Shown here: positions 1-64,000 of the stretch, one piece after another | Numbering within the stretch: position 1 is the stretch's first letter | Layout: each line of letters begins with the position of its first letter | NCBI RefSeq assembly: GCF_014874095.1 | Contig: NZ_JADBEB010000001.1 | Location: 124,001-188,000, forward strand | Direction of reading: 5' to 3' | DNA: 64,000 nucleotides | DNA from: Plantactinospora soyae | GTDB lineage: Bacteria > Actinomycetota > Actinomycetes > Mycobacteriales > Micromonosporaceae | Made by a program: the position numbers and the translations under genes | The notes under the pieces: model-generated | Databases searched by the model: none | Seen by the model: the letters and a program-made list of their open reading frames with translations, nothing else | What the model was told of the DNA's origin: nothing

Positions 1-1451
1 ATCTTGTTGTACGCCTTGTCGTTAATGATCTTGAAAACGTCCTGGTACGCCGCCGTGCGGGCCGCCGTGTCCTTGCCCTGCCGCGCCTGCTCCAGCGCCC
101 CGTCCAGGGCCGGATCCTTCACCCCGCTGTTCAGCCCCTTCGAACCGAAGTACCGGTCGATGCTCAGGCCCAGCGCCGGGTCATAGTTGCCCACCCAGGC
201 GAAGTCCAGGGTCCAGTTGTTGGAGGCGAAGTTGTCGTTGCGGGTCTGCAACGGCTCCTGCTTGATCGCCTTGACGGTGATCCCGGCCGCTCCCCACATC
301 GTCTTGATCGCCTCGGCGACCTGCATCTCCTCCTGTGCGCCGCCGAGCATGATCTCGACCTCCAGCCCGCCGAGCTGCTGGACCAGTTCCTTCGCCTTGG
401 CCAGGTCGAAGCCCCGGAAGCCGTCGATCGTGGGCTGGTAGAAGAGACCACCGGGCGCGGTCGGCGTCTGGGCCGACTGGTTGAGGCCGCCGAACAACAC
501 CTTGTTGATCGTGTCGGCGTCGGTCGCGTACGAGAGCGCCTCCCGGGCCCGCTGGTCGTTCAGCGGAGCCTTCAGGGTGTTGTACTGCAACTGCCACACC
601 GAGACCGAGGCCACCGGCGCGAGGTTGAACTGCTGCTTGGCCTGGGTCAGCAGCGGAACGGTGGTGATGCCCTCCAGCACGTCCGCCGAACCGGACTGCA
701 ACGCGGCGTACGCCGTCTGGTCGGAGCCGATGGTCTTGAACGTCAGCTTGTCCAGGAACGGGGCTGCCTTGTCGAAGTAGGTCTCGTTCCGCTGGAGCAC
801 GAGTTCCTGGTTGGCGACGTTGCTGACCACCTTGAACGGTCCGGCGCCGACCGGCTTCTGCCCGAACGCGTCGGCGCCCATCGACGTCAGTGCGGCCGGC
901 GAGGGAACCCAGTTCGGCGCCTCGTTCAGGAACGAGGCGATGACCAGCGGGAACGGCTCGGAGAACTTCATTACGACCTTGTGGTCGCCGTCCGTCTCCA
1001 CGGCGGTGACCGGCGCGAACAGTTGCACGCAGCGGCAGGCGTTCTTCGGGTCGAGCGAGCGGTCGAGGTTCGCCTTCACGGCGGCGGCGTTGAACGGCGT
1101 ACCGTCGGAGAAGCTGACGCCCTCGCGGAGGGCGATCGTCACCGAGAGCTGGTCGGGGGCGAACGTGTAGCCGGTGGCCAGGACGGGCTCGACGGCGTTG
1201 TTCGGTCCCTGGGTGAAGAGCTGGCCGAAGATGGCGTTCCGGTACTCGTGGTTGGCCACCCCGGCGGCGACCGGGTCGAGGGTCGGCCAGCGGGCGAATC
1301 CGCCCTCCGACACCAGGACGGTCAGGTCGCCACCCCGGACGGGTGCCCCGGTGGCGGCGGCGCCGGGCGAGCCCGACGAGCCGCAGGCGGCCGAGGCCAG
1401 CGCCAACGTGGCGACCAGCGCGACGACGACGCCTTTCCTTCGCCTATTCAT
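1..1451 (-). CDS. ABC transporter substrate-binding lipoprotein (peptide/nickel family 5), 3' end cut by window
   Basis: Binds an extracellular ligand and delivers it to an Opp/Dpp-type ABC permease. The start is the ATG at 1451-1449, followed by a basic N-terminus (MNRRRKG), a hydrophobic stretch and a lipobox ending LASAAC, so it should be a lipid-anchored exported protein. The body has family-5 landmarks: a REGVSFSDGTPFNA segment and a PVGAGPFKVV segment. About 480 residues are visible and no stop occurs before base 1, so the C-terminus lies outside the window. The start is 10 bp beyond the stop of the enoyl-CoA hydratase gene, so it is probably the third gene of the 3180-to-left unit. The ligand is unknown; location in an aromatic-catabolism island suggests an aromatic or conjugated substrate, which is inference only. 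Permeases may lie further left. Confidence 0.9.
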   Translation of the reverse strand, partial: MNRRRKGVVVALVATLALASAACGSSGSPGAAATGAPVRGGDLTVLVSEGGFARWPTLDPVAAGVANHEYRNAIFGQLFTQGPNNAVEPVLATGYTFAPDQLSVTIALREGVSFSDGTPFNAAAVKANLDRSLDPKNACRCVQLFAPVTAVETDGDHKVVMKFSEPFPLVIASFLNEAPNWVPSPAALTSMGADAFGQKPVGAGPFKVVSNVANQELVLQRNETYFDKAAPFLDKLTFKTIGSDQTAYAALQSGSADVLEGITTVPLLTQAKQQFNLAPVASVSVWQLQYNTLKAPLNDQRAREALSYATDADTINKVLFGGLNQSAQTPTAPGGLFYQPTIDGFRGFDLAKAKELVQQLGGLEVEIMLGGAQEEMQVAEAIKTMWGAAGITVKAIKQEPLQTRNDNFASNNWTLDFAWVGNYDPALGLSIDRYFGSKGLNSGVKDPALDGALEQARQGKDTAARTAAYQDVFKIINDKAYNK

Positions 1452-1460
1452 TGTCGTTCC

Positions 1461-2396
1461 TCATTCTGTGGTGGGTACTGGCGGTGGACGTGTCGAGCCC
1501 TCGGGGGCCCCGCCGGCAGCCGCTCTCCCTTCCCGGTCGAGCCCTCTCCGGTCGAGGAATGAGCGCACTGAGTCGCGGTGGGCATCGGTCGTGTAGCAGA
1601 TCGCCTGGGCCTGGCTGCCGAGGCTGGCGATCTGGTCGAGCGAGGATTCGAAGCTGCGGTTGATGATCGACTTGGCCAGCATCAGGGCCGCCCGGGACCG
1701 TTCGGTGAACCGGGCGGCGTACTCGGTGGCGTGTGCGAGGACGGCGCCGGGCTCGGCCAGGAGGTCGATCAGCCCGATCTCCAGCGCCTCCGTGGCGTCC
1801 ACCCGGCGACCGGACAGCAGCAGCTCCTTGGCGCGCTGCGGGCCGACCCGGCGCGGCAGGTGGTACATGCTGCCGCCGTCGGGCACCAGTCCCCGCAGCA
1901 CGAAGCTGGCGACGAACGACGCGTCGGGATCGGCCACGATGAAGTCGCAGGCCAGGGCGAGGTCCATCCCGAGTCCGGCGGCGGGTCCGTTGACCGCCGC
2001 GATGGTCACCTGGTCGAGGCGGTGCAGTCCGGCCGTCAGGGCGTACGTCCCGTGCTGGCGCTGCCAGCCCCGGATCGCCACCTCGCCCGGCGGTACGGCG
2101 AGGCGCTGTTCCATCGCCTTGATGTCGCCGCCGGCACAGAACGCGGAACCGGCGCCGGTCAGGATCACCACCCTGACCTCAGCCGCCTGGCCGAGTTCGG
2201 CGAGCGCGTCACCGAGGGCCGCCCGGGTGGCGTCGTCGATCGCGTTCCGCACCGCCGGACGGTTGAGGGTCAGCACCGCGATCGGCCCGTCGACGTCGAC
2301 CAGCACCGGCGCCGGGACCGGAGTCGGGGTCGGCGGAGTCGGGACCGGAGTCGGAGTCGGAGCCGGAGTCGGAGCCGAGCTGTCCGGGCTAGCCAT
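1461..2396 (-). CDS. Enoyl-CoA hydratase/isomerase family protein
   Basis: A crotonase-fold protein of 311 residues, expected to hydrate, isomerise or cleave an acyl-CoA in the cytosol. The crotonase signature is clear: LNRPAVRNAID near residue 45, an oxyanion-hole segment GAGSAFCAGGDIKAM near 80, and NGPAAGLGMDLALACDF near 135. The Glu pair typical of hydratases is not obvious, so dehydration chemistry is not assured. Residues 6-30 are an unusual Pro/Thr/Val low-complexity tail encoded by a degenerate GGAGTC-type repeat. A GTG start just after this tail (at VLVDVDGP) is possible. The ATG at 2396 overlaps the end of the upstream SDR gene by 8 bp, indicating translational coupling. The substrate is unknown; context suggests beta-oxidation of an aromatic side chain or ring-opened acid. 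Confidence 0.85.
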   Translation of the reverse strand: MASPDSSAPTPAPTPTPVPTPPTPTPVPAPVLVDVDGPIAVLTLNRPAVRNAIDDATRAALGDALAELGQAAEVRVVILTGAGSAFCAGGDIKAMEQRLAVPPGEVAIRGWQRQHGTYALTAGLHRLDQVTIAAVNGPAAGLGMDLALACDFIVADPDASFVASFVLRGLVPDGGSMYHLPRRVGPQRAKELLLSGRRVDATEALEIGLIDLLAEPGAVLAHATEYAARFTERSRAALMLAKSIINRSFESSLDQIASLGSQAQAICYTTDAHRDSVRSFLDRRGLDREGRAAAGGAPEGSTRPPPVPTTE

Positions 2397-3180
2397 GGAC
2401 GGCCCTGTCGACGCCGCCGGTGAGCGCGACGACCTCGCCGGTCAGCGCCACCGAGAGGGGTGAGGCGAGGAAGGCCACGAAGGCGGCGATCTCCGGCGCG
2501 GTGACCAGCCGTCCGAGGGCCGTACGCCCGGCGACGTGCCCGAGGTGCTCCTCCAGGGTCACGCCGCGCCGCTTGGCCACCTCCGCCATCCGGGACTCGA
2601 GCGTCTCAGTGACCGTGGTGAACGGATGTACGGCGTTGACCGTGATGCCGTCGCGGCCCAGTTCCAGCGCCAGGGAGCGGGTCAGGTGCACGATCGCCGA
2701 GTTGCGGGCGCCGGCCGAGATGGCACCGCCTTCCCTGGCCTTGTGGCCGGCGATGTTGATGATCCGGCCGAAGCCCTGGGCCCGCATCAGCGGCACCACC
2801 GCGCGGCAGCACCGCATGGTGCCGAGGAACTTCTCCTCGAACGAGGTCAGGATCAGCTCGTCGGTGACGTGCGCGAAGTCCTCGGCCTGGTTGCCGCTGA
2901 CCACGGCGCCGTTGTTGACCAGGATGTCGACCCCGCCGAACTCCTCGGTCACCTGGCGGACCATCGCCTCGACGGACTCGGCGTCCCGCAGTTCCGCCTG
3001 GACCGGCAGGGCCCGGCCGGGGCCGGTCAGGTCGGCGGTGGCGGTGCGGGCCCGGTCGAGGCTCCGGCTGGACACGGCGCAGTGCACACCCTCGGCGACC
3101 AACTGGCGGGCAATGGCCTTTCCGATGCCCGCACTGCCTCCGGTGACGATGGCTCTCTTGTTCGCCAGGCCCAGATCCAT
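2389..3180 (-). CDS. SDR-fold protein lacking the catalytic Ser-Tyr-Lys set
   Basis: A 263-residue Rossmann short-chain dehydrogenase/reductase homologue. The cofactor loop TGGSAGIGKA is at about residues 13-22 and a NNGA version of the NNAG motif is at 89-92. Where classical SDRs have a catalytic Ser, this one reads INIAG, and where YxxxK is expected it reads AGARN (residues 156-160). Ser, Tyr and Lys are therefore all missing although the following helix (IVHLTRSLALELG) is normal. SDR subfamilies with RN in place of SK are known to me from aromatic and steroid degraders. The start at 3180 is preceded by an AGGAAAG-type ribosome site; an upstream in-frame ATG at 3228 is less likely. First gene of a unit with the hydratase and binding protein. 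It may bind NAD(P) or acyl-CoA without classic redox chemistry. Confidence 0.85.
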   Translation of the reverse strand: MDLGLANKRAIVTGGSAGIGKAIARQLVAEGVHCAVSSRSLDRARTATADLTGPGRALPVQAELRDAESVEAMVRQVTEEFGGVDILVNNGAVVSGNQAEDFAHVTDELILTSFEEKFLGTMRCCRAVVPLMRAQGFGRIINIAGHKAREGGAISAGARNSAIVHLTRSLALELGRDGITVNAVHPFTTVTETLESRMAEVAKRRGVTLEEHLGHVAGRTALGRLVTAPEIAAFVAFLASPLSVALTGEVVALTGGVDRAVHG

Positions 3181-3307
3181 AAGTCGGTCTTCTTTCCTGT
3201 TTCCATCGGTCGACGACCGCCGCCACACAGCGCGGCGGGCCGCCTGCCCAAGCCGACTAGCTGCGGAAACGTTGCGTACGGTGCCGGGTCATAGGATGGG
3301 TTCGGGG

Positions 3308-3326
3308 GAGAGGATCTTTACCTCTC
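3308..3326. promoter_or_regulatory. Inverted repeat GAGAGG-N7-CCTCTC in the 3181-3449 promoter region
   Basis: Perfect 6-bp arms flank ATCTTTA. The core GATCTTTAC recurs 53 bp further on (3366-3374) inside a second inverted repeat. This spacing is close to five helical turns, as expected for paired operator sites. The regulator is not identified. Confidence 0.45.
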
Positions 3327-3362
3327 ACCTGGTCGTACATTACGAACGGATTTCTCGTGGCG

Positions 3363-3380
3363 CTAGATCTTTACATCTAG
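3363..3380. promoter_or_regulatory. Inverted repeat CTAGAT-N6-ATCTAG sharing the GATCTTTAC core
   Basis: Perfect 6-bp arms around CTTTAC. It abuts the 17-bp IclR-type palindrome at 3380-3396. Together with 3308-3326 it forms a direct pair of GATCTTTAC-centred sites upstream of the atypical SDR gene. Confidence 0.45.
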
Positions 3381-3396
3381 TTCTGTATAACAGAAC
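3380..3396. promoter_or_regulatory. Putative IclR-family operator (perfect copy)
   Basis: GTTCTG-TATAA-CAGAAC, a perfect 6-5-6 palindrome, about 200 bp upstream of the start at 3180 and between the SDR stop at 3450 and the next unit. It is the most symmetrical member of the motif family found at 10871, 10901, 15313, 16123 and 36738. Assignment to the IclR protein at 15358-16131 is inferred from the copy over that gene's own start codon. Confidence 0.6.
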
Positions 3397-3449
3397 GATT
3401 GCGAGTGCTACTGCTCCCGATACCGCCCGCGAAGACGGATTGGGACGGA

Positions 3450-4415
3450 TCAGTGGAAGAAGGCTCCGCCGTCGACCACGACGGTCTGGCCGGTGATGAA
3501 GCTCGACATCGGACCGGCGAGGAACCGTACGGCCCCCACCACGTCCTGCGGGCGCTGTTCGCGGGCCAGCACCCGCTTGCCGGGGGCGGCACGCCGGAGC
3601 CCGGCCAGTTCCGCGCCGCCGTCGAGGATGCCGTCGCTCACCGTGAAACCCGGCGCCACGGCGTTGACCAGGATGTTGTCCTCGCCCAGCTCCCGGGCGC
3701 TGGCCCGGGTCATCGCGATCACCGCGCCCTTGCTGGCGACGTAGTGCAGCAGGTTCGCGACGCCCTTGAAGGCCGTCGTCGAGGCGATGTTCACGATCCG
3801 CCCGCCGCCGCGGTCCCGCATCGGTCCCACCACCGCCCGGATGCAGAGGTACGACCCGAGCACGTTGACGTCCATCACCCGCTGCCACTCGGCGACGTCG
3901 ATCTCTTCCAGCGGTCCCGGGCGGAGCGTGGTGAAGATGCCGGCGTTGTTGACCAGGATGTCGATCCCGCCGAACTCGCGGACCACCTCGCCGGCCAGTT
4001 CCCGGGTCGCTGCCTCGGACGAGACGTCCACCTCGATCCCGATCGCCGACATCCCGGCGGCGCGGAGTTCGTCGGCCGCACCCCCCGCGCCGGCCCGGTC
4101 GGCGACCACCACCCGGGCCCCCGCCCGACCGAGGTCCTCGGCGATGGCCCGGCCGATCCCGATCGCCCCACCGGTCACGATCGCCACCCGGCCGGTCAAC
4201 TCGGTCGAGCCGACCAGCCCCGACCCGACCGGAACGACACCGGTCGGCGGCCCGTCCCGGGAGGTCGGCGACTCATCGCGGAAGGTCGGCGACTCATCGC
4301 GGAAGGTCGGCGACTCATCGCGGAAGGTCGGCGACTCATCGCGGAAGGTCGGCGGCCCGTCGCCGGAGGTCGGCGGCCCGAAGCCGCCGACGGTCGGTCC
4401 GTCGCCGGAGGTCAT
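3450..4415 (-). CDS. Short-chain dehydrogenase/reductase with repeat-bearing N-terminal extension
   Basis: A classical SDR (321 residues from this start) expected to oxidise or reduce an alcohol/ketone with NAD(P). It has the TGGAIGIGRA cofactor loop, NNAG, a catalytic Ser in NIAST and an intact YVASK. The ATG at 4415 forms an ATGA overlap with the dehydrogenase stop at 4412, supporting coupling. The first 60 or so residues precede the Rossmann fold and contain four perfect copies of FRDESPT plus degenerate ones, encoded by a 21-bp tandem repeat. An internal GTG nearer to GSTELTGRVAIV is a plausible alternative start, in which case the repeat would be a spacer. It is the last gene of the hydroxylase-gentisate dioxygenase operon. 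Its substrate is unknown. Confidence 0.88.
   Translation of the reverse strand: MTSGDGPTVGGFGPPTSGDGPPTFRDESPTFRDESPTFRDESPTFRDESPTSRDGPPTGVVPVGSGLVGSTELTGRVAIVTGGAIGIGRAIAEDLGRAGARVVVADRAGAGGAADELRAAGMSAIGIEVDVSSEAATRELAGEVVREFGGIDILVNNAGIFTTLRPGPLEEIDVAEWQRVMDVNVLGSYLCIRAVVGPMRDRGGGRIVNIASTTAFKGVANLLHYVASKGAVIAMTRASARELGEDNILVNAVAPGFTVSDGILDGGAELAGLRRAAPGKRVLAREQRPQDVVGAVRFLAGPMSSFITGQTVVVDGGAFFH
4246..4412 (-). repeat. 21-bp minisatellite at the start of the SDR gene
   Basis: Unit GGTCGGCGACTCATCGCGGAA on the plus strand, four perfect tandem copies with degenerate copies on both sides. The unit length is a multiple of three and encodes FRDESPT on the minus strand. It begins immediately after the ATGA junction with the upstream dehydrogenase gene. 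Confidence 0.85.
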
Positions 4416-5908
4416 CGGTCCAGCCCGGCCAGGTTGAGGTACTTGATCTCCAGCCATTCGTCCAGGCCGTACTTCGAGCCCTCCCGGCCGATGCCGGACT
4501 GCTTGATCCCGCCGAACGGCGCCTGCTCGCCGGAGACCCGGCCCGTGTTGACCGCGATCATGCCCGTCTCGATCGCCTCGGCCGTCCGCCAGATCCGGCC
4601 CAGGTTGTGGCTGTAGAGATAGGCGACCAGGCCGTACTCGGAGTCGTTCGCCAGGGTGATCGCCTCGTCCTCGGTGGCGAAGCTCCGGATCGCCGCGACC
4701 GGGCCGAAGGTCTCCTCCCGCCAGGCCAGTGACTCCGTACTCAGCCCGGTGATCACGGTCGGCTCGAAGAAGGTGCCGCCCCGCTCGTCCGGCCGGCCGC
4801 CGGTGAGCACCTGCCCGCCGTGCTCGACCAGGTCCGCGACGTGCCGCTGCACCTTGCGCAGCCCCTGGTCGTCGATGAGCGGACCCATCTCCACGCCGTC
4901 GGTGAAGCCGGTACCGACCCGGACGGCCCTGGTCCGGCGCAGCAGCGCCTCGGTGAACCGTTCGAGGATCCCGTCCTGCACCAGAATCCGGTTCGCCGCC
5001 GTGCAGATCTGACCGGCGTTGCGGTACTTCGCCGAGAAGATTCCCTCGACCGCCAGCTCCGGGTCGGCGTCGTCGAAGACGATGAACGCGGCGTTGCCGC
5101 CGAGTTCCAGCGACACCTTCTTGATCCCGTCGGCGCACTGCCGCATCAGCAGCCGGCCGACCTCGGTCGATCCGGTGAAGCTGAGCTTGCGGACCACCGG
5201 GTTGTCGGTCAGCTCCCGACCGATCTCCGGCGCGTCCTCGGCGGCCCCGGTGACGATGTTCAGCACCCCGGGCGGCACCCCGGCCCGCAGGCCGAGTTCG
5301 GCCAGGGCCAGTGCGGTCAGCGGAGTCTGCTCGGCCGGCTTGAGCACCAGGGCGCAGCCGGCGGCCAGCGCCGGGGCCGCCTTCCGGGTGATCATCGCCG
5401 CCGGCAGGTTCCACGGGGTGATCCCGCCGACCACCCCGACCGACTGCTTCAACACGATGATCCGCTCCGCCGCCGAGTTGGACGGGATGACGTCGCCGTA
5501 GACCCGGCGCCCCTCCTCGGCGAACCAGTCGAGGAAGGCGGCGCTGTAGAGCACCTCGCCGCACGCCTCCGGGAACGGCTTGCCCTGCTCGGCGGTGAGG
5601 ATCGTCGCGATGTCGTCCACGTGGGACCGGATCAGGTCGGCCCAGCGGCGCAGGATCCCCGACCGGTCCACGGCGGTCCGGGCCCGCCAGCCCGGCAGGG
5701 CCAGCCGGGCCGCCTCGATCGCCCGGGCCGTCTCCGCCCGGCCGAGCCGGGGCACCTCGGCGAGCAGCTCGCCGGTGCCCGGATCGAGGACCGGGAACCG
5801 GGCGCCGCTGTCGGACCCGACCCACCCACCGTCGACGAACGCGTCGGTACGCAGCAGCGTCCGGTCCTGGATCCGGGAAGTGATCACGTCACCGATTGCA
5901 GTGGTCAA
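4412..5908 (-). CDS. NAD(P)-dependent aldehyde dehydrogenase, succinate-semialdehyde dehydrogenase type
   Basis: Oxidises an aldehyde to an acid; best resemblance is to the GabD/SSADH group (498 residues). Visible motifs are TPWNLPAAMITRK near residue 160, the catalytic Glu in LELGGNA, the catalytic Cys in NAGQICTAANR, and EETFGPVA plus PFGGIKQSGIGREG near the C-terminus. The start is the TTG at 5908, in a TTGA overlap with the upstream stop at 5905 and seven or so bases after a GGAGGAAG ribosome site. A semialdehyde substrate made from a ring-cleavage product is plausible but not shown by sequence. Confidence 0.92.
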   Translation of the reverse strand: MTTAIGDVITSRIQDRTLLRTDAFVDGGWVGSDSGARFPVLDPGTGELLAEVPRLGRAETARAIEAARLALPGWRARTAVDRSGILRRWADLIRSHVDDIATILTAEQGKPFPEACGEVLYSAAFLDWFAEEGRRVYGDVIPSNSAAERIIVLKQSVGVVGGITPWNLPAAMITRKAAPALAAGCALVLKPAEQTPLTALALAELGLRAGVPPGVLNIVTGAAEDAPEIGRELTDNPVVRKLSFTGSTEVGRLLMRQCADGIKKVSLELGGNAAFIVFDDADPELAVEGIFSAKYRNAGQICTAANRILVQDGILERFTEALLRRTRAVRVGTGFTDGVEMGPLIDDQGLRKVQRHVADLVEHGGQVLTGGRPDERGGTFFEPTVITGLSTESLAWREETFGPVAAIRSFATEDEAITLANDSEYGLVAYLYSHNLGRIWRTAEAIETGMIAVNTGRVSGEQAPFGGIKQSGIGREGSKYGLDEWLEIKYLNLAGLDR

Positions 5909-7404
5909 CTCGGTCTTCCTCCTGCCGGTCGGGCATCCGGGTGGTCCGGCGCCGGGGTACCGCGCAGCGGCGGTGGCGCGACGGCGGCAAGCCCCCGGGC
6001 CACCCCCGTCGAGCTGGTGTACCAGGCCAGTCCGAGTCCTTCGAGGATGCGTACGCAGGACTCGGCCGGATGGGTGTAGGTGTAGACGACCAGCGGCGGC
6101 AGATCCCGTTGGCGCAGCGCCGACAACGCCTCCCGGTCGTCCTCCAGCCGCCCGGCCGAGGCCAGCGAGGTGGCCAGGACGACCGCGTCGACCTCGCCGG
6201 AGGCGGCCAGCGCCTCGATCGCGGGCGCGAACGAACCACCGGCGATGAACTGGGCGGTGAGGTCGACCGGGTTCACCGGCGAGCCGTACTCGGGCATGAA
6301 GCCGGCAAGCGTGTGCTGCAACCCCGGCGACAGCTCCGGCACCGCGAGCCCGGCGTCCCGGCAGGCGTCGGCCAGCCACACCCCGGCCCCGCCGGACGTG
6401 GCCAGGATGCCGATCCGCCGCCCGGCCAGCGTCGGAACCTTGTCCAACGCCTGGAGTACGTCGATCAGCTCGCGCTCGTCGCCGGCCTGGGCGATCCCCG
6501 GCCGGGCGTAGAGCGCGTCCAGCCCGCCCAGCGTCGTCGCGTCGTGCCGGGTGTGCGCCAGGCTGCCCCGGGCACCCGCGTCGGTACGGCCCAGCCGGGC
6601 GACCAGCAGCCGCTTGCCGAGTTCCCGGGCCTGGTCGGCCAGGGCGGTGAGCCGGCCCGGATCGTCGACCCCCTCCAGCACCAGTACGGCGAGTTCGGTG
6701 TCGGTCTCGACCAGCAGCGCCCCGGCCAACTCCAGTACGTCGAGGTCGCCCTCGTTTCCGGTGCTGATCAGGTAGTTGAAGCCGATCCCCACCCGGGATC
6801 CCCACTGTGCCACCGCGAACCCGAGTCCGCCGCTGTGCGACAGCACCGCGACCTTGCCGGGGAGCACCACCTGGCCGGTCCGGGCCGCGTCGAGCACCGG
6901 GCTGAAGGTCAGCGGTGCCGACGCCGGCAGGCTGGCCAGGCCCTCGCAGTTCGGTCCGAGCACCCGCATGGTGGTACCGGCGACGATGCCGGTGATCTCG
7001 TCGCGGAGCTCGGCGCCCCGCCCGGTGCCCTCACCGAACCCGGAGCTGAGCACGATCGCCACCCGTACCCCGGCCGCGTCGCACTCGCGCAGCACCGCCG
7101 GCACCATCCGGGCCCGGACCATCACCATCGCCACCTCGACCGGCTCCGGCAGGTCCCGCACCGACGGGTACGCCGGTCGGCCCTGCACCGTGGCACGGGT
7201 CGGATTGACCGGGTAGACCCGGCCAGCGTACCCGGCCGCGGTGAGCAGTCCGAGCGGGCGACCGCCCAGGCTGACCGGGTTGTCCGAGGCGCCGATGATG
7301 GCCAGGCTCTCCGGGTGCAGCAGAACGTCCAGTTCGGAGCGTCCGGCCCCGGCCCGGACGATCGGCTCGCCGGATGCCCGGGGTACGGCGTCGAGGCTGG
7401 TCAT
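5905..7404 (-). CDS. CoA-binding, NDP-forming acyl-CoA ligase alpha-type protein
   Basis: About 500 residues with an N-terminal CoA_binding Rossmann domain (LAIIGASDNPVSLGG) followed by a succinyl-CoA-ligase-like domain (VLSHSGGLG, ISTGNEGDLDV) and a second flavodoxin-like domain (GILATSGGAGVW, SPVNPVDLTAQF). This is the alpha half of ADP-forming acetyl-CoA synthetase or feruloyl-CoA synthetase-like enzymes. The ATP-grasp beta part that normally transfers phosphate is absent here and not encoded next to it. The start at 7404 overlaps the upstream stop (ATGA). It could pair with a beta subunit elsewhere, or work as a CoA ligase/transferase for an aromatic or dicarboxylic acid made in this operon. 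Confidence 0.85.
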   Translation of the reverse strand: MTSLDAVPRASGEPIVRAGAGRSELDVLLHPESLAIIGASDNPVSLGGRPLGLLTAAGYAGRVYPVNPTRATVQGRPAYPSVRDLPEPVEVAMVMVRARMVPAVLRECDAAGVRVAIVLSSGFGEGTGRGAELRDEITGIVAGTTMRVLGPNCEGLASLPASAPLTFSPVLDAARTGQVVLPGKVAVLSHSGGLGFAVAQWGSRVGIGFNYLISTGNEGDLDVLELAGALLVETDTELAVLVLEGVDDPGRLTALADQARELGKRLLVARLGRTDAGARGSLAHTRHDATTLGGLDALYARPGIAQAGDERELIDVLQALDKVPTLAGRRIGILATSGGAGVWLADACRDAGLAVPELSPGLQHTLAGFMPEYGSPVNPVDLTAQFIAGGSFAPAIEALAASGEVDAVVLATSLASAGRLEDDREALSALRQRDLPPLVVYTYTHPAESCVRILEGLGLAWYTSSTGVARGLAAVAPPPLRGTPAPDHPDARPAGGRPS

Positions 7405-8288
7405 CGGGCCGGGTCCGATCCGGCGGTCACCGTGGTCCGGAGTACGCCGAGCCCGCTGATGCTCGCGGCCAGCACGTCGCCGGGGTGGATCGGTCCCACT
7501 CCCGGCGGTGCACCGGTGAAGATCAGATCGCCGGGGGACAGCGTCATCACCCGGGACGCGTGTTCGACGATGGCCGGTACGGCGACGATCATGTCGGCGG
7601 TGTTCACCCGCTGCCGCTGCTCGCCGTTGACCAGCAGCTCGATCTCGAAGCTGTCGTCCGGGCCGGCCTCGTCGGCGGTGGTCAGCCACGGCCCGAGCGG
7701 ACTGAAGGTGTCGTAGCTCTTGCGCCGCGACCGGTCCCCCGGGCTGCGTACGGTGATGTCGAGCCCGATGCCGTAACCGAGGATGTGCTCCCGGGCCCGC
7801 TCGGCGGGGATGTCCCGGCCGCCCTTGCCGATCACCACGACCAGTTCCGACTCGTGGTGCACCTCGTGCCCGGCGGCCAGTACGGCGGCCGGCAGCACGA
7901 TCGGTTCCCCGGGGCCGGCGAGCGAGGAGGGTGCCTTGAGGAAGACGTCGAAGGACATCATCCACTCCTCCACCTTGCCGAGGGTGCGTTCCTGCACCGC
8001 GTGCATCTCGTGCACGTGCTCGGCGTAGTTGCTGGCCGCCGCGATGATCTTTGACGGGTTCAGTGCGGGCGCCCGGAGCCGTACCCGGTCCAGCGGGACG
8101 ACCGGTCCCCGGGCGACGGCGTCGGCCAGCCGGTCGGCCAGCCCGGCGTAGTCGCGACAGAGCCGACGCCACGAGCCGGCCGTCTCCGGATCCGGATCGT
8201 GCGCCCAGGGCAGGCTGTCGGTCAGGTCGACGATCCCGCCGTCGACCACGGCTCCGATGCGGTAATCGTCGAAGAGGCAGAGCTTCAC
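7401..8288 (-). CDS. Fumarylacetoacetate hydrolase family protein (putative fumarylpyruvate/maleylpyruvate hydrolase)
   Basis: A 295-residue FAH-superfamily enzyme, directly after a gentisate dioxygenase-type gene, so hydrolysis of fumarylpyruvate (or maleylpyruvate) to pyruvate plus a C4 acid is the natural role. The metal-binding set is visible: HHESELVVVIGKGG supplies the Glu pair and GYGIGLDIT the Asp. The C-terminal PPGVGPIHPGD loop is typical. The start overlaps the dioxygenase stop by 4 bp. Other FAH-fold activities (acylpyruvase, decarboxylase or isomerase) cannot be excluded from sequence alone. Confidence 0.9.
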   Translation of the reverse strand: MKLCLFDDYRIGAVVDGGIVDLTDSLPWAHDPDPETAGSWRRLCRDYAGLADRLADAVARGPVVPLDRVRLRAPALNPSKIIAAASNYAEHVHEMHAVQERTLGKVEEWMMSFDVFLKAPSSLAGPGEPIVLPAAVLAAGHEVHHESELVVVIGKGGRDIPAERAREHILGYGIGLDITVRSPGDRSRRKSYDTFSPLGPWLTTADEAGPDDSFEIELLVNGEQRQRVNTADMIVAVPAIVEHASRVMTLSPGDLIFTGAPPGVGPIHPGDVLAASISGLGVLRTTVTAGSDPAR

Positions 8289-9457
8289 CGGGCCTCCCCA
8301 CGGGCGGCGGGAACCGGTGCCACGGCCGTACCCGGGGCCGGTACGGCGTCGAGGGTACGGGCGGTGAAGGTCCCGGTGACCGGCTGTTGGGCGTCGAGTA
8401 CGCGTTCCCGGTAGAGGCCCAGCGCCCGCAACACCGGGGCGTCGGTCAGCCGGAACAGGTCGGCCGGCGCGCTCGCCCGGTGCTCGACCGGTACCCAGGA
8501 CGGCACGACGAACATGTCACCGGGACTCCAGTCGAAGCGCTGGCCACCGATCACGCTGTAGCCCTCGCCCCGGAAGACCACCCAGATCGCGTTGCCGGTC
8601 TGCTGGCGGGGCCGGGTCACCCGGTCGACCGGCAGCCGGTGCACGCTGCAACTCAGCGTCGGCAGCACGCTCGCGCCGGAGTCCGGGTTGGTGAACTCGA
8701 CACTCGCGATCTCCGCGCCGTTCTCGGCCGCCAACCGGGCCAGCTCGGCGTCGGTCTCCGCCCAGCGGTAGACCAGCAGCCGCGACGGCTTCGGATCCAG
8801 TTCGTCGACGACCGCACCCGGCCGCAGCCGGCGCGGACTAGCGGCGTAGGCGGCCTCGACGACGTTGCGCCGGACCGGCTCGGGCTGGGCGAACTCGGGG
8901 TACTCCTCGAAGAAGACCGCGTCGAGCGCCTCGATCATCGGCAGGTCGAGTCCGTCGAACCAGACCATCGACTCCGTACCGCCGTTGGTGTGGTCGTGCC
9001 AGTGCATGCCCGGGGTCAGGATCAGGTCACCGGGATGCATGTCGCAGGCGTCGCCGTCGACCGTGGTCCACACCCCGCTGCCGGCCAGGACGAACCGGAT
9101 CGCGCCGGGCGAGTGCCGGTGCGCGGGTGCGGTCTCCCGGGGGCCGAGGCACTGGATCGCACCCCAGAGCGTGCCGACGGCGTACGGCCGGCCGCCGAGG
9201 CCGGGGTTGCCGAGGCTGAGCACCCGCCGCTCCCCGCCCCGGTCGACCGGAACCAGGTCGATCGCCCGCTCGGCCAGGGACCGGAGTACGGCACCGTTCC
9301 AGAGCCACGGCACCGCCTTCGGCCGTGGCGTCTCGGTCAGCAACTGGGCGGTGATGTTCCAGAGTGGATGCAGGTCGAGCGCGTCGAGATCACGGTAGAG
9401 ACCCGCCAACGCCTCGCCGGTGGCGTCGTCCACGCCAGCCGCCTTGTCAGAGATCAT
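8285..9457 (-). CDS. Gentisate 1,2-dioxygenase-type bicupin
   Basis: Opens the ring of gentisate (2,5-dihydroxybenzoate) to maleylpyruvate using Fe(II) and O2; salicylate or 1-hydroxy-2-naphthoate dioxygenases share the fold. The 390-residue protein has two cupin domains. The first carries the iron ligands in AHRHSPGAIRFVLAG (two His near residue 115) and a later His in the HWHDH segment. The second cupin (residues about 240-360) ends with WSPGDMFVVPSW. It is coupled to the upstream FAD hydroxylase by an ATGA overlap and to the FAH hydrolase downstream, giving the expected order for 3-hydroxybenzoate to gentisate to ring-opened acid. A mycothiol-dependent isomerase candidate lies at 29374. 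Confidence 0.92.
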   Translation of the reverse strand: MISDKAAGVDDATGEALAGLYRDLDALDLHPLWNITAQLLTETPRPKAVPWLWNGAVLRSLAERAIDLVPVDRGGERRVLSLGNPGLGGRPYAVGTLWGAIQCLGPRETAPAHRHSPGAIRFVLAGSGVWTTVDGDACDMHPGDLILTPGMHWHDHTNGGTESMVWFDGLDLPMIEALDAVFFEEYPEFAQPEPVRRNVVEAAYAASPRRLRPGAVVDELDPKPSRLLVYRWAETDAELARLAAENGAEIASVEFTNPDSGASVLPTLSCSVHRLPVDRVTRPRQQTGNAIWVVFRGEGYSVIGGQRFDWSPGDMFVVPSWVPVEHRASAPADLFRLTDAPVLRALGLYRERVLDAQQPVTGTFTARTLDAVPAPGTAVAPVPAARGEAR

Positions 9458-10860
9458 GATGGACCCTCGTCCTCTTCCCCAGGGGTTTCCGGAACAGCGC
9501 CCGGTCGGTGTGCACGGTGTGCGTCATACGGCGCGCTCGCCGGACCCGACCGGCCGCTCGCCGCCACGTCCGGACCGGACTGACCGCTCGCCGCCACGTT
9601 CGGACCGGACCGACCGCTCGCCGTCACGTCCGGAACGCGGGCGATGCCGAACCGCCGTACGCTCTCCAGCAGTGACGCCCGCCGGACCCAGGCGTGGTGC
9701 CGGACCGGATCGGCGGCGATGGCGCGCAGCTCGTCCTGGTTCGCCCGGCGCCGCTCCGGGTCGGTCTCCTTGAGCCGCTCGGTGTTGCGGTGCGTGTCCG
9801 CCTGTACGTAGTCCAGCGCGACCCGCCGGCGCACCGCGTCGAACGCGGCGAGTTCCGGCTCCGCGTCCGCGCCGGCCCTGATCCGCACCAGCCGGCGTAC
9901 CACGTCCATCGCGTCGTGGATGCCACTGTTCAGTCCGACCCCGCCGACCGGGCTGTTGATGTGCGCCGCGTCCCCGACGACGACCACGTTGCCGAGCCGG
10001 AACGTCGACGCCACCCGCTGGTGCACGTTGTAGATCTGCCGGTCGACGATCGGGTAGCCCTCGGCGCGGGGCGCGATCCCCTGCAACTGCGCCTGAAGGG
10101 TGTCCGGATCGAGCGCCACCTCACGGGGCTGGTCCGGCGGCACCGGGTAGACGGCCCGCCAGGACTCCCTGGTGTGCAGCAGGAACAGCCACTCCCGGGG
10201 GTCCGCCACGTAGTTGACGTCGGCCAGGCCGGGGATCATCTCCCGCAGGTCGACCGAGGTGCTCACGATGAGGAAGCGCTCAGGGTAGGTGTGCCCCTCG
10301 AACCCGATGTCGAGGGACTGCCGGACGGTGCTGTTAGCGCCGTCCGCGCCGATCAGGTGTGAGCCGTGGATCTCGGTCTCGCCCGACTGGGTCCGTACCG
10401 TGACCGAGACCCCGCCGTCGGTCTCGCGTACGCCGGTCACCCGGGCGCCGAAGACCTCGCGGGCGAGGTCGCTGCCGCGCAGCCGTTCGACCAGCATCCG
10501 GACCAGGTGCTGCTGGTTGAGCTGCAACCGGTACGGGTGGGCGGTCTCGTCGCGCAGCAGACCGAAGTCGAACTCGGCGACCAGCCCCGCGTCCCGGTCC
10601 CGATGCTGGAAGCGCGGTACGACCAGCCCTTCGGCGATCATCCGGTCGACGATTCCGAGCTCGTCGAGGAGTTCGAGGGTCGGCGGATGGAAGGTCGACG
10701 CCCGCCAGTCGGTCTTCGGCTCGGACTCGGCCTCGATCAGCACGACCGGCACACCGTGGCGGACCAGTTCCGCGGCCGCGGTCACCCCGACCGGGCCGGC
10801 CCCGACGACGAGCACCGGAGCGGTGGCGGCGGTCGGAATCGTTCTGGACATGCTTGTCAT
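9454..10860 (-). CDS. FAD-dependent aromatic hydroxylase
   Basis: A single-component flavoprotein monooxygenase (about 468 residues) of the PHBH/MhpA class, expected to hydroxylate a phenolic acid using NAD(P)H. It has the GAGPVGVTAAAELVRHG dinucleotide motif near the N-terminus, the DG motif (LIGADGANSTVRQ) and the FAD-phosphate motif GDAAHINSPVGGVGLNSG. Being the first gene of the gentisate operon makes 3-hydroxybenzoate 6-hydroxylase a reasonable guess. The ATG at 10860 is used here; ATG 10851 is possible. The C-terminal 60 residues contain three copies of a ten-residue V(A/T)ASG(R/Q)SGP(D/N) repeat not needed for catalysis. Two IclR-type palindromes lie 11-57 bp upstream. Confidence 0.9.
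   Translation of the reverse strand: MTSMSRTIPTAATAPVLVVGAGPVGVTAAAELVRHGVPVVLIEAESEPKTDWRASTFHPPTLELLDELGIVDRMIAEGLVVPRFQHRDRDAGLVAEFDFGLLRDETAHPYRLQLNQQHLVRMLVERLRGSDLAREVFGARVTGVRETDGGVSVTVRTQSGETEIHGSHLIGADGANSTVRQSLDIGFEGHTYPERFLIVSTSVDLREMIPGLADVNYVADPREWLFLLHTRESWRAVYPVPPDQPREVALDPDTLQAQLQGIAPRAEGYPIVDRQIYNVHQRVASTFRLGNVVVVGDAAHINSPVGGVGLNSGIHDAMDVVRRLVRIRAGADAEPELAAFDAVRRRVALDYVQADTHRNTERLKETDPERRRANQDELRAIAADPVRHHAWVRRASLLESVRRFGIARVPDVTASGRSGPNVAASGQSGPDVAASGRSGPASAPYDAHRAHRPGAVPETPGEEDEGPS
9543..9632 (-). repeat. 30-bp minisatellite in the 3' end of the hydroxylase gene
   Basis: Three near-perfect units containing CCGCTCGCCGCCACGTCCGG. In frame they encode V(A/T)ASG(R/Q)SGP(D/N) on the minus strand, near the stop. 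Confidence 0.75.
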
Positions 10861-10870
10861 CGTAGCCACG

Positions 10871-10887
10871 ATTCCAATAACCGGAAG
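10871..10887. promoter_or_regulatory. Putative IclR-family operator, proximal copy
   Basis: ATTCCA-ATAAC-CGGAAG, immediately upstream of the hydroxylase start at 10860. A second copy begins exactly 30 bp further upstream. Confidence 0.55.
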
Positions 10888-10900
10888 AGATGGACGGGCA

Positions 10901-10917
10901 ATTCTGCAACCTGGAAC
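10901..10917. promoter_or_regulatory. Putative IclR-family operator, distal copy
   Basis: ATTCTG-CAACC-TGGAAC, 30 bp from the proximal copy, so both lie on the same helix face. A similar 31-bp pairing is seen upstream of the transporter operon (36707 and 36738). Confidence 0.55.
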
Positions 10918-10939
10918 ACTTGCGATGAGCAATGCGGTT

Positions 10940-10987
10940 AGGAAGGGCCCCTTCTTCTACAAAAAGCGATAAGAAGGGGCCCTTCCT
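10940..10987 (-). terminator. Hairpin, dispersed-repeat copy 1, 3' of the RraA-1 gene
   Basis: Perfect 17-bp inverted arms (AGGAAGGGCCCCTTCTT at 10940-10956 and its complement at 10971-10987) around a 14-base loop with CAAAAAGCGAT. It starts 12 bp beyond the RraA-1 stop at 11000. Near-identical hairpins, loop included, occur at 24356 and 47804, each just 3' of a minus-strand gene. Terminator function is inferred from position and structure; there is no long T-tract. Confidence 0.7.
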
Positions 10988-10999
10988 TACACCCAAGGC

Positions 11000-11677
11000 T
11001 TAGCGGAAGCCGTAGATGTCCAGGGTGAGTTCGCCCTGGCGGATCCGCTCCAGGTAGCGGCGTTCGGCCTGCTGGCGTTGGCGGGCGGCGGTCAGGACCG
11101 CGTCGACCCGGCCGGCCGGAAGGACGACCACGCCGTCCTCGTCGGCCACCACCAGGTCGCCGTCGTGCACGGTCACTCCACCCAGGACGATCGGTTCGCC
11201 GACGGTGCCGGGATCGTTCTTCACCGTGGTACGGAGCGCGATCGAGCTGCTGAAGGTCGGGAAGTCCAGGGCGGCGAGGCCGGCGGTGTCGCGTACCCCG
11301 CCGTCGATCACCAGGCCCGCGATGCCGCGCTGCTGGGCGGCCACCGTGAGCACCTCGCCCCAGTAGCCGCACGGCTCGCCCTGCCCGGCCACCACCAGGA
11401 CCTGGCCCGGCCGGGCGGCGGCGACCGCGAGGTGCAGCGGCAGGTTGTCGGCCGGCGCGGTGCGTACCGGCAGCGCCGGACCGGCCACCCGGGCACCGAC
11501 CCAGGCCGGCCGCAGGGTGTACGGCAGGAAGCACTCCTCCCGGGCCGCCTCGTAGACGGTGGCACTGCCCAGGGCGAGCAGTTCCGCCGCCACTGTCGGG
11601 TCTGTTGAGTCCACCGAGTCCGTCGAACCCGTCGAGTCCAGCGCCGTCGCCGGCGGCCTCGGGGAGTTCGCGGACAT
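11000..11677 (-). CDS. RraA/LigK-fold protein 1 (putative 4-carboxy-4-hydroxy-2-oxoadipate/HMG aldolase)
   Basis: A 225-residue member of the RraA-like fold, whose catalytic members cleave 4-carboxy-4-hydroxy-2-oxoadipate to pyruvate and oxaloacetate. The active-site signature VIDGGVRD (metal/pyruvate-binding Arg-Asp) is intact near residue 127, and EPCGYWGEVL precedes it. Residues 10-30 are a Ser/Thr/Asp-rich low-complexity segment. It is the last of three adjacent paralogues; its start abuts the stop of RraA-2 at 11677. The fold is also used by the RNase E inhibitor RraA, but the adjacent extradiol dioxygenase and LigJ-like hydratase favour an aldolase or a related lyase. Confidence 0.85.
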   Translation of the reverse strand: MSANSPRPPATALDSTGSTDSVDSTDPTVAAELLALGSATVYEAAREECFLPYTLRPAWVGARVAGPALPVRTAPADNLPLHLAVAAARPGQVLVVAGQGEPCGYWGEVLTVAAQQRGIAGLVIDGGVRDTAGLAALDFPTFSSSIALRTTVKNDPGTVGEPIVLGGVTVHDGDLVVADEDGVVVLPAGRVDAVLTAARQRQQAERRYLERIRQGELTLDIYGFR

Positions 11678-12336
11678 CAGGTCTCCTCCCGGCGCTGCAA
11701 CCGGTGGTACCCGTGCCGGCGGCGCGCCTCGGCCAGGGTGGCGCCGGCCAGTATCTCGGCCACGATCGCCTCCTCGCTGGCGTGGATCCGTCCGGCCAGG
11801 GCGAGTACCTCGTCCTCCAGATCCACCGGCACCGCGACCACGCCGTCCGCGTCGCCGAGCAGCAGTTGCCCGGCGGCGACCTGTACCCCGCCGACGGTCA
11901 CCGGTCGACCGACGTCGGAGACCTCGACCCGGTCCTTGCCGGTACGCATGAAGCGTCCCCGGGAGTAGATCGGGTAGCCGACCCCGAGGGCCCGGGCGAC
12001 GTCCCGGCAGACCCCGTCGATGACGGTGCCGGCCACCGCGCGGTCGTGCGCCATCGCGGTCAGGATGTCGCCCCAGACCGTGCAGTCGGTACGCCCGCCG
12101 TTGTCCAGTACCACCACGTCCCCGGCGGGTACGTCGTCGAGGTAGTCGCCGACGCTGCCGGCCGGGTTGCCCGCGGTCACGTACCGCACGGTGAACGCCC
12201 GCCCGCAGAGCCGGGCCCCGTCGGCCAGTGGGGTTATCCCGAGCAGGCTGCCGGGGCGGCCGAGCCGGTCCAGCGCGTCCGACACCGTGGCGGTCGAGTA
12301 CGCGGCCAGCGGATGGCCGATGCCGGGCTCGCTCAT
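11677..12336 (-). CDS. RraA/LigK-fold protein 2
   Basis: A 219-residue paralogue without a low-complexity extension. It keeps VIDGVCRD near residue 110 and a CTVWGDILT segment, and is closest in appearance to bacterial CHA/HMG aldolases. The ATG at 12336 overlaps the stop of RraA-3 (ATGA). It could be the true aldolase of the set, with neighbours modified for different substrates or as hetero-oligomer partners; the sequence does not decide this. Confidence 0.87.
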   Translation of the reverse strand: MSEPGIGHPLAAYSTATVSDALDRLGRPGSLLGITPLADGARLCGRAFTVRYVTAGNPAGSVGDYLDDVPAGDVVVLDNGGRTDCTVWGDILTAMAHDRAVAGTVIDGVCRDVARALGVGYPIYSRGRFMRTGKDRVEVSDVGRPVTVGGVQVAAGQLLLGDADGVVAVPVDLEDEVLALAGRIHASEEAIVAEILAGATLAEARRRHGYHRLQRREET

Positions 12337-13076
12337 TCTGCCTCCTCCACCGAGGGGAACCGGCTGTCGTGCATGACCTGGCCGACGGGCTGGCCGGCCC
12401 GTACCGCCTCGGCCATGTCCTCCTCGCGGCGTACGATCCGCTCGGCCAGCGCGACGACCCGTTCCGCCTCGGCGGCCGGTACGAAGACCACGCCGTTGCG
12501 GTCGGCGACGATCCAGTCGCCGCTGTCGACCGGGTTGCCGGCGACCTCGATCCGCTCGTCCATTCCGAGCTGCACTATCCGGCCCCGGGCACTGACCGGG
12601 ACGACGGCCCGGCCGAAGACCGGAAAGCCCAGTGACTCGCTCTCCGCGATGTCCCGGCAGGCGCCGTCGATGACGACGCCGCCGATGCCGCGTCGGGTCG
12701 CGGCGAGCGCGAGGATGCCGCCCCAGCACGAGACGTCGAGCCGGCCGTCGTTGGCGATCACCAGCACCTGGCCGGGGCCGGAGTCCTCGACCGCCGACGC
12801 GGCGATGTGCGCGGCCGGCTGGCCGTCGCGCCGGGGGCCGGCCCGGACGGTACGGACCGTGCCGACCACCGGTTCGGTCACCGGCCACAGTGCCCGGATG
12901 CCCGTGGTGGCGCCGGTCAGCCCGAGGGTGTCCAGCGCATCGGAGAGCGCACAACTGTCGAGTACGGCGATCCGGGCCCGCAGTGCGTCCGTACCCGCGG
13001 TATCTGTGACCGCGGTATCCGTACCCGCAACATCCGTGGCTGCGGCGTTCGTAAGCCGGCTTTCGGCGGCGGTCAT
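12333..13076 (-). CDS. RraA/LigK-fold protein 3
   Basis: A 247-residue paralogue with VIDGACRD near residue 135 and CWGGILALAA upstream of it, so the active-site Arg-Asp pair is kept. Residues 10-35 are an Ala/Thr/Asp low-complexity leader with repeated GTD units. It is coupled to the dioxygenase gene by an ATGA overlap (13073-13076). Three consecutive paralogues in one operon is unusual; most known gallate or protocatechuate-4,5 clusters have one. Confidence 0.86.
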   Translation of the reverse strand: MTAAESRLTNAAATDVAGTDTAVTDTAGTDALRARIAVLDSCALSDALDTLGLTGATTGIRALWPVTEPVVGTVRTVRAGPRRDGQPAAHIAASAVEDSGPGQVLVIANDGRLDVSCWGGILALAATRRGIGGVVIDGACRDIAESESLGFPVFGRAVVPVSARGRIVQLGMDERIEVAGNPVDSGDWIVADRNGVVFVPAAEAERVVALAERIVRREEDMAEAVRAGQPVGQVMHDSRFPSVEEAE

Positions 13077-14107
13077 GCCGGCCGCCCGGCCGAGGTGTCG
13101 GACTCCCAGGCGACGAAGCCCATCGCGTTGCCGGTGCCGGCCGCCGAGCGGTAGCAGGGCTGGTAGTCGACGAGCCGGGGAGTCAGCCCGCTGCCCCGCA
13201 GGGCGCCCGCGACCACGATCCAGTTCCGTAGCTCGGAGGTGCCGGAGCGGAGCAGCGCCGGAGACAGTCCGCGCAGGTGGTCGCCGTCGTCGGAGAGCAG
13301 TGCGTCGAGGAAGGACCGGTCCAGTTCCTCGTCGATGACGAAGTGGCTCAGCCCGCCGGAGGCGGCCAGCCCGACCCGGAGGTCGCCCGGGAAGGAGGCG
13401 ATGGCCCGGCCGAGCGCCAGGCCGAAGTCCCAGCAGCGGGCCGCGCTCGGCGGGTTCGGCTCCCAGAAAGTGTTGACGAACAGCGGCACGAACGGGATGT
13501 CGCCGGAGCCGCCGAGGATGTTCTGGTAGACGAAGCCCCAGCCGTGCGGGATGCCGTGGTCGCCGTACTTCCCGGCGGGGAGTTCCTTCGACGCGCTGGG
13601 GTCGAAGCCCTGCTCGCTGGTGGCCCGGATCAGGTGTACGGCCAGCTCGGGATGGCACTGCCGGATGGTGCTCTCGGTGGGCACGTTGGCCACCTCGGCG
13701 ATCGCCAGTCCGGGCGGCATCGCGGCCAGGTCCGCCGGCTTGAACGGCTCGTGCCGCATCGTGGCGCCGTAGTAGAAGGCGAACTGCGGCAACAACTCGT
13801 CGGTGAAGGTCTCCTTGTGGTCGCTGCTCACCACCACCAGTACGTCGGGTCGGGCGTCCCGCACCACGTCGCCGAGGGCGTCGATCGCCTCCCGGCACCG
13901 CTGATGCCGCTGCCGTCGTACCTCCGGTTCGTTCTCGGCGGTGAAGTCGTCGCGCAGCTCGGAGAGCTGGTCGAAGGTGTAGTCCTCGCCCCGGTAGGCC
14001 AGCGCCGGGTTGCGCCGGTCGGCGGCGGCCCGCTGGCCCCACTGCTTCGGCGGGGTGTTGAGCAGTGGCCCGTGCGAGGTGCCGATGCCCACCACGATCT
14101 CTGCCAT
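13073..14107 (-). CDS. Class III extradiol ring-cleavage dioxygenase, LigB family (gallate/protocatechuate 4,5-type)
   Basis: Non-heme Fe(II) dioxygenase catalytic subunit (344 residues). LigB-type landmarks are GIGTSHGPLL at the N-terminus with the first iron His, DVLVVVSSDHKE near residue 95, and a SGGLSHFV segment near 250. There is no LigA-like small subunit next to it and no C-terminal LigA fusion, so it is either a single-domain form or recruits a partner elsewhere. Together with the LigJ-like hydratase upstream and RraA/LigK proteins downstream it matches the short gallate route (gallate to 4-oxalomesaconate to CHA to pyruvate plus oxaloacetate). The actual substrate is not determined. 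Confidence 0.87.
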   Translation of the reverse strand: MAEIVVGIGTSHGPLLNTPPKQWGQRAAADRRNPALAYRGEDYTFDQLSELRDDFTAENEPEVRRQRHQRCREAIDALGDVVRDARPDVLVVVSSDHKETFTDELLPQFAFYYGATMRHEPFKPADLAAMPPGLAIAEVANVPTESTIRQCHPELAVHLIRATSEQGFDPSASKELPAGKYGDHGIPHGWGFVYQNILGGSGDIPFVPLFVNTFWEPNPPSAARCWDFGLALGRAIASFPGDLRVGLAASGGLSHFVIDEELDRSFLDALLSDDGDHLRGLSPALLRSGTSELRNWIVVAGALRGSGLTPRLVDYQPCYRSAAGTGNAMGFVAWESDTSAGRPA

Positions 14108-14138
14108 CGGGTGCTCCTTCCCTGCGTCCCGCCGCCGG

Positions 14139-15140
14139 CTAGAGCCGGAACAGTTCGCGGGCGTTGGTCTCGAACAGAGCCGTACGTTGCTTGTCGTCGA
14201 GCCACTCGATGTCGTTGATCAGCAGGTGGATGTCGTCGATCCAGCGACCGGTCTCCGGGTCCCGCATCGAGCCGGTGCCGGGCTTCTCGGTGCCGAACAG
14301 GCAGCGGTCCACCCCGACCGCCCCCAGCAGCAGTTCGATGGAGTCGCGGGTGTAGAGGCAGGTGTCGTACCAGAGTTTGCGCAGGTTGTCCTCGAAGCGC
14401 TGGCCCTTGCGCAGCGCGCCCGGGGCGAACCGGCCGCGCTGGTACGGAACGGCCCCGCCGCCGTGCGACACCACGATCTTGAGGTCGGGGAAGTCGGTGA
14501 AGACGGCGGACTGGAGCAGGCCGATGACGGCGAGCGTCTCCTCCTGGATGAAGTGCAGCGAGTAGCTCTCCCGGGCCGGGGCGCGGCAGCCGGCGGAGTG
14601 GATCAGCACCGGTACGTCGAGTTCGCAGAGCGCCTCCCAGACCGGGTACCAGAACCGGTCGCCGAGGCCGGGCGGCTGGCGGGTGCCCTCGTACGGGTCG
14701 GGGTTGAGCATCGCGCCGACGAAGCCCAGTTCCTGGACGCAGCGACGCAGTTCGCGGGTCCACGTCGCCGGGTCGGTCTCCATGCTCTGCGGCAGTCCGG
14801 CGACGCCCCGGAACTGTCCCGGTTCCAGCTGGCAGACCCGGTGGATGACGTCGTTGGTCTCGGCGGTGAACCAGTCGACCAGGAAGGCCGGCGACTCACT
14901 GTGCATCGCCTGGTAGGGCCGGGGCGAGATGAGCTGGAGGTCGATGCCGGCGGCGGCCAGGTGGGCCAGGTGGGACTCGCCGCCGAAGCTCGGGTTCGGC
15001 TCGTGCAGGGCCGCCCGGAGCCGGTCGTCGCTGATTCCCGCGCCGCCCCGGCCGTGCGCGCCGCGATGGGCCAACAGGCCGGCCTTGTAGGCGTACAGCT
15101 CGCTCGGAGCGCTGACGTGACCGTGGACGTCGATGAACAT
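14139..15140 (-). CDS. ligJ: Amidohydrolase-family 4-oxalomesaconate hydratase-like protein
   Basis: A 333-residue amidohydrolase_2 protein with strong resemblance to LigJ of Sphingobium: it starts MFIDVHGHVSAP, continues with YKAGLLAHRGAHGRGG, ISPRPYQAM, LNPDPYEG, SLHFIQEETLAVIGL and VVSHGGGAVPYQRGRF. The HxH metal site (HGH), the His in LIHSAG and the SHGGG His are all present. LigJ adds water to 4-oxalomesaconate in protocatechuate-4,5 and gallate degradation. The start at 15140 follows a GGGAGAGG ribosome site; the longer in-frame extension to 15269 looks non-coding. It is the first gene of a five-gene unit, and a 17-bp IclR-type palindrome lies about 170 bp upstream. Confidence 0.9.
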   Translation of the reverse strand: MFIDVHGHVSAPSELYAYKAGLLAHRGAHGRGGAGISDDRLRAALHEPNPSFGGESHLAHLAAAGIDLQLISPRPYQAMHSESPAFLVDWFTAETNDVIHRVCQLEPGQFRGVAGLPQSMETDPATWTRELRRCVQELGFVGAMLNPDPYEGTRQPPGLGDRFWYPVWEALCELDVPVLIHSAGCRAPARESYSLHFIQEETLAVIGLLQSAVFTDFPDLKIVVSHGGGAVPYQRGRFAPGALRKGQRFEDNLRKLWYDTCLYTRDSIELLLGAVGVDRCLFGTEKPGTGSMRDPETGRWIDDIHLLINDIEWLDDKQRTALFETNARELFRL

Positions 15141-15312
15141 GGTGCCTCTCCCGGGACTGGTGGTGACCGCGGCGGAGCTGGCGGTCGCGGCGCGGGCCGC
15201 TGGCGCCGTGGCCGGGTGCGGGCCCGGCCACGGCGACGTCGACCACGAGTGCGACCACGCAGTGCTCACACGCTAGCCCCGTGCATCGCCCTAGGGAATA
15301 GGAGGCACAGTT

Positions 15313-15329
15313 ATTCTGATGTACGGAAT
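15313..15329. promoter_or_regulatory. Putative IclR-family operator upstream of the ligJ-like unit
   Basis: ATTCTG-ATGTA-CGGAAT, one mismatch from perfect symmetry. It sits in the 217-bp space between the IclR stop and the ligJ-like start. Confidence 0.55.
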
Positions 15330-15357
15330 CAGGACGACGGGCGCCCTGACCTGCCGC

Positions 15358-16131
15358 TCAGCGGTAGAGGCTCTCGCCGAGTTCTCTCGCCGCCTCGCGG
15401 AGCGCCTCCACCGCCCGGTTCACCCCTTCCGGGCCCATCCGGGCGGTCGGGCCGGCGATGGTGAGCGAGGCGACCGGCGTACCGGTGCGGTCCGGCAACG
15501 GTACGCCCACCGCCACCAGCCCAGGTTCGCTCTCGCCGTGGTTGACCGAGTAGCCCTGGGCGCGGGCCTCCGCCAACTCCTCGAACAGCGTGGCCCGGTC
15601 GGTGTTGGTCGCGTCGGTCACCTGCTCCAGCCGCTCGGTCGGGTAGAGCCGCTGCACCGCCTCCAGCGACATCCCGGCCAGCAGCACCTTGCCGCCGGAG
15701 GAGGCGTGCGCCGGCAGGCTCACCCCGGCCCGGGAGGCCACCCGGACCGCGTTCGTCGACTCGACCGAGTCGACGAACCGGACGTGGTTGCCCTCCAGGA
15801 TCTGCAGGCTCGCCGTCTCGCCCGTCGTGGCCACCAGCCGCTCCAGGTACGGCCGGGCCTTGCGCCGTACGTCCAGTTTGGACAACGCGCCCATGCCGAC
15901 CTCGATCAGCACCGGCCCGGGGTGGTAGGCCCGGGTGGTCGCGTTCTGCGCCGCGAAACCGCGGTAGACGAGCATCGCCAGCAGGCGGTGCGCGGTCGAC
16001 CGGGCGACGTTCAGCTCGTCCGCCGCCTCCGCGACCCGGATGCTCGGCTTGGTCTTGAGTAGCAGCAGTAGCCGCAGGGCGTGGTCGACCGAAGCGATGT
16101 GATACGGCGGAACGGCCGGCTCATTCTTCAT
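15358..16131 (-). CDS. IclR-family transcriptional regulator
   Basis: A 257-residue regulator with an N-terminal winged helix-turn-helix (residues about 15-75, VAEAADELNVARSTAHRLLAML as recognition region) and a C-terminal effector domain (residues 90-250) with the usual SSGGKVLLA and NHGESEPGLVAVGVP segments. IclR proteins commonly sense aromatic acids and control their degradation. The ATG at 16131 lies inside a 17-bp palindrome (16123-16139), implying autoregulation. The gene lies between the ligJ-like unit and the divergent P450 operon, and matching palindromes occur at three other units in the window. Activator or repressor status cannot be told. Confidence 0.93.
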   Translation of the reverse strand: MKNEPAVPPYHIASVDHALRLLLLLKTKPSIRVAEAADELNVARSTAHRLLAMLVYRGFAAQNATTRAYHPGPVLIEVGMGALSKLDVRRKARPYLERLVATTGETASLQILEGNHVRFVDSVESTNAVRVASRAGVSLPAHASSGGKVLLAGMSLEAVQRLYPTERLEQVTDATNTDRATLFEELAEARAQGYSVNHGESEPGLVAVGVPLPDRTGTPVASLTIAGPTARMGPEGVNRAVEALREAARELGESLYR

Positions 16132-16139
16132 AGCGGAAT
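16123..16139. promoter_or_regulatory. Putative IclR autoregulatory operator
   Basis: ATTCTT-CATAG-CGGAAT spanning the start codon of the IclR gene (16131-16129). It lies in the intergenic space shared with the divergent P450 operon, 178 bp from that start. Confidence 0.6.
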
Positions 16140-16316
16140 GATAGCCAGGGTATTGCCACTGTGCAGATCCGCGTCGTAAGTTTCTGGCCGAGAGCACCGG
16201 CCACCCGCGCTACCCACGACCCGGCGTCGACTCGTCGACCGCCAACACCGGGGGGTGCTCCACTACTACGGCGCGCATGTCGAGCAGCGTGCCGTTGGTC
16301 GATGGGAGATTGTTCC

Positions 16317-17525
16317 ATGTCACTGGCCGACCTGGTAGGACTCGCCCCGGACGCGCTGCGCGACCCGGGCCCCGTCTACGACGAACTACGGGCGAAAGGC
16401 GTGCATTTCGCCCCGGAAGTGAACGCGTACGTGGTGGCGAGCCACGAGGATGTCGGGCGCGTACTGCGGGACGCCAAGCGGTTCTCCTCAACGATTACTG
16501 TCGGAAATCCGCCACCATCGCCCACCGACGACCCCAACCGGCTACGCCCGCTGCTGCTGCTCTCCGACGACCCGGTGCACGCCACCCGACGCTCCATCGT
16601 CAACCGCGCCTTCACCCCGTCCCAGGTACGCAGCTGGGAACCGGTCGTCCGGCGGATCGCCGTACAGCACGTCGAGGCGCTGCGCGACGCCGGTGACGTC
16701 GACCTGGTCGAACGGATCGCCGCACCCCTGCCGGTACGGGTGATCAGCGCGCTGCTCGGCGTACCCGCCGACGACGTGGACCAGTTCCGGAGCTGGTCCG
16801 AGGAGATCACCAACTCGCTGGGCGGGCACGGCGGCGACCCGGAGAAGCGGGCACGGGTGCAGCGCGAGTTCACCGGTTACATGGACGCGCTGATCAGCCG
16901 GCACAGCGGCGAAGCCGGCGACGACGTCCTGTCGACCATCGTGGCGGCGGACCGGGCCGGTGAACTCACCCGACGCGAGGCGATCAGCTTCACCATCGAA
17001 CTGCTGATCGCCGGCAACATCACCACCACGCACCACCTGGCCAGCAGCATCAAACTGCTGGCCGAGACGCCCGGCCTCGCCGACCGGCTGCGGGCCGAAC
17101 CGGCACTGATCCCCCGGTTCATCGAGGAGTCGCTGCGGCTCGAATCGCCGATCCAGGGCTTCTACCGGCTCGCCCTCGAAGACTCGGTGGTCGGCGGCAC
17201 CGAGATCCCGGCCGGCTCCCGGCTGCTGGTGCTCTACCAGGCGGCCAACCGTGACCCCGCCGCCTGGGAACAGTGCCCGCACCTCAAGCTCGACCGGAGC
17301 AACGCCGCCGCACACCTGGCCTTCGGCAAGGGGCCGCACGCCTGCATCGGCTCCTCGCTGGCCCGGCTGGAGGGCATCGTGGTGATCGAGACACTGCTCG
17401 ACCGGCTCGCCGAGATCACCCTGCTCACCCCGGCGGACGAGGTGCCGTACCTGGCCAGCTTCATCAACCACGGCCCGACCTCGCTGCCGGCCAAGCTGGT
17501 GTTCACGCCATCGGCGGCGGCCTGA
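16317..17525 (+). CDS. Cytochrome P450
   Basis: A soluble bacterial P450 (402 residues). The heme-binding loop FGKGPHACIG with its Cys ligand is at about residues 335-345, the I-helix is LLIAGNITTTHH, the K-helix ExxR is in EESLRLESP, and LLLSDDPVHATRR is the C-helix region. It should insert oxygen into, or O-demethylate, a small hydrophobic substrate. The ATG at 16317 follows GGGAGAT. Its stop overlaps the ferredoxin start (TGATG), and a reductase gene follows, so the operon encodes a complete class I system. Position next to IclR and ring-cleavage genes suggests it makes the phenolic substrate of the island, for instance by demethylating a methoxybenzoate; that is inference. Confidence 0.95.
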   Translation: MSLADLVGLAPDALRDPGPVYDELRAKGVHFAPEVNAYVVASHEDVGRVLRDAKRFSSTITVGNPPPSPTDDPNRLRPLLLLSDDPVHATRRSIVNRAFTPSQVRSWEPVVRRIAVQHVEALRDAGDVDLVERIAAPLPVRVISALLGVPADDVDQFRSWSEEITNSLGGHGGDPEKRARVQREFTGYMDALISRHSGEAGDDVLSTIVAADRAGELTRREAISFTIELLIAGNITTTHHLASSIKLLAETPGLADRLRAEPALIPRFIEESLRLESPIQGFYRLALEDSVVGGTEIPAGSRLLVLYQAANRDPAAWEQCPHLKLDRSNAAAHLAFGKGPHACIGSSLARLEGIVVIETLLDRLAEITLLTPADEVPYLASFINHGPTSLPAKLVFTPSAAA

Positions 17526-17722
17526 TGGCCCTGCGGGTACACGTCGACCGGGACCACTGCGAGCTGCACGGCCAGTGCGTCGAACGGCTTCCGGCGGTGT
17601 TCCGGTTCACCGACGCGGGCGACCTCGACCACCTGACCGAGGCCGGCGACGACCTCGCCGACGACCTGGCAGACGCCCAGTTCCTCTGCCCGACCCAGGC
17701 CATCGAGGTCGGCCCGGCGTGA
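17525..17722 (+). CDS. P450-partner ferredoxin with CxxHxxC cluster motif
   Basis: A 65-residue single-cluster ferredoxin that passes electrons to the P450. The ligand pattern is C12-x2-H15-x2-C18 with C55-P, so the usual second Cys is His. Such P450-linked ferredoxins in mycobacteria and other actinobacteria bind [3Fe-4S] or a His-ligated [4Fe-4S] cluster. The start overlaps the P450 stop and its own stop overlaps the first reductase GTG (GTGA). Confidence 0.92.
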   Translation: MALRVHVDRDHCELHGQCVERLPAVFRFTDAGDLDHLTEAGDDLADDLADAQFLCPTQAIEVGPA

Positions 17723-17793
17723 GCCCCGGCGAGCGGAGTCGGCCCGGCGTGAGCCCCGGCGAGCGGAGTCGGCCCGGCGTGAGCCCCGGCGAG
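17711..17793 (+). repeat. 30-bp tandem repeat over the ferredoxin/reductase junction
   Basis: Units at 17711-17740 and 17741-17770 are identical and a third, truncated one runs to 17793. Each contains GGCCCGGCGTGAGCCCCGGC, so the GTGA stop/start junction has been copied and offers three in-frame GTG starts (17719, 17749, 17779) for the reductase. Confidence 0.9.
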
Positions 17794-19005
17794 GCCGACG
17801 GCGCTCCCGGCCGGGTGGTCGTGGTCGGCGCGTCACTGGCCGGGGTCCGGACCGCGCTGGGGCTGCGCCGGGCCGGGTTCACCGGAACGGTCACCCTGGT
17901 CGGCGCCGAGCCCTGGCTGCCGTACGACCGTCCGCCGCTGTCGAAGCAGGTACTGCTCGGCGAGTGGCCGGCGGACCGGACCCGACTGGCCAGCCCGGAA
18001 CAGCTCGCCGAACAGGGCATCGAGGTCCGGCTCGGCGACCCGGCAGACGCCCTCGACGAGCAGGGTCGGGCGGTACTGCTCGGCTCCGGCGCCCGGATCG
18101 ACTTCGACGCGCTGGTAGTGGCCACCGGAGCGGCGCCCCGCCCCTGGCCGTTCCCGACCCCGGCAACCGGGGTGTACGACCTGCGCCGGCTCGACGACGC
18201 GCTCGCGATCCGGGACGCGTTCGCCGGTACGCCTCGGGTGGTGGTGATCGGCGCCGGTTTCATCGGCACCGAACTCGCCTCGGCCGCCGCCCGGCGTGAC
18301 CTGTCGGTCGACGTGGTCGAACCGCAGCCCGTCCCGCTCGCCGCCCAGCTCGGTACGGTCGCCGGCGCCGCCCTGCTCGACCTGCACCGCCGGCACGGGG
18401 TGCGGTTCCATGCCGGACGCGGCGTGGTCGCCGTACGCGGGCGGGACCGGGTCGAGTCCGTCGAACTCGACGACGGCACGCTGCTCGACGCCGACCTGGT
18501 GGTGGTCGGGATCGGCGTACTGCCGAACACCGGCTGGCTGCGCGGCAGCTCGCTGGACCTGGCCGACGGGATCCGGTGTGCCGCCACCGGGGTCAGCACG
18601 ACGAATCCGGCGATCTGGGCGGTCGGCGACGTGGCCCGGTGGCCGGTCCCGGGAAGTGTCGAGCCGCGCCGGGTCGAGCACTGGACCAGCGCCGTCGAGC
18701 AGGCCGGGGTGGTCGCCTACAACCTGCTCCAGCCGCCGGGCGCCCGCCGGAGCGCCGCCGGAGTGCCGTACGTCTGGACCGACCACTACGGGCTCAAGGT
18801 GCAGCTCGTCGGGCTGGCGGCGGCCGACGACGAGACCACCGTCGTACACCGGTCACCGGACGGCGAGCGGTTCGTCGCCGTCCGGCACGCCGCAGACAGA
18901 GTCAGTGCGGCGCTGGCCTTCGGCATGCCGGAGACGCTGCCGAAGATCCGGGGTGCGGTCCGGTCCGGCGCCACGGTCGCGGAGGCCGCCGCGTTGTTCG
19001 GCTGA
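17719..19005 (+). CDS. FAD-dependent ferredoxin reductase
   Basis: A putidaredoxin-reductase-type flavoprotein (up to 428 residues) that moves electrons from NAD(P)H to the adjacent ferredoxin. It has an FAD-binding VVVGASLAGVRTALGLR, YDRPPLSKQ, an NAD-binding VVIGAGFIGTELASAAARR and the second FAD motif in WAVGDVARW. The C-terminal reductase_C domain (residues about 340-420) is complete. The first GTG (17719) overlaps the ferredoxin stop; GTG 17749 and 17779 lie in repeat copies and would only remove a repeated VSPGERSRPG leader. Confidence 0.93.
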   Translation: MSPGERSRPGVSPGERSRPGVSPGEADGAPGRVVVVGASLAGVRTALGLRRAGFTGTVTLVGAEPWLPYDRPPLSKQVLLGEWPADRTRLASPEQLAEQGIEVRLGDPADALDEQGRAVLLGSGARIDFDALVVATGAAPRPWPFPTPATGVYDLRRLDDALAIRDAFAGTPRVVVIGAGFIGTELASAAARRDLSVDVVEPQPVPLAAQLGTVAGAALLDLHRRHGVRFHAGRGVVAVRGRDRVESVELDDGTLLDADLVVVGIGVLPNTGWLRGSSLDLADGIRCAATGVSTTNPAIWAVGDVARWPVPGSVEPRRVEHWTSAVEQAGVVAYNLLQPPGARRSAAGVPYVWTDHYGLKVQLVGLAAADDETTVVHRSPDGERFVAVRHAADRVSAALAFGMPETLPKIRGAVRSGATVAEAAALFG

Positions 19006-19126
19006 TCGGGTACGAACTCCGACCGGCACCGCCCCGGCCGGTCCGACGGAAATGCGTTGATCCGGTGTCACCGGCCCGGTTACCGTGCGCGCACCTTCGG
19101 GTACGAGCGTGGGAAGCGGGGCTGAC

Positions 19127-20401
19127 GTGGCGGGTACGGCCATCGACTCCGGTACCGACCCGCCCGGCCTGGGCGGACTGGGGCTGTTACGGCGTAACCG
19201 AGCCTTCCGGACGCTCTGGTCGGCCCGGGTCATCTCGTACGCCGGTGACTCGCTGAGCCTGGTCGCGCTGATGCTGCACGTGGCGGAGAGCACCGGCCAG
19301 GCGTTCGCGATCGCGTTGCTGCTGCTCGTCGGCGACTTCGCGCCGGCACTGCTCGGCCCGCTCACCGGTGCGCTCAGCGATCGGTTCGACCTGCGACGCG
19401 TGATGATCGGCGCCGAACTGGTCCAGGGTGGGGTGCTGCTGCTGATCGCCGTACTCCTGCCACCGCTGCCGGTGCTGCTGGCGCTGGTGGCGGTCCGGGC
19501 GATCGCCGGGCAGGTGTTCCAGCCGGCCTCCCGGGCCGCGGTGCCGGCGCTGGTCCGCGACCGGGACCTGGAGTCGGCCAACGCCGGCATCGGGTTCGGC
19601 ACCAACGGCGGGGAGGCGATCGGACCGCTGCTCGCGGCGGCGCTGTTCCCGCTGGTCGGCGTACGCGGGGTGCTGTTGGTCGACGCCGTCTCGTTCCTGC
19701 TCTCGGCGGTCCTGCTCAGCTCGCTGCCCGGTCTGCCGGCGGCCCCGGCCGACGGCGCGGCGCGCGGGTCGCTGCTCCGGGACGCGCGGGCGGGCCTGGG
19801 CTACCTCTGGTCGACCCCGATCGTCCGGACGATCCTGCTGGGTTTCTGCGCCGTCGTGGCGTTCAACGGTGTCGACGACGTCGCCCTGGTGCTCCTGGCC
19901 ACCGACACCTTCCGGGCCGGAAACTCGGCGGTCGGGCTGCTGCTCGGCGCGGTCGGGATCGGGCTGTTCGCCGGCTACCTGCTGCTGGCCCGGTACGGAG
20001 TACGCGCGCACATGGCCGGACTGCTGATCGCCGGGTTCGCGGTCAGCAGTGTCGGGAACCTGCTCACCGGACTGGCCTGGGCGGTCGGCGCGGCCCTCCT
20101 GTTGCAGGCGGTACGCGGACTCGGCATCGCGGCCATGGACGTCGCCACCAACACGCTGCTGCAACGGGCCGTACCCGAACGGATGCTCGGCCGGGTCTTC
20201 GGCAACCTGTACGGCGCGGTCGGGGTGGCCGCCGCGCTGTCCTACCTGGGTGGCGCCCTACTGCTCGACGCCACCTCGGCCCCGACCACCCTGCTGGTCG
20301 CCGGGGCCGGCGGCACGCTGGCCACCATCGTCACCGCCTGGGCGCTGCACCGGAGTTGGCACCGGGCCGCCGGCTCCGCGCAGCCGGATCAGCGGACGTA
20401 G
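19127..20401 (+). CDS. MFS transporter (12-TM, MDR/enterobactin-exporter-like group)
   Basis: A major-facilitator membrane protein of about 424 residues with roughly twelve hydrophobic segments, the first beginning after NRAFRTLWSARVISYAGDSLS. The loop 2-3 signature is present as GALSDRFDLRRVMIG. It resembles exporters of the EntS/macrolide group, so efflux is more likely than uptake. GTG 19127 is chosen; in-frame GTG codons at 19085 and 19109 would add a short polar leader. It lies 120 bp after the P450 operon on the same strand and could be co-transcribed, though no coupling is seen. Confidence 0.88.
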   Translation: MAGTAIDSGTDPPGLGGLGLLRRNRAFRTLWSARVISYAGDSLSLVALMLHVAESTGQAFAIALLLLVGDFAPALLGPLTGALSDRFDLRRVMIGAELVQGGVLLLIAVLLPPLPVLLALVAVRAIAGQVFQPASRAAVPALVRDRDLESANAGIGFGTNGGEAIGPLLAAALFPLVGVRGVLLVDAVSFLLSAVLLSSLPGLPAAPADGAARGSLLRDARAGLGYLWSTPIVRTILLGFCAVVAFNGVDDVALVLLATDTFRAGNSAVGLLLGAVGIGLFAGYLLLARYGVRAHMAGLLIAGFAVSSVGNLLTGLAWAVGAALLLQAVRGLGIAAMDVATNTLLQRAVPERMLGRVFGNLYGAVGVAAALSYLGGALLLDATSAPTTLLVAGAGGTLATIVTAWALHRSWHRAAGSAQPDQRT

Positions 20402-20457
20402 CGGCCGCTGGTCCGGCCGTCGCCGGAGCGGATCCTGGTCCATTCGCGGCTCGGCAC

Positions 20458-20489
20458 TTGACCTGGACCCCGGGGGCCGGGTTTAGCGT
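20458..20489 (+). promoter_or_regulatory. MerR-type promoter/operator
   Basis: A -35-like TTGACC (20458-20463) and a -10-like TAGCGT (20484-20489) are separated by a long 20-bp spacer (18 bp if TTTAGC is the -10). The spacer holds an imperfect dyad, ACCTGGACCC against GGGGGCCGGGT. Long spacers with a dyad are the hallmark of MerR-activated promoters, and the -10 lies 6 bp before the MerR start, so the gene probably regulates itself, possibly as a leaderless transcript. Confidence 0.65.
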
Positions 20490-20495
20490 CGAGGG

Positions 20496-21461
20496 GTGCG
20501 AGCAGGAGAGTTGGCCCGGGTGGCCGAGGTGACGGTCCGGGCGTTGCGGTACTACGAGAAGGTCGGCCTGGTGGTTCCGGTCCGGCTGCCGAACGGCTAC
20601 CGGGACTACGACCCGGTGGCGGTCCGCCAGGTGCGCGAGATCCGGGAGCTGACCAGCCTGGGGCTGTCGGTCGAGGAGACCCGGCCGTTCGTCGAGTGTC
20701 TGGCCAGCGGGCACGGCTCGGGTGACGAGTGCCCGGCGTCGCTGGCGGCGTACCGGCACGCGATCGACGAACTGTCCGTGCGGATCGTCCGGTTGACGCA
20801 GCGCCGGGACGCGCTGGCCGGACACCTGCGGGCCGCCGCCGAACGATCGATACCGAAAGGCGTGCAGCCCTTCTCCGCCGGTTACGGGCTCGACGGCCGA
20901 CCGGTCCGGTGTGACCCGCCGATCCCGTCCGACGACGGGACGGCGGACCGGTTGGCCGGGGTACGGCTGCCGAACGTGACACTGCCGGCCAGCGACGGCT
21001 CGACGGTCGCCCTGACGGCGTTGGGCGCCGGACGGACCGTGCTGTACGTCTATCCGCTCACCGGTCGCCCCGGCGTGGACCTGCCGGAGGGCTGGGACAC
21101 CATCCCCGGGGCCCGGGGCTGCACGGCCGAGGCGTGTGGGTTCCGCGATCATCACGAGGAACTGGTCGGCGCCGGCGCGGCCCGGGTCTACGGCCTCTCC
21201 TCGCAACCCGGCCACTACCAGCGGGAAGTGGTCGATCGGCTGCGCCTGCCGTTCACCATGCTCGCCGATCCGGAGTTCGCGGTACGCGACGCGCTGCGGC
21301 TGCCGACCTTCCCCGCCGGTGGGTTGACGCTGTACCGGCGACTGACGATGATCGTCAGCCGGGGTGTGATCGAGCACGTCTTCTATCCGGTGTACCCGCC
21401 GGCCCAGCACGCCTTCGAGGTCCTCGACTGGCTACGGACCCATCCGGAAAGTACAGAGTGA
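20496..21461 (+). CDS. MerR regulator fused to a peroxiredoxin (AhpC/BCP-like) domain
   Basis: A 321-residue two-domain protein. Residues 1-75 are a MerR winged helix (RVAEVTVRALRYYEKVGL, NGYRDYD) followed by a dimerisation helix to about 120, with Cys68 and Cys79. Residues 150-318 are a thioredoxin-fold redoxin domain: RLPNVTLPASDG, the strand VLYVYPLTG, then GCTAEACGFRDHH, matching the BCP/PrxQ active site with peroxidatic Cys209 and resolving Cys214, and LADPEFAVRDALRLPTF. The Pro usually just before the peroxidatic region is shifted (IPGARGC). The natural reading is a one-protein peroxide or electrophile sensor. GTG 20496 is the only good start. Confidence 0.88.
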   Translation: MRAGELARVAEVTVRALRYYEKVGLVVPVRLPNGYRDYDPVAVRQVREIRELTSLGLSVEETRPFVECLASGHGSGDECPASLAAYRHAIDELSVRIVRLTQRRDALAGHLRAAAERSIPKGVQPFSAGYGLDGRPVRCDPPIPSDDGTADRLAGVRLPNVTLPASDGSTVALTALGAGRTVLYVYPLTGRPGVDLPEGWDTIPGARGCTAEACGFRDHHEELVGAGAARVYGLSSQPGHYQREVVDRLRLPFTMLADPEFAVRDALRLPTFPAGGLTLYRRLTMIVSRGVIEHVFYPVYPPAQHAFEVLDWLRTHPESTE

Positions 21462-21632
21462 GTACCGCTACCAACGGCGACGCGGAGGTGGATCTGAGGT
21501 GTGCCGAGACGGCGGGAGCGGTCGCCGTACACGCCCGCTGGGGCAGCACGACCGAGGCGCTGGCAGGCTTTCCATGGGTGGCTCACCGACCAGCCCACGT
21601 CGTCGACCTGCTTCCGCCTTAGGAGACCCCTG

Positions 21633-22139
21633 TTGATCAGCACCACTCCCCTCGGCCAGGACGACCGCGCGAGCTGGGAACGGCTCTTCGCCGGCTACAA
21701 CGCCTTCTACGGGCGGACCTGGCCGGCGTCCCGTTACGAGATCGCCTGGCGGGAGTTCCAGCGGGACGACCGGGTGCACGCGCTCGGGGCCCGGCTGGAC
21801 GGTCAGTTGGTCGGCATCACCCACTTCCTCGTACACGCCAGCACCACCTCGCCCGACGTCTGTTACCTCCAGGACCTGTTCACGGACCCGGACGCACGCG
21901 GCAGGGGCGTCGCCCGCGCACTGATCCACAGCGTGCGGGAGTGGGCCCGCCAACAGGGCTGCGATCGGCTGTACTGGCACACCCGGCAGGACAACCACAC
22001 CGCCCGCCGGCTCTACGACCAGATCACCGACAACCACGACTTCATCGTGTACGCGGTGCCGCTGGGCGGCTCGGACAACGCGGGTGCTCCCGTTACCGGT
22101 GACGCCAGTACCCGCGAACCCGACTCGCAGCCCTTCTGA
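21633..22139 (+). CDS. GNAT-family N-acetyltransferase
   Basis: A 168-residue single GNAT domain; it transfers an acetyl group from acetyl-CoA to an unknown amine. The acetyl-CoA-binding loop is in DLFTDPDARGRGVARALI (R/Q-x2-G-x-G/A type) and the C-terminal HTRQDNHTARRLYDQI segment is typical. The start is TTG 21633, six bases after an AGGAGA ribosome site (21621-21626); the longer frame back to 21501 lacks coding character. Confidence 0.88.
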   Translation: MISTTPLGQDDRASWERLFAGYNAFYGRTWPASRYEIAWREFQRDDRVHALGARLDGQLVGITHFLVHASTTSPDVCYLQDLFTDPDARGRGVARALIHSVREWARQQGCDRLYWHTRQDNHTARRLYDQITDNHDFIVYAVPLGGSDNAGAPVTGDASTREPDSQPF

Positions 22140-22160
22140 CCTGCGTAAAGTACATCCTCG

Positions 22161-23288
22161 ATGCCAGCTGAGCCGGGTCCCGGGCCACACCTGCCGGCCC
22201 AGGCGTCGGCACGCCAACCGATGCTCGGGCTGGCCGGACTGCTGGTGGTCGTACCGTTCTTCTTCCTGCTCGGCTTCGCCTTCGGTAGCGCGGAGGAGTC
22301 GTTGCTGGTACTCGGCCCGCTGACCACCTTCGCCCTGTCCGTGATCGCGACCATCGCCTTCTGGTGGCAGGACTGGCCGGGCAGCCGGCTCCGCGCCGGA
22401 TGGTCGGGCCTGACCGACACGCTGATCGTGATCGTGAGCGCGGTGGCCCTGACGATCCTCGGCCAGGCCGTGACCAGTCAGGTCGACCTGCATGGCGTCT
22501 TCGCCGCCGACCCCGGTCCCGGGCACCCGCCGACCTTCCCGGTGACCCTCGCGCTCGGTGCGGGCGCGTTCACGTTTCTCCTGCACCTGACCCTCGTCTG
22601 CGAGGGTTGGCCGATGCGCCGGCTCGGCTGGTTCTGGGGCGGTACGACGGCGCTGGTGGTGACGTACGGGCTGGCCGTGGCGGCGTACCTGCTGCTGGCG
22701 AACCTGGACGACGTACCGGCCGCGATGCGCGACGCCGAACGGCTGCGCAACCCCGGCGGGCCCGTTCCGGCGGCGCTGTACAGCGCGGCCCTGCTGATCC
22801 TGGGAGTGTGGCAGGTAGCGTTCTACGTCGCCCTGCGCGGCTGGCCGTTCACCCTGATCCGGCGGCGCGGCGTCCGGTTGGCGGCCGGCAACGCGGCGGT
22901 CGTCGCCGGTACCGCCGGAAGTTTCCTGCTTCTCTGGTCCGTCGCCGGCTGGGGGCCGGACCAGATGAACGCCGTCGGCGGTGTGGTGATCGCCAGCGGG
23001 CTGCTGGTCTCGATGCTCTTCGACGGCTGGCCCGCGAGCCGGCTCGGCCCGGCCGCGGCGCGGTTCTGCACGCTGCTGCTGATCGCCATCGTCGCGGTCC
23101 TGCTGTACGCGGCGCTGTCCGCCTATGCCGGGCAACTCCACTGGCGGCGGGCCAGTCCTGACGCCTGGGTGGCGCTCGCCGCGCTCAACTATCTCGCCCT
23201 CGGAATCGTCCTGCACGTCGCCGTCTGGCAGCGGTGGCCGGTGGTGCTCATCATGCGTCCAGCCGCCACGTCCGGCTCCGGTTCCTGA
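22161..23288 (+). CDS. Polytopic membrane protein with repeated GWP-type loops, function unknown
   Basis: A 375-residue protein with about ten hydrophobic segments. A short motif follows successive hydrophobic pairs: QDWPGSR, CEGWPMRR, LRGWPFT, FDGWPASR and WQRWPVV. Spacing is regular at roughly 60-75 residues, so the protein looks like five diverged copies of a two-helix unit. No catalytic motif or known family is recognised. A TAAAGT -10-like box close to the ATG suggests a leaderless transcript. Confidence 0.75.
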   Translation: MPAEPGPGPHLPAQASARQPMLGLAGLLVVVPFFFLLGFAFGSAEESLLVLGPLTTFALSVIATIAFWWQDWPGSRLRAGWSGLTDTLIVIVSAVALTILGQAVTSQVDLHGVFAADPGPGHPPTFPVTLALGAGAFTFLLHLTLVCEGWPMRRLGWFWGGTTALVVTYGLAVAAYLLLANLDDVPAAMRDAERLRNPGGPVPAALYSAALLILGVWQVAFYVALRGWPFTLIRRRGVRLAAGNAAVVAGTAGSFLLLWSVAGWGPDQMNAVGGVVIASGLLVSMLFDGWPASRLGPAAARFCTLLLIAIVAVLLYAALSAYAGQLHWRRASPDAWVALAALNYLALGIVLHVAVWQRWPVVLIMRPAATSGSGS

Positions 23289-23461
23289 TCGGCTGGAGCA
23301 GGCGCACGACCTACCGCGCTCCACATGACGGTCTTCGCGGTCGACGGCCAGTCCCCTCGGCGGTCTCTGCCAGCGTCCGAGCGCTTCTGCCCGCCTCCGG
23401 CCCGGTCTCTTCCCACCTCCGGGCGCTTCTTGCCGCGTCGGGCCCGACGGCCGGTGGATCC

Positions 23462-24271
23462 CTAGACGAACTGCCGGGACTCGGCGCCGCTCTCCGCGAT
23501 CCCACCGCCGTACTCCGGCGGAAGATCGGCACGGAGTCGGGCCAGTTCCGTCGGGGTGCCGATGCCGGCGCGGAGCTGCGGCTGTTCGGCGTACCGGCGG
23601 ATCGCCCCGGCGAGAAAGGCCGGCCGTACGTTCAGCATCCCGACCGGCAACTCGTCGGTACGCGGCGGACCCGCTTCCGGGTGCCAACCCCGACGGTAGA
23701 GCGTGAGCGATGAACCGGCCCGGGTCGGCGGTGGCGGTCCGCCCGGCGCCAGTTCGTCCCACGAGATGGTGACCCGGTGCCGAATCCGCTGGACGGTGAT
23801 CCCGGCCGGATCGAGTACGACGGTCGCGCGCCGGACGAAGGCCGTGGCCACCGCGACCGCGATGATCACCCCGAGCAGGCCGACCGGAACGATCGCGGAC
23901 TGCCAGTCGTCGAAGCCCAGCTGACCATCGGAGGTACGGGCGGCGCTCCCGATGAAGTTGCCGCCGACCCAGAGCAGCAGGATCGCCTGCGTTCCGGCAG
24001 TACGGGGAAAGGGCCCGACCACGAACCGGCGCGCCTCGGAGTCGACCTGAAACGCGGCGGGACGCAGCCGCAGCGGGCAGACGAACCGCGAGAAGACGAC
24101 GACCGGGACGCCCAGACTGACCGTGAACGCCAGGAGATACACCACGAAGCTCAGCCAGGAGGGTTCGAGCCGGTCTCGCAGCGGTTGCGCCCACAGGGTC
24201 GCCGTCAGTCCGCCCAGCAGCGCGCCGAAGCCGATCCCCACAGCGGCGACCCGGGCGACCCTGAGTGACAT
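23462..24271 (-). CDS. Membrane protein with PH-like C-terminal region, function unknown
   Basis: A 269-residue protein with four likely membrane helices (residues about 8-28, 40-62, 95-112 and 125-148) and a cytoplasmic region resembling bacterial PH domains (VLDPAGITVQRIRHRVTISWDEL). A second such element precedes helix 3 (FQVDSEARRFVVGPFP). It is convergent with the GWP-repeat protein gene; the 173 bp between them hold only C-rich imperfect direct repeats (23370-23450). Confidence 0.7.
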   Translation of the reverse strand: MSLRVARVAAVGIGFGALLGGLTATLWAQPLRDRLEPSWLSFVVYLLAFTVSLGVPVVVFSRFVCPLRLRPAAFQVDSEARRFVVGPFPRTAGTQAILLLWVGGNFIGSAARTSDGQLGFDDWQSAIVPVGLLGVIIAVAVATAFVRRATVVLDPAGITVQRIRHRVTISWDELAPGGPPPPTRAGSSLTLYRRGWHPEAGPPRTDELPVGMLNVRPAFLAGAIRRYAEQPQLRAGIGTPTELARLRADLPPEYGGGIAESGAESRQFV

Positions 24272-24355
24272 GACGACAGCATAGAGGCAATGGTCAATAC
24301 GACCGGTCCGTGCGTCCGTGCGGGGACGGGAGCGCCGACAGCCGGCGGAGTTAAT

Positions 24356-24400
24356 AGGGGCCCCTTCCTATGCAGAAAGCGATAAGAAGGGGCCCTTCCT
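24356..24400 (-). terminator. Hairpin, dispersed-repeat copy 2, 3' of the DsbA-like gene
   Basis: Right arm AAGAAGGGGCCCTTCCT (24384-24400) is identical to copy 1 and touches the stop codon of the DsbA-like gene. The left arm is diverged (13 of 17 positions match), so the core is GGGCCCCTTC. The loop keeps CAGAAAGCGAT. It closes the transporter run and is probably its terminator. Confidence 0.65.
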
Positions 24401-25161
24401 TACCGACGGAGGGTGGACATTGTCCACTCGAGGCTGGCGCCTTCGTGGGGGGCGCCCGGGGCTTGGGCGGCGCGGGCGGCGCGCATCGCCTGGATCCGGA
24501 GGTCGGCCCGCCAGACGGCGGCGGGTAGGTCGGCCCGGAGGCTCAGCTCCTTGCGGCGCTTGACCTCGAAAAGGTAGTCGTAGCCGACCAGGCCGGAGAA
24601 GTGGGTCCAGAGTTCGAGGCAGGTCTCGTCGTCCGGCAGTTCCCGGATGACCGGGCCGAAGACGGCCGGCCCCACGCCGCCGCCGAAGACCAGGGTGGGG
24701 ACGCCGAACGCGCGTACCCGCTCCTGCCAGCCGCGATGCTCGTCGAGGACGGCGGTCCAGGTCGCCGGGTCGCCGACCGCCGCGTCGACCAGGGCCGGGT
24801 CGCGGCCGATCGCGGCCAGGGCGGCCCGGGAACTCGCCGCGCTGGTCGGCGCGGCGACCGGTCCGTCGGGACCGGCGGCCGGTGGCTCCGACTCCCACAT
24901 CAGTGTGCCGAGCGCGCTGTAGAACCGACCCATCTCGGCCCGGTCGTACCGGTCGCGCAGCAGGATCGCGGTACGCAGCGCGGCGCCGTACTCCGCGTCG
25001 AGTGCCGCCGGGTCCTCGTCGGCGTGCAGGTTGACGACCTCCAGGGAGAGCAGCCCCCAGTCGAGTTCGATGGCGCCGAGCGCCTCCAGCCGGCGGGCCC
25101 AGCGGGAGGTCTGGTAGCACCACGGGCTACGCGGGTCGAACAGGAAGGTGATCTTTTCCAT
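24400..25161 (-). CDS. DsbA-fold (Rv2466c-like) oxidoreductase with SPWC active site
   Basis: A 253-residue thioredoxin-fold protein of the DsbA/2-hydroxychromene-carboxylate isomerase superfamily. The N-terminus FLFDPRSPWCYQTSRW aligns with FDPLCPWCWITSRW of mycothiol-dependent nitroreductase Rv2466c, but the first Cys of CxxC is Ser. Later landmarks are WGLLSLEVVNL, GVPTLVFGGGVGPAVFGPVI and a C-terminal LFEVKRRKEL. No signal peptide, so it is cytosolic. Start 25161 is 17 bp after the ATPase stop; it is the last gene of the second transporter set. It might process a thiol-conjugated or electrophilic ligand imported by the transporter. Confidence 0.85.
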   Translation of the reverse strand: MEKITFLFDPRSPWCYQTSRWARRLEALGAIELDWGLLSLEVVNLHADEDPAALDAEYGAALRTAILLRDRYDRAEMGRFYSALGTLMWESEPPAAGPDGPVAAPTSAASSRAALAAIGRDPALVDAAVGDPATWTAVLDEHRGWQERVRAFGVPTLVFGGGVGPAVFGPVIRELPDDETCLELWTHFSGLVGYDYLFEVKRRKELSLRADLPAAVWRADLRIQAMRAARAAQAPGAPHEGASLEWTMSTLRR

Positions 25162-25178
25162 CTTCGGGACCTCGTTCT

Positions 25179-26225
25179 CTAGTCGACCGCGTCGTCGGAG
25201 CCGTCCGCCGAGGAGGCCGGGGACGCCGGGGGAAGCGGGAAGTGGCAGGCCACGGCGTGGTCCGGGCGGATGGTCCGGACCGGGGGCGCCTCGGCGGCGC
25301 AGATCTCGGCCGCCCGCGGGCAACGGGTACGGAACCGGCAGCCGCTCGGCGGATCGAGTGGCGACGGCGGCTCGGCGGCGAGTTCAGCGGGTACCCGGGG
25401 CCGGGGCATCTCCGGATCCGGGCTCGGAATCGAGTCGAGCAGCGCCCTCGTGTACGGGTGCAGCGGGTTCCGGTACATCTCCTCGGCCGGGCCGACCTCG
25501 CAGAGCGCGCCGAGGTACATCACCGCGACCCGGTCGCTGACCTGCTTCACCAGCGCCAGGTCGTGCGCGATGAAGAGGTACGACAGGCCCAGTTCGGTAC
25601 GGAGCCGCTCGAAGAGGTTGAGCACCTGGGCCTGGCTCAGCACGTCGAGCGAGGAGACCGCCTCGTCGCAGACGATCAGCGCGGGCGAGAGGGTCAGCGC
25701 CCGGGCGATCGCCACCCGCTGGCACTGGCCGCCGGAGAGCTGGGCCGGCCTGCGGGTGCCGAAGACGCCCGGGTCGAGCCCGACCAGGTCGAGCACCTCC
25801 TCGACCCGGGCCCGACGCTGCCGCCGGTCGCCGACCCGGTACGCCGCCAACGGCTCCTCGACGATCGAGGAGACCGTCCACTTCGGATCGAGTGAGCCGT
25901 ACGGGTCCTGGAAGACCGCCTGCATCTGTCGGCGGGCGGCGACCAGGTCCCGACGTTTCCGGGCGGTGGTCAGGTCGACTCCCTGGAACCACACCTCGCC
26001 CGACTTCGGCGGTGGCGCCTGGAGTACCGAGCGGACCATTGTCGACTTGCCGGAGCCGGTCTCCCCGACGACGCCCAGGGTCTCCCCCGACCGCACCTCG
26101 AACGAGACGTCGGAGACGGCGTGCACCACGCCGCCGCGTACCCCGCCGTGGGCCCGTACGACGAACTCCTGGACGAGGTTGCGGACCTCCAGGATCGGCT
26201 TGCTGGTCCCGTTTCCGACCGTCAT
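25179..26225 (-). CDS. ABC transporter ATPase, OppF/DppF type (second set)
   Basis: A 348-residue nucleotide-binding subunit energising import. Walker A is GETGSGKST, the Q-loop VFQDPYGSLDP, signature LSGGQCQRV, Walker B LIVCDEAVSSLD, switch His in IAHDLALV. The C-terminal oligopeptide-transporter extension has GCRFRTRCPRAAEIC, a pattern that holds an Fe-S cluster in some family members. The ATG overlaps the stop of the OppD-type gene (ATGA). Confidence 0.95.
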   Translation of the reverse strand: MTVGNGTSKPILEVRNLVQEFVVRAHGGVRGGVVHAVSDVSFEVRSGETLGVVGETGSGKSTMVRSVLQAPPPKSGEVWFQGVDLTTARKRRDLVAARRQMQAVFQDPYGSLDPKWTVSSIVEEPLAAYRVGDRRQRRARVEEVLDLVGLDPGVFGTRRPAQLSGGQCQRVAIARALTLSPALIVCDEAVSSLDVLSQAQVLNLFERLRTELGLSYLFIAHDLALVKQVSDRVAVMYLGALCEVGPAEEMYRNPLHPYTRALLDSIPSPDPEMPRPRVPAELAAEPPSPLDPPSGCRFRTRCPRAAEICAAEAPPVRTIRPDHAVACHFPLPPASPASSADGSDDAVD

Positions 26226-27244
26226 CTCTCGTCCTCACATGGGAAGAAGCAGGCCCACTCGTGGTCCGGCTCCTGCTCGTCCAGGGCGGGCCGATCCGTT
26301 CGGCAGTGCTCCTGCACCCGGAAGCAGCGCGGTGCGAAGGCGCAGCCCTCGTGCAGCACCGTCAGGTCCGGCGGCCGGCCGGAGATCACCGGCAGCGGGG
26401 CGTGCGGCGGGCGTTCCAGCCGGGGTGTCGCGTCCAGCAGTGCCCGGGTGTACGGCATCCGGACGTGCGAGATCATCCGTCGGGTCGGGGCACGCTCGAC
26501 CACCCTGCCGGCGTACATCACGGCGATCTCGTCGGCGTACGAGGCGGCCAGCCCCATGTCGTGGCTGATCAGTACCAGCCCCATGTCGAAGCGCTGCTGG
26601 AGGTCGAGCAGCAGGTCCATGATCTGCGCCTGGGTGGTGACGTCCAGCGCGGTGGTCGCCTCGTCGGCGATCAGCAGTCTCGGCTGGCAGGCGAGGGCGA
26701 TCGCGATCATGACCCGTTGCCGCATTCCGCCGGAGAGCTGGTGCGGGTACTCGTGGAACCGCCGCGCCGGTGCCGGCAGCCGGACCATCGCGAGCAGTTC
26801 GATCGCGCGTTCCCGGGCCTCGCGCCGGCCCAGCGGCAGGTGTACCCGGATCGCCTCGGTGATCTGGTTGCCGATCCGCATCGTCGGGTTCAGCGACCGG
26901 GCCGGGTCCTGGAAGATCATCCCGACCTCCCGGCCGAGACACTGCCGCAGCTCCTTCTCGCCGACCCCGACCATCTGCCGGTCGCCGAGCCGGATCGAAC
27001 CACGGACGGTGGCGGTCCGGGGCAGCAGGCCCAGCACGGCCCGGGAGGTGACGGTCTTGCCGGAACCGGACTCGCCGATCACCGCGAGCGTCTGCCCGGC
27101 GGTCACGGTGAGGTCGACCCCACGGACCGCGTAGACGATCTGGTCCCGGGTCTGGAAGGTCACCGAGAGGTCCTCGATGGCCAGCAGTGGCGGCTCCGGG
27201 TCAACTCCGCTGGTCGCGGCGCCCGGCTGGATGGCAGTGGTCAT
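26222..27244 (-). CDS. ABC transporter ATPase, OppD/DppD type (second set)
   Basis: A 340-residue nucleotide-binding subunit. Walker A is GESGSGKTV, signature LSGGMRQRV, Walker B LLIADEATTALD, switch His in ISHDMGLA, with the C-terminal GCAFAPRCFRVQEHC extension. The ATG at 27244 overlaps the permease stop at 27241; the open frame continues much further upstream but that part is the out-of-frame shadow of the permease. Confidence 0.95.
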   Translation of the reverse strand: MTTAIQPGAATSGVDPEPPLLAIEDLSVTFQTRDQIVYAVRGVDLTVTAGQTLAVIGESGSGKTVTSRAVLGLLPRTATVRGSIRLGDRQMVGVGEKELRQCLGREVGMIFQDPARSLNPTMRIGNQITEAIRVHLPLGRREARERAIELLAMVRLPAPARRFHEYPHQLSGGMRQRVMIAIALACQPRLLIADEATTALDVTTQAQIMDLLLDLQQRFDMGLVLISHDMGLAASYADEIAVMYAGRVVERAPTRRMISHVRMPYTRALLDATPRLERPPHAPLPVISGRPPDLTVLHEGCAFAPRCFRVQEHCRTDRPALDEQEPDHEWACFFPCEDER

Positions 27245-28212
27245 GGTGCACCGGTCCGGGCTCGCAGGGCGTCGCCCAGGGTGTTGAGGCAGACGATGGT
27301 GAGGAAGAGGCAGGCGCTCGGAATCAGCACCAGCTCCGGATTGCTGGAGATGTACGCCTGACCGCGCGAGATCATCATTCCCCAGCTCGGCTCGGAGGCC
27401 GGTACGCCGAAGCCGAGGAAGCTGAGCGACGCCTCGATGGTGATCGCGGCGGCGACCCAGAGCAGGCTGTAGGTGAGCAGTTGCGGCAGCACGTTCGGGG
27501 CGATGTGCCGGACCAGGATCGTTCCGTCCCGCTGGCCGGCCAGCCGTGCGGCGACGACGTACACCTGCTCGCGCAGTCGGAGGGTGGCGGCCCGGGCCAA
27601 CCGGGCGAAGGTGGGGATGGAGAAGAACGAGATCGCCCAGATCACGTTGAGCTTGCTCGGCGTCAGGTACGTCGAGACGACCAGCACCAGCACCAGGGAC
27701 GGGAACGCGATCAGCATGTCCAGCACGCGCATGGTGAGGGTCTCCAGCCACCCGCCCTTGAACGCCGCGAACATCCCGAGCGAGCCGCCGAGGACCAGCC
27801 CGATCAGGTTGGAGGTCAGCCCCACCTCCAGGGACACCCGGCCGCCGTAGAGCAGCCGGGCGACGATGTCGTTGCCCAGCGGATCGGTGCCGAGCAGGTG
27901 TCCCGGCGAGAACGGCGGCAGGTTCGCGTGCAGCAGCGAGCCGGTCGTCGGGGAGGGCAGGTCCCGGTAGACCAGCGGCCACAGGAAACAGGCCAGCATG
28001 ATCAGCCCGAGGATGGCCCCGGGAATCCAGATGTCCCGGCCGGTACGTTCCCGCCGGCCGCGACCACGGCCCCGGTTCCGGCCCGGCGGGGTGGTGGCGG
28101 TGGGTCCGGCACCGGTCGGGTCCGCCCCGCCCGGACCGGTGCCGAGCCCGGCCCGGTTCCCGGAGGACCCTGATGAGGCGTTCGCGGCGAGGTCAGGCGG
28201 TTGGACGGCCAT
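27241..28212 (-). CDS. ABC transporter permease, OppC/DppC type (second set)
   Basis: A 323-residue inner-membrane subunit with about six helices. The first 58 residues are a Gly/Pro/Arg-rich cytoplasmic leader, then the OppC N-terminal helix. GTDPLGNDIVARLLYGGRVSLEVG is a family hallmark and the EAA loop is near RLAGQRDGTILVRHIAPNVLP. It overlaps the upstream permease gene by 20 bp. Confidence 0.95.
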   Translation of the reverse strand: MAVQPPDLAANASSGSSGNRAGLGTGPGGADPTGAGPTATTPPGRNRGRGRGRRERTGRDIWIPGAILGLIMLACFLWPLVYRDLPSPTTGSLLHANLPPFSPGHLLGTDPLGNDIVARLLYGGRVSLEVGLTSNLIGLVLGGSLGMFAAFKGGWLETLTMRVLDMLIAFPSLVLVLVVSTYLTPSKLNVIWAISFFSIPTFARLARAATLRLREQVYVVAARLAGQRDGTILVRHIAPNVLPQLLTYSLLWVAAAITIEASLSFLGFGVPASEPSWGMMISRGQAYISSNPELVLIPSACLFLTIVCLNTLGDALRARTGAP

Positions 28213-29242
28213 GGCGAATCCTTGGATCGAGGACGGCGTAGAGCAGGTCGGTGACGAGGTTGGCGCCGACGACGAAGCACGCCATCACCACCACGTACGC
28301 CTGGACGACCGGAATGTCCCGGCTGTTGATCGCCTGGAGCAGGCCCTGGCCCATGCCGGGCAGGCCGAACATCTGCTCGATGATCACCGTGCTGCCGATC
28401 AGGGCGCCGAACTGGAGCCCGACGATGGTCAGCAGGCTGAAGACCGAGTTGCGCAGGGCGTGCCGGATCAGCACCTGCCAACTGCCCACGCCCTTGGCCC
28501 GGGCCGTGGTGATGTAGTCCTCCCGGGCCATCTGGTCGACGATGTCGGCCCGCAGTACCCGGGTGTACTCACAGAACAGCGCGAACGCGATCGCGGTGGC
28601 CGGCAGGATCATGGCCCGCAGGTTCTGCCCGAGGCCCTGCGCGACCGGCACGTAGCCGACCGCCGGCAGGATCCGCAGGCTGACCGCGAAGACCAGGACC
28701 AGGACGAGGGCGAAGACGAAGTTCGGCACCGAGAGCCCGAACATGCTGATCTGCATCCCGATCCGGTCGGCGAATCCACCGGGCCGCTTCGCCGCGACGA
28801 CCGCGGTAGGCACCGCGAGCAGCAGCGCCAGCGCGAACGCCAGGACGACGAGTTCCAGCGAGACCGGCAGGGCCCGGCCCAGGATCGTGGTCACGGCCTC
28901 GTTGTTCTGCAACGAGTTGCCGAGGTCGCCGGTCAGCGCGTTGCCGAGCCACTGGAAGTACCTGAGCAGGAAGGGTTCGTCCAGGTTGAGCCGGGCGGAG
29001 AGCGCCGCGACCTGTTCCGGGGTGGCATCGTCGCCGAGCAGCGCGACGGCGGCGTTGCCCGGCAGCAGGTTCATCAGGCAGAAGGTGATGAAGGTGGCGC
29101 CCCAGACCACCGGGATCGACTGGAGCACCCGTTTACCGACGACCCGTACCGCCGGCGAGCGGTTGAGCAGGCCGAACAGCCGGCCCGGACGGGACGGCGT
29201 CCGGGCCGGCTGACCGGCTGACCGGGTCAGCGTGTCAGACAT
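28193..29242 (-). CDS. ABC transporter permease, OppB/DppB type (second set)
   Basis: A 349-residue inner-membrane permease with six helices, starting the second transporter set. It has KRVLQSIPVVWGATFITFCLMNLLPG at the first helix and the EAA loop in YITTARAKGVGSWQVLIRHALRNS. ATG 29242 is preferred to ATG 29269 because it fits the family N-terminus. The 131 bp upstream separate it from the MDMPI-like gene and show no strong IclR-type palindrome, so the whole run may be one transcript. Confidence 0.93.
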   Translation of the reverse strand: MSDTLTRSAGQPARTPSRPGRLFGLLNRSPAVRVVGKRVLQSIPVVWGATFITFCLMNLLPGNAAVALLGDDATPEQVAALSARLNLDEPFLLRYFQWLGNALTGDLGNSLQNNEAVTTILGRALPVSLELVVLAFALALLLAVPTAVVAAKRPGGFADRIGMQISMFGLSVPNFVFALVLVLVFAVSLRILPAVGYVPVAQGLGQNLRAMILPATAIAFALFCEYTRVLRADIVDQMAREDYITTARAKGVGSWQVLIRHALRNSVFSLLTIVGLQFGALIGSTVIIEQMFGLPGMGQGLLQAINSRDIPVVQAYVVVMACFVVGANLVTDLLYAVLDPRIRHGRPTA

Positions 29243-29373
29243 CGAGCACCGCGCATTCCGGGGTCCCACCCGGACATCGGCGCCGGTGACTCCGGGCCGA
29301 GTTTTGGAGAGCAGAAGAGAGACCTACCGGAGTGGCGTCCACGAGAATTCCTAACATATCCGGGGCGGTGGTG

Positions 29374-29922
29374 TCACGGGTTACGTCCGCAGGCGAGCAG
29401 CAACCGGGTCTGCAGGTCAGCGTCGGGTACGGCCTCCGGCAGCGGCGCCCCGAACCGGTCGGCCGGCAGGCTCCCCTGCGCGGCGGCCGGCGCGAAGAAC
29501 CCGTACGCGACCCGGACCAACCCGTCGTCCATCGCCTCGTCGAACCCGATCGCCCGGGCCAGATCCCAGCTGTGTACGACCAGCCCGCTGATCCGCATGA
29601 TCAGAAACTGCTCGCCGCTCACCGTCCGCTTCGGCAGCCGTACCTCGGCGGTCATCGCGCCCGGCTCCCGGAACGCCGACCTGATCACCGGGGTGCTGGC
29701 CCGCCAGGCCTCGGTCAGGTCCCCGGTGACCGGGGTCCGGTCCACCTCCTCGCCGCGCAGCAGCTGGCCGCAGTGCGCGTTCCCCTCGATCACGTGCCGG
29801 ACCAGCGCCGAGGTGTCCCACTCGGTGCACGGGGTGGCCCCGGTCCACTGGTCCGGGCCGACCGCCACCAGCCGCTTCTCGAAGGTGTCCAGAGCCTTGT
29901 CCAGCTCTCCGAGCAGATCCAT
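29374..29922 (-). CDS. TIGR03086/MDMPI-family protein (putative mycothiol-dependent maleylpyruvate isomerase)
   Basis: A 182-residue DinB-fold protein. The N-terminal TPCTEWDTSALVRHVIEGN supplies the first metal-binding His and LVVHSWDLARAIG the later one, as in TIGR03086 proteins related to mycothiol-dependent maleylpyruvate isomerase. That enzyme converts maleylpyruvate, the product of gentisate dioxygenase, to fumarylpyruvate for the FAH-family hydrolase; the dioxygenase and hydrolase are at 8285 and 7401. The start follows an AGGAG site and lies 11 bp after the binding-protein stop. The family also includes metal-dependent thiol transferases of other specificity, so the isomerase role is inferred from the pathway gap. 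Confidence 0.8.
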   Translation of the reverse strand: MDLLGELDKALDTFEKRLVAVGPDQWTGATPCTEWDTSALVRHVIEGNAHCGQLLRGEEVDRTPVTGDLTEAWRASTPVIRSAFREPGAMTAEVRLPKRTVSGEQFLIMRISGLVVHSWDLARAIGFDEAMDDGLVRVAYGFFAPAAAQGSLPADRFGAPLPEAVPDADLQTRLLLACGRNP

Positions 29923-29933
29923 TCCGCACGCTC

Positions 29934-31508
29934 CTAACAGGTCAGTCGGGCACTTCTGAACTGGGCACCGACGGCCGCGAAGTCGACGTCGGCCAGGCAC
30001 TTGGACTGGAAGGTGTAGTTCGGCCCGCTGATGATCGGGATGTCGACCCCGAGGTCGTTCATCGTCGACCAGACCTTGCGCCAGGTCGTCTGCCGTACCG
30101 CCGCGTCGAGGGTCTGGTTGGCCGACTGGATCAGCTCCGGCACCTCCGGGTGCTCCCGGGCGAACCCGTGCTTGCCCTGCGGCGTGGACGGGGACTGGAA
30201 CGAGGTGTAGAACTGCGGGTCGTTGATGCCGCCGCTGAAGGCGTACGCCATCTGGTAGGTGCCGTCCGAGTACGCCTCGCTGAGCTGCGGCCCCTGCACC
30301 GCCTTGACCTGTGCCCTGATCCCGCACTGCTGCCACTGCTGGGCCAGCGCGTTCGAGATCACCTGCGAGTGGCCACCGATGTTGAGCAGGCTGAACTCCA
30401 GCCCACCGAGCTGGTCCACCAGCGCCTTGCCCTTGGCCGGATCGAACGGGTACGGGAACTGCGCCTTCGCCCCGTCCACCCCGCCGTCGGGGTAGTACAG
30501 GCTGTCCGCACCGGCCAGTACGTACGCCGGGGTGACCCAGCCACGCTGCACGTTCTTGGCGATCGAGTCCCGGTCGGTGCAGTAGTTGATCGCCTGCCGT
30601 GCCTCCGGCCGGTTGAACGGCGGCTTGTACGTGTTGATCGGCAGGAAGGCGTAGAGGGTGTTCTCCCCGGCGATGGTGGCGATCTCCTGGTTGGCCTTCG
30701 CGTCGTCCAGCACGTTCGGCGGGGTGGAGACGCCACTGACCTGCACACTGTCGATCGAGCCGGAGGCGACGTGCTGGTAGGAGACCTGCGCCTCGGGGCT
30801 GGTGTTGATGTACTTGACCTCGGCCAGGTGGACGTTGCTCCGGTCCCAGTACTTCTCGAACGGCTTGAGGACCAGTTCCTCGCCCGGCTTGTGGCTGACG
30901 ATCTCGAACGGCCCGGCACCGACCGGCTTCAGCCCGAACTGCTGCTGGCCGATCTTCTTGTGCGCGGTGGGCGAGCCGATCAGCGTCGCCGGGGTGTACG
31001 TCAGGAAGGCGATCATGGTCGCGGTCGGCTCGCTGAACGTCATCGTGACCTGGTGCTCGCCGCTGGCCGTGACCGACGACATCTGCTTGAAGTACTGGGC
31101 GTTCGGCGACTCCGCGCTCTTGTAGCGCTCGAAGTTGTAGACCACCGCCTCGGCGTCGAACGGCGTACCGTCGGAGAAGGTCACGCCCTGGCGCAGGTCG
31201 ATCGTGAGCGTCTTGAGGTCGTCGCCGTACTTGTAGCCGGTGGCCAGGTCCGGGACGAAGTCGCCGTCCTTGGACTCCGGCGGGTCGAAGAGCGAGCCGT
31301 AGATGTCCAGCGAGATCGGCACGGACTTGCTGATGTAGCCGGTGCCGCCCGGGTCGAGGGTCTTGTAGTTGTACCCACCGACGGTGATCTTGCCGTCCGC
31401 GCCGCCGTTGCCGGTGGCGCCGTTGCCACCGGACCCGCCGCAGGCGGCCAGGGCGAGCCCGACGCTCGCGACCAGGGCCAGCCGGAGGAGTACGTTTCGT
31501 CGTCTCAT
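29934..31508 (-). CDS. ABC transporter substrate-binding lipoprotein (family 5)
   Basis: A 524-residue exported binding protein for one or both transporter sets around it. The N-terminus MRRRNVLLRLALVASVGLALAACGG is a lipoprotein signal; a Gly/Asn-rich linker follows, then the SBP_bac_5 domain with RQGVTFSDGTPFDAEAV and KPVGAGPFEIVSHKPGE. The start overlaps the DsbA-like gene stop (ATGA). It is the only complete binding protein in the window, although two permease/ATPase sets flank it. Confidence 0.94.
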   Translation of the reverse strand: MRRRNVLLRLALVASVGLALAACGGSGGNGATGNGGADGKITVGGYNYKTLDPGGTGYISKSVPISLDIYGSLFDPPESKDGDFVPDLATGYKYGDDLKTLTIDLRQGVTFSDGTPFDAEAVVYNFERYKSAESPNAQYFKQMSSVTASGEHQVTMTFSEPTATMIAFLTYTPATLIGSPTAHKKIGQQQFGLKPVGAGPFEIVSHKPGEELVLKPFEKYWDRSNVHLAEVKYINTSPEAQVSYQHVASGSIDSVQVSGVSTPPNVLDDAKANQEIATIAGENTLYAFLPINTYKPPFNRPEARQAINYCTDRDSIAKNVQRGWVTPAYVLAGADSLYYPDGGVDGAKAQFPYPFDPAKGKALVDQLGGLEFSLLNIGGHSQVISNALAQQWQQCGIRAQVKAVQGPQLSEAYSDGTYQMAYAFSGGINDPQFYTSFQSPSTPQGKHGFAREHPEVPELIQSANQTLDAAVRQTTWRKVWSTMNDLGVDIPIISGPNYTFQSKCLADVDFAAVGAQFRSARLTC

Positions 31509-32266
31509 CCCTGCACTCCGTTCTTCCCCGTCGACGCCACTACCGGTTGATCTGGAGCCGCCGCCGGCTGATCCGTTTCGGCCTCCGGCTCGGGGGCGGC
31601 CCAGGGCCGTTGACCCCAGGGCCACCACGGCGTACGGGCACCGTCGTCGTGGAAGATCGCCGGCAGTGTCGGGGCGCCGAGCCGGCCCCGCTTGAGTTCG
31701 GAGAAGCTGTCGTACCGGACCAGCCAGGAGACGTGCCGCCAGAGTTCGACCGCGTCCTCGTCGCTGGGCATCCGGTTCAGCACCGGGCCGAAGATCATCG
31801 GACCGTCGCCGCCGTCGAGCGCGATGGTGGGTACGCCGATGCTCCGGGCCCGGCCGATCAGTCCCTGGTGGTCGGCGACGACCTCGGCCCAGGTTCCCGG
31901 ATCGGCCATCGCCTCGTCGAACAGCACCTCGTCGAAGCCGGCCTCGACCACCGACTCCCGGACCGCCACCACCAGGTCCGGGGCGGGCGGCCGGGATTCC
32001 CAGGTACGCCGGGACAACGCCCGGTAGAACGCCCCGATCGCCGTGGAGCCCGCCTTACGCCGGATCGCCACCGCACAGCGCAGCGCCGGTCCGGAGATCG
32101 CCTCCAGTTCGAGCGGGTCGGCGCCCTCCGGAAGGTTGAGGATCTCCAGGCAGAAGAGTCCCCAGTCGAGTTCGACCTCGCCGAGTTCCGCCAGTCGCCA
32201 GGCCCACTTGGTGGTCAGGTAGCACCACGGGCACCGGGGGTCGAAATAGATCTTTATGGCTTCCAC
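31505..32266 (-). CDS. DsbA-fold (Rv2466c-like) oxidoreductase with intact CPWC
   Basis: A 253-residue paralogue of the 24400-25161 protein. The active site reads YFDPRCPWCYLTTKW, with both Cys present, as in the mycothiol-dependent nitroreductase Rv2466c. WGLFCLEILNL, GVPTIALDGGDGPMIFGPVL and FSELKRGR match the sister protein. The last 40 residues are a Pro/Glu/Ala tail with PWWPWGQRPW. The GTG start at 32266 overlaps the ATPase stop (TAGTG) and its stop overlaps the binding-protein ATG, so it is translationally locked into the transporter operon. Confidence 0.87.
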   Translation of the reverse strand: MEAIKIYFDPRCPWCYLTTKWAWRLAELGEVELDWGLFCLEILNLPEGADPLELEAISGPALRCAVAIRRKAGSTAIGAFYRALSRRTWESRPPAPDLVVAVRESVVEAGFDEVLFDEAMADPGTWAEVVADHQGLIGRARSIGVPTIALDGGDGPMIFGPVLNRMPSDEDAVELWRHVSWLVRYDSFSELKRGRLGAPTLPAIFHDDGARTPWWPWGQRPWAAPEPEAETDQPAAAPDQPVVASTGKNGVQG

Positions 32267-33372
32267 TACAGATCACCCTTGTTTTCCGGCAACGGTTCGG
32301 TCAGCGGCATCGATTCGGGACGTGGGGACGGACGGGCGGGAACGGGTACGTCGACGGCCCGGGTACCGCCGAGCGGAAAGTGGCAGGCGACCCGGTGACC
32401 GGGCGCGATCTCCCGCAGCTCGGGCACCCGGTCGGCACAGGTCTGCTGGGCGTAGACACAGCGGGTGCGGAACCGGCAGCCGGACGGCGGGCGCAGTGGG
32501 GAGGGCTGTTCGCCGACCACCGGGATCCGTTCCCGGACCGTCTCGGTGTGCAGGTCCGGCGGAATCGCCGAGAGCAGCGCCGCCGTGTACGGGTGGGCCG
32601 GGCTGGCGAACAACTCGTCCGTCGGGGCCGTCTCGCAGAGCCGCCCGAGATACATGATCCCGGTCCGGTCCGCGAGGGTACGCACCACCGCGAGGTCGTG
32701 GGCGATCAACAGGCAGGTCAGCGACAACCGGTTCTTCAGCTCGAAGAGCAGCCCCAGCACCTGGGCCTGGATCGAGACGTCGAGCGCGGTGACCGGCTCG
32801 TCCAGGATGACCAGGTCCGGTCGGGACACCAGGGCGCGGGCGATGGCCACCCGCTGGGCCTGACCGCCGGAGAGTTCCCGGGGCCGCCGGCCACCGAAGC
32901 GGCTGGCGTTCAGGCCGACCAGGTGCAGGATCTCGGCCACCCGGCGGCGCCGGTCCACGCTCGACCGCACCCCGGCGGTGATCAGCGGCTCCGCCACACT
33001 TCGCTCGACCGTCCACCGTGGATCGAGTGCCGAGAACGGGTCCTGGAACACCATCTGTACGCCACCGCCGGTGCCCCGCCGTCCGGTGCCGCGCATCCGC
33101 CGCCCGCCCACGGTACGGCCGCTCACCGTCACCCGCCCGCTGACCGGTCCCGGCGCCCCGATGACCGTACGGGCCAGCGTGGACTTGCCGGATCCGGTCT
33201 CGCCGACCAGGGCGAACGTCTCGCCCCGGGCGATCGTGAAGCTGACTCCGGCGACCGCCGACACCGTCGACCGCTGGAACGGCCGCCGCCCCTTGACCTT
33301 GAACTCCTGGACCACGTCGACGCAGTCCAGCACCGGCGCCGGCACCGGCTCGGATCCCGACCCGGTCGTCAT
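32266..33372 (-). CDS. ABC transporter ATPase, OppF/DppF type (first set)
   Basis: A 368-residue nucleotide-binding subunit. Walker A is GETGSGKST, signature LSGGQAQRV, Walker B LVILDEPVTALD, switch His in IAHDLAVV, C-terminal GCRFRTRCVYAQQTC. A Gly/Arg-rich insertion precedes the Q-loop (MRGTGRRGTGGG). The ATG at 33372 overlaps the OppD-type stop. Confidence 0.95.
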   Translation of the reverse strand: MTTGSGSEPVPAPVLDCVDVVQEFKVKGRRPFQRSTVSAVAGVSFTIARGETFALVGETGSGKSTLARTVIGAPGPVSGRVTVSGRTVGGRRMRGTGRRGTGGGVQMVFQDPFSALDPRWTVERSVAEPLITAGVRSSVDRRRRVAEILHLVGLNASRFGGRRPRELSGGQAQRVAIARALVSRPDLVILDEPVTALDVSIQAQVLGLLFELKNRLSLTCLLIAHDLAVVRTLADRTGIMYLGRLCETAPTDELFASPAHPYTAALLSAIPPDLHTETVRERIPVVGEQPSPLRPPSGCRFRTRCVYAQQTCADRVPELREIAPGHRVACHFPLGGTRAVDVPVPARPSPRPESMPLTEPLPENKGDL

Positions 33373-34568
33373 GGGGCCACCTCCGCTACCGGCGTCGTCG
33401 ACGACGACTGTGAGGACGTCGACGACTGCGAGGACGTCAACGACTGTGGGGACGTTGACGGCTGTGCGGAGGTCGACGGCTGTGCGGAGGTCGACGGCTG
33501 CGGGGGCGTCGATCGGGGGTGCCAGCAGCGGACGAGGTGTCGATCGGTCACCTCGACCAGGGCCGGCCGGTCCTGTCCGCAGTCGTCCTCGGCGTGCTCG
33601 CACCGGGCCGCGAAGGCGCATCCGGGTGGCGGGTCGCGCGGATCCGGTGGCGATCCCTCGATCGGTCGGGGCGGCCGGCCGGGAAGTCCGACATCCGGTA
33701 CCGCCCGGATCAGCGCCTGGGTGTACGGCATCCGGGAGGTCCGGGCAATGCCTCGGGCCGGCAACGCCTCGACCACCTGCCCGCCGTACATCACCAGCAC
33801 CTGTTCGGCCCGGGAGGCGGCCAGCGCCAGATCATGGGTGACCACGATGTTGCTGATCGAGTGGGCCTCGCGCAGCCCGTCCAGCAGGTCCATGATGGCC
33901 GCCTGGGTGGTCACGTCCAGCGACGACGTGGGCTCGTCACAGAAGATCACCTTCGGCCGGCAGGCCAGCGCTATCGCGATCACGATCCGCTGCCGCATTC
34001 CGCCGGAGAGTTCGTGCGGATAGGCGAAGTACCGCTCGTCCGGCGCGGCGATCCCGACATCGCGGATCAGTTCGACGCTGCGCCGACGCGCCTCCGCCCG
34101 GCCGAGTGGCGCCTCGCCGGACGCCTGGTCGGGCCGCCCCGAGCCGGCGAGCATCGCCTCGGCGATCTGCGGCCCGACCCGCATCGTCGGGTTCAGCGAC
34201 CGGGTCGGATCCTGGAACACCAGCGAGGCGACACCGCTGACGAAGTGACGGCGCTTCGCCCTCGGCAGCTGCGCCACGTCGACGCCGTCGAAGCGTACGG
34301 TGCCGGTGACCTCGAACCGGCGCGGATCCAGCAGCCCCAGTACGGCCCGGATGCCGATCGACTTGCCCGCGCCGGACTCGCCGACGATCGCCATCGCCCG
34401 CGCGGGTGCCACCCGGTAGGACAACCCCTCCACCAGGGTCAACATGGCCGAGCCCCGCCGCACCCGTACGGTGAGGTCCTCGACCTCGACCACCGGAGTG
34501 GTCCCGGGTGCGGTGGATGCCGGCGGCCCAGTGGGCCGGTCGGCCTGGGTGGGTCCGGAACGGGTCAT
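33369..34568 (-). CDS. ABC transporter ATPase, OppD/DppD type (first set), with Ser/Thr/Gln repeat tail
   Basis: A 399-residue nucleotide-binding subunit. Walker A is GESGAGKSI (Ile rather than Thr after Ser), signature LSGGMRQRI, Walker B VIFCDEPTSSLD, switch His in VTHDLALA, and GCAFAARCEHAEDDC near the end. The last 45 residues are a Ser/Thr/Gln/Pro repeat (QPSTSA units) encoded by an 18-bp tandem repeat; no relative I know has this tail. Its start overlaps the permease stop by one base. Confidence 0.93.
   Translation of the reverse strand: MTRSGPTQADRPTGPPASTAPGTTPVVEVEDLTVRVRRGSAMLTLVEGLSYRVAPARAMAIVGESGAGKSIGIRAVLGLLDPRRFEVTGTVRFDGVDVAQLPRAKRRHFVSGVASLVFQDPTRSLNPTMRVGPQIAEAMLAGSGRPDQASGEAPLGRAEARRRSVELIRDVGIAAPDERYFAYPHELSGGMRQRIVIAIALACRPKVIFCDEPTSSLDVTTQAAIMDLLDGLREAHSISNIVVTHDLALAASRAEQVLVMYGGQVVEALPARGIARTSRMPYTQALIRAVPDVGLPGRPPRPIEGSPPDPRDPPPGCAFAARCEHAEDDCGQDRPALVEVTDRHLVRCWHPRSTPPQPSTSAQPSTSAQPSTSPQSLTSSQSSTSSQSSSTTPVAEVAP
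33404..33505 (-). repeat. 18-bp minisatellite at the 3' end of the OppD-type gene
   Basis: Unit GTCGACGGCTGTGCGGAG on the plus strand, two to three close copies followed by decayed ones with GACGTC. In frame it encodes the QPSTSA repeat tail of the ATPase. Confidence 0.75.
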
Positions 34569-35506
34569 CAGCGCTCCTCGGTCAGCCGACCGCGGAGTCC
34601 GTCCGCGACCAGGTTCAGGGACAGGACGGTGACGAACAGCGCCATGCTGGGCAGGACGACCAGTCGGGGATCGCTGCTGAGGTACGCGTCCCCGGTGGCG
34701 ATCAGGTTGCCCCAGGTCGGCTCGGGCTCCGGTACGCCGAGTCCGAGATAACTCAACCCGGCCTCGATCATCATCGCGGTGCCGATGGTGAAGAGCGCGA
34801 AGCCCAGCAGCGGCGGCAGGACGTTCGGCAGGATGTGGCCGAAGATCACCCGGTACGCGGCGGCGCCGTCGCTGCGGGGTGCGGTGACGAAGTCCCGGTG
34901 CCGGACGGTCAGGGTCTGCGACCAGGCCAGCCGACCGAACCGGGAGACCCCGAAGAGGCTGATCGCCAGCGTGGTGTTGGTGAGGCTGGGACCGAGGTAG
35001 TCGGCGATCACCAGGGCGAGGATCAGGCCGGGGAAGGCCAGCAGCGTGTCGAAGAGCCGCATCACGAACGTCTCGTAGAGGCCGCCGAAGAAGCCGGCCG
35101 TCACCCCCAGCAGGGCGCCCGCGAGCAGACTGATCGCGGTGGCACCGAGCCCGACGATGATCGACACCCGGCCGCCGTGCAGCAGCCGGGACAGCACGTC
35201 GTTGCCGAGTTCGTTCGTGCCGAGCGGATGACCGGGTGAGCCCATCGGGGCCATCGCGTTGGCCAGGTCACCGGTGACCGGGGACGGCAGCGACAGCAGG
35301 GCCGGCCCGGCGAAGCAGGCCAGCACCACGACGACGAAGACCGCGGCCGGGATGCCCACCGACGGCGCCCGCAGCGCGCGGCCGAGTTGGGCGAGCCGGG
35401 CGAGGTGGCGGTCCCGGCCGGGAGCGGAGATCCACGCCTCGTCGGCGTCGGAGACCGCGATCGGCGCGGGGTCCGACACGTCCCTTCGCTGTACGTCGGT
35501 ACTCAT
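34568..35506 (-). CDS. ABC transporter permease, OppC/DppC type (first set)
   Basis: A 312-residue inner-membrane permease with about six helices. Family marks are GTNELGNDVLSRLLHGGRVSIIVG, the EAA region near AAAYRVIFGHILPNVLPP, and MIEAGLSYLGLGVPEPEPTWG. A polar leader of about 45 residues precedes the first helix. It lies 82 bp downstream of the OppB-type gene. Confidence 0.95.
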   Translation of the reverse strand: MSTDVQRRDVSDPAPIAVSDADEAWISAPGRDRHLARLAQLGRALRAPSVGIPAAVFVVVVLACFAGPALLSLPSPVTGDLANAMAPMGSPGHPLGTNELGNDVLSRLLHGGRVSIIVGLGATAISLLAGALLGVTAGFFGGLYETFVMRLFDTLLAFPGLILALVIADYLGPSLTNTTLAISLFGVSRFGRLAWSQTLTVRHRDFVTAPRSDGAAAYRVIFGHILPNVLPPLLGFALFTIGTAMMIEAGLSYLGLGVPEPEPTWGNLIATGDAYLSSDPRLVVLPSMALFVTVLSLNLVADGLRGRLTEER

Positions 35507-35588
35507 TGCGATCGCCTCTCCCTCGTCTGTCCCGCCGTGCCGCCGCCCGACCCGGTCACCAGCCCCGGGCCGGTACCCCGGAGCCGGT

Positions 35589-36557
35589 TCATCCGGCCCG
35601 GACCCGGCGACGCGCGCCCGGCCGTACCCGTGGATCGAGTCGCATCTGGATCAGTTCGCCGACCAGGTTCGCGACCACCACGCCCACCGCGATCAGCACG
35701 ATCGCGCCCTGAAGAAGGGTCGCGTCGCGGTTGTTGATGGCGCCGAGCACCAGGCGGCCGATCCCCGGGATCGAGAAGACCTCCTCGACGATCACCACGC
35801 CGGAGAGCAGGAACCCGGTGGTGAGCGCGATCAGCGTGATCAGCCCGCCGACCGAGTTCCGAGCCACGTGCAGGACCAGGATCCTGGGTTTGGACAGGCC
35901 CTTCATCCGGGCGAGGGTGACGTACTCCTCGCTCTCCAACTGCTCGTAGATCTCGCTGCGCAGCACCCGCATGTACTCGGGGAAGACCGACACCCCGAGC
36001 GCGACCGACGGGATGATCATCGCCTTGATGTTGGCGCCCCAGCCCTCGGTGGCGGGGTCCACCCAGCCGATCGAGGAGACCATCCGGAGGCCGGTCGCGA
36101 AGACCACGATCAGCATCAGCGCCACCACGAACGCCGGTACCGAGTTGCCGATCAGCCCGAGTACGGTGACGAACCGGTCCGCCCAGCGGAACCGCAGCGA
36201 GAGCACGGTGGTCAGCAGCGCCAGGGTGATGCCGACGATCTGTGCGCCGACGAGCAGTTCGACGGTCGGCGGCAGCGCCAGCCGGATCGCCTCGCTGACG
36301 CTCTGGTGGGTGATCACCGAGGTGCCGAAGTCGCCCCGTACGGCGGCGCCGAGCCAGTCCAGGTAACGGACGTAGAGCGGATCGTCCAGCCGCAACTGGG
36401 CGGTCAGTTCGGCGGCCGCCTCGGGGGTGTAGAAGTCACCGAGGATGGCGTAGACGACGTTGCCCTGCAGGATGTTGACGAGCCCGAATCCGAGCGCCGT
36501 CACGCAGAGAACGACGACCAGCATCTGGAGCAGCCGGGCACCGATCACCCGGAGCAT
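35589..36557 (-). CDS. ABC transporter permease, OppB/DppB type (first set)
   Basis: A 322-residue inner-membrane permease and the first gene of the long transporter run. It begins directly with helix 1 (MLRVIGARLLQMLVVVLCVTALGF) and has the EAA loop YVTLARMKGLSKPRILVLHVARNS and VFSIPGIGRLVLGAI near the C-terminus. Upstream, two IclR-type palindromes about 31 bp apart (36707 and 36738) probably mark the operon promoter. Confidence 0.95.
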   Translation of the reverse strand: MLRVIGARLLQMLVVVLCVTALGFGLVNILQGNVVYAILGDFYTPEAAAELTAQLRLDDPLYVRYLDWLGAAVRGDFGTSVITHQSVSEAIRLALPPTVELLVGAQIVGITLALLTTVLSLRFRWADRFVTVLGLIGNSVPAFVVALMLIVVFATGLRMVSSIGWVDPATEGWGANIKAMIIPSVALGVSVFPEYMRVLRSEIYEQLESEEYVTLARMKGLSKPRILVLHVARNSVGGLITLIALTTGFLLSGVVIVEEVFSIPGIGRLVLGAINNRDATLLQGAIVLIAVGVVVANLVGELIQMRLDPRVRPGARRRVRAG

Positions 36558-36706
36558 CGCGGTGTTCCTTCGTGGGATCGACGACGCCGGCTGATCATCC
36601 TGGACTCCCTTGCCCTCTGGGGTCGTCGCGTGCGTGCCCGACCCGTCCGGATCGGCTGGGACGCCAGGTGGGACCGGCTCGCCGCTTAGCCGGACGCTAC
36701 AATTCG

Positions 36707-36723
36707 GTTCCGCTCATAGCAAC
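36707..36723. promoter_or_regulatory. Degenerate IclR-type palindrome upstream of the transporter operon
   Basis: GTTCCG-CTCAT-AGCAAC; one half matches the motif fully, the other at four of six positions. Its 31-bp offset from the better copy resembles the 30-bp pairing at 10871/10901. Confidence 0.4.
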
Positions 36724-36737
36724 GCCCCCCTCTGTTG

Positions 36738-36754
36738 GTTCTGCTATGCGGAAC
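36738..36754. promoter_or_regulatory. Putative IclR-family operator upstream of the transporter operon
   Basis: GTTCTG-CTATG-CGGAAC, one mismatch from perfect symmetry, 181 bp before the first permease start. It links the transporters to the same regulator as the catabolic units. Confidence 0.55.
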
Positions 36755-36925
36755 ATTTCGTGGCCGTTTCGTAACAACATCAAGAACGGACCGGTCGACC
36801 CGGCTCGGACATCCGGCCGGCACGTCCCGATCCGGGGCGCGCGAGACCGACAGAACGGCGGAGGACAGCAACCTGCTCCGTCTGTCAGGATGTTGATCGT
36901 CTGTGTTCCGCGAACCAGAATGATC

Positions 36926-37050
36926 GCGTCCGCGTCCGCGTCCGCGTGCGGCGGCGGCACGGGCGGGCGGCGACACGAGCGGCGGCCCGCGAGCGGGCGG
37001 CGACACGAGCGGCGGCACGGCCGGACGGCGACACGAGCGGCGACACGGCC
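36926..37050. repeat. GC-rich direct repeats in a gene-free stretch
   Basis: GTCCGC hexamers (36926-36950) are followed by three or four copies of GGCGACACGAGCGGCGGC. The stretch 36558-37120 contains no credible gene: apart from the palindromes it holds only these repeats. Confidence 0.65.
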
Positions 37051-37120
37051 GGGGGTCAGCCCCGCGGGCCGTCGCGCGGGTACCCGCGAATCACCGGGCG
37101 GGTGTCGACGGCCGGCGGGT

Positions 37121-37624
37121 TCAGGCCGCGAGCGCGGTGCGCAGCAGGTCCAGGGTTTCGGCGTCGAAGGCGATCAGGCGGATCCGGGACACCTCCGTCG
37201 GCGTCGACCGGAGCGTCGTGACCGCGATCCGGGCCGCCTGCTCCGGCGGAAACCCGTACACCCCGGTGGCGATGGCCGGAAAGGCGACGCTGCCGGCACC
37301 CAGCTCGTCGGCGACGGCCAGGCAGCGGCGGTAGCAGGAGGCCAGCACCCCGGCCTCGCCGTACCGGCCGCCTTCCCAGACCGGGCCTACGGTGTGGATG
37401 ACGTGCCGGACCGGCGGATCCAGGTCGAACGCCGGGGTCGCCATCGCCTCACCGGGTGGGCACGGCCCGATCTTCCCACCCGCCTCGGCGAGCCGGCGGC
37501 CGGCCGCCCGGTGGATCGCGCCGTCCACCCCGCCACCGCCCAGCAGCGACTCGTTGGCCGCGGTCACGATGGCGTCCACGTTCTCCGTGGTGATGTCGCC
37601 GAGTACGACGTCGATCGTGGTCAT
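37121..37624 (-). CDS. Macro-domain protein (putative ADP-ribose/O-acetyl-ADP-ribose deacylase)
   Basis: A 167-residue single macro domain of the YmdB type that binds ADP-ribose and may remove it or its acetyl ester. Motifs are [21 protein letters not shown] in the form [21 protein letters not shown] and [13 protein letters not shown] for the phosphate loop. Stands alone between the repeat stretch and the metal exporter gene. Confidence 0.92.
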
Positions 37625-37660
37625 GTGCCGATGGTGCCAGTCAACCGCCGACGGCGCGCG

Positions 37661-38575
37661 TCACCACGAGGTTCCATGACAGAGTCGCTCGGCGCTCGGC
37701 GGTTCGACCTGGAGGGTGGCGTGTTCGATGCCGAAGTCGTCGTGCAGGTGTCGACGGGCCGCCGCCAGTACCGCCGCCACGTCGGCACCCTCGCCCAGGT
37801 TCAGGTGCGCCGAGGCCACCTCCATCCCGGAGGTGAGGGTCCAGACGTGCAGGTCATGCACCTCGGTCACCCCGTCCAGGCCGGCCAGCCGCTCCCGGAC
37901 CAGGGCGACCTCGACGTGCGCCGGCGCGGCCTGCACCAGTACCCGACCGGCTGCCAGCGCGAGCTTCCAGGTCCGGGGCAGGATGAGCAGACCGACCACG
38001 ACGGCGACGATCGGGTCCGCGTACCGCCAGCCGGTCGTGGCGATGACCGAGGCGGCGATGATGACGCCGACCGAACCGAGGAGGTCACCCAGCACCTCCA
38101 GGTAGGCGCCGCGCAGGTTGATGCTCTCCTTGGCCCCGCTACGCAACAGCAGGAAGGCCACCACGTTCACGGCCAGGCCGCCGACGGCGACGACCAGCAT
38201 CGGCCCGGCCGCCACCTCGGGCGGATCGTCAAACCGGCGGACCGACTCCACCAGTACGAAGATCGCCACTCCGGAGAGCAGCACCGCGTTCGCCAGCGCG
38301 GCGAGCACCTCCAGGCGGTACAGCCCGAAGGTGCGCTGTGGATCGTTCGACGCGCGGCCGGCGGCGATGATCGCCGCGAGTGCCATGCCGATGCCCAGTA
38401 CGTCGGTGAACATGTGTCCGGCGTCCGAGAGCAGCGCGAGCGAGCCGGTCAGCCAGGCGGCGACGGCCTGCACCACCATATAGACGGCCAACATCCCGAA
38501 GGCCAACCAGAGCGGTCGGCGATGCCGCTCCCCCGCCCACGCCTGCGGAGTTGCGTGCGCGTGTCCGGCGCCCAT
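37661..38575 (-). CDS. Cation diffusion facilitator (CzcD/ZitB-like metal exporter)
   Basis: A 304-residue CDF protein exporting Zn2+ or a similar divalent metal against protons. Six membrane helices are visible; the HxxxD metal sites are in LLSDAGHMFTD (helix 2) and EVLGDLLGSVG (helix 5). A C-terminal cytoplasmic domain carries VHDLHVWTLTSGMEVASAHL. A His-rich start (GAGHAHAT) is typical. The start follows a GGGGAGGGGG ribosome site; the longer frame to 38620 is unlikely. Confidence 0.93.
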   Translation of the reverse strand: MGAGHAHATPQAWAGERHRRPLWLAFGMLAVYMVVQAVAAWLTGSLALLSDAGHMFTDVLGIGMALAAIIAAGRASNDPQRTFGLYRLEVLAALANAVLLSGVAIFVLVESVRRFDDPPEVAAGPMLVVAVGGLAVNVVAFLLLRSGAKESINLRGAYLEVLGDLLGSVGVIIAASVIATTGWRYADPIVAVVVGLLILPRTWKLALAAGRVLVQAAPAHVEVALVRERLAGLDGVTEVHDLHVWTLTSGMEVASAHLNLGEGADVAAVLAAARRHLHDDFGIEHATLQVEPPSAERLCHGTSW

Positions 38576-38738
38576 CTGTGGCCCCCTCCCCGGGCCGGCC
38601 CCCGCCGTCCCGGGAAACAACGTATGCGGACATCGCTATGTATGCAAGTTGAAAGTGGATGTCACCACGCAACCGCCCCGCCACCCGGAGTGGGTGGCGG
38701 GGCGGTTGCGGTTGGTACGGGGTGTTGCGTGCGATCGC

Positions 38739-39755
38739 TTACAGCATCGACATGTGCACGTGGTCGGTGTGGTCACTCGGACCGCTGTACGACTTCCAGC
38801 CGGTGGCCGGGAACCAGATCTCCTTGTACCAGATCACGTAAAGGATGCCCAGCCTGTCGGCGTTGCGGACCAGGAAGGCGGTAAGGTCGTTGCCGTACTT
38901 CATCTGATCGTCGTTCGCGGCCCGACTGAAGCCGGAGTTCTTCAACGACCAGTCACAGGCCCGACCCTTGGGATGCTCGAAGGGGCCGCCGTCGCGGTGG
39001 CAACCGACGAACCTCTTGAAGCCCGCCCGCCGAACCTCGTTGTACGCGTGCAGGGTCCGGGACGTGACGCATCCGTTGGTGGTCGGATCGTCCCTGTTGC
39101 ATCCCTCCCCCGGGAAGCCGTCCGCCATCCCCGGCCCCGGCCGGGCGACCGCCGACTTGGCGTCCACGAGGCCCCGGTCGGGGCGCGACCTGCCGCCGAC
39201 CAGCGAGAGGGCCTTCTCGGCCTCCTGCCGCTGCTTCTTGATGATCTTTTCCTGCGCGGCCTGCTTGGCGACCTCGGCGTCGACCGCCGCCTTGGTCTGG
39301 CTGACCTGCTCACGCGCCTGGTTCAGGGCCCGGAGCTTCTGATTGTTGAACAGGTTCAGCTCGTCCAGCGCGGCGGCCCGGTCGACGAACGAGTCGGTCG
39401 AGGCGCTGTTCAGCAACATCGACACGGCACTGAGCTTGCCGCTGCGGTACGACTCAGCGGCGATCTTGCTCGCCTCCGGAGCGAGCGCCGCCAGCCTGGC
39501 CTCCGCCTTTTTGAGGTCTCCGGCGAGCTGCGACTGCCGCTGCCTGGACTTCTTGACCGCGGCCTGGGCCTCCGCGTACCGCCTACCAGTGGTGGCGAGT
39601 ACGTCACCGAGGATCGGCGAGTCGACGTCCTCCTTGGGAGCCGCCGGCTTCGGTGAGGCCGGCGCCGCCGACGCTGCCGACGGAACCACGATCAGTGCTG
39701 CGGCGGTGAGCAGTGCCAGGGCAGTCGCCAGCGATCGGCGTAGGGGTGCCCTCAC
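38739..39755 (-). CDS. Secreted coiled-coil cell-wall hydrolase with LAS/ARB_07466-like zinc peptidase domain
   Basis: A 338-residue exported protein. Signal peptide is residues 1-30 (LATALALLTAAALIVVPSAASAA), a long coiled coil runs from about 55 to 190, and the C-terminal domain has HPKGRACDWSL and SDHTDHVHMSM, the HxxxxxxD...HxH zinc pattern of LAS-type metallopeptidases acting on peptidoglycan stem peptides. The start is GTG 39755 after a GGAAGGGA site. A c-di-AMP riboswitch directly upstream fits known control of actinobacterial cell-wall hydrolases (Rpf/NlpC type) by that signal. Confidence 0.87.
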   Translation of the reverse strand: MRAPLRRSLATALALLTAAALIVVPSAASAAPASPKPAAPKEDVDSPILGDVLATTGRRYAEAQAAVKKSRQRQSQLAGDLKKAEARLAALAPEASKIAAESYRSGKLSAVSMLLNSASTDSFVDRAAALDELNLFNNQKLRALNQAREQVSQTKAAVDAEVAKQAAQEKIIKKQRQEAEKALSLVGGRSRPDRGLVDAKSAVARPGPGMADGFPGEGCNRDDPTTNGCVTSRTLHAYNEVRRAGFKRFVGCHRDGGPFEHPKGRACDWSLKNSGFSRAANDDQMKYGNDLTAFLVRNADRLGILYVIWYKEIWFPATGWKSYSGPSDHTDHVHMSML

Positions 39756-39771
39756 ATGTATCCCTTCCGTC

Positions 39772-39912
39772 GGCCGCCGACCGGGTTAGCTGACGGGTTC
39801 GGGATGGAAGAGGTCCCTACCGCTCGCGCGGATTCACCCCACGTGCTTGGGTCCCCGGTTCGCCGGGTGGCGATTAGGCGGCGATCAGCGCCGGCACCAC
39901 GTGGTATCCGGC
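39772..39912 (-). ncRNA. ydaO-type c-di-AMP riboswitch
   Basis: On the minus strand the leader of the cell-wall hydrolase contains GGGGTGAATCC, then CTTCCATCCCGAACCCGTC and AGCTAACCCGGTCGGC, the conserved 3' core of the ydaO/yuaA class, with the 5' part (GCGAACCGGGGACCC) in the expected position. Binding of c-di-AMP usually turns such genes off. Boundaries are approximate. Confidence 0.85.
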
Positions 39913-40238
39913 GACTATGAACGGCAGACAGCATACCTGGTTTCACTTCCAGAATGGCAAGACCCGATTGGCGACAAAAGCGTTGTCAGTCAACAACTAT
40001 CAGTAATCATGGCGTGGCAGATCCATCGAAGAACATCCTTTGAGTCGCCGTTATCGACATACTGCTGTCGGCTATTTACCTAGCGCATGGACGGCAACCC
40101 GCCGACCGCTCCGAGAGATGTCCTATTTGACCGGTCGACGATTACCGACCACCTGCGACAAACCGCAGGTCAGAGCGGTTTGAGGCGGCAGGTCGACGGA
40201 TCCACGGCCGGAGGTCGGCGACCGGGCGGCGACCGCGA

Positions 40239-41263
40239 CTACCGCCGCCGCAGCGCCGCGGCGCCGAGCACCGCGCCGACGGTCGCGGCGGCGACCAGCC
40301 CGGCGGCGAGCAGACCCCGGTGCTGCGACAACCACAGTTGTGGACTGCGCGCCCCGGACCGCCGGTCGAACGAGCCGTGCGCTCCCGGGTCCACCCCACC
40401 GCCGTCGTCCAGCGGGTGCCACAGGTTGCTCGGCCGGTCTGGATCGGCCGGCTGGTCGGTCTGCTGCCCCGAGTAGCCCGAGCGGGCCAGATAGCGATCG
40501 AGCAGGCCGGGTACGCACCGGTTGGCCAGGATGGTGCCGACGGTGGAGGCACCCACCCAGTACTCCCGGCGCTGCGGTCTGTCGGCCGCGTAGACGATGG
40601 CCTGGGCGGCGACCTCGGGCTGGTAGATCGGTGGCACCGGCTGGGGCCGGTTACGCAGCCGGGACAGCACCCAGTCGAACTGCGGGGTGTTCACCGCCGG
40701 TAGGTGCACCATGGTCACGCGCACCGGACTGCGATCGTGCAGAAGTTCACAGCGTAGCGACTCGGTGAAGCCGACGATCGCGTGTTTAGCGCCACAATAG
40801 GCGGACTGTAGCGGAATCGACCGGTACGCCAGTGCGGATCCCACCTGCACGATGGTGCCGGACCCCGGGGCACCATCCGCCGGAGCGCGGCCTGGGTGCC
40901 GTACACGTAACCGAGATAGCAGACCTCCGTCACCCGGCGGAACTCCTCCGGACCGATCTCCGAAAACGGCGCGAACACCGACGCGAAAGCGTCGTTCACC
41001 CAGAGATCGATCGGTCCGAGTTCACTCGTCGCCCGGTCGGCCGCCGCCTCCACCTGGGAATGGTCCGACACGTCGGTCTCGATCGGCAGCGCGACGCCCC
41101 CGTTGGCCCGTACGTCCTCGGCGGCGGCACGCAGCCCCGTTCCGCCCCGGGCCAGCAGGGCAAGTCGCATTCCCCGTCGGGCCAGCAGACGTGCCGTGGC
41201 CCGGCCCACTCCCGCGCTCGCTCCGGTGATCACCGCCACCCCCGGCGCAGGTCGGGCACGCAT
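40239..41263 (-). pseudogene. SDR-family oxidoreductase with C-terminal membrane helix, interrupted by a frameshift
   Basis: Two overlapping frames together give one SDR. The 5' part (from ATG 41263) has TGASAGVGRATARLLARRG and a WVNDAF version of NNAG; the 3' part resumes with a Ser-containing strand (VQVGSALAYR), YCGAK and a C-terminal hydrophobic helix with RRR. The switch lies at about 40861-40871 in a CCCCGGGG tract, where adding one base restores a 341-residue protein. It may be a real inactivating deletion or a sequencing error in a homopolymer. Gene-free DNA on the left (39920-40238) is noticeably A/T-richer than average. Confidence 0.8.
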
Positions 41264-41522
41264 CCGTCGTCTCCTCTGTCCATCCTGGCCGCCGGACCCC
41301 TCGCCGCCGGGGACCAGCTCGCGCCACACCGGGCCCCGGCCCCGCCCCGGGCCCCACCAGCGCCACTGCCGGCACGCTGGCCTGCCCGGCTACCCGGGAT
41401 CCGGCCCGCCAAACGTCGGGCGTCCGGTGCCAGCCGTGCGGATCGGGAAACGAACCCCCCACCTGCCCACTCCACCCGTCCGGGTGAGGGTGAAGGCGGC
41501 TGTCGCGGGTACCCGGCCGGCG

Positions 41523-42257
41523 ATGGTGAGGCGGGTGGAGGAACGAGTGCGGGCACGCGCGGTACCGGCGACAACGGTCGGTGCCGCGCTGGCCGCCCAG
41601 GCCGTACCGGCTCTGACCGTGCTGCCCGGCGTACGACTCCGGTTCTTTCCCCGGCTCAGCGGCCGGGGCGCCCCGGGCCACGTCGCGCTGACCTTCGACG
41701 ACGGCCCCGACCCGGCCTCGACCCCGCTCTTCCTCGAGGCACTGGCCGCGCACGGTACCCGCGCGACGTTCTTCCTGCTCGGCTCCATGCTCGCCCGGGC
41801 CCCGGAACTCGGCCTGGACCTCGCCGCCGCCGGCCACGAGGTGGCGGTGCACGGCTGGGCACACCAGAATCTGCTCCTGCGCGGTCCGCACGCGACCTAC
41901 CGCGACCTGGCCCGGACCCGCGAGCTGATCGGGGCGGTGACCGGCCGGACCCCCCGGTTCTTCCGGCCACCGTACGGCGTGTTCAGCACCGCGGCGCTGA
42001 TGGCCGCCCGCCGGCTGGACCTGACGCCGGTGCTCTGGACCTGCTGGGGTCGGGACTGGACCCGTACGGCGACCCGCTCGTCCGTGCTCGACACGCTGCG
42101 GGGCGGCCTGACCGGGGGCGGGACGGTGCTGCTGCACGACTCCGACTGCACCTCCGCGCCCGGCGCCTGGCGGGCCAGCCTCGCCGCCCTGCCCCACCTG
42201 TTGGAGGAGTGCCTGAGCCGGGGCTGGCGGGTCGGGCCGCTCGGCGAGCACCGCTGA
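41523..42257 (+). CDS. Polysaccharide deacetylase (NodB-homology)
   Basis: A 244-residue carbohydrate esterase family 4 enzyme that removes acetyl groups from GlcNAc-type polymers or other substrates. The five motifs are visible: TFDDGPDP, HGWAHQN (HxxxH), RPPYGVFS, WGRDWT and LLHDSD. The N-terminus (residues 8-35) is hydrophobic and may anchor the protein to the membrane. ATG 41523 is chosen; in-frame GTG codons slightly upstream are alternatives. The 41264-41522 stretch between it and the divergent SDR shows no other gene. Confidence 0.9.
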   Translation: MVRRVEERVRARAVPATTVGAALAAQAVPALTVLPGVRLRFFPRLSGRGAPGHVALTFDDGPDPASTPLFLEALAAHGTRATFFLLGSMLARAPELGLDLAAAGHEVAVHGWAHQNLLLRGPHATYRDLARTRELIGAVTGRTPRFFRPPYGVFSTAALMAARRLDLTPVLWTCWGRDWTRTATRSSVLDTLRGGLTGGGTVLLHDSDCTSAPGAWRASLAALPHLLEECLSRGWRVGPLGEHR

Positions 42258-42277
42258 ACGGCCCGGCCGAATAGGCC

Positions 42278-43393
42278 TCAGCCCACCCGGTCGGTCAACT
42301 CCCCGGGCGACGCCTCGGCCCGGCTGCCGGGCACGGTTGCCGGAGCCGGACCGGCACCGGCCGGAACGGGTTCGCTGCTCGGCTGCCTGATCCGCGCGAC
42401 CATGCCGATGTGCGCCCGCCGGGCGACCCGGAGCGCGGCGAACAGGCTGTAGCCCCCGTGACCGACGATCCGGTGCTTGAGCCCGAGCGCTCCGCCGGGC
42501 GGCCGGTAACCGCCGGCCGGCAGGTGTGCGCGGTATCGGGCCACGATCTCGGCGAAGAACTCCCGGCGCCGGTCCGGCGGCACCCGACGGGGATGGCCGA
42601 GAACCTGGAGCAGGTGCCAGATCATCCGCTGGAAGATCAGGTGACGCAGTTCGGCCGGTACCGTCGGATCGGCGGCCAGCCGCGCCAGGACCCGGTCCCA
42701 GTGGGCGAAGACCTCGAAGTGGCGCTCGCTGACCGTCGAGGTGATCGCCCCACCGGGCCGCTGCCGGTACGCGTAACAGCAGCGGTCCAGCAGGCTGATC
42801 CGTCCGGCGGCGAGCATCAACGGAAAGGTGAACGAGACGTCCTCGTACCAGCCGGAGCCGAAGGTCAGGCCCGCTTCGAGGAGGAACTGTCGCCGGATCA
42901 CCTTGTTGCAGGTGATATGCAGTACCGACAGCAGGGTCGGGCGCTCCCGCAGTGTGAAGGTCTCCGGGGCACCTCGCCCGGCACCGGCCTGGGACAACGG
43001 GTGGTGCCGCACCCCACCGTTCGGATAGTGCCGGGTGTACGCGGTGACCAGCAGATCCGGCGCGGTCCGGGCCAACCGGTCGGCGACCGCCGGCAGCGCG
43101 CCGTCGGGCAGCCAGTCGTCGCTGTCCACGAACCAGACGTACTTCCCGGTGGCCTGGGCGAGGCCGGCGTTGCGGGCCGCACCCAGCCCCTGGTTGCGCT
43201 CCAGGCTGACCAGCACGATCCGGGGGTCCCGGGCGGCGTACCGGGCGAGGATCCGGGCGCAGCCGTCGGTCGAGGCGTCGTCCACCGCGACCAGTTCGAT
43301 GTCGCGCAGGGACTGGCCGAGGATCGAGTCGAGGCAGTCGGCCAGGTACTTCTCCACCTGGTAGACCGGAACTATCACGCTGAGCAGGGTCAC
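42278..43393 (-). CDS. Family 2 glycosyltransferase
   Basis: A GT-A fold inverting glycosyltransferase of 371 residues, transferring a sugar from a nucleotide donor. It has SVIVPVYQVEKYLADCLDS, the ELVAVDDAST nucleotide site and the metal-binding FVDSDDWLPD (DxD). After the catalytic domain (to about 220) the C-terminal half is helical and ends in a Pro/Ala-rich tail. GTG 43393 (VTLLSVIVPV) is nine bases from GGAGG; TTG 43402 is too close to it. It is convergent with the deacetylase, so both may act on a surface polymer. Confidence 0.9.
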   Translation of the reverse strand: MTLLSVIVPVYQVEKYLADCLDSILGQSLRDIELVAVDDASTDGCARILARYAARDPRIVLVSLERNQGLGAARNAGLAQATGKYVWFVDSDDWLPDGALPAVADRLARTAPDLLVTAYTRHYPNGGVRHHPLSQAGAGRGAPETFTLRERPTLLSVLHITCNKVIRRQFLLEAGLTFGSGWYEDVSFTFPLMLAAGRISLLDRCCYAYRQRPGGAITSTVSERHFEVFAHWDRVLARLAADPTVPAELRHLIFQRMIWHLLQVLGHPRRVPPDRRREFFAEIVARYRAHLPAGGYRPPGGALGLKHRIVGHGGYSLFAALRVARRAHIGMVARIRQPSSEPVPAGAGPAPATVPGSRAEASPGELTDRVG

Positions 43394-43527
43394 CGTCGGC
43401 AACCTCCAGAGGAGGGGCGGAGACCGAATAGTAGCGTCGGGTAATCGGGCGCCAGGCGCTCAGTAACTATCGAGTGACCAAATTGTGATTTATCGCTTCG
43501 ATCAACACCTGTCCCGGATCGTCGGCC

Positions 43528-44061
43528 TCACAGCCCGGCGACCCAATTCCACAGGTCCACGACCCACTCCGTCTGGCGCAGGTAGGCCACCCCGACGCCG
43601 ACCAGGAACACGGCGGTCACCAGGTGGGCGCCCCGGGCCGTACGCCGGATCCGGCCGAGCTGCCGCTCCCAGATCACCCGCCCGACCAGCCGGGCCAGCG
43701 CGAAGAGACCAACCGCCACGAAGAGGGTCAGCACGAAGGTGACGACCGGACTGGTCAGGTCGCCACGCGCGGAGATGGCCCAGATCCCCCAGCAGACGAA
43801 GGCGAACAGGCCGCCGATCATGCTCCAGTGCATCCCCCGACGAAGCTGCCGCCAGTGGTAACCCGGGGGCAGCTGGTGCGGCTCCTCCTCCACCGCTGGC
43901 CACCCCGTGCCGGTCGGCTCGTGCGGCGTGACCGGCATCGACTCGGTACGCGGCTTCGGTGCGCCCACCGGCGCGACCCCGCGCCGGAAGCCCTCCGGAC
44001 GGAAGCCCTCCGGCGGCATCTCGACGGTCCGTTCGGCCCACGGCTGCGTCTGCTCTGGCAT
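43528..44061 (-). CDS. Small membrane protein, function unknown
   Basis: A 177-residue protein with a Pro/Glu-rich cytoplasmic N-terminus (residues 1-75) and three likely helices (about 78-96, 105-122 and 145-162). The 2TM-domain-like HWRQLRRGMHWS precedes the first helix. Preceded by a GGGGAGG ribosome site. No motif points to a function. Confidence 0.75.
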   Translation of the reverse strand: MPEQTQPWAERTVEMPPEGFRPEGFRRGVAPVGAPKPRTESMPVTPHEPTGTGWPAVEEEPHQLPPGYHWRQLRRGMHWSMIGGLFAFVCWGIWAISARGDLTSPVVTFVLTLFVAVGLFALARLVGRVIWERQLGRIRRTARGAHLVTAVFLVGVGVAYLRQTEWVVDLWNWVAGL

Positions 44062-44164
44062 CTGGTCCTCCCCATCGGCTCGGGCGCGAACCCGTCCCGG
44101 TTTCGAGGGTAGCCAGCCCGTAAACAGCTCGCCGAATCAGCACCCGGTGCACTAGACAGGGACG

Positions 44165-45421
44165 ATGCTCGACACAGAGTCACCGATCGAGGCCGCCACT
44201 CCCGCCGACCTGGACGCCATCGGCACGCTGCTGCGAACCCTCTTTCACAACGAACCCGACGCCACCTTCACGGAGGTCCACGCCGGTATCGCCGAACCGG
44301 ACCGGTCCCTGGTGGTCCGCTCCGGTGGGACCGTGGTGGCACACGCGGGGGCGTACACCCGGAAGTTGACCGTTCCCGGCGGCACGCTGCCGGCCGCGCA
44401 CGTCACGGACGTCGGGGTGGCACCCACCCATCGACGCCGAGGGCTGCTGAACCGGATGATGCGGCGGCAGTTGCGGGACATCCAGGCCGCCGGGCAGGAG
44501 TCGATCGCGGTGCTCTGGGCCAGCGAGGGGCCGATCTACCCCCGGTTCGGCTACGGCCAGGCGACCCAGCAGTTGCCGCTGGAGGTCGACACCGCCGCGC
44601 TGCGGCTGGTCGAGCCCGCCGAGGCGGACCCGTCCGGCGGCCCGGTGCCGGCCGTCACGCTCCGGGTCGGCGACCCGCTCGCCCTCCGCTCCGTGCTCGC
44701 CCCGCTCTACGAGCGGGTCCGCGCCGGCCGCCCCGGCTGGTCCGACCGGACCGAGCCCTGGTGGCGGTACGTGCTGACCGACTACCCCAGCCGCCGGTCC
44801 GGGGGTACGGAGCGGCAGGCCGTGATCGCCGACACACCGACCGGACCCGCCGGGTACGCGCTGTGGCGTACCCGGGACGAGTGGGACGCCCGTGGGCCGC
44901 GCGGCATGGTGATGATCGACGAGGTGGTGGTCGAGGATCCCGTGGCGTACCGGGCGCTCTGGCGGTTCCTGCTCGGCGTGGACCTGACCCGGACCGTGAT
45001 CTTCCATCACGCCGCCGTCGACGAGCCGTTGCACCACCTGGTCGACGAGCCGCGTCAGCTCGGCGCCCGGCTGAACCACGGGCTCTGGCTCCGGATCGTC
45101 GACCTGCCCGCCGCCCTGGCCGCCCGGAGCTACGCCACCGGAGTCGACGTGGTGCTCGACGTCACCGACCCGCTGCTGCCGGAGAACGCGGGCCGGTGGC
45201 GGCTGACCGCCGCGTCCGGCACCGCCCGGTGTACCCGGACCGACGCCCCGGCCGAGCTGGCGTGTGACGTACGCGATCTCGCCGCCGCCTACCTCGGTGG
45301 TTCCTCCCTCGGCACGCTGGCCGCGGCCGGACTGGTCCGGGAAGTCCGGCCCGGCGTGCTGCCCCGGGTCTCCGCCGCGTTCGGCTGGCACCGGGCGCCC
45401 AGCGGGCTGGGGACCTTCTGA
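44165..45421 (+). CDS. eis: Eis-like GNAT acetyltransferase
   Basis: A 418-residue protein of the Eis group (N-terminal GNAT, second GNAT-like domain, C-terminal sterol-carrier-like domain). Acetyl-CoA loop: VGVAPTHRRRGLLNRMM; EGPIYPRFGYG is a clear Eis signature. The chain ends in Phe, as Eis does, where the terminal carboxylate takes part in catalysis. Mycobacterial Eis acetylates amines including aminoglycosides; the physiological substrate here is unknown. A TAGACA box close to the ATG suggests a leaderless message. Confidence 0.9.
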   Translation: MLDTESPIEAATPADLDAIGTLLRTLFHNEPDATFTEVHAGIAEPDRSLVVRSGGTVVAHAGAYTRKLTVPGGTLPAAHVTDVGVAPTHRRRGLLNRMMRRQLRDIQAAGQESIAVLWASEGPIYPRFGYGQATQQLPLEVDTAALRLVEPAEADPSGGPVPAVTLRVGDPLALRSVLAPLYERVRAGRPGWSDRTEPWWRYVLTDYPSRRSGGTERQAVIADTPTGPAGYALWRTRDEWDARGPRGMVMIDEVVVEDPVAYRALWRFLLGVDLTRTVIFHHAAVDEPLHHLVDEPRQLGARLNHGLWLRIVDLPAALAARSYATGVDVVLDVTDPLLPENAGRWRLTAASGTARCTRTDAPAELACDVRDLAAAYLGGSSLGTLAAAGLVREVRPGVLPRVSAAFGWHRAPSGLGTF

Positions 45422-45459
45422 GCGGCGAACGCCGGGCGTCCGGGCGGTAGTGTCGGGCC

Positions 45460-45771
45460 ATGGGTGAACCGGAGCGTCGACGGCGTCGGCTGCGGCACGA
45501 ACCGGCGAGCAGTGCCAGCGGACCGGCGGGCGAGGGACGCCGTGCCGCCGAGCCGGGTGCCGGCCCGGGACCGGGCGACGACCGGGACGTCGAACGCGGG
45601 CTGCGCGGCCTGATCGGCTCGGGCGCCTCCCAGGTGAGTGTCTCGGCGGCGATGCGGGCCCGGGACGCGGCCCGGCCGACGGACGCCGACCTCGCCGAGG
45701 CGGCCGAGCGGCTGGTGCTGGTCCGGCGCAACTGGGTGCCCCGGGAGGACCTTCCCCGCAACGGTCGCTGA
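45460..45771 (+). CDS. Conserved actinobacterial small protein, function unknown
   Basis: A 103-residue basic, Arg/Gly/Pro-rich N-terminus followed by a better-conserved C-terminal half (GLRGLIGSGASQVSVSAAMRARD, VRRNWVPREDLP) that I recognise from other actinomycetes. A TAGTGT -10 box six bases before the ATG suggests a leaderless transcript. Confidence 0.75.
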   Translation: MGEPERRRRRLRHEPASSASGPAGEGRRAAEPGAGPGPGDDRDVERGLRGLIGSGASQVSVSAAMRARDAARPTDADLAEAAERLVLVRRNWVPREDLPRNGR

Positions 45772-45812
45772 CCCACCGCCCCGCCACGGCCGCCCACGGC
45801 GGCACGTTCCGG

Positions 45813-46289
45813 CTACGGGCTGGTCGGCAGCGCCGGCAGCACCCCTACCCTCTCGTACTCGGCGACCTGCGCGATCCGGCGCGCGTGCCGGTCGTTGCCG
45901 GAGAACGGCGTGCTGAGGAACGCCTCCACGATCGCGGTCGCCTCGTCCAGGGTGTGCTGCCGGGCGCCGACCGCCACCACGTTCGCGTCGTTGTGCTGCC
46001 GGGCGAGTTGTGCGGTCTCCACGTTCCAGGCCAGTGCCGCCCGTACCCCGGCGACCTTGTTCGCGGCGATCTGCTCGCCGTTGCCGGACCCGCCGATCAC
46101 CACCCCGAGGCTTCCCGGGTCGGCCACCACCCGGGCGCCGCTGTGCAGGCAGAACACGGGGTAGTCATCGTCCGGGTCGAAGAGGAAGGGCCCGACGTCC
46201 ACCAGGTCGTAGCCCTGCTTGGCCAGGTGGTTGGCCAGATGCACCTTCAGTTCGTAACCGGCGTGGTCGGATCCCAGATAGACGCGCAT
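45813..46289 (-). CDS. rpiB: Ribose-5-phosphate isomerase B
   Basis: Interconverts ribose-5-phosphate and ribulose-5-phosphate in the pentose phosphate pathway. The 158-residue protein matches M. tuberculosis RpiB: it starts MRVYLGSDHAGYELK, has DDYPVFC, GGSGNGEQIAANKV (Glu as the base, as in the mycobacterial type, rather than Cys) and AEYER near the end. First gene of the core block that resembles Rv2465c onward. Confidence 0.95.
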   Translation of the reverse strand: MRVYLGSDHAGYELKVHLANHLAKQGYDLVDVGPFLFDPDDDYPVFCLHSGARVVADPGSLGVVIGGSGNGEQIAANKVAGVRAALAWNVETAQLARQHNDANVVAVGARQHTLDEATAIVEAFLSTPFSGNDRHARRIAQVAEYERVGVLPALPTSP

Positions 46290-46410
46290 ACCGCGCAGTC
46301 TTCCAGCCCACCGCGCCGGCCCGCCGGCAGGCGCGGCGGCAGCCGGACAGATCACAGCCCGGACGGTGCCGGCTCGGCCGTCCGGGCCGCCGTACGGCCA
46401 CCCGGTCGCG

Positions 46411-46481
46411 CCGCCGATCAGTCGCGCGGCGGTTCCCCGCCGATCAGTTCCCCGCCGATCAGTCGCGCGGCGGTTCCCCGC
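46411..46481. repeat. 30-bp direct repeat at the 3' end of the DUF1015 gene
   Basis: Identical copies at 46411-46440 and 46452-46481 (core GATCAGTCGCGCGGCGGTTC), offset by 41 bp with a partial copy between. The second copy carries the gene's stop codon and last residues; the first lies just beyond. Confidence 0.85.
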
Positions 46482-47712
46482 CGGAACGGCCGAGCTCGGC
46501 CAGGACGAGACCGCCCCGGGCCTTCGGGGTGAACCAGGTGCTCTTGCGGGGCATCTTCTGCCGGGCCAGGTTGACCGCGACGAAGTCCCGCACCGTCACC
46601 GGAGCGATCAGGATCGCCAGCTCCGCCCGGCCCGCGTCGACCTCGCCGACCAGCCAGTCCGCCGGGTAGTCCCCGCCGACGTAGGTGATCCGCTTGTCGC
46701 CGGGGTCGAGACCGAGCGCCTCCCGGAGCAGGACCCGCTCGACGAGGGCGTGGTCCAGGTTGTCCACCCCGTCCCCGGCACCCGCAGGCAGCGTGACCGC
46801 GTAGGTGGTGCCGGCGGCGTACAGGACGATGGTTCCGCCGGAGTCGGGCACCGCCGCCCGGCCGGTCACCGGCTCGACCCGCGCGCCCGCGCCGCGCAGT
46901 CGGGCGATCAGGTCGTCCGGGGTGGTGGTCAGCTCGCTGACCAGCCGGTTGTACGGCTGGATCGCCACCGACGCGGGCGTGGTGACCACCGCGAGGAAGC
47001 GGGTCAGCCGGCCGGTCTGGGCGGCCAGGCTCCGGTGGTTGCCGTCCGCGACGACCAGCTCCCCGGCCCCGGCCAACGCCAGCAACTCGTCCTGGCGCCG
47101 GCCCGGCCCGACCAGCCAGATCGCGTGGGTCCGGCCCGCCTGGTCGGTGTCGGTCGCGGCGGGTGCCCCGGCGGTGTCGGTCGCCTCGGCGAGGGCCAGG
47201 TGCAGGGCCTCGGCCGGATTCGGGTCGCCGGCACCGGCAGCCCGGTTGCCCGTCTGGAGCAGCAGCACCGGCGAGAGGAGATGACCGGTCGCCTCGGCCA
47301 GCGCCACCCGCTCCCGCACCTTGGCGATGAAGACGTCTTCGTTGCGGATCACCAGGCCCGGCTCGTCGGCGCTGGTCGAGATCTGATCGGTGTCGACCAT
47401 GGCGAACAGGCCGTAGCCGGGCTCCTCGTCCGCCGCGGTGATCCGGTACAGCACGACGACCTGCTCGGCCGGGGTGTAACTGCCGTCGTCCCGGGCCTGC
47501 GCCAGCCGCGCGACGGCGTCGGGCAGCGACTCGGCGAAGGACCGCCCGAGGCTCTCCGGCGCCCGGTGCGGCATCTCGATCGCGAGTGCGCTGTGTGGAT
47601 TGGACCGGATGATCTCGGTGATCTCGGCGTCGTCGGCGAACTCGTCGTAGTTCTGCGCGCCGGTGCCGCCCGTGGTGATCCAGGCCCGGGAGATCGGATG
47701 CACGACCGTCAT
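46459..47712 (-). CDS. DUF1015 family protein
   Basis: A 417-residue cytosolic protein of the widespread DUF1015 family. Visible marks are the NYDEFADD segment near the N-terminus, LYRI with a bulky NTPase-like middle, VADGNHR (the family's ADGHHR motif) near residue 230 and GITYV-type GDYPADW further on. No biochemical function is established for the family as far as I know. The start is ATG 47712 (MTVVHPISRAW), 33 bp inside the longest frame. Confidence 0.87.
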   Translation of the reverse strand: MTVVHPISRAWITTGGTGAQNYDEFADDAEITEIIRSNPHSALAIEMPHRAPESLGRSFAESLPDAVARLAQARDDGSYTPAEQVVVLYRITAADEEPGYGLFAMVDTDQISTSADEPGLVIRNEDVFIAKVRERVALAEATGHLLSPVLLLQTGNRAAGAGDPNPAEALHLALAEATDTAGAPAATDTDQAGRTHAIWLVGPGRRQDELLALAGAGELVVADGNHRSLAAQTGRLTRFLAVVTTPASVAIQPYNRLVSELTTTPDDLIARLRGAGARVEPVTGRAAVPDSGGTIVLYAAGTTYAVTLPAGAGDGVDNLDHALVERVLLREALGLDPGDKRITYVGGDYPADWLVGEVDAGRAELAILIAPVTVRDFVAVNLARQKMPRKSTWFTPKARGGLVLAELGRSGGEPPRD

Positions 47713-47803
47713 GTCCCGGAACGCTACCGGCGGGACCGGACCCACCGTACGGACACCCCGACCCCGCCCACCTCGTGGGCATTCGCGGGGCGGGTTCGCG
47801 GTT

Positions 47804-47851
47804 AGGAGGGGGCCCTTCTTCTACAGAAAACGATAGGAAGGGCCCCCTCCT
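47804..47851 (-). terminator. Hairpin, dispersed-repeat copy 3, 3' of the Rv2466c-like gene
   Basis: 17-bp arms (47804-47820 and 47835-47851, 16 of 17 paired) around a 14-base loop with ACAGAAAACGAT. Compared with copy 1, two arm positions changed together with their partners, so pairing is kept. It begins 6 bp after the stop of the upstream minus-strand gene. Confidence 0.7.
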
Positions 47852-47857
47852 TACACC

Positions 47858-48484
47858 TCACTCGAAGCTGGGCGAGGCGGTACGGCTGCGCTTCAGCTCG
47901 TAGAAGCCGGGGGTCCCGGCGACCAGGAGCACCCCGTCCCACAGCCGACCGGCGGCCTCGCCCTTCGGCGCCGGCGTGATCACCGGACCGAAGAACGCGA
48001 CGGTCTCACCCGGCACCGGGCCCGGAGCGTGGATCACCGGGGTGCCCACGTCCTGGCCGACCGGCTTCATCCCGGCGTCGTGGCTGGCCCGCAGCGCCTC
48101 GTCGTACTCGGTCGAGTCGGCGATCTCGGCCAGCGCCGGGTCCAGACCGACGTCGGCCAGCGCCGCCCGGTACAGCTCCTGGTTTCGTTCCTCCTTCTTG
48201 ATGTGGATCCGGGTACCGAGAGCGGTGTACAGGTCACGCACCACTGCCGATCCGTGCTTCTGCTCCACCGCGACGCAGATCCGTACCGGTCCCCAGGCCT
48301 TCTTCAGCCCCTCCCGGTACTGCTCCGGCATGTCCCGGCCCTCGTTGAGCACTGCCAGACTCATCACCCGGTACCGGACGTCGACCGGACGTACCCGTTC
48401 CACCTCCAGCAGCCATCGAGAGGTGATCCAGGCCCACGGGCAGGTCGGGTCGAAGAACATGTCAACGGCCGCACGCTCGGACAC
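47858..48484 (-). CDS. Rv2466c-like DsbA-fold protein with CPWA active site
   Basis: A 208-residue homologue of the mycothiol-dependent nitroreductase Rv2466c, in the same genomic neighbourhood as in M. tuberculosis (between rpiB and pepN). It shows FDPTCPWAWITSRW, VMSLAVLNEGRDMPEQYREG, KAWGPVRICVAVEQKHG, DVGTPVIH and FYELKRSRT. The second Cys of CPWC is Ala, leaving one active-site thiol, so a monothiol (mycothiolated) mechanism is implied. GTG 48484 is preferred (AAGGGAG seven bases upstream); ATG 48499 is an alternative. Confidence 0.9.
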   Translation of the reverse strand: MSERAAVDMFFDPTCPWAWITSRWLLEVERVRPVDVRYRVMSLAVLNEGRDMPEQYREGLKKAWGPVRICVAVEQKHGSAVVRDLYTALGTRIHIKKEERNQELYRAALADVGLDPALAEIADSTEYDEALRASHDAGMKPVGQDVGTPVIHAPGPVPGETVAFFGPVITPAPKGEAAGRLWDGVLLVAGTPGFYELKRSRTASPSFE

Positions 48485-48679
48485 GGCGACTCCCTTCATC
48501 GTCGGGACGCCTGATTCGGCGACACCCGTTACAGATCTTCACCCCAGTCGACCGATATCGACAGCGGGATGAGACCGTGACCTGGAGCACCAGTACCTCG
48601 CTCGCCGGCATGAAAGACTCGGCGTGAGTCGTGGGGATGGCTCGATGCTGTCAACGGCGACAGCCAGCGGGAAGATCGG

Positions 48680-51250
48680 ATGGAGATTCACGTGCCCGGA
48701 GTGCGCAACCTGACCCAGGTCGAGGCGACGGAGCGGGGGCGTCTGCTCGACGTCACCGGCTATGACATCCGCCTGGACCTGTCGTCCGCCGGACGAGCCG
48801 CGGACAACCGCACCTTCCGCTCGACGACCGAGGTCCGGTTCCGCTGTGCCGAGCCCGGCGCCACGACCTTCATCGAGCTGGCCGCCGACTCCGTCCGGGC
48901 CGCGACGTTGAACGACGCCCCGGTCGACCTCTCGGACTGGTCCGCCGAGGCCGGACTCACCCTGCCCGGCCTGGCCGCCGAGAACGTCCTGGTCGTGGAG
49001 GCCGACTTCCTCTACTCCTCCAGCGGCCAGGGGCTGCACCGCAGCGTCGACCCGGTGGACGGCGAGACCTACCTGTACAGCCAGTTCGAGACCGCGGACG
49101 CGCAGCGGGTCTTCGCCTGCTTCGACCAGCCCGACCTGAAGAGCGTCTTCAGCTGGCACGCGACCGTTCCGGCACACTGGCGGGCAATCTCCAACATGCC
49201 GGTACGCGACGAGGAGCCGGCCGACCAGGGAAGCAAGACGATCCACTTCGCTCCCTCGGCCGTGATGAGCACCTACGTCACGGCGATCTGCGCGGGGCCG
49301 TACCACGAGGTCCGCTACACCCACGACGGCATCGACCTCGGCTACTTCTGCCGGGCCAGCATGTCCCAGTACCTCGACTCGGCGGACCTGAACCTGGTCA
49401 CCACCCAGGGCTTCGACTTCTTCCACGACCAGTTCGGCGTCCGCTACCCGCTGCCGAAGTACGACCAGGTGTGGGTGCCCGACTTCAACGCGGGCGCGAT
49501 GGAGAACTTCGGCTGCGTCACGCACGCCGAGGCGCACTACCTGTTCCGCTCGCAGGAGACCGACTTCGAGTACGAGCAGCGCGCCAACACGATCCTGCAC
49601 GAACTGGCGCACATGTGGTTCGGCGACCTGGTGACGATGCGCTGGTGGAACGACCTCTGGCTGAACGAGTCGTTCGCCGAGTGGGCCAGTCACTGGGCCA
49701 ACACCAACGCGACCCGGTTCTCGGACGCCTGGACGACGTTCCTGTCGGTCCGGAAGAACTGGGGCTACCGGCAGGACCAGCTCTCCTCCACCCACCCGGT
49801 CTACTGCGAGATGCCCGACCTGGAGGCCGTCGAGGTCAACTTCGACGGCATCACGTACGCCAAGGGCGCCAGCGTGCTCAAGCAGCTCGTCGCGTACGTC
49901 GGCGAGGGGCCGTTCCGCGACGGCCTGCGCAGCTACTTCGGCAAGTACGCCTGGAGCAACGCCACCTTCGACGACCTGCTCACCGAGCTGGAGGCGGCCT
50001 CCGGCCGGGAACTGCGCAAGTTCGCCGCGGAGTGGCTGGAGACCGCACAGGTCAACACGCTGCGGCCGGAGGTGTCGATCGGCCCCGACGGCACGTACCA
50101 GTCGGTCGTGGTGTTGCAGGAGGCGCCGAGCGAGCACCCGACACTGCGTACGCACCGGATCGGGGTGGGCCTCTACGACCTGCGGAACGGCCGGCTGGTC
50201 CGCCGGGACCGGATCGAGGTCGACGTCGCCGGGGAGCGTACCGAGCTGGCACAGCTCACCGGCGTGGCCGCGCCGGACGTGCTGCTGCTCAACGACGACG
50301 ACCTGACCTACGCCAAGCTCCGGCTGGACGAGCGGTCGATGGCGGCGGTCGTACAGCACATCGCCGCCTTCGAGTCGTCGCTGCCCCGGGGCCTGTGCTG
50401 GGCCGCCGCCTGGGACATGGTCCGGGACGCCGAACTGTCTGCCCGGGACTACGTGGCGCTGGCGTTGACCGGCCTGCCCGCCGAGACCGACATCAACCTG
50501 GTCACCCAGACGCTCCGGCAGACCGCCGCCACGCTCACCTCGTACGCGGCCCCGGACTGGGCACCGACCGGCTGGGCACAGCTCGCCGCCACCGCGTCGA
50601 CCGCGCTACGGGCCGCCGAGCCGGGCAGCGGGCTGCAACTGACCTGGGCGCGTACCTTCGCTTCGGCCGCCCGCAACGCCTCGGAGCTGGCCGTACTGCG
50701 GGGCTGGCTGGACGGCGTCGAGGTGCCGGACGGGTTGACCATCGACACCGAGCTGCGTTGGACGGTGCTCCGGGCCCTGGTCGCGAACGGGGCGGCCGGG
50801 CGGGCCGAGATCGACGCGGAGTTGTCGTCGGACCGGACGTCGAGCGGCGAGCGGGAGGCCGCACTGGCGTACGCGCTGATCGCCACCGCCGAGAACAAGG
50901 CGGAGGTGTGGCGCACGCTGACCGGGGACGAGATCCTGCCGAACTGGCGGCACCGGGCACTGTTGCAGGGCTTGCAGCATCCGGCTCAGGTCGAGCTGAC
51001 GGCCCCGTACGTCGAGCCGTTCTTCGCCTCGGTCGGCCAGGTCTGGGCGAGCCGGGACAGTGAGCCGGCCCAGGAGTTCGTCATGCTGGCGTACCCGGCG
51101 TACCAGGTCAGCGAGAACACCATCCGGGCCACCGACGGTTGGCTGGCCGAGTCGGGCCATCCGGCGTCGCTGCGCCGGCTGGTCGCCGAGGGCCGGGACG
51201 GAGTGCTCCGGGCGCTGCGGGCCCGGGCCAAGGATTCCGCCTCGGCCTGA
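48680..51250 (+). CDS. pepN: Aminopeptidase N (M1 family)
   Basis: Zinc exopeptidase removing N-terminal residues from peptides, 856 residues. The exopeptidase motif GAMENFG is near residue 272, the zinc site HELAHMWFGD near 310 with the third ligand Glu in WLNESFAEW. The C-terminal helical domain (ERAP1_C-like) is complete. The Glu anchoring substrate amino groups lies in GAMEN. ATG 48680 follows GGGAAGA; GTG 48692 is possible. It is divergent from the Rv2466c-like gene as in mycobacteria. Confidence 0.97.
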   Translation: MEIHVPGVRNLTQVEATERGRLLDVTGYDIRLDLSSAGRAADNRTFRSTTEVRFRCAEPGATTFIELAADSVRAATLNDAPVDLSDWSAEAGLTLPGLAAENVLVVEADFLYSSSGQGLHRSVDPVDGETYLYSQFETADAQRVFACFDQPDLKSVFSWHATVPAHWRAISNMPVRDEEPADQGSKTIHFAPSAVMSTYVTAICAGPYHEVRYTHDGIDLGYFCRASMSQYLDSADLNLVTTQGFDFFHDQFGVRYPLPKYDQVWVPDFNAGAMENFGCVTHAEAHYLFRSQETDFEYEQRANTILHELAHMWFGDLVTMRWWNDLWLNESFAEWASHWANTNATRFSDAWTTFLSVRKNWGYRQDQLSSTHPVYCEMPDLEAVEVNFDGITYAKGASVLKQLVAYVGEGPFRDGLRSYFGKYAWSNATFDDLLTELEAASGRELRKFAAEWLETAQVNTLRPEVSIGPDGTYQSVVVLQEAPSEHPTLRTHRIGVGLYDLRNGRLVRRDRIEVDVAGERTELAQLTGVAAPDVLLLNDDDLTYAKLRLDERSMAAVVQHIAAFESSLPRGLCWAAAWDMVRDAELSARDYVALALTGLPAETDINLVTQTLRQTAATLTSYAAPDWAPTGWAQLAATASTALRAAEPGSGLQLTWARTFASAARNASELAVLRGWLDGVEVPDGLTIDTELRWTVLRALVANGAAGRAEIDAELSSDRTSSGEREAALAYALIATAENKAEVWRTLTGDEILPNWRHRALLQGLQHPAQVELTAPYVEPFFASVGQVWASRDSEPAQEFVMLAYPAYQVSENTIRATDGWLAESGHPASLRRLVAEGRDGVLRALRARAKDSASA

Positions 51251-51404
51251 GCGCGACCCGGCCCGGGGCACCGGCCGCGGCGACCAGCGCGCCACGGCCG
51301 GTCCGGAACCCCTGACCGGCCGGTCCGGATCCCCCGACACGACCGCACCCCGACCTCGGCGGCAAGCCGGTGTCGGGGTGCGTTGTCTTGGCTGGGCTGA
51401 CGGG

Positions 51405-51842
51405 TTAGTCGGACCGACCTGCGCGGGTGGCGAGCTGGTCCAGGCCGCTGACGATGCCGCCGGCCAGGTCGCCGCCGCCGAAGGCCGCCACCATCGAGAG
51501 GGCGGCCAGTTTTGCGTCCCGGTCCGGAACCCGCTTACGCGCCTGGACGCCGGTCACCACCTCCAGCACCCGCTGGTTGGGCGAGAGCGCGACCAGCACG
51601 GCGTGGGCGGGATCGACCAGCTCGGCGTGCAGCCGCTGCGCGTGCTCCCGGACCGGCTCGGTCAGCGGCCCGACGTAGACCGTGAAGACCAGCCCGGTGG
51701 CGCCGTCGGCGACCCGCAGCGCCTCGTCGATGCGCAGCAGTTGGCGGGTGGTGAAGGGACCGTCCAGCACGTTGGGCTGCTCGGCGACCCCGGCCGAGGC
51801 ATCGGGCCGGTCGGTCGTCGCCACGCTCTTACCAGCGGTCAC
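51405..51842 (-). CDS. DUF5130 (TPM-domain-like) protein
   Basis: A 145-residue protein with a TPM-phosphatase-like fold: PFTTRQLLRIDEALR, LVFTVYVGPL, HAVLVALSPNQRVLEVVTGVQARKRVPD. Corresponds in position to Rv2468c next to pepN. It overlaps the upstream small membrane-protein gene by 14 bp. Function unknown. Confidence 0.85.
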   Translation of the reverse strand: MTAGKSVATTDRPDASAGVAEQPNVLDGPFTTRQLLRIDEALRVADGATGLVFTVYVGPLTEPVREHAQRLHAELVDPAHAVLVALSPNQRVLEVVTGVQARKRVPDRDAKLAALSMVAAFGGGDLAGGIVSGLDQLATRAGRSD

Positions 51843-52131
51843 TTGCGCCCCCTGTCACGCCGGCGCGCGTCGGCGCGCTGATGGTCTCGATCTCACCGCT
51901 GGTCAGACTGCGGGCCTCCGCGCCGGCCGGCAGCGCGGTCCGCGCGGACTCGGTCAGGTGCTCGGGCGAGGAGAGAAACCAGACCGGAGTGAACTCGAAC
52001 GGCCGTCCCGGCCGGTAACGGCGGGCGTTACGCCCGCTCTTACCGGCCCGCGCCAACACGGTGATCACCAGTACGGCGGCGACCGGGATGGCGACAAAGA
52101 CCAGCAACGTCTCGGAAACAGACAACCTCAA
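51829..52131 (-). CDS. Small single-pass membrane protein
   Basis: A 100-residue protein with one N-terminal helix (residues 6-26) and a cytoplasmic YRPGRPFEFTPVWFLSSPE segment that is common in actinobacterial proteins beside DUF5130 genes. The start is TTG 52131 (or TTG 52125) after a GGGGGCG site. Overlaps and is probably coupled to the DUF5130 gene. Confidence 0.75.
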   Translation of the reverse strand: MRLSVSETLLVFVAIPVAAVLVITVLARAGKSGRNARRYRPGRPFEFTPVWFLSSPEHLTESARTALPAGAEARSLTSGEIETISAPTRAGVTGGASDRW

Positions 52132-52410
52132 CGCCCCCAGACGAAAACGGGATCATCGTGCCCGGCCCGAGCGGTTGACGATCTTGCCAATCCGCCCGAC
52201 CCAGTCGCCGTTCACGGTATCGGAAAGCGAGGCCCGGCAGATCTCGGGGGGCCGATCCCAGCGCCGACGGGCAGCCGATCCGCCCCACGAAGGGCCGATC
52301 CGGGCGCGGCGGGGCCGGTTCCGGACCCCGCCACGCCCGTCGGAACGCGACCAGCGTCGGCACGCCCGGTGGGGCAGGCTCCCACGGCACCGGCCCCACC
52401 GGGCGCCGCG

Positions 52411-52614
52411 CTACGGCGTGATCGCGTACGCCCGGATCACGGTCTGCCGGACGGTGTTGCCGGCCCGGTCCGTGGCAGCCGCCGGCAGTGAGACGAAACA
52501 TAGGTCCTTCTGCGCCGACCCGGTGTCCTTTCCGGAACAATAGCTAGACCATCGACAGCGACCAAAGGTTACGTCGGGTTTCGTACCGGCCGATACGTAG
52601 CTGAGATGACTCGA
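52411..52614 (-). pseudogene. Possible remnant of a secreted Ig-like repeat protein (C-terminus only)
   Basis: In the otherwise gene-free stretch 52132-52645 the minus strand has a frame ending LPAAATDRAGNTVRQTVIRA and then YAITP before a stop at 52411. The ATDRAGNT segment is typical of the last strands of Ig/Big-like repeats in surface proteins. No start codon or signal peptide is available in frame before the kynureninase gene, so if real it is a stranded 3' fragment. Weak evidence from one short motif. Confidence 0.3.
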
Positions 52615-52645
52615 TCCGAATCGATCACGGTCACGGCAGAGCGGC

Positions 52646-53920
52646 TCAGTCGACGAGCCGGGCCAACGCCTCGGCCGCCCGCCAGCAGTCGTGGTACGTC
52701 GAGTAGAGCGGCACCGGGGCCAGCCGGATCACGTCCGGCTCACGGTCGTCGACCAGCACTCCGTACTCGGTGGAGAGGCGTTTGGTCAGCGCGGCGGCGC
52801 CGCCCCGGCCGATCCGTACCGACAGCTGGCAGCCGCGTCGGGCCGGATCGCGTGGCGTGATCACCGTGAGCGGACGGGTCGGGGTGATCTCGTCCAGGAG
52901 TTCTTCCAGATATCCGGTCAACCGTTCACTGCGACTCCGCAACGCGGCCATTCCGACCTCTTCGAAGATCCCCAACGCCGAACGCATCGGCGCCATCGCC
53001 AGAACCGGCGGATTGGAGATCAGCCACGCCTCCGCCGTGGCCGGCGGCCGGGAGACCGGGGCCATCTCGAACCGGGTCGCCTCGTCCGTACCCCACCAAC
53101 CCTCGAACCGGTTGACCGTCGGGTCGCCGAGGTGTCGCTCGTGGACGAAGATCCCGGCCAGCGCCCCCGGACCGGAGTTCAGGTACTTGTACGTGCACCA
53201 GGCGGCGAAGTCGACGTTCCAGTCGTGCAGGGCGAGCGGCACGTTCCCGACCGCGTGCGCGAGGTCCCAGCCGACCAGGGCACCGGACCGGTGGCCCGCC
53301 TCGGTGATGGTGGGAACGTCCAGCACCTCACCGGTCAGGTAGTTGACGCCGCCGAGCAGGACCAGCGCCACCCGGTCGCCCTCCCGGTCGAGGTACGCGA
53401 CCACGTCCTCGGTCCGCAGGGTCTCCTCGCCGGGGCGGGGACGCAGCCGCACCACGGCCTCGTCCGGGTCCAGCCCGTGGTGCCGGGCCTGACTGCGTAC
53501 CGCGTAACTGTCCGACGGGAAGGCACCGTCCTCGATGACGATCCGGTTCCGGGCGCCCGCCGGCCGGTAGAACGACACCATCAGCAGGTGCAGGTTGACC
53601 GTCAGCGAGTTCATCACCACGGTCTCGGCCGGCAGCGCGCCGACCAGCGACGCACTCGGGCCGGTGAGCGAGCGGTAGTACGGCACCCAGGGCCGGTCAC
53701 CGGAGAAGTGGCCGGTCACGCCCCGGGTGGCCCAGGCGTCCAGCTCGGCCAGCAGGTCGGACCGGGCGGCCCGGGGTTGCAGGCCGAGGGAGTTCCCGAC
53801 CAGGTAGGCCGCCTCCGGATACCGGCCACCCTCGGCCGGTGGAACGTGGAACAGGTGCCGATGGCCGGGATCGGCCTCGTCGCGACGCCGGGCGGTCGCC
53901 TCCGCCTCCGGGGTGGTCAT
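52646..53920 (-). CDS. kynU: Kynureninase
   Basis: PLP enzyme cleaving kynurenine (or hydroxykynurenine) to anthranilate (or hydroxyanthranilate) and alanine; 424 residues. Marks are YLVGNSLGLQP, the PLP-phosphate region VMNSLTVNLH, the Asp in VGWDLAHAVGN and the Schiff-base Lys in WCTYKYLNSGPGA. The start at 53920 follows GGAAGGAG. It is 72 bp after tryptophan dioxygenase on the same strand. Confidence 0.96.
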   Translation of the reverse strand: MTTPEAEATARRRDEADPGHRHLFHVPPAEGGRYPEAAYLVGNSLGLQPRAARSDLLAELDAWATRGVTGHFSGDRPWVPYYRSLTGPSASLVGALPAETVVMNSLTVNLHLLMVSFYRPAGARNRIVIEDGAFPSDSYAVRSQARHHGLDPDEAVVRLRPRPGEETLRTEDVVAYLDREGDRVALVLLGGVNYLTGEVLDVPTITEAGHRSGALVGWDLAHAVGNVPLALHDWNVDFAAWCTYKYLNSGPGALAGIFVHERHLGDPTVNRFEGWWGTDEATRFEMAPVSRPPATAEAWLISNPPVLAMAPMRSALGIFEEVGMAALRSRSERLTGYLEELLDEITPTRPLTVITPRDPARRGCQLSVRIGRGGAAALTKRLSTEYGVLVDDREPDVIRLAPVPLYSTYHDCWRAAEALARLVD

Positions 53921-53992
53921 GGGTGTTTCTTGCTCCTTCCCGCATCACCCGCGTCGCCGCGGGACCCGGCCGTACGGCACGGCCGGTCTCCG

Positions 53993-54895
53993 CTACATCT
54001 CCGTCCGGGCGGCCCACAGCTCGGGAAAGACCTCCCGGGCCATGCTCCGGCGCAGCCATGCCGCGCCGGCCGATCCTCCGGTGCCGACCTTCGCCCCCAT
54101 GGTCCGACGTACGGCCTTGAGGTGCTGGTGCCGCCAGTCGTCGAACTGCTCGACGATCTCGACCAGCGTCTCACCCAGGAGCCGGAGGTGGTTGTCCGGC
54201 CCGGGGTCGGCGTAGACCTCGACCCAGGCGGCGGTGACCTCGGCGCTCGGCTCGGCCTCGTTCGAGAAGTCCCGGTCCAGCAACCCGGCCGGTACGGCGA
54301 AGCCCCGCCGCGCCAGCACGGCGATCACCTCGTCCCAGAGGCTCGGCGCCCGCAGCGTCTCGACCAGTTCGGCGTACACCTGGGGTTGCCGGTGGAACGG
54401 CCGGGCCAGGGAGACGGACTTGAGCCCGAGCAGGAACTCCAACTGCCGGTACATCGCGGACTGGAACCCGGAGCCCTCGCCGAGCAGGTTACGGAACCGG
54501 TTGAAGTCGGCCGGGGTCATCCAGCGCAGCCCGCGCCAGGCGGCGTTCAGTCCCTCCAGGTGCAGGGCGGCGCGGTGCAGCGGGGCGAGGGCGGCCCAGA
54601 CGTCGTCCTCACGCAGCCGCTTGCGCGCCTCGCGCACTTCGAAACAGGTCAGCCCGAAGTACAGCTCCATGATCTGGCTGACCATCAGGAAGGACATCTC
54701 ACCGGGATCCCGGCTCAGCGTCTGCTGGAGGCTGTGCAGGGTGCTGGCGTGCACGTACGTGTCGTACGGGGTCCGCTCGGCGAGTTCCAGCGTCGGCTCG
54801 CCGCCGTTGGCCGCCGCCCGGTCAGCGCGCTGCTGGGCGTTCGCCGGCCGTACGCGGGGCCGCTCGGGCAGCCGCTGCCGTTGAATGCTCTCCAC
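53993..54895 (-). CDS. kynA: Tryptophan 2,3-dioxygenase
   Basis: Heme enzyme opening tryptophan to N-formylkynurenine, 300 residues. Substrate and heme residues are seen in YDTYVHASTLHSLQ, FLMVSQIMELYF, the EGSGFQSAMYRQLEFLLG segment, and the proximal heme His in WRHQHLKAVRRTMG. The N-terminal 35 residues are polar and variable. GTG 54895 follows GGAGG. Divergent from an Lrp-type regulator that probably controls it. No formamidase gene (kynB) lies nearby. Confidence 0.96.
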   Translation of the reverse strand: MESIQRQRLPERPRVRPANAQQRADRAAANGGEPTLELAERTPYDTYVHASTLHSLQQTLSRDPGEMSFLMVSQIMELYFGLTCFEVREARKRLREDDVWAALAPLHRAALHLEGLNAAWRGLRWMTPADFNRFRNLLGEGSGFQSAMYRQLEFLLGLKSVSLARPFHRQPQVYAELVETLRAPSLWDEVIAVLARRGFAVPAGLLDRDFSNEAEPSAEVTAAWVEVYADPGPDNHLRLLGETLVEIVEQFDDWRHQHLKAVRRTMGAKVGTGGSAGAAWLRRSMAREVFPELWAARTEM

Positions 54896-55075
54896 CAGTT
54901 GCCTCCGTTCCGTGACGCGATACCGTCATGATCTCGCTGATCGGCCGGTCGACGGAATGCCGGAACGACGGCACTGGACCCGCAGTCTCCGTGGTTGTGC
55001 GGTTGATAGCCGAGATGACTTAACGTTTGAAAGGTCGTTTCGGCGTTCGCGATTGATTACGGAGAGTTAGCGACT

Positions 55076-55528
55076 ATGGATGACATGGACTGGGCGCTGC
55101 TGCGGGAACTCCAGGCCGACGCGCGGCTCTCGTTCAGCGAGCTGTCCCGACGGGTCCACCTCTCCCCGCCGGCCGTCGCCGAGCGGGTACGACGGCTGGA
55201 GGAATCCGGTGTCGTGACCGGTTACCACGCGCACGTGGACCTGGACCGGGCCGGCCGGGCGGTGGTGGCGATGATCCGGATGTCCTGTTACGGCTCCCGG
55301 TGCATCCTTCGCGACCCCGAGGTGCCCGGTTGGCCGGAGATCCTGGAGATCCACCGGATCACCGGGGACGCGTGCAGCATGCTCAAGGTGGCAACCGGGT
55401 CGATCGAGGCGTTCGAGCAGGTCATCGACAGACTCGCCCCGTACGGGCAGCCGTCGAGCACGATGGTGCTCTCCAGCCCGCTCGCCTGGCATCCGGTCGC
55501 CCCGATCGCACCCGTACCGGCCGACTGA
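55076..55528 (+). CDS. Lrp/AsnC-family regulator, probably of the kyn genes
   Basis: A 150-residue regulator: N-terminal helix-turn-helix (residues 4-55, ARLSFSELSRRVHLSPPAVAERV as reading head) and a C-terminal RAM effector domain (60-140). Divergent from kynA with a 180-bp intergenic region, the usual layout for a local amino-acid-sensing regulator; tryptophan or kynurenine is a likely effector. ATG 55076 follows GGAGAG. Confidence 0.92.
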   Translation: MDDMDWALLRELQADARLSFSELSRRVHLSPPAVAERVRRLEESGVVTGYHAHVDLDRAGRAVVAMIRMSCYGSRCILRDPEVPGWPEILEIHRITGDACSMLKVATGSIEAFEQVIDRLAPYGQPSSTMVLSSPLAWHPVAPIAPVPAD

Positions 55529-55644
55529 CCAGCCCCGTACCCGGCCGAACGGCGATCGCGTGTGTGCTCCGAGTCGATGGGAACACCGATCCCGACGACG
55601 GTCGTGAACGCGACCGGCCGGGAGAACCGGCGGGGAGGAAAGTC

Positions 55645-56166
55645 ATGCTCAGTGCCAAGATTGTCGGCCGTACGATCGCCGCCGGCGTCACCGTCGCCGC
55701 CCTGGTCCCGGGGCCGGCGTTCGGGACCCTGTCGGCCCTTCGGGCCGGGCCGAACACGTTCGTGGAGGTCACCCCGAACACCGCCCAGGGTGGTACCCGG
55801 GTCAACCTCCGGGCGAGCTGCGAGAACGGCAACAACCAGCAGGCCACGGTGCAGTCCGAGGCCTTCGGCCGGGTCATGCTCCGCCCCGACAACGGCTTTC
55901 TCACCGGTTCGGTGACGATTCCGGGCAACAAGGCACCGGGACCCTACGCCGTCAACCTCAGCTGCCAGAACGGCAACACCGCCACCACCACGCTCACCGT
56001 GGTGAACATGAGCCAGGGCAGCCAGGGACCGGCCACCGGTGGCGGCGGTACGGCGGGCGGACCGGGCGGCGTGCTGATCCTCGCGGGCGGTATCGGGGTT
56101 ATCGCGCTCGGCCTCGGGTTCGGGCTGGCCGGGCGGAGCCGGCGCCGTACCGAGCCGGGTAGCTGA
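55645..56166 (+). CDS. Secreted, membrane-anchored protein paired with a sortase
   Basis: A 173-residue exported protein: signal peptide (residues 1-28), a small beta-rich domain with two Cys (SCENGNN and SCQNGNT, likely a disulfide), a Gly-rich linker and a C-terminal helix followed by RSRRR. This is the layout of a sorting signal, but no LPxTG-type motif is present before the helix. It lies 12 bp before the sortase gene and is the probable partner of it. Confidence 0.8.
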   Translation: MLSAKIVGRTIAAGVTVAALVPGPAFGTLSALRAGPNTFVEVTPNTAQGGTRVNLRASCENGNNQQATVQSEAFGRVMLRPDNGFLTGSVTIPGNKAPGPYAVNLSCQNGNTATTTLTVVNMSQGSQGPATGGGGTAGGPGGVLILAGGIGVIALGLGFGLAGRSRRRTEPGS

Positions 56167-56178
56167 TCCGGACCGGCG

Positions 56179-57009
56179 ATGTTCCGTGCCCCCCGTGCCG
56201 ATGGCACGTGGCGAAACCGGGCGGGCCGGTGGCGGGACCGGGCAGGTCGGTGGCGACGCCGTACCGCCCGGCTCGCCAGCCAGGCCACCGCGGCGAGCAT
56301 CGCCAGCCCGGACCCGACCGATGGCACCCCGCCCGGGACGTTGGGCACGGTGCCGCCGAAACCGACCCGTCGGCGGGTACGGCGGGGCCGGCGGATTCGC
56401 CGACCCGGCCCGGTGGCCGTGATCACGCTGCTGCTCGGCCTGCTCATCACCCTCTTCGGGGTGCAGAACGTGACCGGTTTTTCCGTGCTGCCGACCGGGT
56501 TGACCTTCGGCGCTCCGGCGCCGCCCCGCAAGTTCCCGGTCCTGGAGTCGAGCCCGCCGGTGGGGATCGGGATCCGGTCGCTCGGCCTGACCGCTCCGGT
56601 GCATCCGGTGGGGGTGGCCGGGGACGGCACGATCGAGGTTCCGGCGTCGGACCGCCGCGACGAGGCCGGCTGGTACAGCCAGAGCCCCACCCCCGGCCAG
56701 TACGGGCCGGCGGTGATCGTCGGTCACGTCGACACCCGGACCGGACCGGCGGTCTTCCACGACCTCCCCGGACTGCGACCGGGCTCGAAGATCGAGGTCA
56801 ACCGGGAGGACCGGTCGGTGGCGGTCTTCGAGGTCAACTCCGTCAAGCGGTTCAACAAGTCGCAGTTGCCGGTCGAGCGGGTCTACGGCGACTTCACCCG
56901 GCCGTCGCTCCGGCTGATCACCTGCGGCGGGCGCTGGGTGGGTGGCTCCACCGGGTACGCGGACAACGTCGTCGTCTTCGCGTCCCTGGTCTCGGCCCGT
57001 CAGTCATGA
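56179..57009 (+). CDS. Class F-like sortase
   Basis: A 276-residue transpeptidase anchored by an N-terminal helix (residues about 78-100) after a long Arg-rich cytoplasmic leader. The catalytic His is in VIVGHVDTRTGP, the Cys in RLITCGG (TLxTC-like), and the nearby Arg in GGRW or a later residue completes the site. It would attach or process a surface protein, most simply the product of the preceding gene. Confidence 0.9.
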   Translation: MFRAPRADGTWRNRAGRWRDRAGRWRRRTARLASQATAASIASPDPTDGTPPGTLGTVPPKPTRRRVRRGRRIRRPGPVAVITLLLGLLITLFGVQNVTGFSVLPTGLTFGAPAPPRKFPVLESSPPVGIGIRSLGLTAPVHPVGVAGDGTIEVPASDRRDEAGWYSQSPTPGQYGPAVIVGHVDTRTGPAVFHDLPGLRPGSKIEVNREDRSVAVFEVNSVKRFNKSQLPVERVYGDFTRPSLRLITCGGRWVGGSTGYADNVVVFASLVSARQS

Positions 57010-57080
57010 CGACCCGACAGGCGACGCCGGAGACGGCCGGCCCGCCCGGTACGGCGGTCGCCGTCGCCGGACGGGTCGGG

Positions 57081-57614
57081 TCAGGCCGCCTCGCTCTCGC
57101 GCAGGTCCAGCCAGCTCGCCCAGCGCGGGTCGGGGGCCCGGTGACCGAGCACCCGCCAGGCGATGCCCTTCGGCGCGGCCGGCAGTGCGTGCAGCCGCCA
57201 GCCCAGCTCCGCCGGGGTCTTGTCGCCCTTGGTGTGGTTGCACTTGGCACAGGCCGCCACGACGTTCTCCCAGGCGTGCCGGCCGCCCCGGCTGCGCGGG
57301 AAGACGTGGTCGATGGTCTCGGCCGGGCCACGGCAGTAGACGCACCGCCAGTTGTCCCGGGCGAAGATCGCCCGCCGGGACAACCCGACGTGGGTCCGGT
57401 ACGGCACCCGGACAAAACGGGTCAACCGCACCACCGATGGTACGGGGAGGGCGTTGCGGGCACTGTGCAGGATTCCTTCCCCGTCGGCCACGCAGACGGC
57501 CTTGGCCGACAGGACCAGGATCGCGGCCCGACGCACTGAAACGACACACAGCGGCTCATAGGTGGCATTGAGCACCAACGCTCCGGAGCCCACCGTGGGT
57601 CGTATGTCAGGCAT
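57081..57614 (-). CDS. HNH endonuclease-domain protein
   Basis: A 177-residue protein with a C-terminal HNH nuclease motif: CVYCRG, TIDHVFPRSRGGRHAWENVVAACAKCN, with the two zinc-binding Cys pairs intact. An N-terminal domain (LVLNATYEPLCVVSVRRAAILVLSAKAV) is typical of the actinobacterial Rv2469c group. Role unknown; not obviously mobile. Start 57614 follows GAGAGGTGAG. The divergent 57615-57959 stretch to the MscS gene holds no other gene. Confidence 0.92.
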   Translation of the reverse strand: MPDIRPTVGSGALVLNATYEPLCVVSVRRAAILVLSAKAVCVADGEGILHSARNALPVPSVVRLTRFVRVPYRTHVGLSRRAIFARDNWRCVYCRGPAETIDHVFPRSRGGRHAWENVVAACAKCNHTKGDKTPAELGWRLHALPAAPKGIAWRVLGHRAPDPRWASWLDLRESEAA

Positions 57615-57959
57615 CGCGCTCACCTCTCGGTCGTGTCTCGTCCGCTCCCTGTCGCCCGCCGGTGTCGACCCCGCTCCCGGTGGCCACAGTCGGCCCAGCA
57701 CGCACCGACAGACCGCCACGACCGCGGCCGACGCCGGCAGATCACCGGCGTCCGTGCGCCAATAGTCCCCGATAGGTGCCCCGATTGCACGTACTAATCG
57801 GGGGTCCCGCAGAAAGCTTTCACGTCCCGTGGCAAGATGACCGGTTCCGTCCCCCCGCCCCTGGCCGGGCCGGAGCCCCATCCGGGGTCGCGGCGGCCTC
57901 GGCCACGAGCCGGCGGGTCGGCCGACGGCCGCCACCGGTCGTGCGGTACGAAGACACCC

Positions 57960-59024
57960 GTGAACCCCGCGAACCTGTTGACCACCGTCGTCCTCGGGAT
58001 GCCCAGCGCGCCGACCCCGACCCCGGAGCCGGAGCCGAGCTGCCTGGACAACCCGTTCTGCAAGCAGGTCTACCGGGTGACGGACTCCGTGTGGTTCGCC
58101 GAGGGCAGCAACTACCTGCTGATCAAGCCGGCGACCATCGCGCTGATCCTGCTGCTCGCGATCCTGCTCCGGTACCTGCTGAACCGGACCATCAACCGGC
58201 TGGTCCGGAGCACCTCCGAGAGCCGGATCCCGGCCGTGCTCCGGCCGTTGCGGGAACGGATCCCGACCGCCGCACCCGACCCACAGGCCGTCGTACCCGA
58301 ACGGCGGCGCCAGCGGGCCGAGGCGATCGGTTCGGTGCTGCGCAGCATGACCACGGCGGTCGTCTTCGCCATCGCCACCCTGCAGATCCTCAGCGAACTC
58401 AGCCTCGACCTGGCACCCCTGCTGGCCAGCGCGGGCATCGCCGGCCTGGCCCTGGGCTTCGGCGCCCAGACGCTGGTCAAGGACCTCATCGCCGGCCTGT
58501 TCATGCTGCTGGAGGACCAGTACGGCGTCGGCGACACGGTCGACCTCGGCGAGGCCACCGGCGTGGTGGAGGCCGTCGGGCTGCGGATCACCACCGTCCG
58601 GGACGCCCGCGGGGTGGTCTGGTACATCCGCAACGGCGAGATCATCCGGGTCGGCAACAAGAGCCAGGGCTGGGCGATGGTCGTCGTGGACATGCCGATC
58701 GGGTTCGCCCGTACCGAGGAGGCCACGGCGGTGCTGCGGACCGCGGCGGCCTCGGTGGCGGTCGATCCGGAACTCGCTCCGGAGCTGGTGGAGCCGCCCG
58801 AGGTGATCGGGGTCGAACAGATCACCGTGGACGGCTCGGTGATCCGTACCATCGCCAAGACCACGGCCGAGGGACAGTTCGCGGTCTCCCGCGAGCTGCG
58901 TCGCCGGCTCGCCGAGGCGCTGGAGAACTCCGGCATCACTGCCGGGATGGCGGCGACCCGGATGTTCCCGCGCCCCGCGGCACCGCCGGCCGAGGGCGAG
59001 ACCGGCCAGGGTGGAGCGACCTGA
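57960..59024 (+). CDS. MscS-family mechanosensitive channel
   Basis: A small-conductance channel protein that releases solutes on osmotic downshock. One N-terminal helix (IKPATIALILLLAILLRYLL), a helix near 135, and the pore-lining region GIAGLALGFGAQTLVKDLIAGLFMLLEDQYGVGDTV in TM3 to beta domain, followed by a mixed alpha/beta cytoplasmic domain. About 354 residues from GTG 57960; ATG 57837 would add 41 Pro/Arg-rich residues of low conservation. Confidence 0.92.
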   Translation: MNPANLLTTVVLGMPSAPTPTPEPEPSCLDNPFCKQVYRVTDSVWFAEGSNYLLIKPATIALILLLAILLRYLLNRTINRLVRSTSESRIPAVLRPLRERIPTAAPDPQAVVPERRRQRAEAIGSVLRSMTTAVVFAIATLQILSELSLDLAPLLASAGIAGLALGFGAQTLVKDLIAGLFMLLEDQYGVGDTVDLGEATGVVEAVGLRITTVRDARGVVWYIRNGEIIRVGNKSQGWAMVVVDMPIGFARTEEATAVLRTAAASVAVDPELAPELVEPPEVIGVEQITVDGSVIRTIAKTTAEGQFAVSRELRRRLAEALENSGITAGMAATRMFPRPAAPPAEGETGQGGAT

Positions 59025-59090
59025 CCGACGTGGACCGACCCGACCGCGCGGAGCGATCCGACCGACGTGGAGCGACCTGACCGACCGAGG
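59021..59090. repeat. Degenerate GACCGACGTGGA direct repeats
   Basis: The start of the 330-bp gap between MscS and the MFS gene has several imperfect copies of CCGACCGACGTGGA. The rest of the gap shows no gene; promoter elements for the MFS gene are presumably within 59200-59350. Confidence 0.5.
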
Positions 59091-59352
59091 GACGAAGGGC
59101 GCGCCGGACGGCCCACGTCGGACGCCGCGTGGCAGGGGTCGCGTACCGCGCGGGCGGTCGGGTATCGTCCGTTCGACCAGTCGGAGATGCGACGATCTAT
59201 CCGTTCGCCCTAGCCAGTTGTCATACGATCGGGCAGAATCCAGAACAGGCTCCCTCCCGGAGCGTAATGAAGACCTCGCTGATCCGAACGTCTGACGTTC
59301 TCGGCAGCCCCATCACATTTGGTCAGCGGTCGAGAACGATGGAGGCCCATCG

Positions 59353-60729
59353 GTGTCCGAAGAGACACACGCGCCCGAAAGGCCGGCAACCTTTCGGGAG
59401 GTGTTCGCCGAACGTGAGTATCGGGCGATCTTCGCGGCTACCGTACTGACCTGGACCGGTGACTATCTCGCCAAGGCCGCCGTCACGCTGCTGGTCTACC
59501 AGCAGAGCCGGTCGGTCGCGCTCTCGGCCGCCGCGTTCGCGACGAGCTACCTGCCCTGGCTGATCGGCGGACCGCTCCTCACCACGCTGGCCGACCGGTA
59601 CCCGTACCGCACGGTCATGGTCATCTGCGACATCATCCGGGTGCCGCTGTACGTGGTCATCGCGATCGACGGCCTGAGCGCCGAGGTCATCCTCGTACTG
59701 CTCTTCGTCGCCACCCTGGTGAGTCCACCGAGCCAGGCCGCCCGGTCCGCGACGCTGCCGCTCATCCTGACCGGCGACCGGCTCGTGGTCGCACTCGGGC
59801 TGCACGCCAGCACCGGCCAGGCGGCGCAGGTCGTCGGCTACGTCGTCGGCGCCGGCATCGCGCTGTACAGCCCGGCTCTCGCACTGCTGATCAACGCCGC
59901 CGCGTTCGGGCTCTCCGCGCTGATCATCCGATTCGGGGTCCGGCACCGGCCCGCCGCGCCGACCGAGGGCGGCCGCCGCCATCTGCTGCGGGAGACCGCC
60001 GCCGGCTTCCAACTGGTGTTCGGCACCCCGGTACTGCGGGCAATCGCGATCATGGTCTTCTGCGCGATGCTCTTCGCCATCGTCCCCGAGGGGCTGGCCG
60101 CCGCCTGGGCCACCACCTTCGCCGGCGAGGGTGCCGACCGGAGCGCCACCCAGGCCCTGATCATGATCTCCGCGCCGGCCGGCTTCATCCTCGGCGGCCT
60201 GCTGATCGGCCGGGGTGTCCGGCCGGACCGGCGCCGGGCCCTGGTCCGGGTGTTCGCCGTCCTCGCCCCGCTGGCCCTGGTACCCACCCTGTTGAATCCG
60301 CCGCCGGTGGTGGTGGCGCTGCTGGCCGCGGTCGCGGGCTTCTCGGTCGCCGGCCTGCTGCCGGTGGCCAACGGCCTGTTCGTGCAGGCGCTGCCGCACG
60401 GCTACCGCGCCCGGGCGTTCGGGGTGATGAACACCGGCGTCCAGGTGATGCAGGGCGGCGCGGTCCTGGTCACCGGGGTGCTGGCCGAACGGTTCCCGAT
60501 CCCCCGGGTGGTGGGCCTCTGGAGCGTCGCCGGAGTGCTGCTGATGCTGCTCCTGGCCGTCCGGTGGCCGCGTTCCGAACGGTTCGACGCGGCGATCGCC
60601 CAGGCCCGGGAGCGGGCCGCCACCCCGCCGCCCGAGGTACCGGCCAGCCGGGCCGGTGGCCGCACCGGAGCCGGTACGCCACCCGGCCCCAGGCCGCCGT
60701 CCTCCGAGGCCGGCGTCGGCGCCGTCTGA
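59353..60729 (+). CDS. MFS transporter
   Basis: A 458-residue major-facilitator protein with about twelve helices and the loop 2-3 signature ADRYPYRTVMVI. Resembles drug/macrolide exporters. The last 60 residues are a Pro/Gly/Ala-rich cytoplasmic tail. GTG 59353 follows GGAGG. Substrate unknown. Confidence 0.92.
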   Translation: MSEETHAPERPATFREVFAEREYRAIFAATVLTWTGDYLAKAAVTLLVYQQSRSVALSAAAFATSYLPWLIGGPLLTTLADRYPYRTVMVICDIIRVPLYVVIAIDGLSAEVILVLLFVATLVSPPSQAARSATLPLILTGDRLVVALGLHASTGQAAQVVGYVVGAGIALYSPALALLINAAAFGLSALIIRFGVRHRPAAPTEGGRRHLLRETAAGFQLVFGTPVLRAIAIMVFCAMLFAIVPEGLAAAWATTFAGEGADRSATQALIMISAPAGFILGGLLIGRGVRPDRRRALVRVFAVLAPLALVPTLLNPPPVVVALLAAVAGFSVAGLLPVANGLFVQALPHGYRARAFGVMNTGVQVMQGGAVLVTGVLAERFPIPRVVGLWSVAGVLLMLLLAVRWPRSERFDAAIAQARERAATPPPEVPASRAGGRTGAGTPPGPRPPSSEAGVGAV

Positions 60730-60818
60730 CCCCGGGCAGGCCCTGGATGTGAGCCAGACCGCACCGGTACGCGGCTCCGACAGCGGTCGATCACCCTGTC
60801 GGATGGCAGGATGGAGCG

Positions 60819-61250
60819 GTGAATCCCGCAGGTGAGCGAGAGCAGACCCGCCCGTCGCCAACCTTCTTCGAGGAGATCGGCGGCGAGCCGGCCTTCCGGA
60901 GGTTGGTGGACGAGTTCTACGCGGGTGTCGCCGCCGACCCGCTGCTCCGGCCGATGTACCCGGAGGCCGACCTCGGTCCGGCCGCCGACCGACTCACGCT
61001 GTTCCTGATCCAGTACTGGGGCGGCCCCAACACCTACTCGGCACAGCGGGGCCACCCCCGGCTCCGGATGCGGCACGCACCGTTCCGGGTCGGCCCGGCC
61101 GAGCGCGACGCCTGGCTGCACCACATGCGTCGGGCCGTGGACAGCCTGGATCTGCCGGAGGAGTCCGCCACGACCCTGTGGCAGTACCTCGAACGGGCCG
61201 CGTACTTCATGGTCAACACCATGGACGAGACACCGGGCCCGGACCGCTGA
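60819..61250 (+). CDS. glbO: Group II truncated hemoglobin
   Basis: A 143-residue GlbO-type hemoglobin that binds O2 and protects or supplies respiration. Two-over-two fold marks are FFEEIGGEPAFRRLVDEFYAGV, the YWGGP turn, the proximal His in RMRHAPFRVG, and W in AERDAWLHHM. Corresponds to Rv2470 in the conserved block. GTG 60819 follows GGATGGAG. Confidence 0.94.
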   Translation: MNPAGEREQTRPSPTFFEEIGGEPAFRRLVDEFYAGVAADPLLRPMYPEADLGPAADRLTLFLIQYWGGPNTYSAQRGHPRLRMRHAPFRVGPAERDAWLHHMRRAVDSLDLPEESATTLWQYLERAAYFMVNTMDETPGPDR

Positions 61251-61284
61251 CGATCGCAGAACCGGGGCGTACGGCCGGTGCGGG

Positions 61285-61692
61285 CTAGAGCAGTGCGCCC
61301 TCGTCGTGCAGCCAGTCGACGAACGTCGTGGCGACCGCCGCACCGCAGTCCAGCATCTCGACGAGCAACGCGTCGTGGGCGCCGGCACTGAGCGGCACCT
61401 GCAACTCGGCGTAGATCGGCAACTGGCCGCGTTCGGTCGGGTCACCCACGTACGCCTTGCAGAACCGGCGGGTGTGGTTCCACTCGTTGACCACCCGGTA
61501 CGCCCGGTCGGCCCAGTCCGGCGGCACGGTCGAGTGTGGACGTGCCCGCATGACGAGGATCTCGTCGTCGGGGCCCTCCAGGGCGAAAAGCACGGCGTGC
61601 CGCTCCCACATCGCCAGCAGGCTGCCGTCGCCGTCGGCGAGGTAGCGCACATCGAGCAGATCGAGGGCGTCGCCGACCCGGCGTAGCGTCAC
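61285..61692 (-). CDS. YbjN-domain protein
   Basis: A 135-residue YbjN family protein (type III secretion chaperone-like fold): RRVGDALDLLDVRYLADGDGS, MWERHAVLFAL, RAYRVVNEWNHTRRFCKAYV. Function unknown; often beside glbO in actinomycetes. GTG 61692 is preferred, since upstream residues are unlike the family; the frame extends to ATG 61869. The 61693-62000 stretch shows nothing else. Confidence 0.8.
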   Translation of the reverse strand: MTLRRVGDALDLLDVRYLADGDGSLLAMWERHAVLFALEGPDDEILVMRARPHSTVPPDWADRAYRVVNEWNHTRRFCKAYVGDPTERGQLPIYAELQVPLSAGAHDALLVEMLDCGAAVATTFVDWLHDEGALL

Positions 61693-62000
61693 CGGTGCGA
61701 TGACCGGTGGAACCTCTCTTATCGTGGCCCGGTCCCCCGGCCGGGAATCATGTTCCGGCTCCCGCGGCGCCGGCGGTCCGACCCGGACCGCGCCGTCCGT
61801 CTGGATCCTGCTTCGAGTTTCCGGCTCACCGCCACCGGCGTGGCCGGGGCGCCATGACCACCACGGCATCGCTTGCGCACCTCGCTCCCCAGCGGATCCA
61901 CTCGCCTACGTTGCGTTGGATCCGAGGCCCGACGGTACCCGTACAGCCGGCTTGAAGCATCCCCCCAACGACAGCCCCAAGACAGATGGACCATGCCTCA

Positions 62001-62780
62001 TCAGCCGTTCGGGTGATCACGGACCGGGGTTATCGCAAATTGGCTAACTTTCTGTGACCAAGCTGCTCCGAAAGGTGCGGCAAGTCCGACCCATCGACCC
62101 ATGATCCGCACCTGTACGGCGTCCCGCTCGGTCGAGCCGGGGGAACCGAGAAAGCCCATCCGAACGATGGCCTGGACGAGTCGTTGAGAGATCTCGATCC
62201 GACCGTCGACCGACGTACCGGGTACCTCCGCGCCGGGCGACGCCGCCGGGGTCACCACCACCGCCACGTGGTCGAGCAGGGCGTCCCGCAGCGCCCGCTG
62301 GCCGACCGCCCGGCCGCCGACCCCGTCGGCCGCCGCGCTGCGCAGGGTGCCCGCCGCCGCGACGGCGATCCGGCGCAGCTCGTCGGCGGCGATGGTCTCG
62401 ACCACCGTGCCCACCGCACCCGGCACCGGCCACCGCCAGTCGGTGTCCCGGCGCGGCGGCAGCGCCGTGCCGCCCCGGGCGAGTTCGCCGAGCAGCTCGG
62501 CGGCCGAGACGGTCGCGTCGCCCGGACCGTCGCCCGCGACCACCCGGTTCACCAGGACGGACCAGGGCAACCGGGCCCAGAGGACGGTTCGGCCCGTTCC
62601 ACCGGCCGCTCCGGCGGTGGCCCCGGACCGCAGCCGGACCACCGCCGCCGGATCGAGCCGGGTCAGCCGGGCCAGGAAGGCTCCCGCGTCCCCTGCACCG
62701 GACAACCCGTGTCCGTCGCCGGTAGCCACCGTCCCACCGCCCTCAGGCCGCTCCGCACCGGACACCGGTCCACTCCCCAC
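62001..62780 (-). CDS. Conserved actinobacterial protein (Rv2474c-like)
   Basis: A 259-residue protein, Ala/Gly/Arg-rich. Recognisable conserved segments are LWARLPWSVLVNRVV, DTDWRWPVPG, ELRRIAVAAAGTLRSAA, RALRDALLDHV, RLVQAIVRMGFLG and MGRWVGLAAPFGAAW. No catalytic motif; function unknown. It lies directly after the thioesterase gene with a 6-bp gap and is probably co-transcribed with it and ettA. Confidence 0.85.
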   Translation of the reverse strand: MGSGPVSGAERPEGGGTVATGDGHGLSGAGDAGAFLARLTRLDPAAVVRLRSGATAGAAGGTGRTVLWARLPWSVLVNRVVAGDGPGDATVSAAELLGELARGGTALPPRRDTDWRWPVPGAVGTVVETIAADELRRIAVAAAGTLRSAAADGVGGRAVGQRALRDALLDHVAVVVTPAASPGAEVPGTSVDGRIEISQRLVQAIVRMGFLGSPGSTERDAVQVRIMGRWVGLAAPFGAAWSQKVSQFAITPVRDHPNG

Positions 62781-62786
62781 CGTCGC

Positions 62787-63284
62787 TCATCGCCGCGCCG
62801 ACTCGTCCTTCGCGTCGCCCGCCGGGGCGAGGTACGGCCGGAGGAACTCGTGCTCCTGGTCGGTCAGTCGACGCGGGCGCTGCCGCTCGAGGTCGAACGG
62901 CACGAGTACCGAGCGGGCCCGGCTCGCCAGCACGTCGGCGTCGAAGAGCTCGTAGGCGATGGTGAACCGGGACTGGCGCAGGTCCTCGACCCACATCTCG
63001 ATCCGTACCGTCGGCGCGCGCTCCGCGGTTGCCCGGCCCAGGGCGTACTCGACCGGACGCAGGTAGTCGATCTCGTGCCGGTAGATCACCACACCGTCGG
63101 CGAAGGAGCCGACGCCCCAGGCCCGCCCACCGGCGAACATCAACGCCACCCGGGCCTCCTCGTACAGGGTGAGGAAGCGGGCGTTGTTGATGTGCCCGTA
63201 CGCGTCGAGGTCGGACCAGCGCAGCACGCAGTCGTAGACGTACCGGACGGCCTGGGGCTGGTCGGCCTCGACCCGACTAGTCAC
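62787..63284 (-). CDS. 4HBT-family acyl-CoA thioesterase
   Basis: A 165-residue hot-dog thioesterase hydrolysing an acyl-CoA. The active-site segment is LRWSDLDAYGHINNARFLTLYEEAR with the catalytic Asp in the usual D-x2-GH-x-NN context. GTG 63284 overlaps the ettA stop by 8 bp, so the two are translationally coupled. Corresponds in position to Rv2475c. Confidence 0.92.
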   Translation of the reverse strand: MTSRVEADQPQAVRYVYDCVLRWSDLDAYGHINNARFLTLYEEARVALMFAGGRAWGVGSFADGVVIYRHEIDYLRPVEYALGRATAERAPTVRIEMWVEDLRQSRFTIAYELFDADVLASRARSVLVPFDLERQRPRRLTDQEHEFLRPYLAPAGDAKDESARR

Positions 63285-64000
63285 GGGTGAGCTTGCGGTA
63301 CGTGACCCGGTGTGGCCGGGCCGCGTCCGCACCGAGCCGGTCGACCTTGTTCTTCTCGTACGCCTCGAAGTTGCCCTCGAACCAGAACCACTTGGACGGG
63401 TCCTCGTCGTCGCCCTCCCAGGCCAGGATGTGCGTCGCCACCCGGTCGAGGAACATCCGGTCGTGCGAGATGACCACCGCACAGCCGGGGAACTCCAGCA
63501 ACGCGTTCTCCAGCGAGGAGAGGGTCTCGACGTCCAGGTCGTTGGTCGGCTCGTCGAGCAGGATGACGTTGCCGCCGATCTTGAGGGTCAGCGCCAGGTT
63601 GAGCCGGTTCCGCTCGCCACCGGAGAGCACCTTGGTCGGCTTCTGCTGGTCCGGGCCCTTGAACCCGAACGCCGCCACGTACGCCCGGGACGGCATCTCG
63701 ACCTTGCCGACCATCAGGTGGTCCAACCCGTCCGAGACCAGTTCCCAGACCGTCTTGTCGCCGGAGAGCCCCTCCCGGTTCTGGTCGACGTAGGAGAGCT
63801 TGACCGTCTCGCCGACCCGGACCGCGCCGTCGGTCGGCTGCTCCAGCCCGACGATGGTCTTGAACAGGGTGGTCTTGCCGACGCCGTTCGGGCCGATGAT
63901 GCCGACGATGCCGTTGCGGGGCAGCGAGAAGCTGAGGTTCTCGATCAGCGTCCGCTCGCCGAACCCCTTGCGCAGTGCCTGCGCCTCGATCACCAGGTTG
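63277..64000 (-). CDS. ettA: Energy-dependent translational throttle protein EttA (ABC-F), C-terminal half; 5' end cut by window
   Basis: Second ATPase domain of an ABC-F protein that binds the ribosomal E site and gates elongation by ATP/ADP ratio. Walker A is GPNGVGKTT, signature LSGGERNRL, Walker B VILLDEPTNDLD, and switch His in ISHDRMFL, with the C-terminal EGNFEAYEKNK. The frame is open to base 64000, so the first domain lies outside the window. Corresponds to Rv2477c. Confidence 0.95.
   Translation of the reverse strand, partial: NLVIEAQALRKGFGERTLIENLSFSLPRNGIVGIIGPNGVGKTTLFKTIVGLEQPTDGAVRVGETVKLSYVDQNREGLSGDKTVWELVSDGLDHLMVGKVEMPSRAYVAAFGFKGPDQQKPTKVLSGGERNRLNLALTLKIGGNVILLDEPTNDLDVETLSSLENALLEFPGCAVVISHDRMFLDRVATHILAWEGDDEDPSKWFWFEGNFEAYEKNKVDRLGADAARPHRVTYRKLTRD

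Follow-up and report, generated by a model that had tools for sequence, protein, structure and literature searches.

The question raised by this locus is whether palindromes that recur between separate catabolic and transport units place these units and a neighbouring IclR-family gene in one regulon, and whether the IclR protein is the binder. The stretch analysed, called the window throughout, is 64,000 nt of Plantactinospora soyae (GCF_014874095.1, NZ_JADBEB010000001.1:124,001-188,000, forward strand). A sequence-only reading had proposed such a regulon of four units plus iclR. The common regulon is supported by footprints in two more species, by a -10 box at a constant distance in every named unit, and by recurrence of the layout in a second genus. 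The membership list stood but was too short, as a divergent P450 operon and a probable remote unit had been missed. The new result is a promoter grammar common to the units. The features are collected in Table 1.

Table 1 Features of the candidate regulon in window coordinates.
Feature	Position	Strand	Remarks
SDR, enoyl-CoA hydratase family protein, probable ABC binding protein	1..3180	-	extends past window edge
-10 box TAATGT of this unit	3337..3342	-	
Weak proximal half-site of this unit	3350..3366	.	
Strong distal site of this unit GTTCTGTATAACAGAAC	3380..3396	.	
Gentisate operon: FAD monooxygenase, gentisate dioxygenase-like, FAH hydrolase, acyl-CoA synthetase-like, ALDH, SDR	3450..10851	-	
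Gentisate operon -10 box TACGAT	10859..10864	-	7 nt ahead of ATG; putative leaderless start
Gentisate operon proximal site ATTCCAATAACCGGAAG	10871..10887	.	centre 28 bp upstream of ATG, on -35 region
Gentisate operon strong distal site ATTCTGCAACCTGGAAC	10901..10917	.	centre 58 bp upstream of ATG
Operon: LigJ-like amidohydrolase, LigB extradiol dioxygenase, three RraA-type aldolases	11000..15140	-	Pfam/NCBIfam
Amidohydrolase/LigB/RraA operon -10 box TAGCGT	15270..15275	-	
Amidohydrolase/LigB/RraA operon weak proximal half-site	15283..15299	.	30 bp closer to gene
Amidohydrolase/LigB/RraA operon strong distal site ATTCTGATGTACGGAAT	15313..15329	.	
IclR-family regulator, candidate binder	15358..16131	-	Pfam HTH_IclR + IclR_C; recognition helix VARSTAHRLLAML
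Strong site ATTCTTCATAGCGGAAT	16123..16139	.	centred on A of iclR ATG (16131), overlaps iclR -10; kept in four Plantactinospora genomes
iclR -10 box TATCAT	16138..16143	-	6 nt ahead of ATG; putative leaderless start
P450 promoter weak proximal half-site TTGCCACTGTGCAGATC	16153..16169	+	
P450 operon -10 box TAAGTT	16177..16182	+	48.5 bp from site centre
Cytochrome P450, first gene of fifth unit	16317..17525	+	NCBIfam matches, all below cut-off; PDB relatives
Ferredoxin-like ORF	17525..17722	+	read as open frame
Ferredoxin reductase, approximate start	17800..19005	+	NCBIfam HcaD/AndAa-type, below curated cut-offs
Two oligopeptide-type ABC transporters, same direction	25179..36557	-	Pfam BPD_transp_1, ABC_tran, oligo_HPY, SBP_bac_5, six genes
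Transporter operon -10 box TAGCGT	36694..36699	-	
Transporter operon weak proximal site GTTCCGCTCATAGCAAC	36707..36723	.	31 bp closer to gene; half-site conserved
Transporter operon strong distal site GTTCTGCTATGCGGAAC	36738..36754	.	
Extra exact match	36905..36921	-	unconserved in both relatives

The IclR protein carries an N-terminal HTH_IclR domain and a C-terminal IclR_C effector domain, both above the Pfam gathering score. The gentisate dioxygenase-like protein is so named because it scored 269.9 bits against TIGR02272, below the curated cut-off of 442.1, while all six PDB matches at 1e-10 carry the name gentisate dioxygenase or putative gentisate dioxygenase. The FAD monooxygenase passed no NCBIfam cut-off among the matches listed, and its top PDB matches are PnpA and HspB. 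For the LigJ-like protein (LigJ is 4-oxalomesaconate hydratase), Amidohydro_2 was the sole Pfam match and no NCBIfam match appeared at 0.001. The aldolase at 11000-11677 scored above one LigK-type cut-off (189.4; cut-off 179) and below the other (176.1; cut-off 304.5), and the middle RraA protein of the operon was named solely via similarity to relatives of its neighbours. Three transporter genes (32266-35506) were assigned via tblastn to relatives alone. The probable ABC binding protein was named from sequence reading, and its relatives are present in both comparison species.

The palindromes are confirmed as real and well beyond chance frequency. A palindrome is present at every coordinate named earlier, but the pattern then given, RTTCYR-N5-YGGAAY, is exact at just three of the six (10901, 15313, and 36738), with one mismatch each at 3380, 10871, and 16123. 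The weaker copy reported at 36707 is also present, though as a conserved half-site. A fourth exact match, absent from that list, lies at 36905-36921. When palindromic places were counted on both strands, 4 exact matches were found against a shuffled-window mean of 0.15 (maximum 2), and 17 with at most one mismatch against a mean of 2.98 (maximum 10). The improved symmetric consensus RTTCY-N7-RGAAY is exact at 3380, 10901, 15313, 16123, 36738, and 36905, and site 10871 departs from it at the final letter. These six copies compare with 0.42 expected in the window (Poisson 5e-6); the 9.7-Mb genome holds 64, and 24 of the reversed control. The narrow palindrome RTTCYR-N5-YRGAAY occurs 16 times genome-wide, and five of these, 36905 among them, are within the window, where 0.11 is expected.

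All six exact window sites are non-coding or at the iclR start, in agreement with the earlier description. For comparison, 51 of the 64 genomic RTTCY-N7-RGAAY sites were examined, 6 in the window and 45 outside. A rough codon-usage caller, which over-calls non-coding, placed 16 of the 45 in coding DNA, 3 as doubtful, and 26 as non-coding. Motif density within genes had been named as evidence that would speak against the regulon. It does so in part, as at least 16 of the 45 outside sites are coding, but the -10 spacing separates the cases. The letters are therefore insufficient, and the palindrome by itself was dropped as proof of regulation. The match at 36905-36921 was also dropped as a regulon member, being absent from both relatives and having no -10 at the right distance; it is probably non-functional.

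The spacing is constant. Each of the four units named earlier has a TANNNT -10 box 47.5-49.5 bp downstream from the centre of its strong site, so that the site stands at about -58; a weaker site follows 30-31 bp closer to the gene. The strong site at 16123 doubles as the -58 site of the divergent P450 operon, a fifth promoter, whose -10 box reads TAGGTT in P. mayteni and P. endophytica. Across four operons in three species, a TANNNT on the gene's strand was found 47.5-49.5 bp from the strong site in 12 of 12 promoters, and a scan of all stretches in these promoters found one additional TANNNT. A first spacing test with nine promoters held two that had been chosen for their spacing, and it was redone with seven. 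The five conserved window sites and both exact sites of a second genus (genome G048) then fell into one 3-bp bin (7/7), and 10,000 shuffles reached at most 4. The half-site score was at its maximum at offset 30 among the 83 offsets tested. At iclR and the monooxygenase gene in three loci, the ATG follows 6-7 nt past the -10 box, which supports the -10 calls independently. The best -35 match averaged 2.8/6 over 11 promoters against 2.3 by chance, and fair -35 boxes were found at the P450 (TTGCCA) and transporter (TTGCTA) promoters. Letters and -10 spacing together were found at 5 of 6 exact window sites against 1 of 45 outside. The spacing rule is a sharper search tool than the palindrome, picking 6 of 51 genomic sites, every one ahead of catabolic or transport genes.

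The single outside match to the layout among those 45 sites is a benzoylformate-decarboxylase-like locus at 2.21 Mb, 2.07 Mb away. The site pair and a TACTGT at 48.5 bp are kept there in all three cluster-bearing species. From this layout, the remote decarboxylase/dehydrogenase locus very likely belongs to the regulon. It and the P450 system would thereby be tied to the same pathway, and DNA sites alone bring together some 25-30 genes of a little-studied genus as one candidate response.

Comparison of the upstream regions of orthologous clusters, which the sequence-only reading had suggested, showed that the five strong sites keep their arms and vary mainly in the spacer. In the three-species comparison of the window with P. 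mayteni and P. endophytica, the invariant columns were 48 of 50 in the arms and 22 of 35 in the spacer, and the arm changes remain within R/Y. In the G048 genome, same-spacing sites were found at an amidohydrolase operon, an ABC transporter, a monooxygenase, and a gentisate-dioxygenase operon; two of them are one-mismatch sites selected for having the spacing, which 2 of 8 such sites had. The site of the G048 gentisate-dioxygenase operon is centred on the ATG of the divergent IclR gene, like 16123 in the window. P. alkalitolerans retains iclR and its site, and the operons are absent from that contig. Beside its second IclR gene, a site is likewise centred on the ATG, and the neighbouring monooxygenase promoter carries CTTCC-type sites at the same 30-bp and 48.5-bp distances.

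Not all comparisons favour the model. Around nine IclR relatives outside the family (43-50% identical), neither an exact site nor a one-mismatch site with the spacing was found within 1.5 kb. Among the eight of these relatives whose helices were compared, four match at 12 of 13 residues and have Ser in the position of Arg44. The IclR relative of genome G054 (47%) had no exact or spaced one-mismatch site, the amidohydrolase relative of G091 had no exact site within 1.5 kb, and a second gentisate-dioxygenase relative in the P. soyae genome (8456916) had neither an exact site nor one with the spacing. Narrow palindromes numbered 16, 16, and 22 in the cluster-bearing species against 8, 9, 8, and 9 in four Plantactinospora without the cluster. 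After subtraction of the cluster and remote sites, 10, 11, and 18 were left. The 18 belong to P. endophytica, so its excess is not explained by the regulon, and the genome-wide counts are weakened as proof of co-occurrence.

We consider it probable that an aromatic-acid regulon is under the local control of the window IclR, which would repress its own gene and activate the other promoters with inducer. IclR dimers would bind RTTCY-N7-RGAAY. The site centred on the iclR start codon also overlaps the -10 box, so binding there should turn iclR off. At the five catabolic/transport promoters and the remote sixth, one dimer would occupy the strong site, some 58 bp ahead of the transcription start, and another would sit on the weaker site 30-31 bp nearer, in place of the -35 element. 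With an aromatic acid or a ring-cleavage intermediate as the presumed inducer, the inducer-bound dimer pair would recruit RNA polymerase to promoters in which a good -35 is mostly missing.

The same regulon and binder could instead work by repression throughout, with dimers at -58 and -28 excluding polymerase until the aromatic inducer frees them. Repressors are common among IclR proteins, the proximal site lies over the -35 region, two promoters (P450 and transporter) have fair -35 boxes, and the iclR site over -10/+1 is in a repressive position. However, at every promoter the distal site, at about -58, is the stronger, an odd position for simple repression, and most promoters lack a -35. We regard repression as the rather unlikely choice of the two. 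For such IclR proteins, the choice between activator and repressor can be tested by a single gene deletion.

Several known systems come close. In Escherichia coli, the IclR-type protein MhpR activates an aromatic pathway and has a site near -58, as in the window; it is not known to have a second site at -28. Its motif differs (GGTGCACCTGGTGCACA). PcaR, PcaU, and PobR are likewise IclR proteins controlling aromatic ring-cleavage genes. PcaU uses three boxes, and its motif is different from the window sites (TTTGTTCGATWATCGMACAMA). Against the PcaR/PcaU/PobR model TIGR02431, the window IclR scored 155.2 bits, below the cut-off of 284.75, and against BhcR NF045644 it scored 174 bits, below 350. 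RTTCY-N7-RGAAY fits the IclR group 1 operator (odd-length inverted repeat GTT/WTT-11-AAC/AAW) when compared by eye. In the published description, group 1 sites are also odd-length 17-letter palindromes, with targets including aromatic catabolism and Dpp-type transporters. The site pairs described there mostly stand 18-22 bp apart, and spacing by three turns is less pronounced, whereas 30-31 bp is found here at each promoter in turn; arm positions 4-5 are Y then C in that consensus and C then Y in the window. The GenR site (Corynebacterium glutamicum, IclR family, 3-hydroxybenzoate/gentisate) is given as ATTCC-N7(5)-GGAAT (Table 1, PMC8222616). GenR shares the regulator family, the gentisate targets, and the site shape. 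The arms agree if R/Y is allowed at positions 1 and 5, but the window arms are RTTCY/RGAAY, often RTTCTG, and ATTCC and GGAAT occur jointly in none of the six exact window sites. The window target set adds the LigB/RraA pathway, the P450 system, the transporters, and the remote decarboxylase pair. Most likely, the locus adds a further, well-supported case to a known kind of gene circuit.

The earlier attribution of the sites to the local IclR is supported as the probable one by its start codon, which is the centre of a site in four genomes, by the IclR-family motif, and by the helix shared with the G048 relative. This recognition helix is identical at 12 of 13 residues to that of the G048 IclR, which sits among similar sites, and at no more than 8 of 13 to the 11 other IclR matches in the genome. 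Use of the sites by other IclR paralogues, with the window gene as one user of a common motif, is improbable. Two other IclR genes (1572658 and 4627808) adjoin near-identical GTTCCG-N5-CGGAAC sites (1572528 and 4627773), so cross-binding is possible. Group 1 motifs are common to many IclR groups, and the nearest of the genome's 12 IclR matches is more than 270 kb from the remote unit. Nevertheless, the sites by both genes lack the -10 spacing, the paralogue helices are identical at only 4 and 7 of 13 residues, respectively, and the window iclR has a site of its own in each of the four Plantactinospora genomes where the gene was found. That the motif is a compositional echo and the spacing a coincidence has a negligible probability: it was first spotted by eye and similar letters occur within genes elsewhere, but the genome-wide density, the cross-species footprints, the spacing tests, and the conservation in a second genus all contradict this.

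The two-dimer grammar, in which a strong site at -58 is paired with a weak one at -28 (30-31 bp between them), a -35 is hardly needed, and the divergent iclR ATG lies at the palindrome centre, may be the general activation mode of this IclR branch, persisting through a change of target genes, of transporter family, and even of regulator copy and half-site letters. We put this forward tentatively, the balance being close to even. If it is true, a single protein would join both routes of ring cleavage to the P450 system, the pair of ABC transporters, and the decarboxylase at 2 Mb distance in one response. Two-mismatch sites have the spacing in 2 of 106 cases in the window and were otherwise left unused. 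A half-site of two-mismatch quality at 16181, upstream of iclR and adjoining the P450 -10, is, in four genomes, correctly spaced from the iclR -10.

The palindromes proposed by the sequence-only reading are present where it listed them. Its pattern, RTTCYR-N5-YGGAAY, fits three of its six main places exactly and the remaining three with one mismatch, and an additional exact match, site 36905, had been missed. RTTCY-N7-RGAAY is a better description of the site set. It occurs 64 times in the 9.7-Mb single-contig genome versus 24 times for the reversed control, and the window holds 6 copies where 0.42 were expected. The narrower palindrome RTTCYR-N5-YRGAAY was counted 16, 16, and 22 times in three cluster-bearing genomes versus 8, 9, 8, and 9 times in four Plantactinospora genomes without the cluster. 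These counts back the co-occurrence only partly, because 10, 11, and 18 copies stay once the cluster and remote sites are subtracted.

Coordinates of sites and neighbouring features (window positions, start coordinates for palindromes; g, genome position)
Feature	Position	Strand	Unit or content
Palindrome	3380		SDR unit
Palindromes	10871, 10901		Gentisate operon: FAD monooxygenase, gentisate dioxygenase-like, FAH-type hydrolase, dehydrogenases, acyl-CoA synthetase-like protein
Palindrome	15313		Operon of amidohydrolase, LigB-type ring-cleavage dioxygenase, RraA/LigK-type aldolases
Palindrome	16123		iclR
Weaker copy	36707		Transporter operon
Palindrome	36738		Transporter operon
Palindrome	36905		
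IclR gene	15358..16131	-	
P450 unit	from 16317	+	P450, ferredoxin-like ORF, reductase
Inverted repeat CTAGAT-N6-ATCTAG	3362-3379		Abuts SDR-unit site
True start, probably internal	near 4212		
Strong hairpin repeat	10938-10992		Between gentisate promoter and aldolase gene; contains AAGGAAGGGCCCCTTCTT
Single open frame	20496-21461		MerR-type helix-turn-helix joined to AhpC-TSA/redoxin domain
Remote site pair	2207870, 2207894 (g)		Benzoylformate-decarboxylase-like gene
RTTCY-N7-RGAAY sites	1572528, 1573403, 4627773 (g)		Adjoin two other IclR genes

The closest named relatives of the window IclR protein are those of P. mayteni (96% identical), P. endophytica (96%), and P. alkalitolerans (92%), all of the same genus. 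Five intergenic regions were aligned with those of P. mayteni and P. endophytica. In this comparison of upstream regions, which had been proposed as a check on the regulon, sites 3380, 10871, 10901, 15313, 16123, and 36738 were kept in both species. Within the five strong sites, 48 of the 50 arm columns are invariant among the three species, both variable arm columns remain R/Y, and 22 of the 35 spacer columns are invariant. One half of the claimed weaker copy at 36707 is conserved in the alignment and the other half is not. Site 36905 has no counterpart in the aligned regions of either species. In P. alkalitolerans, iclR and its site are retained, and the operons were not found on the contig bearing iclR.

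In all 12 sequences (4 operons in each of 3 species), a -10 hexamer, TANNNT, lies 47.5-49.5 bp from the strong-site centre in the reading direction of the unit. Just one other TANNNT was seen on the same strand of the stretches scanned. Toward the divergent P450 gene, TAAGTT lies 48.5 bp from the centre of the iclR site, with TAGGTT in its place in P. mayteni and P. endophytica, and therefore this site also serves a fifth promoter. The iclR site of P. alkalitolerans lacks the P450-side hexamer, and no P450 relative was found on that contig. In G048, a genome from another genus of the same family, the hexamer is found at 48.5 bp for both exact sites and at 48.5 or 49.5 bp for 2 of 8 one-mismatch sites. 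Seven promoters, namely those with the five conserved sites of the window and the two exact sites of G048, were picked blind to spacing; site 36905, which has no -10 hexamer at a matching distance, was excluded as unconserved. All seven fall in one 3-bp bin, versus a maximum of 4 in 10,000 shuffles, with the limit that they are not fully independent because the two G048 promoters are relatives of two window promoters. With nine promoters, two of which had been selected for spacing, the result was 9/9 versus a maximum of 4 in 6,000 shuffles. The promoter layout is unusually regular.

Half-site scores were calculated at all offsets of 17-99 bp in nine promoters. The score is highest at an offset of 30 bp, where the best half averages 4.0/5 versus 2.2 overall; thus, a weaker site or half-site lies 30 or 31 bp gene-ward in most promoters, approximately where the -35 box is expected. 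Proximal sites are poorest in the SDR unit and at the G048 transporter. Across 11 promoters, the closest match to a -35 box has on average 2.8 of 6 letters versus 2.3 by chance, and the best boxes are TTGCCA in the P450 promoter and TTGCTA in the transporter promoter. The gap from hexamer to start codon is 7 nt at the FAD monooxygenase gene, 7 nt in its G048 relative, 6 nt in a P. alkalitolerans relative, and 6 nt at iclR. These 6-7 nt gaps are independent support for the -10 boxes and are compatible with leaderless messages, which are common in actinobacteria.

In the gentisate operon, the site centres are 58 and 28 bp upstream (+1 = A of ATG). The proposed overlap with the iclR start codon was verified, as the centre of site 16123 is the iclR ATG. 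Two further sites share this centring on the start codon of a divergent IclR gene, one at the gentisate-dioxygenase operon of G048 and one at a gentisate operon of P. alkalitolerans that has a second IclR gene. In PMC8222616, site positions are described as peaking between -3 and +1 with respect to the start codon, and the window iclR site behaves similarly. The second gentisate operon of P. alkalitolerans (contig position 7014) is paired with a divergent IclR gene of its own (49% identical) and has CTTCC-type sites 30 bp apart and the -10 at 48.5 bp; the layout is the same and the letters differ.

The window IclR protein, which contains both IclR domains, is the predicted binder. Its recognition helix, VARSTAHRLLAML, is identical at 12/13 positions to that of the G048 IclR, which is located among the G048 sites, and at no more than 8/13 to those of the 11 other IclR matches in its own genome. 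Against the prediction, four of the eight more distant relatives compared also match at 12/13, with Ser replacing Arg44, and these four have no such site nearby. Arg44 is position 28 by the Table 5 equivalences of PMC8222616, where, for this motif class, a contact of Arg at this position with G is predicted. Among the three sites adjoining two other IclR genes, two read GTTCCG-N5-CGGAAC and none has the -10 spacing; cross-talk with these two genes is possible.

Motifs with this shape are described in PMC8222616 for IclR group 1, along with aromatic regulons, co-occurring Dpp-type transporters, and the Corynebacterium glutamicum GenR site, ATTCC-N7(5)-GGAAT. Paired sites there are mainly 18-22 bp apart, and three-turn distances are less pronounced. 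Literature searches on IclR in Plantactinospora and on gentisate regulons in Micromonosporaceae showed no description of the proposed regulon, which therefore represents a new case of a known type of circuit.

The genome-wide check for spaced hexamers covered 51 of the 64 sites, of which 45 are outside the window and 6 inside. Six of them have a hexamer at a distance of 44-53 bp to one side or the other, namely five window sites and 2207870. This site precedes the benzoylformate-decarboxylase-like gene, and an aldehyde dehydrogenase gene runs the opposite way, both matches being under curated cut-offs. The adjoining strong site and 2207870 are found at the same place in P. mayteni and P. endophytica with differences in spacers and R/Y positions, the second site of P. 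mayteni being unchanged. TACTGT at 48.5 bp is also present in both species. The pair is spaced 24-26 bp, not 30, with an additional ATTCC half-site 30 bp nearer the gene. The decarboxylase shows 79% identity in both species; in P. alkalitolerans the match is partial (51%) and lacks a site, and no match at 1e-100 was found in four other genomes searched. None of the 12 IclR matches in the genome lies within 270 kb of this remote unit.

The remote gene pair would convert aryl-glyoxylates to aryl acids. We read the regulon as one that takes up and funnels hydroxylated or methoxylated aromatic acids, its putative substrates. The G048 transporter under the same promoter type (ATPase, fused permease, and binding protein, read from open frames) differs in type from that of the window; the pairing of uptake with degradation thus seems kept, with the transporter swapped.

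The hairpin repeat has no counterpart in the aligned region of P. mayteni or P. endophytica. Its 18-mer, AAGGAAGGGCCCCTTCTT, has 84 genome copies (36 forward and 48 reverse; reversed control 0) and therefore represents a dispersed repeat family. The outer arms CTAGA/TCTAG of the inverted repeat beside the SDR-unit site are conserved in both species, and this repeat may bind another factor.
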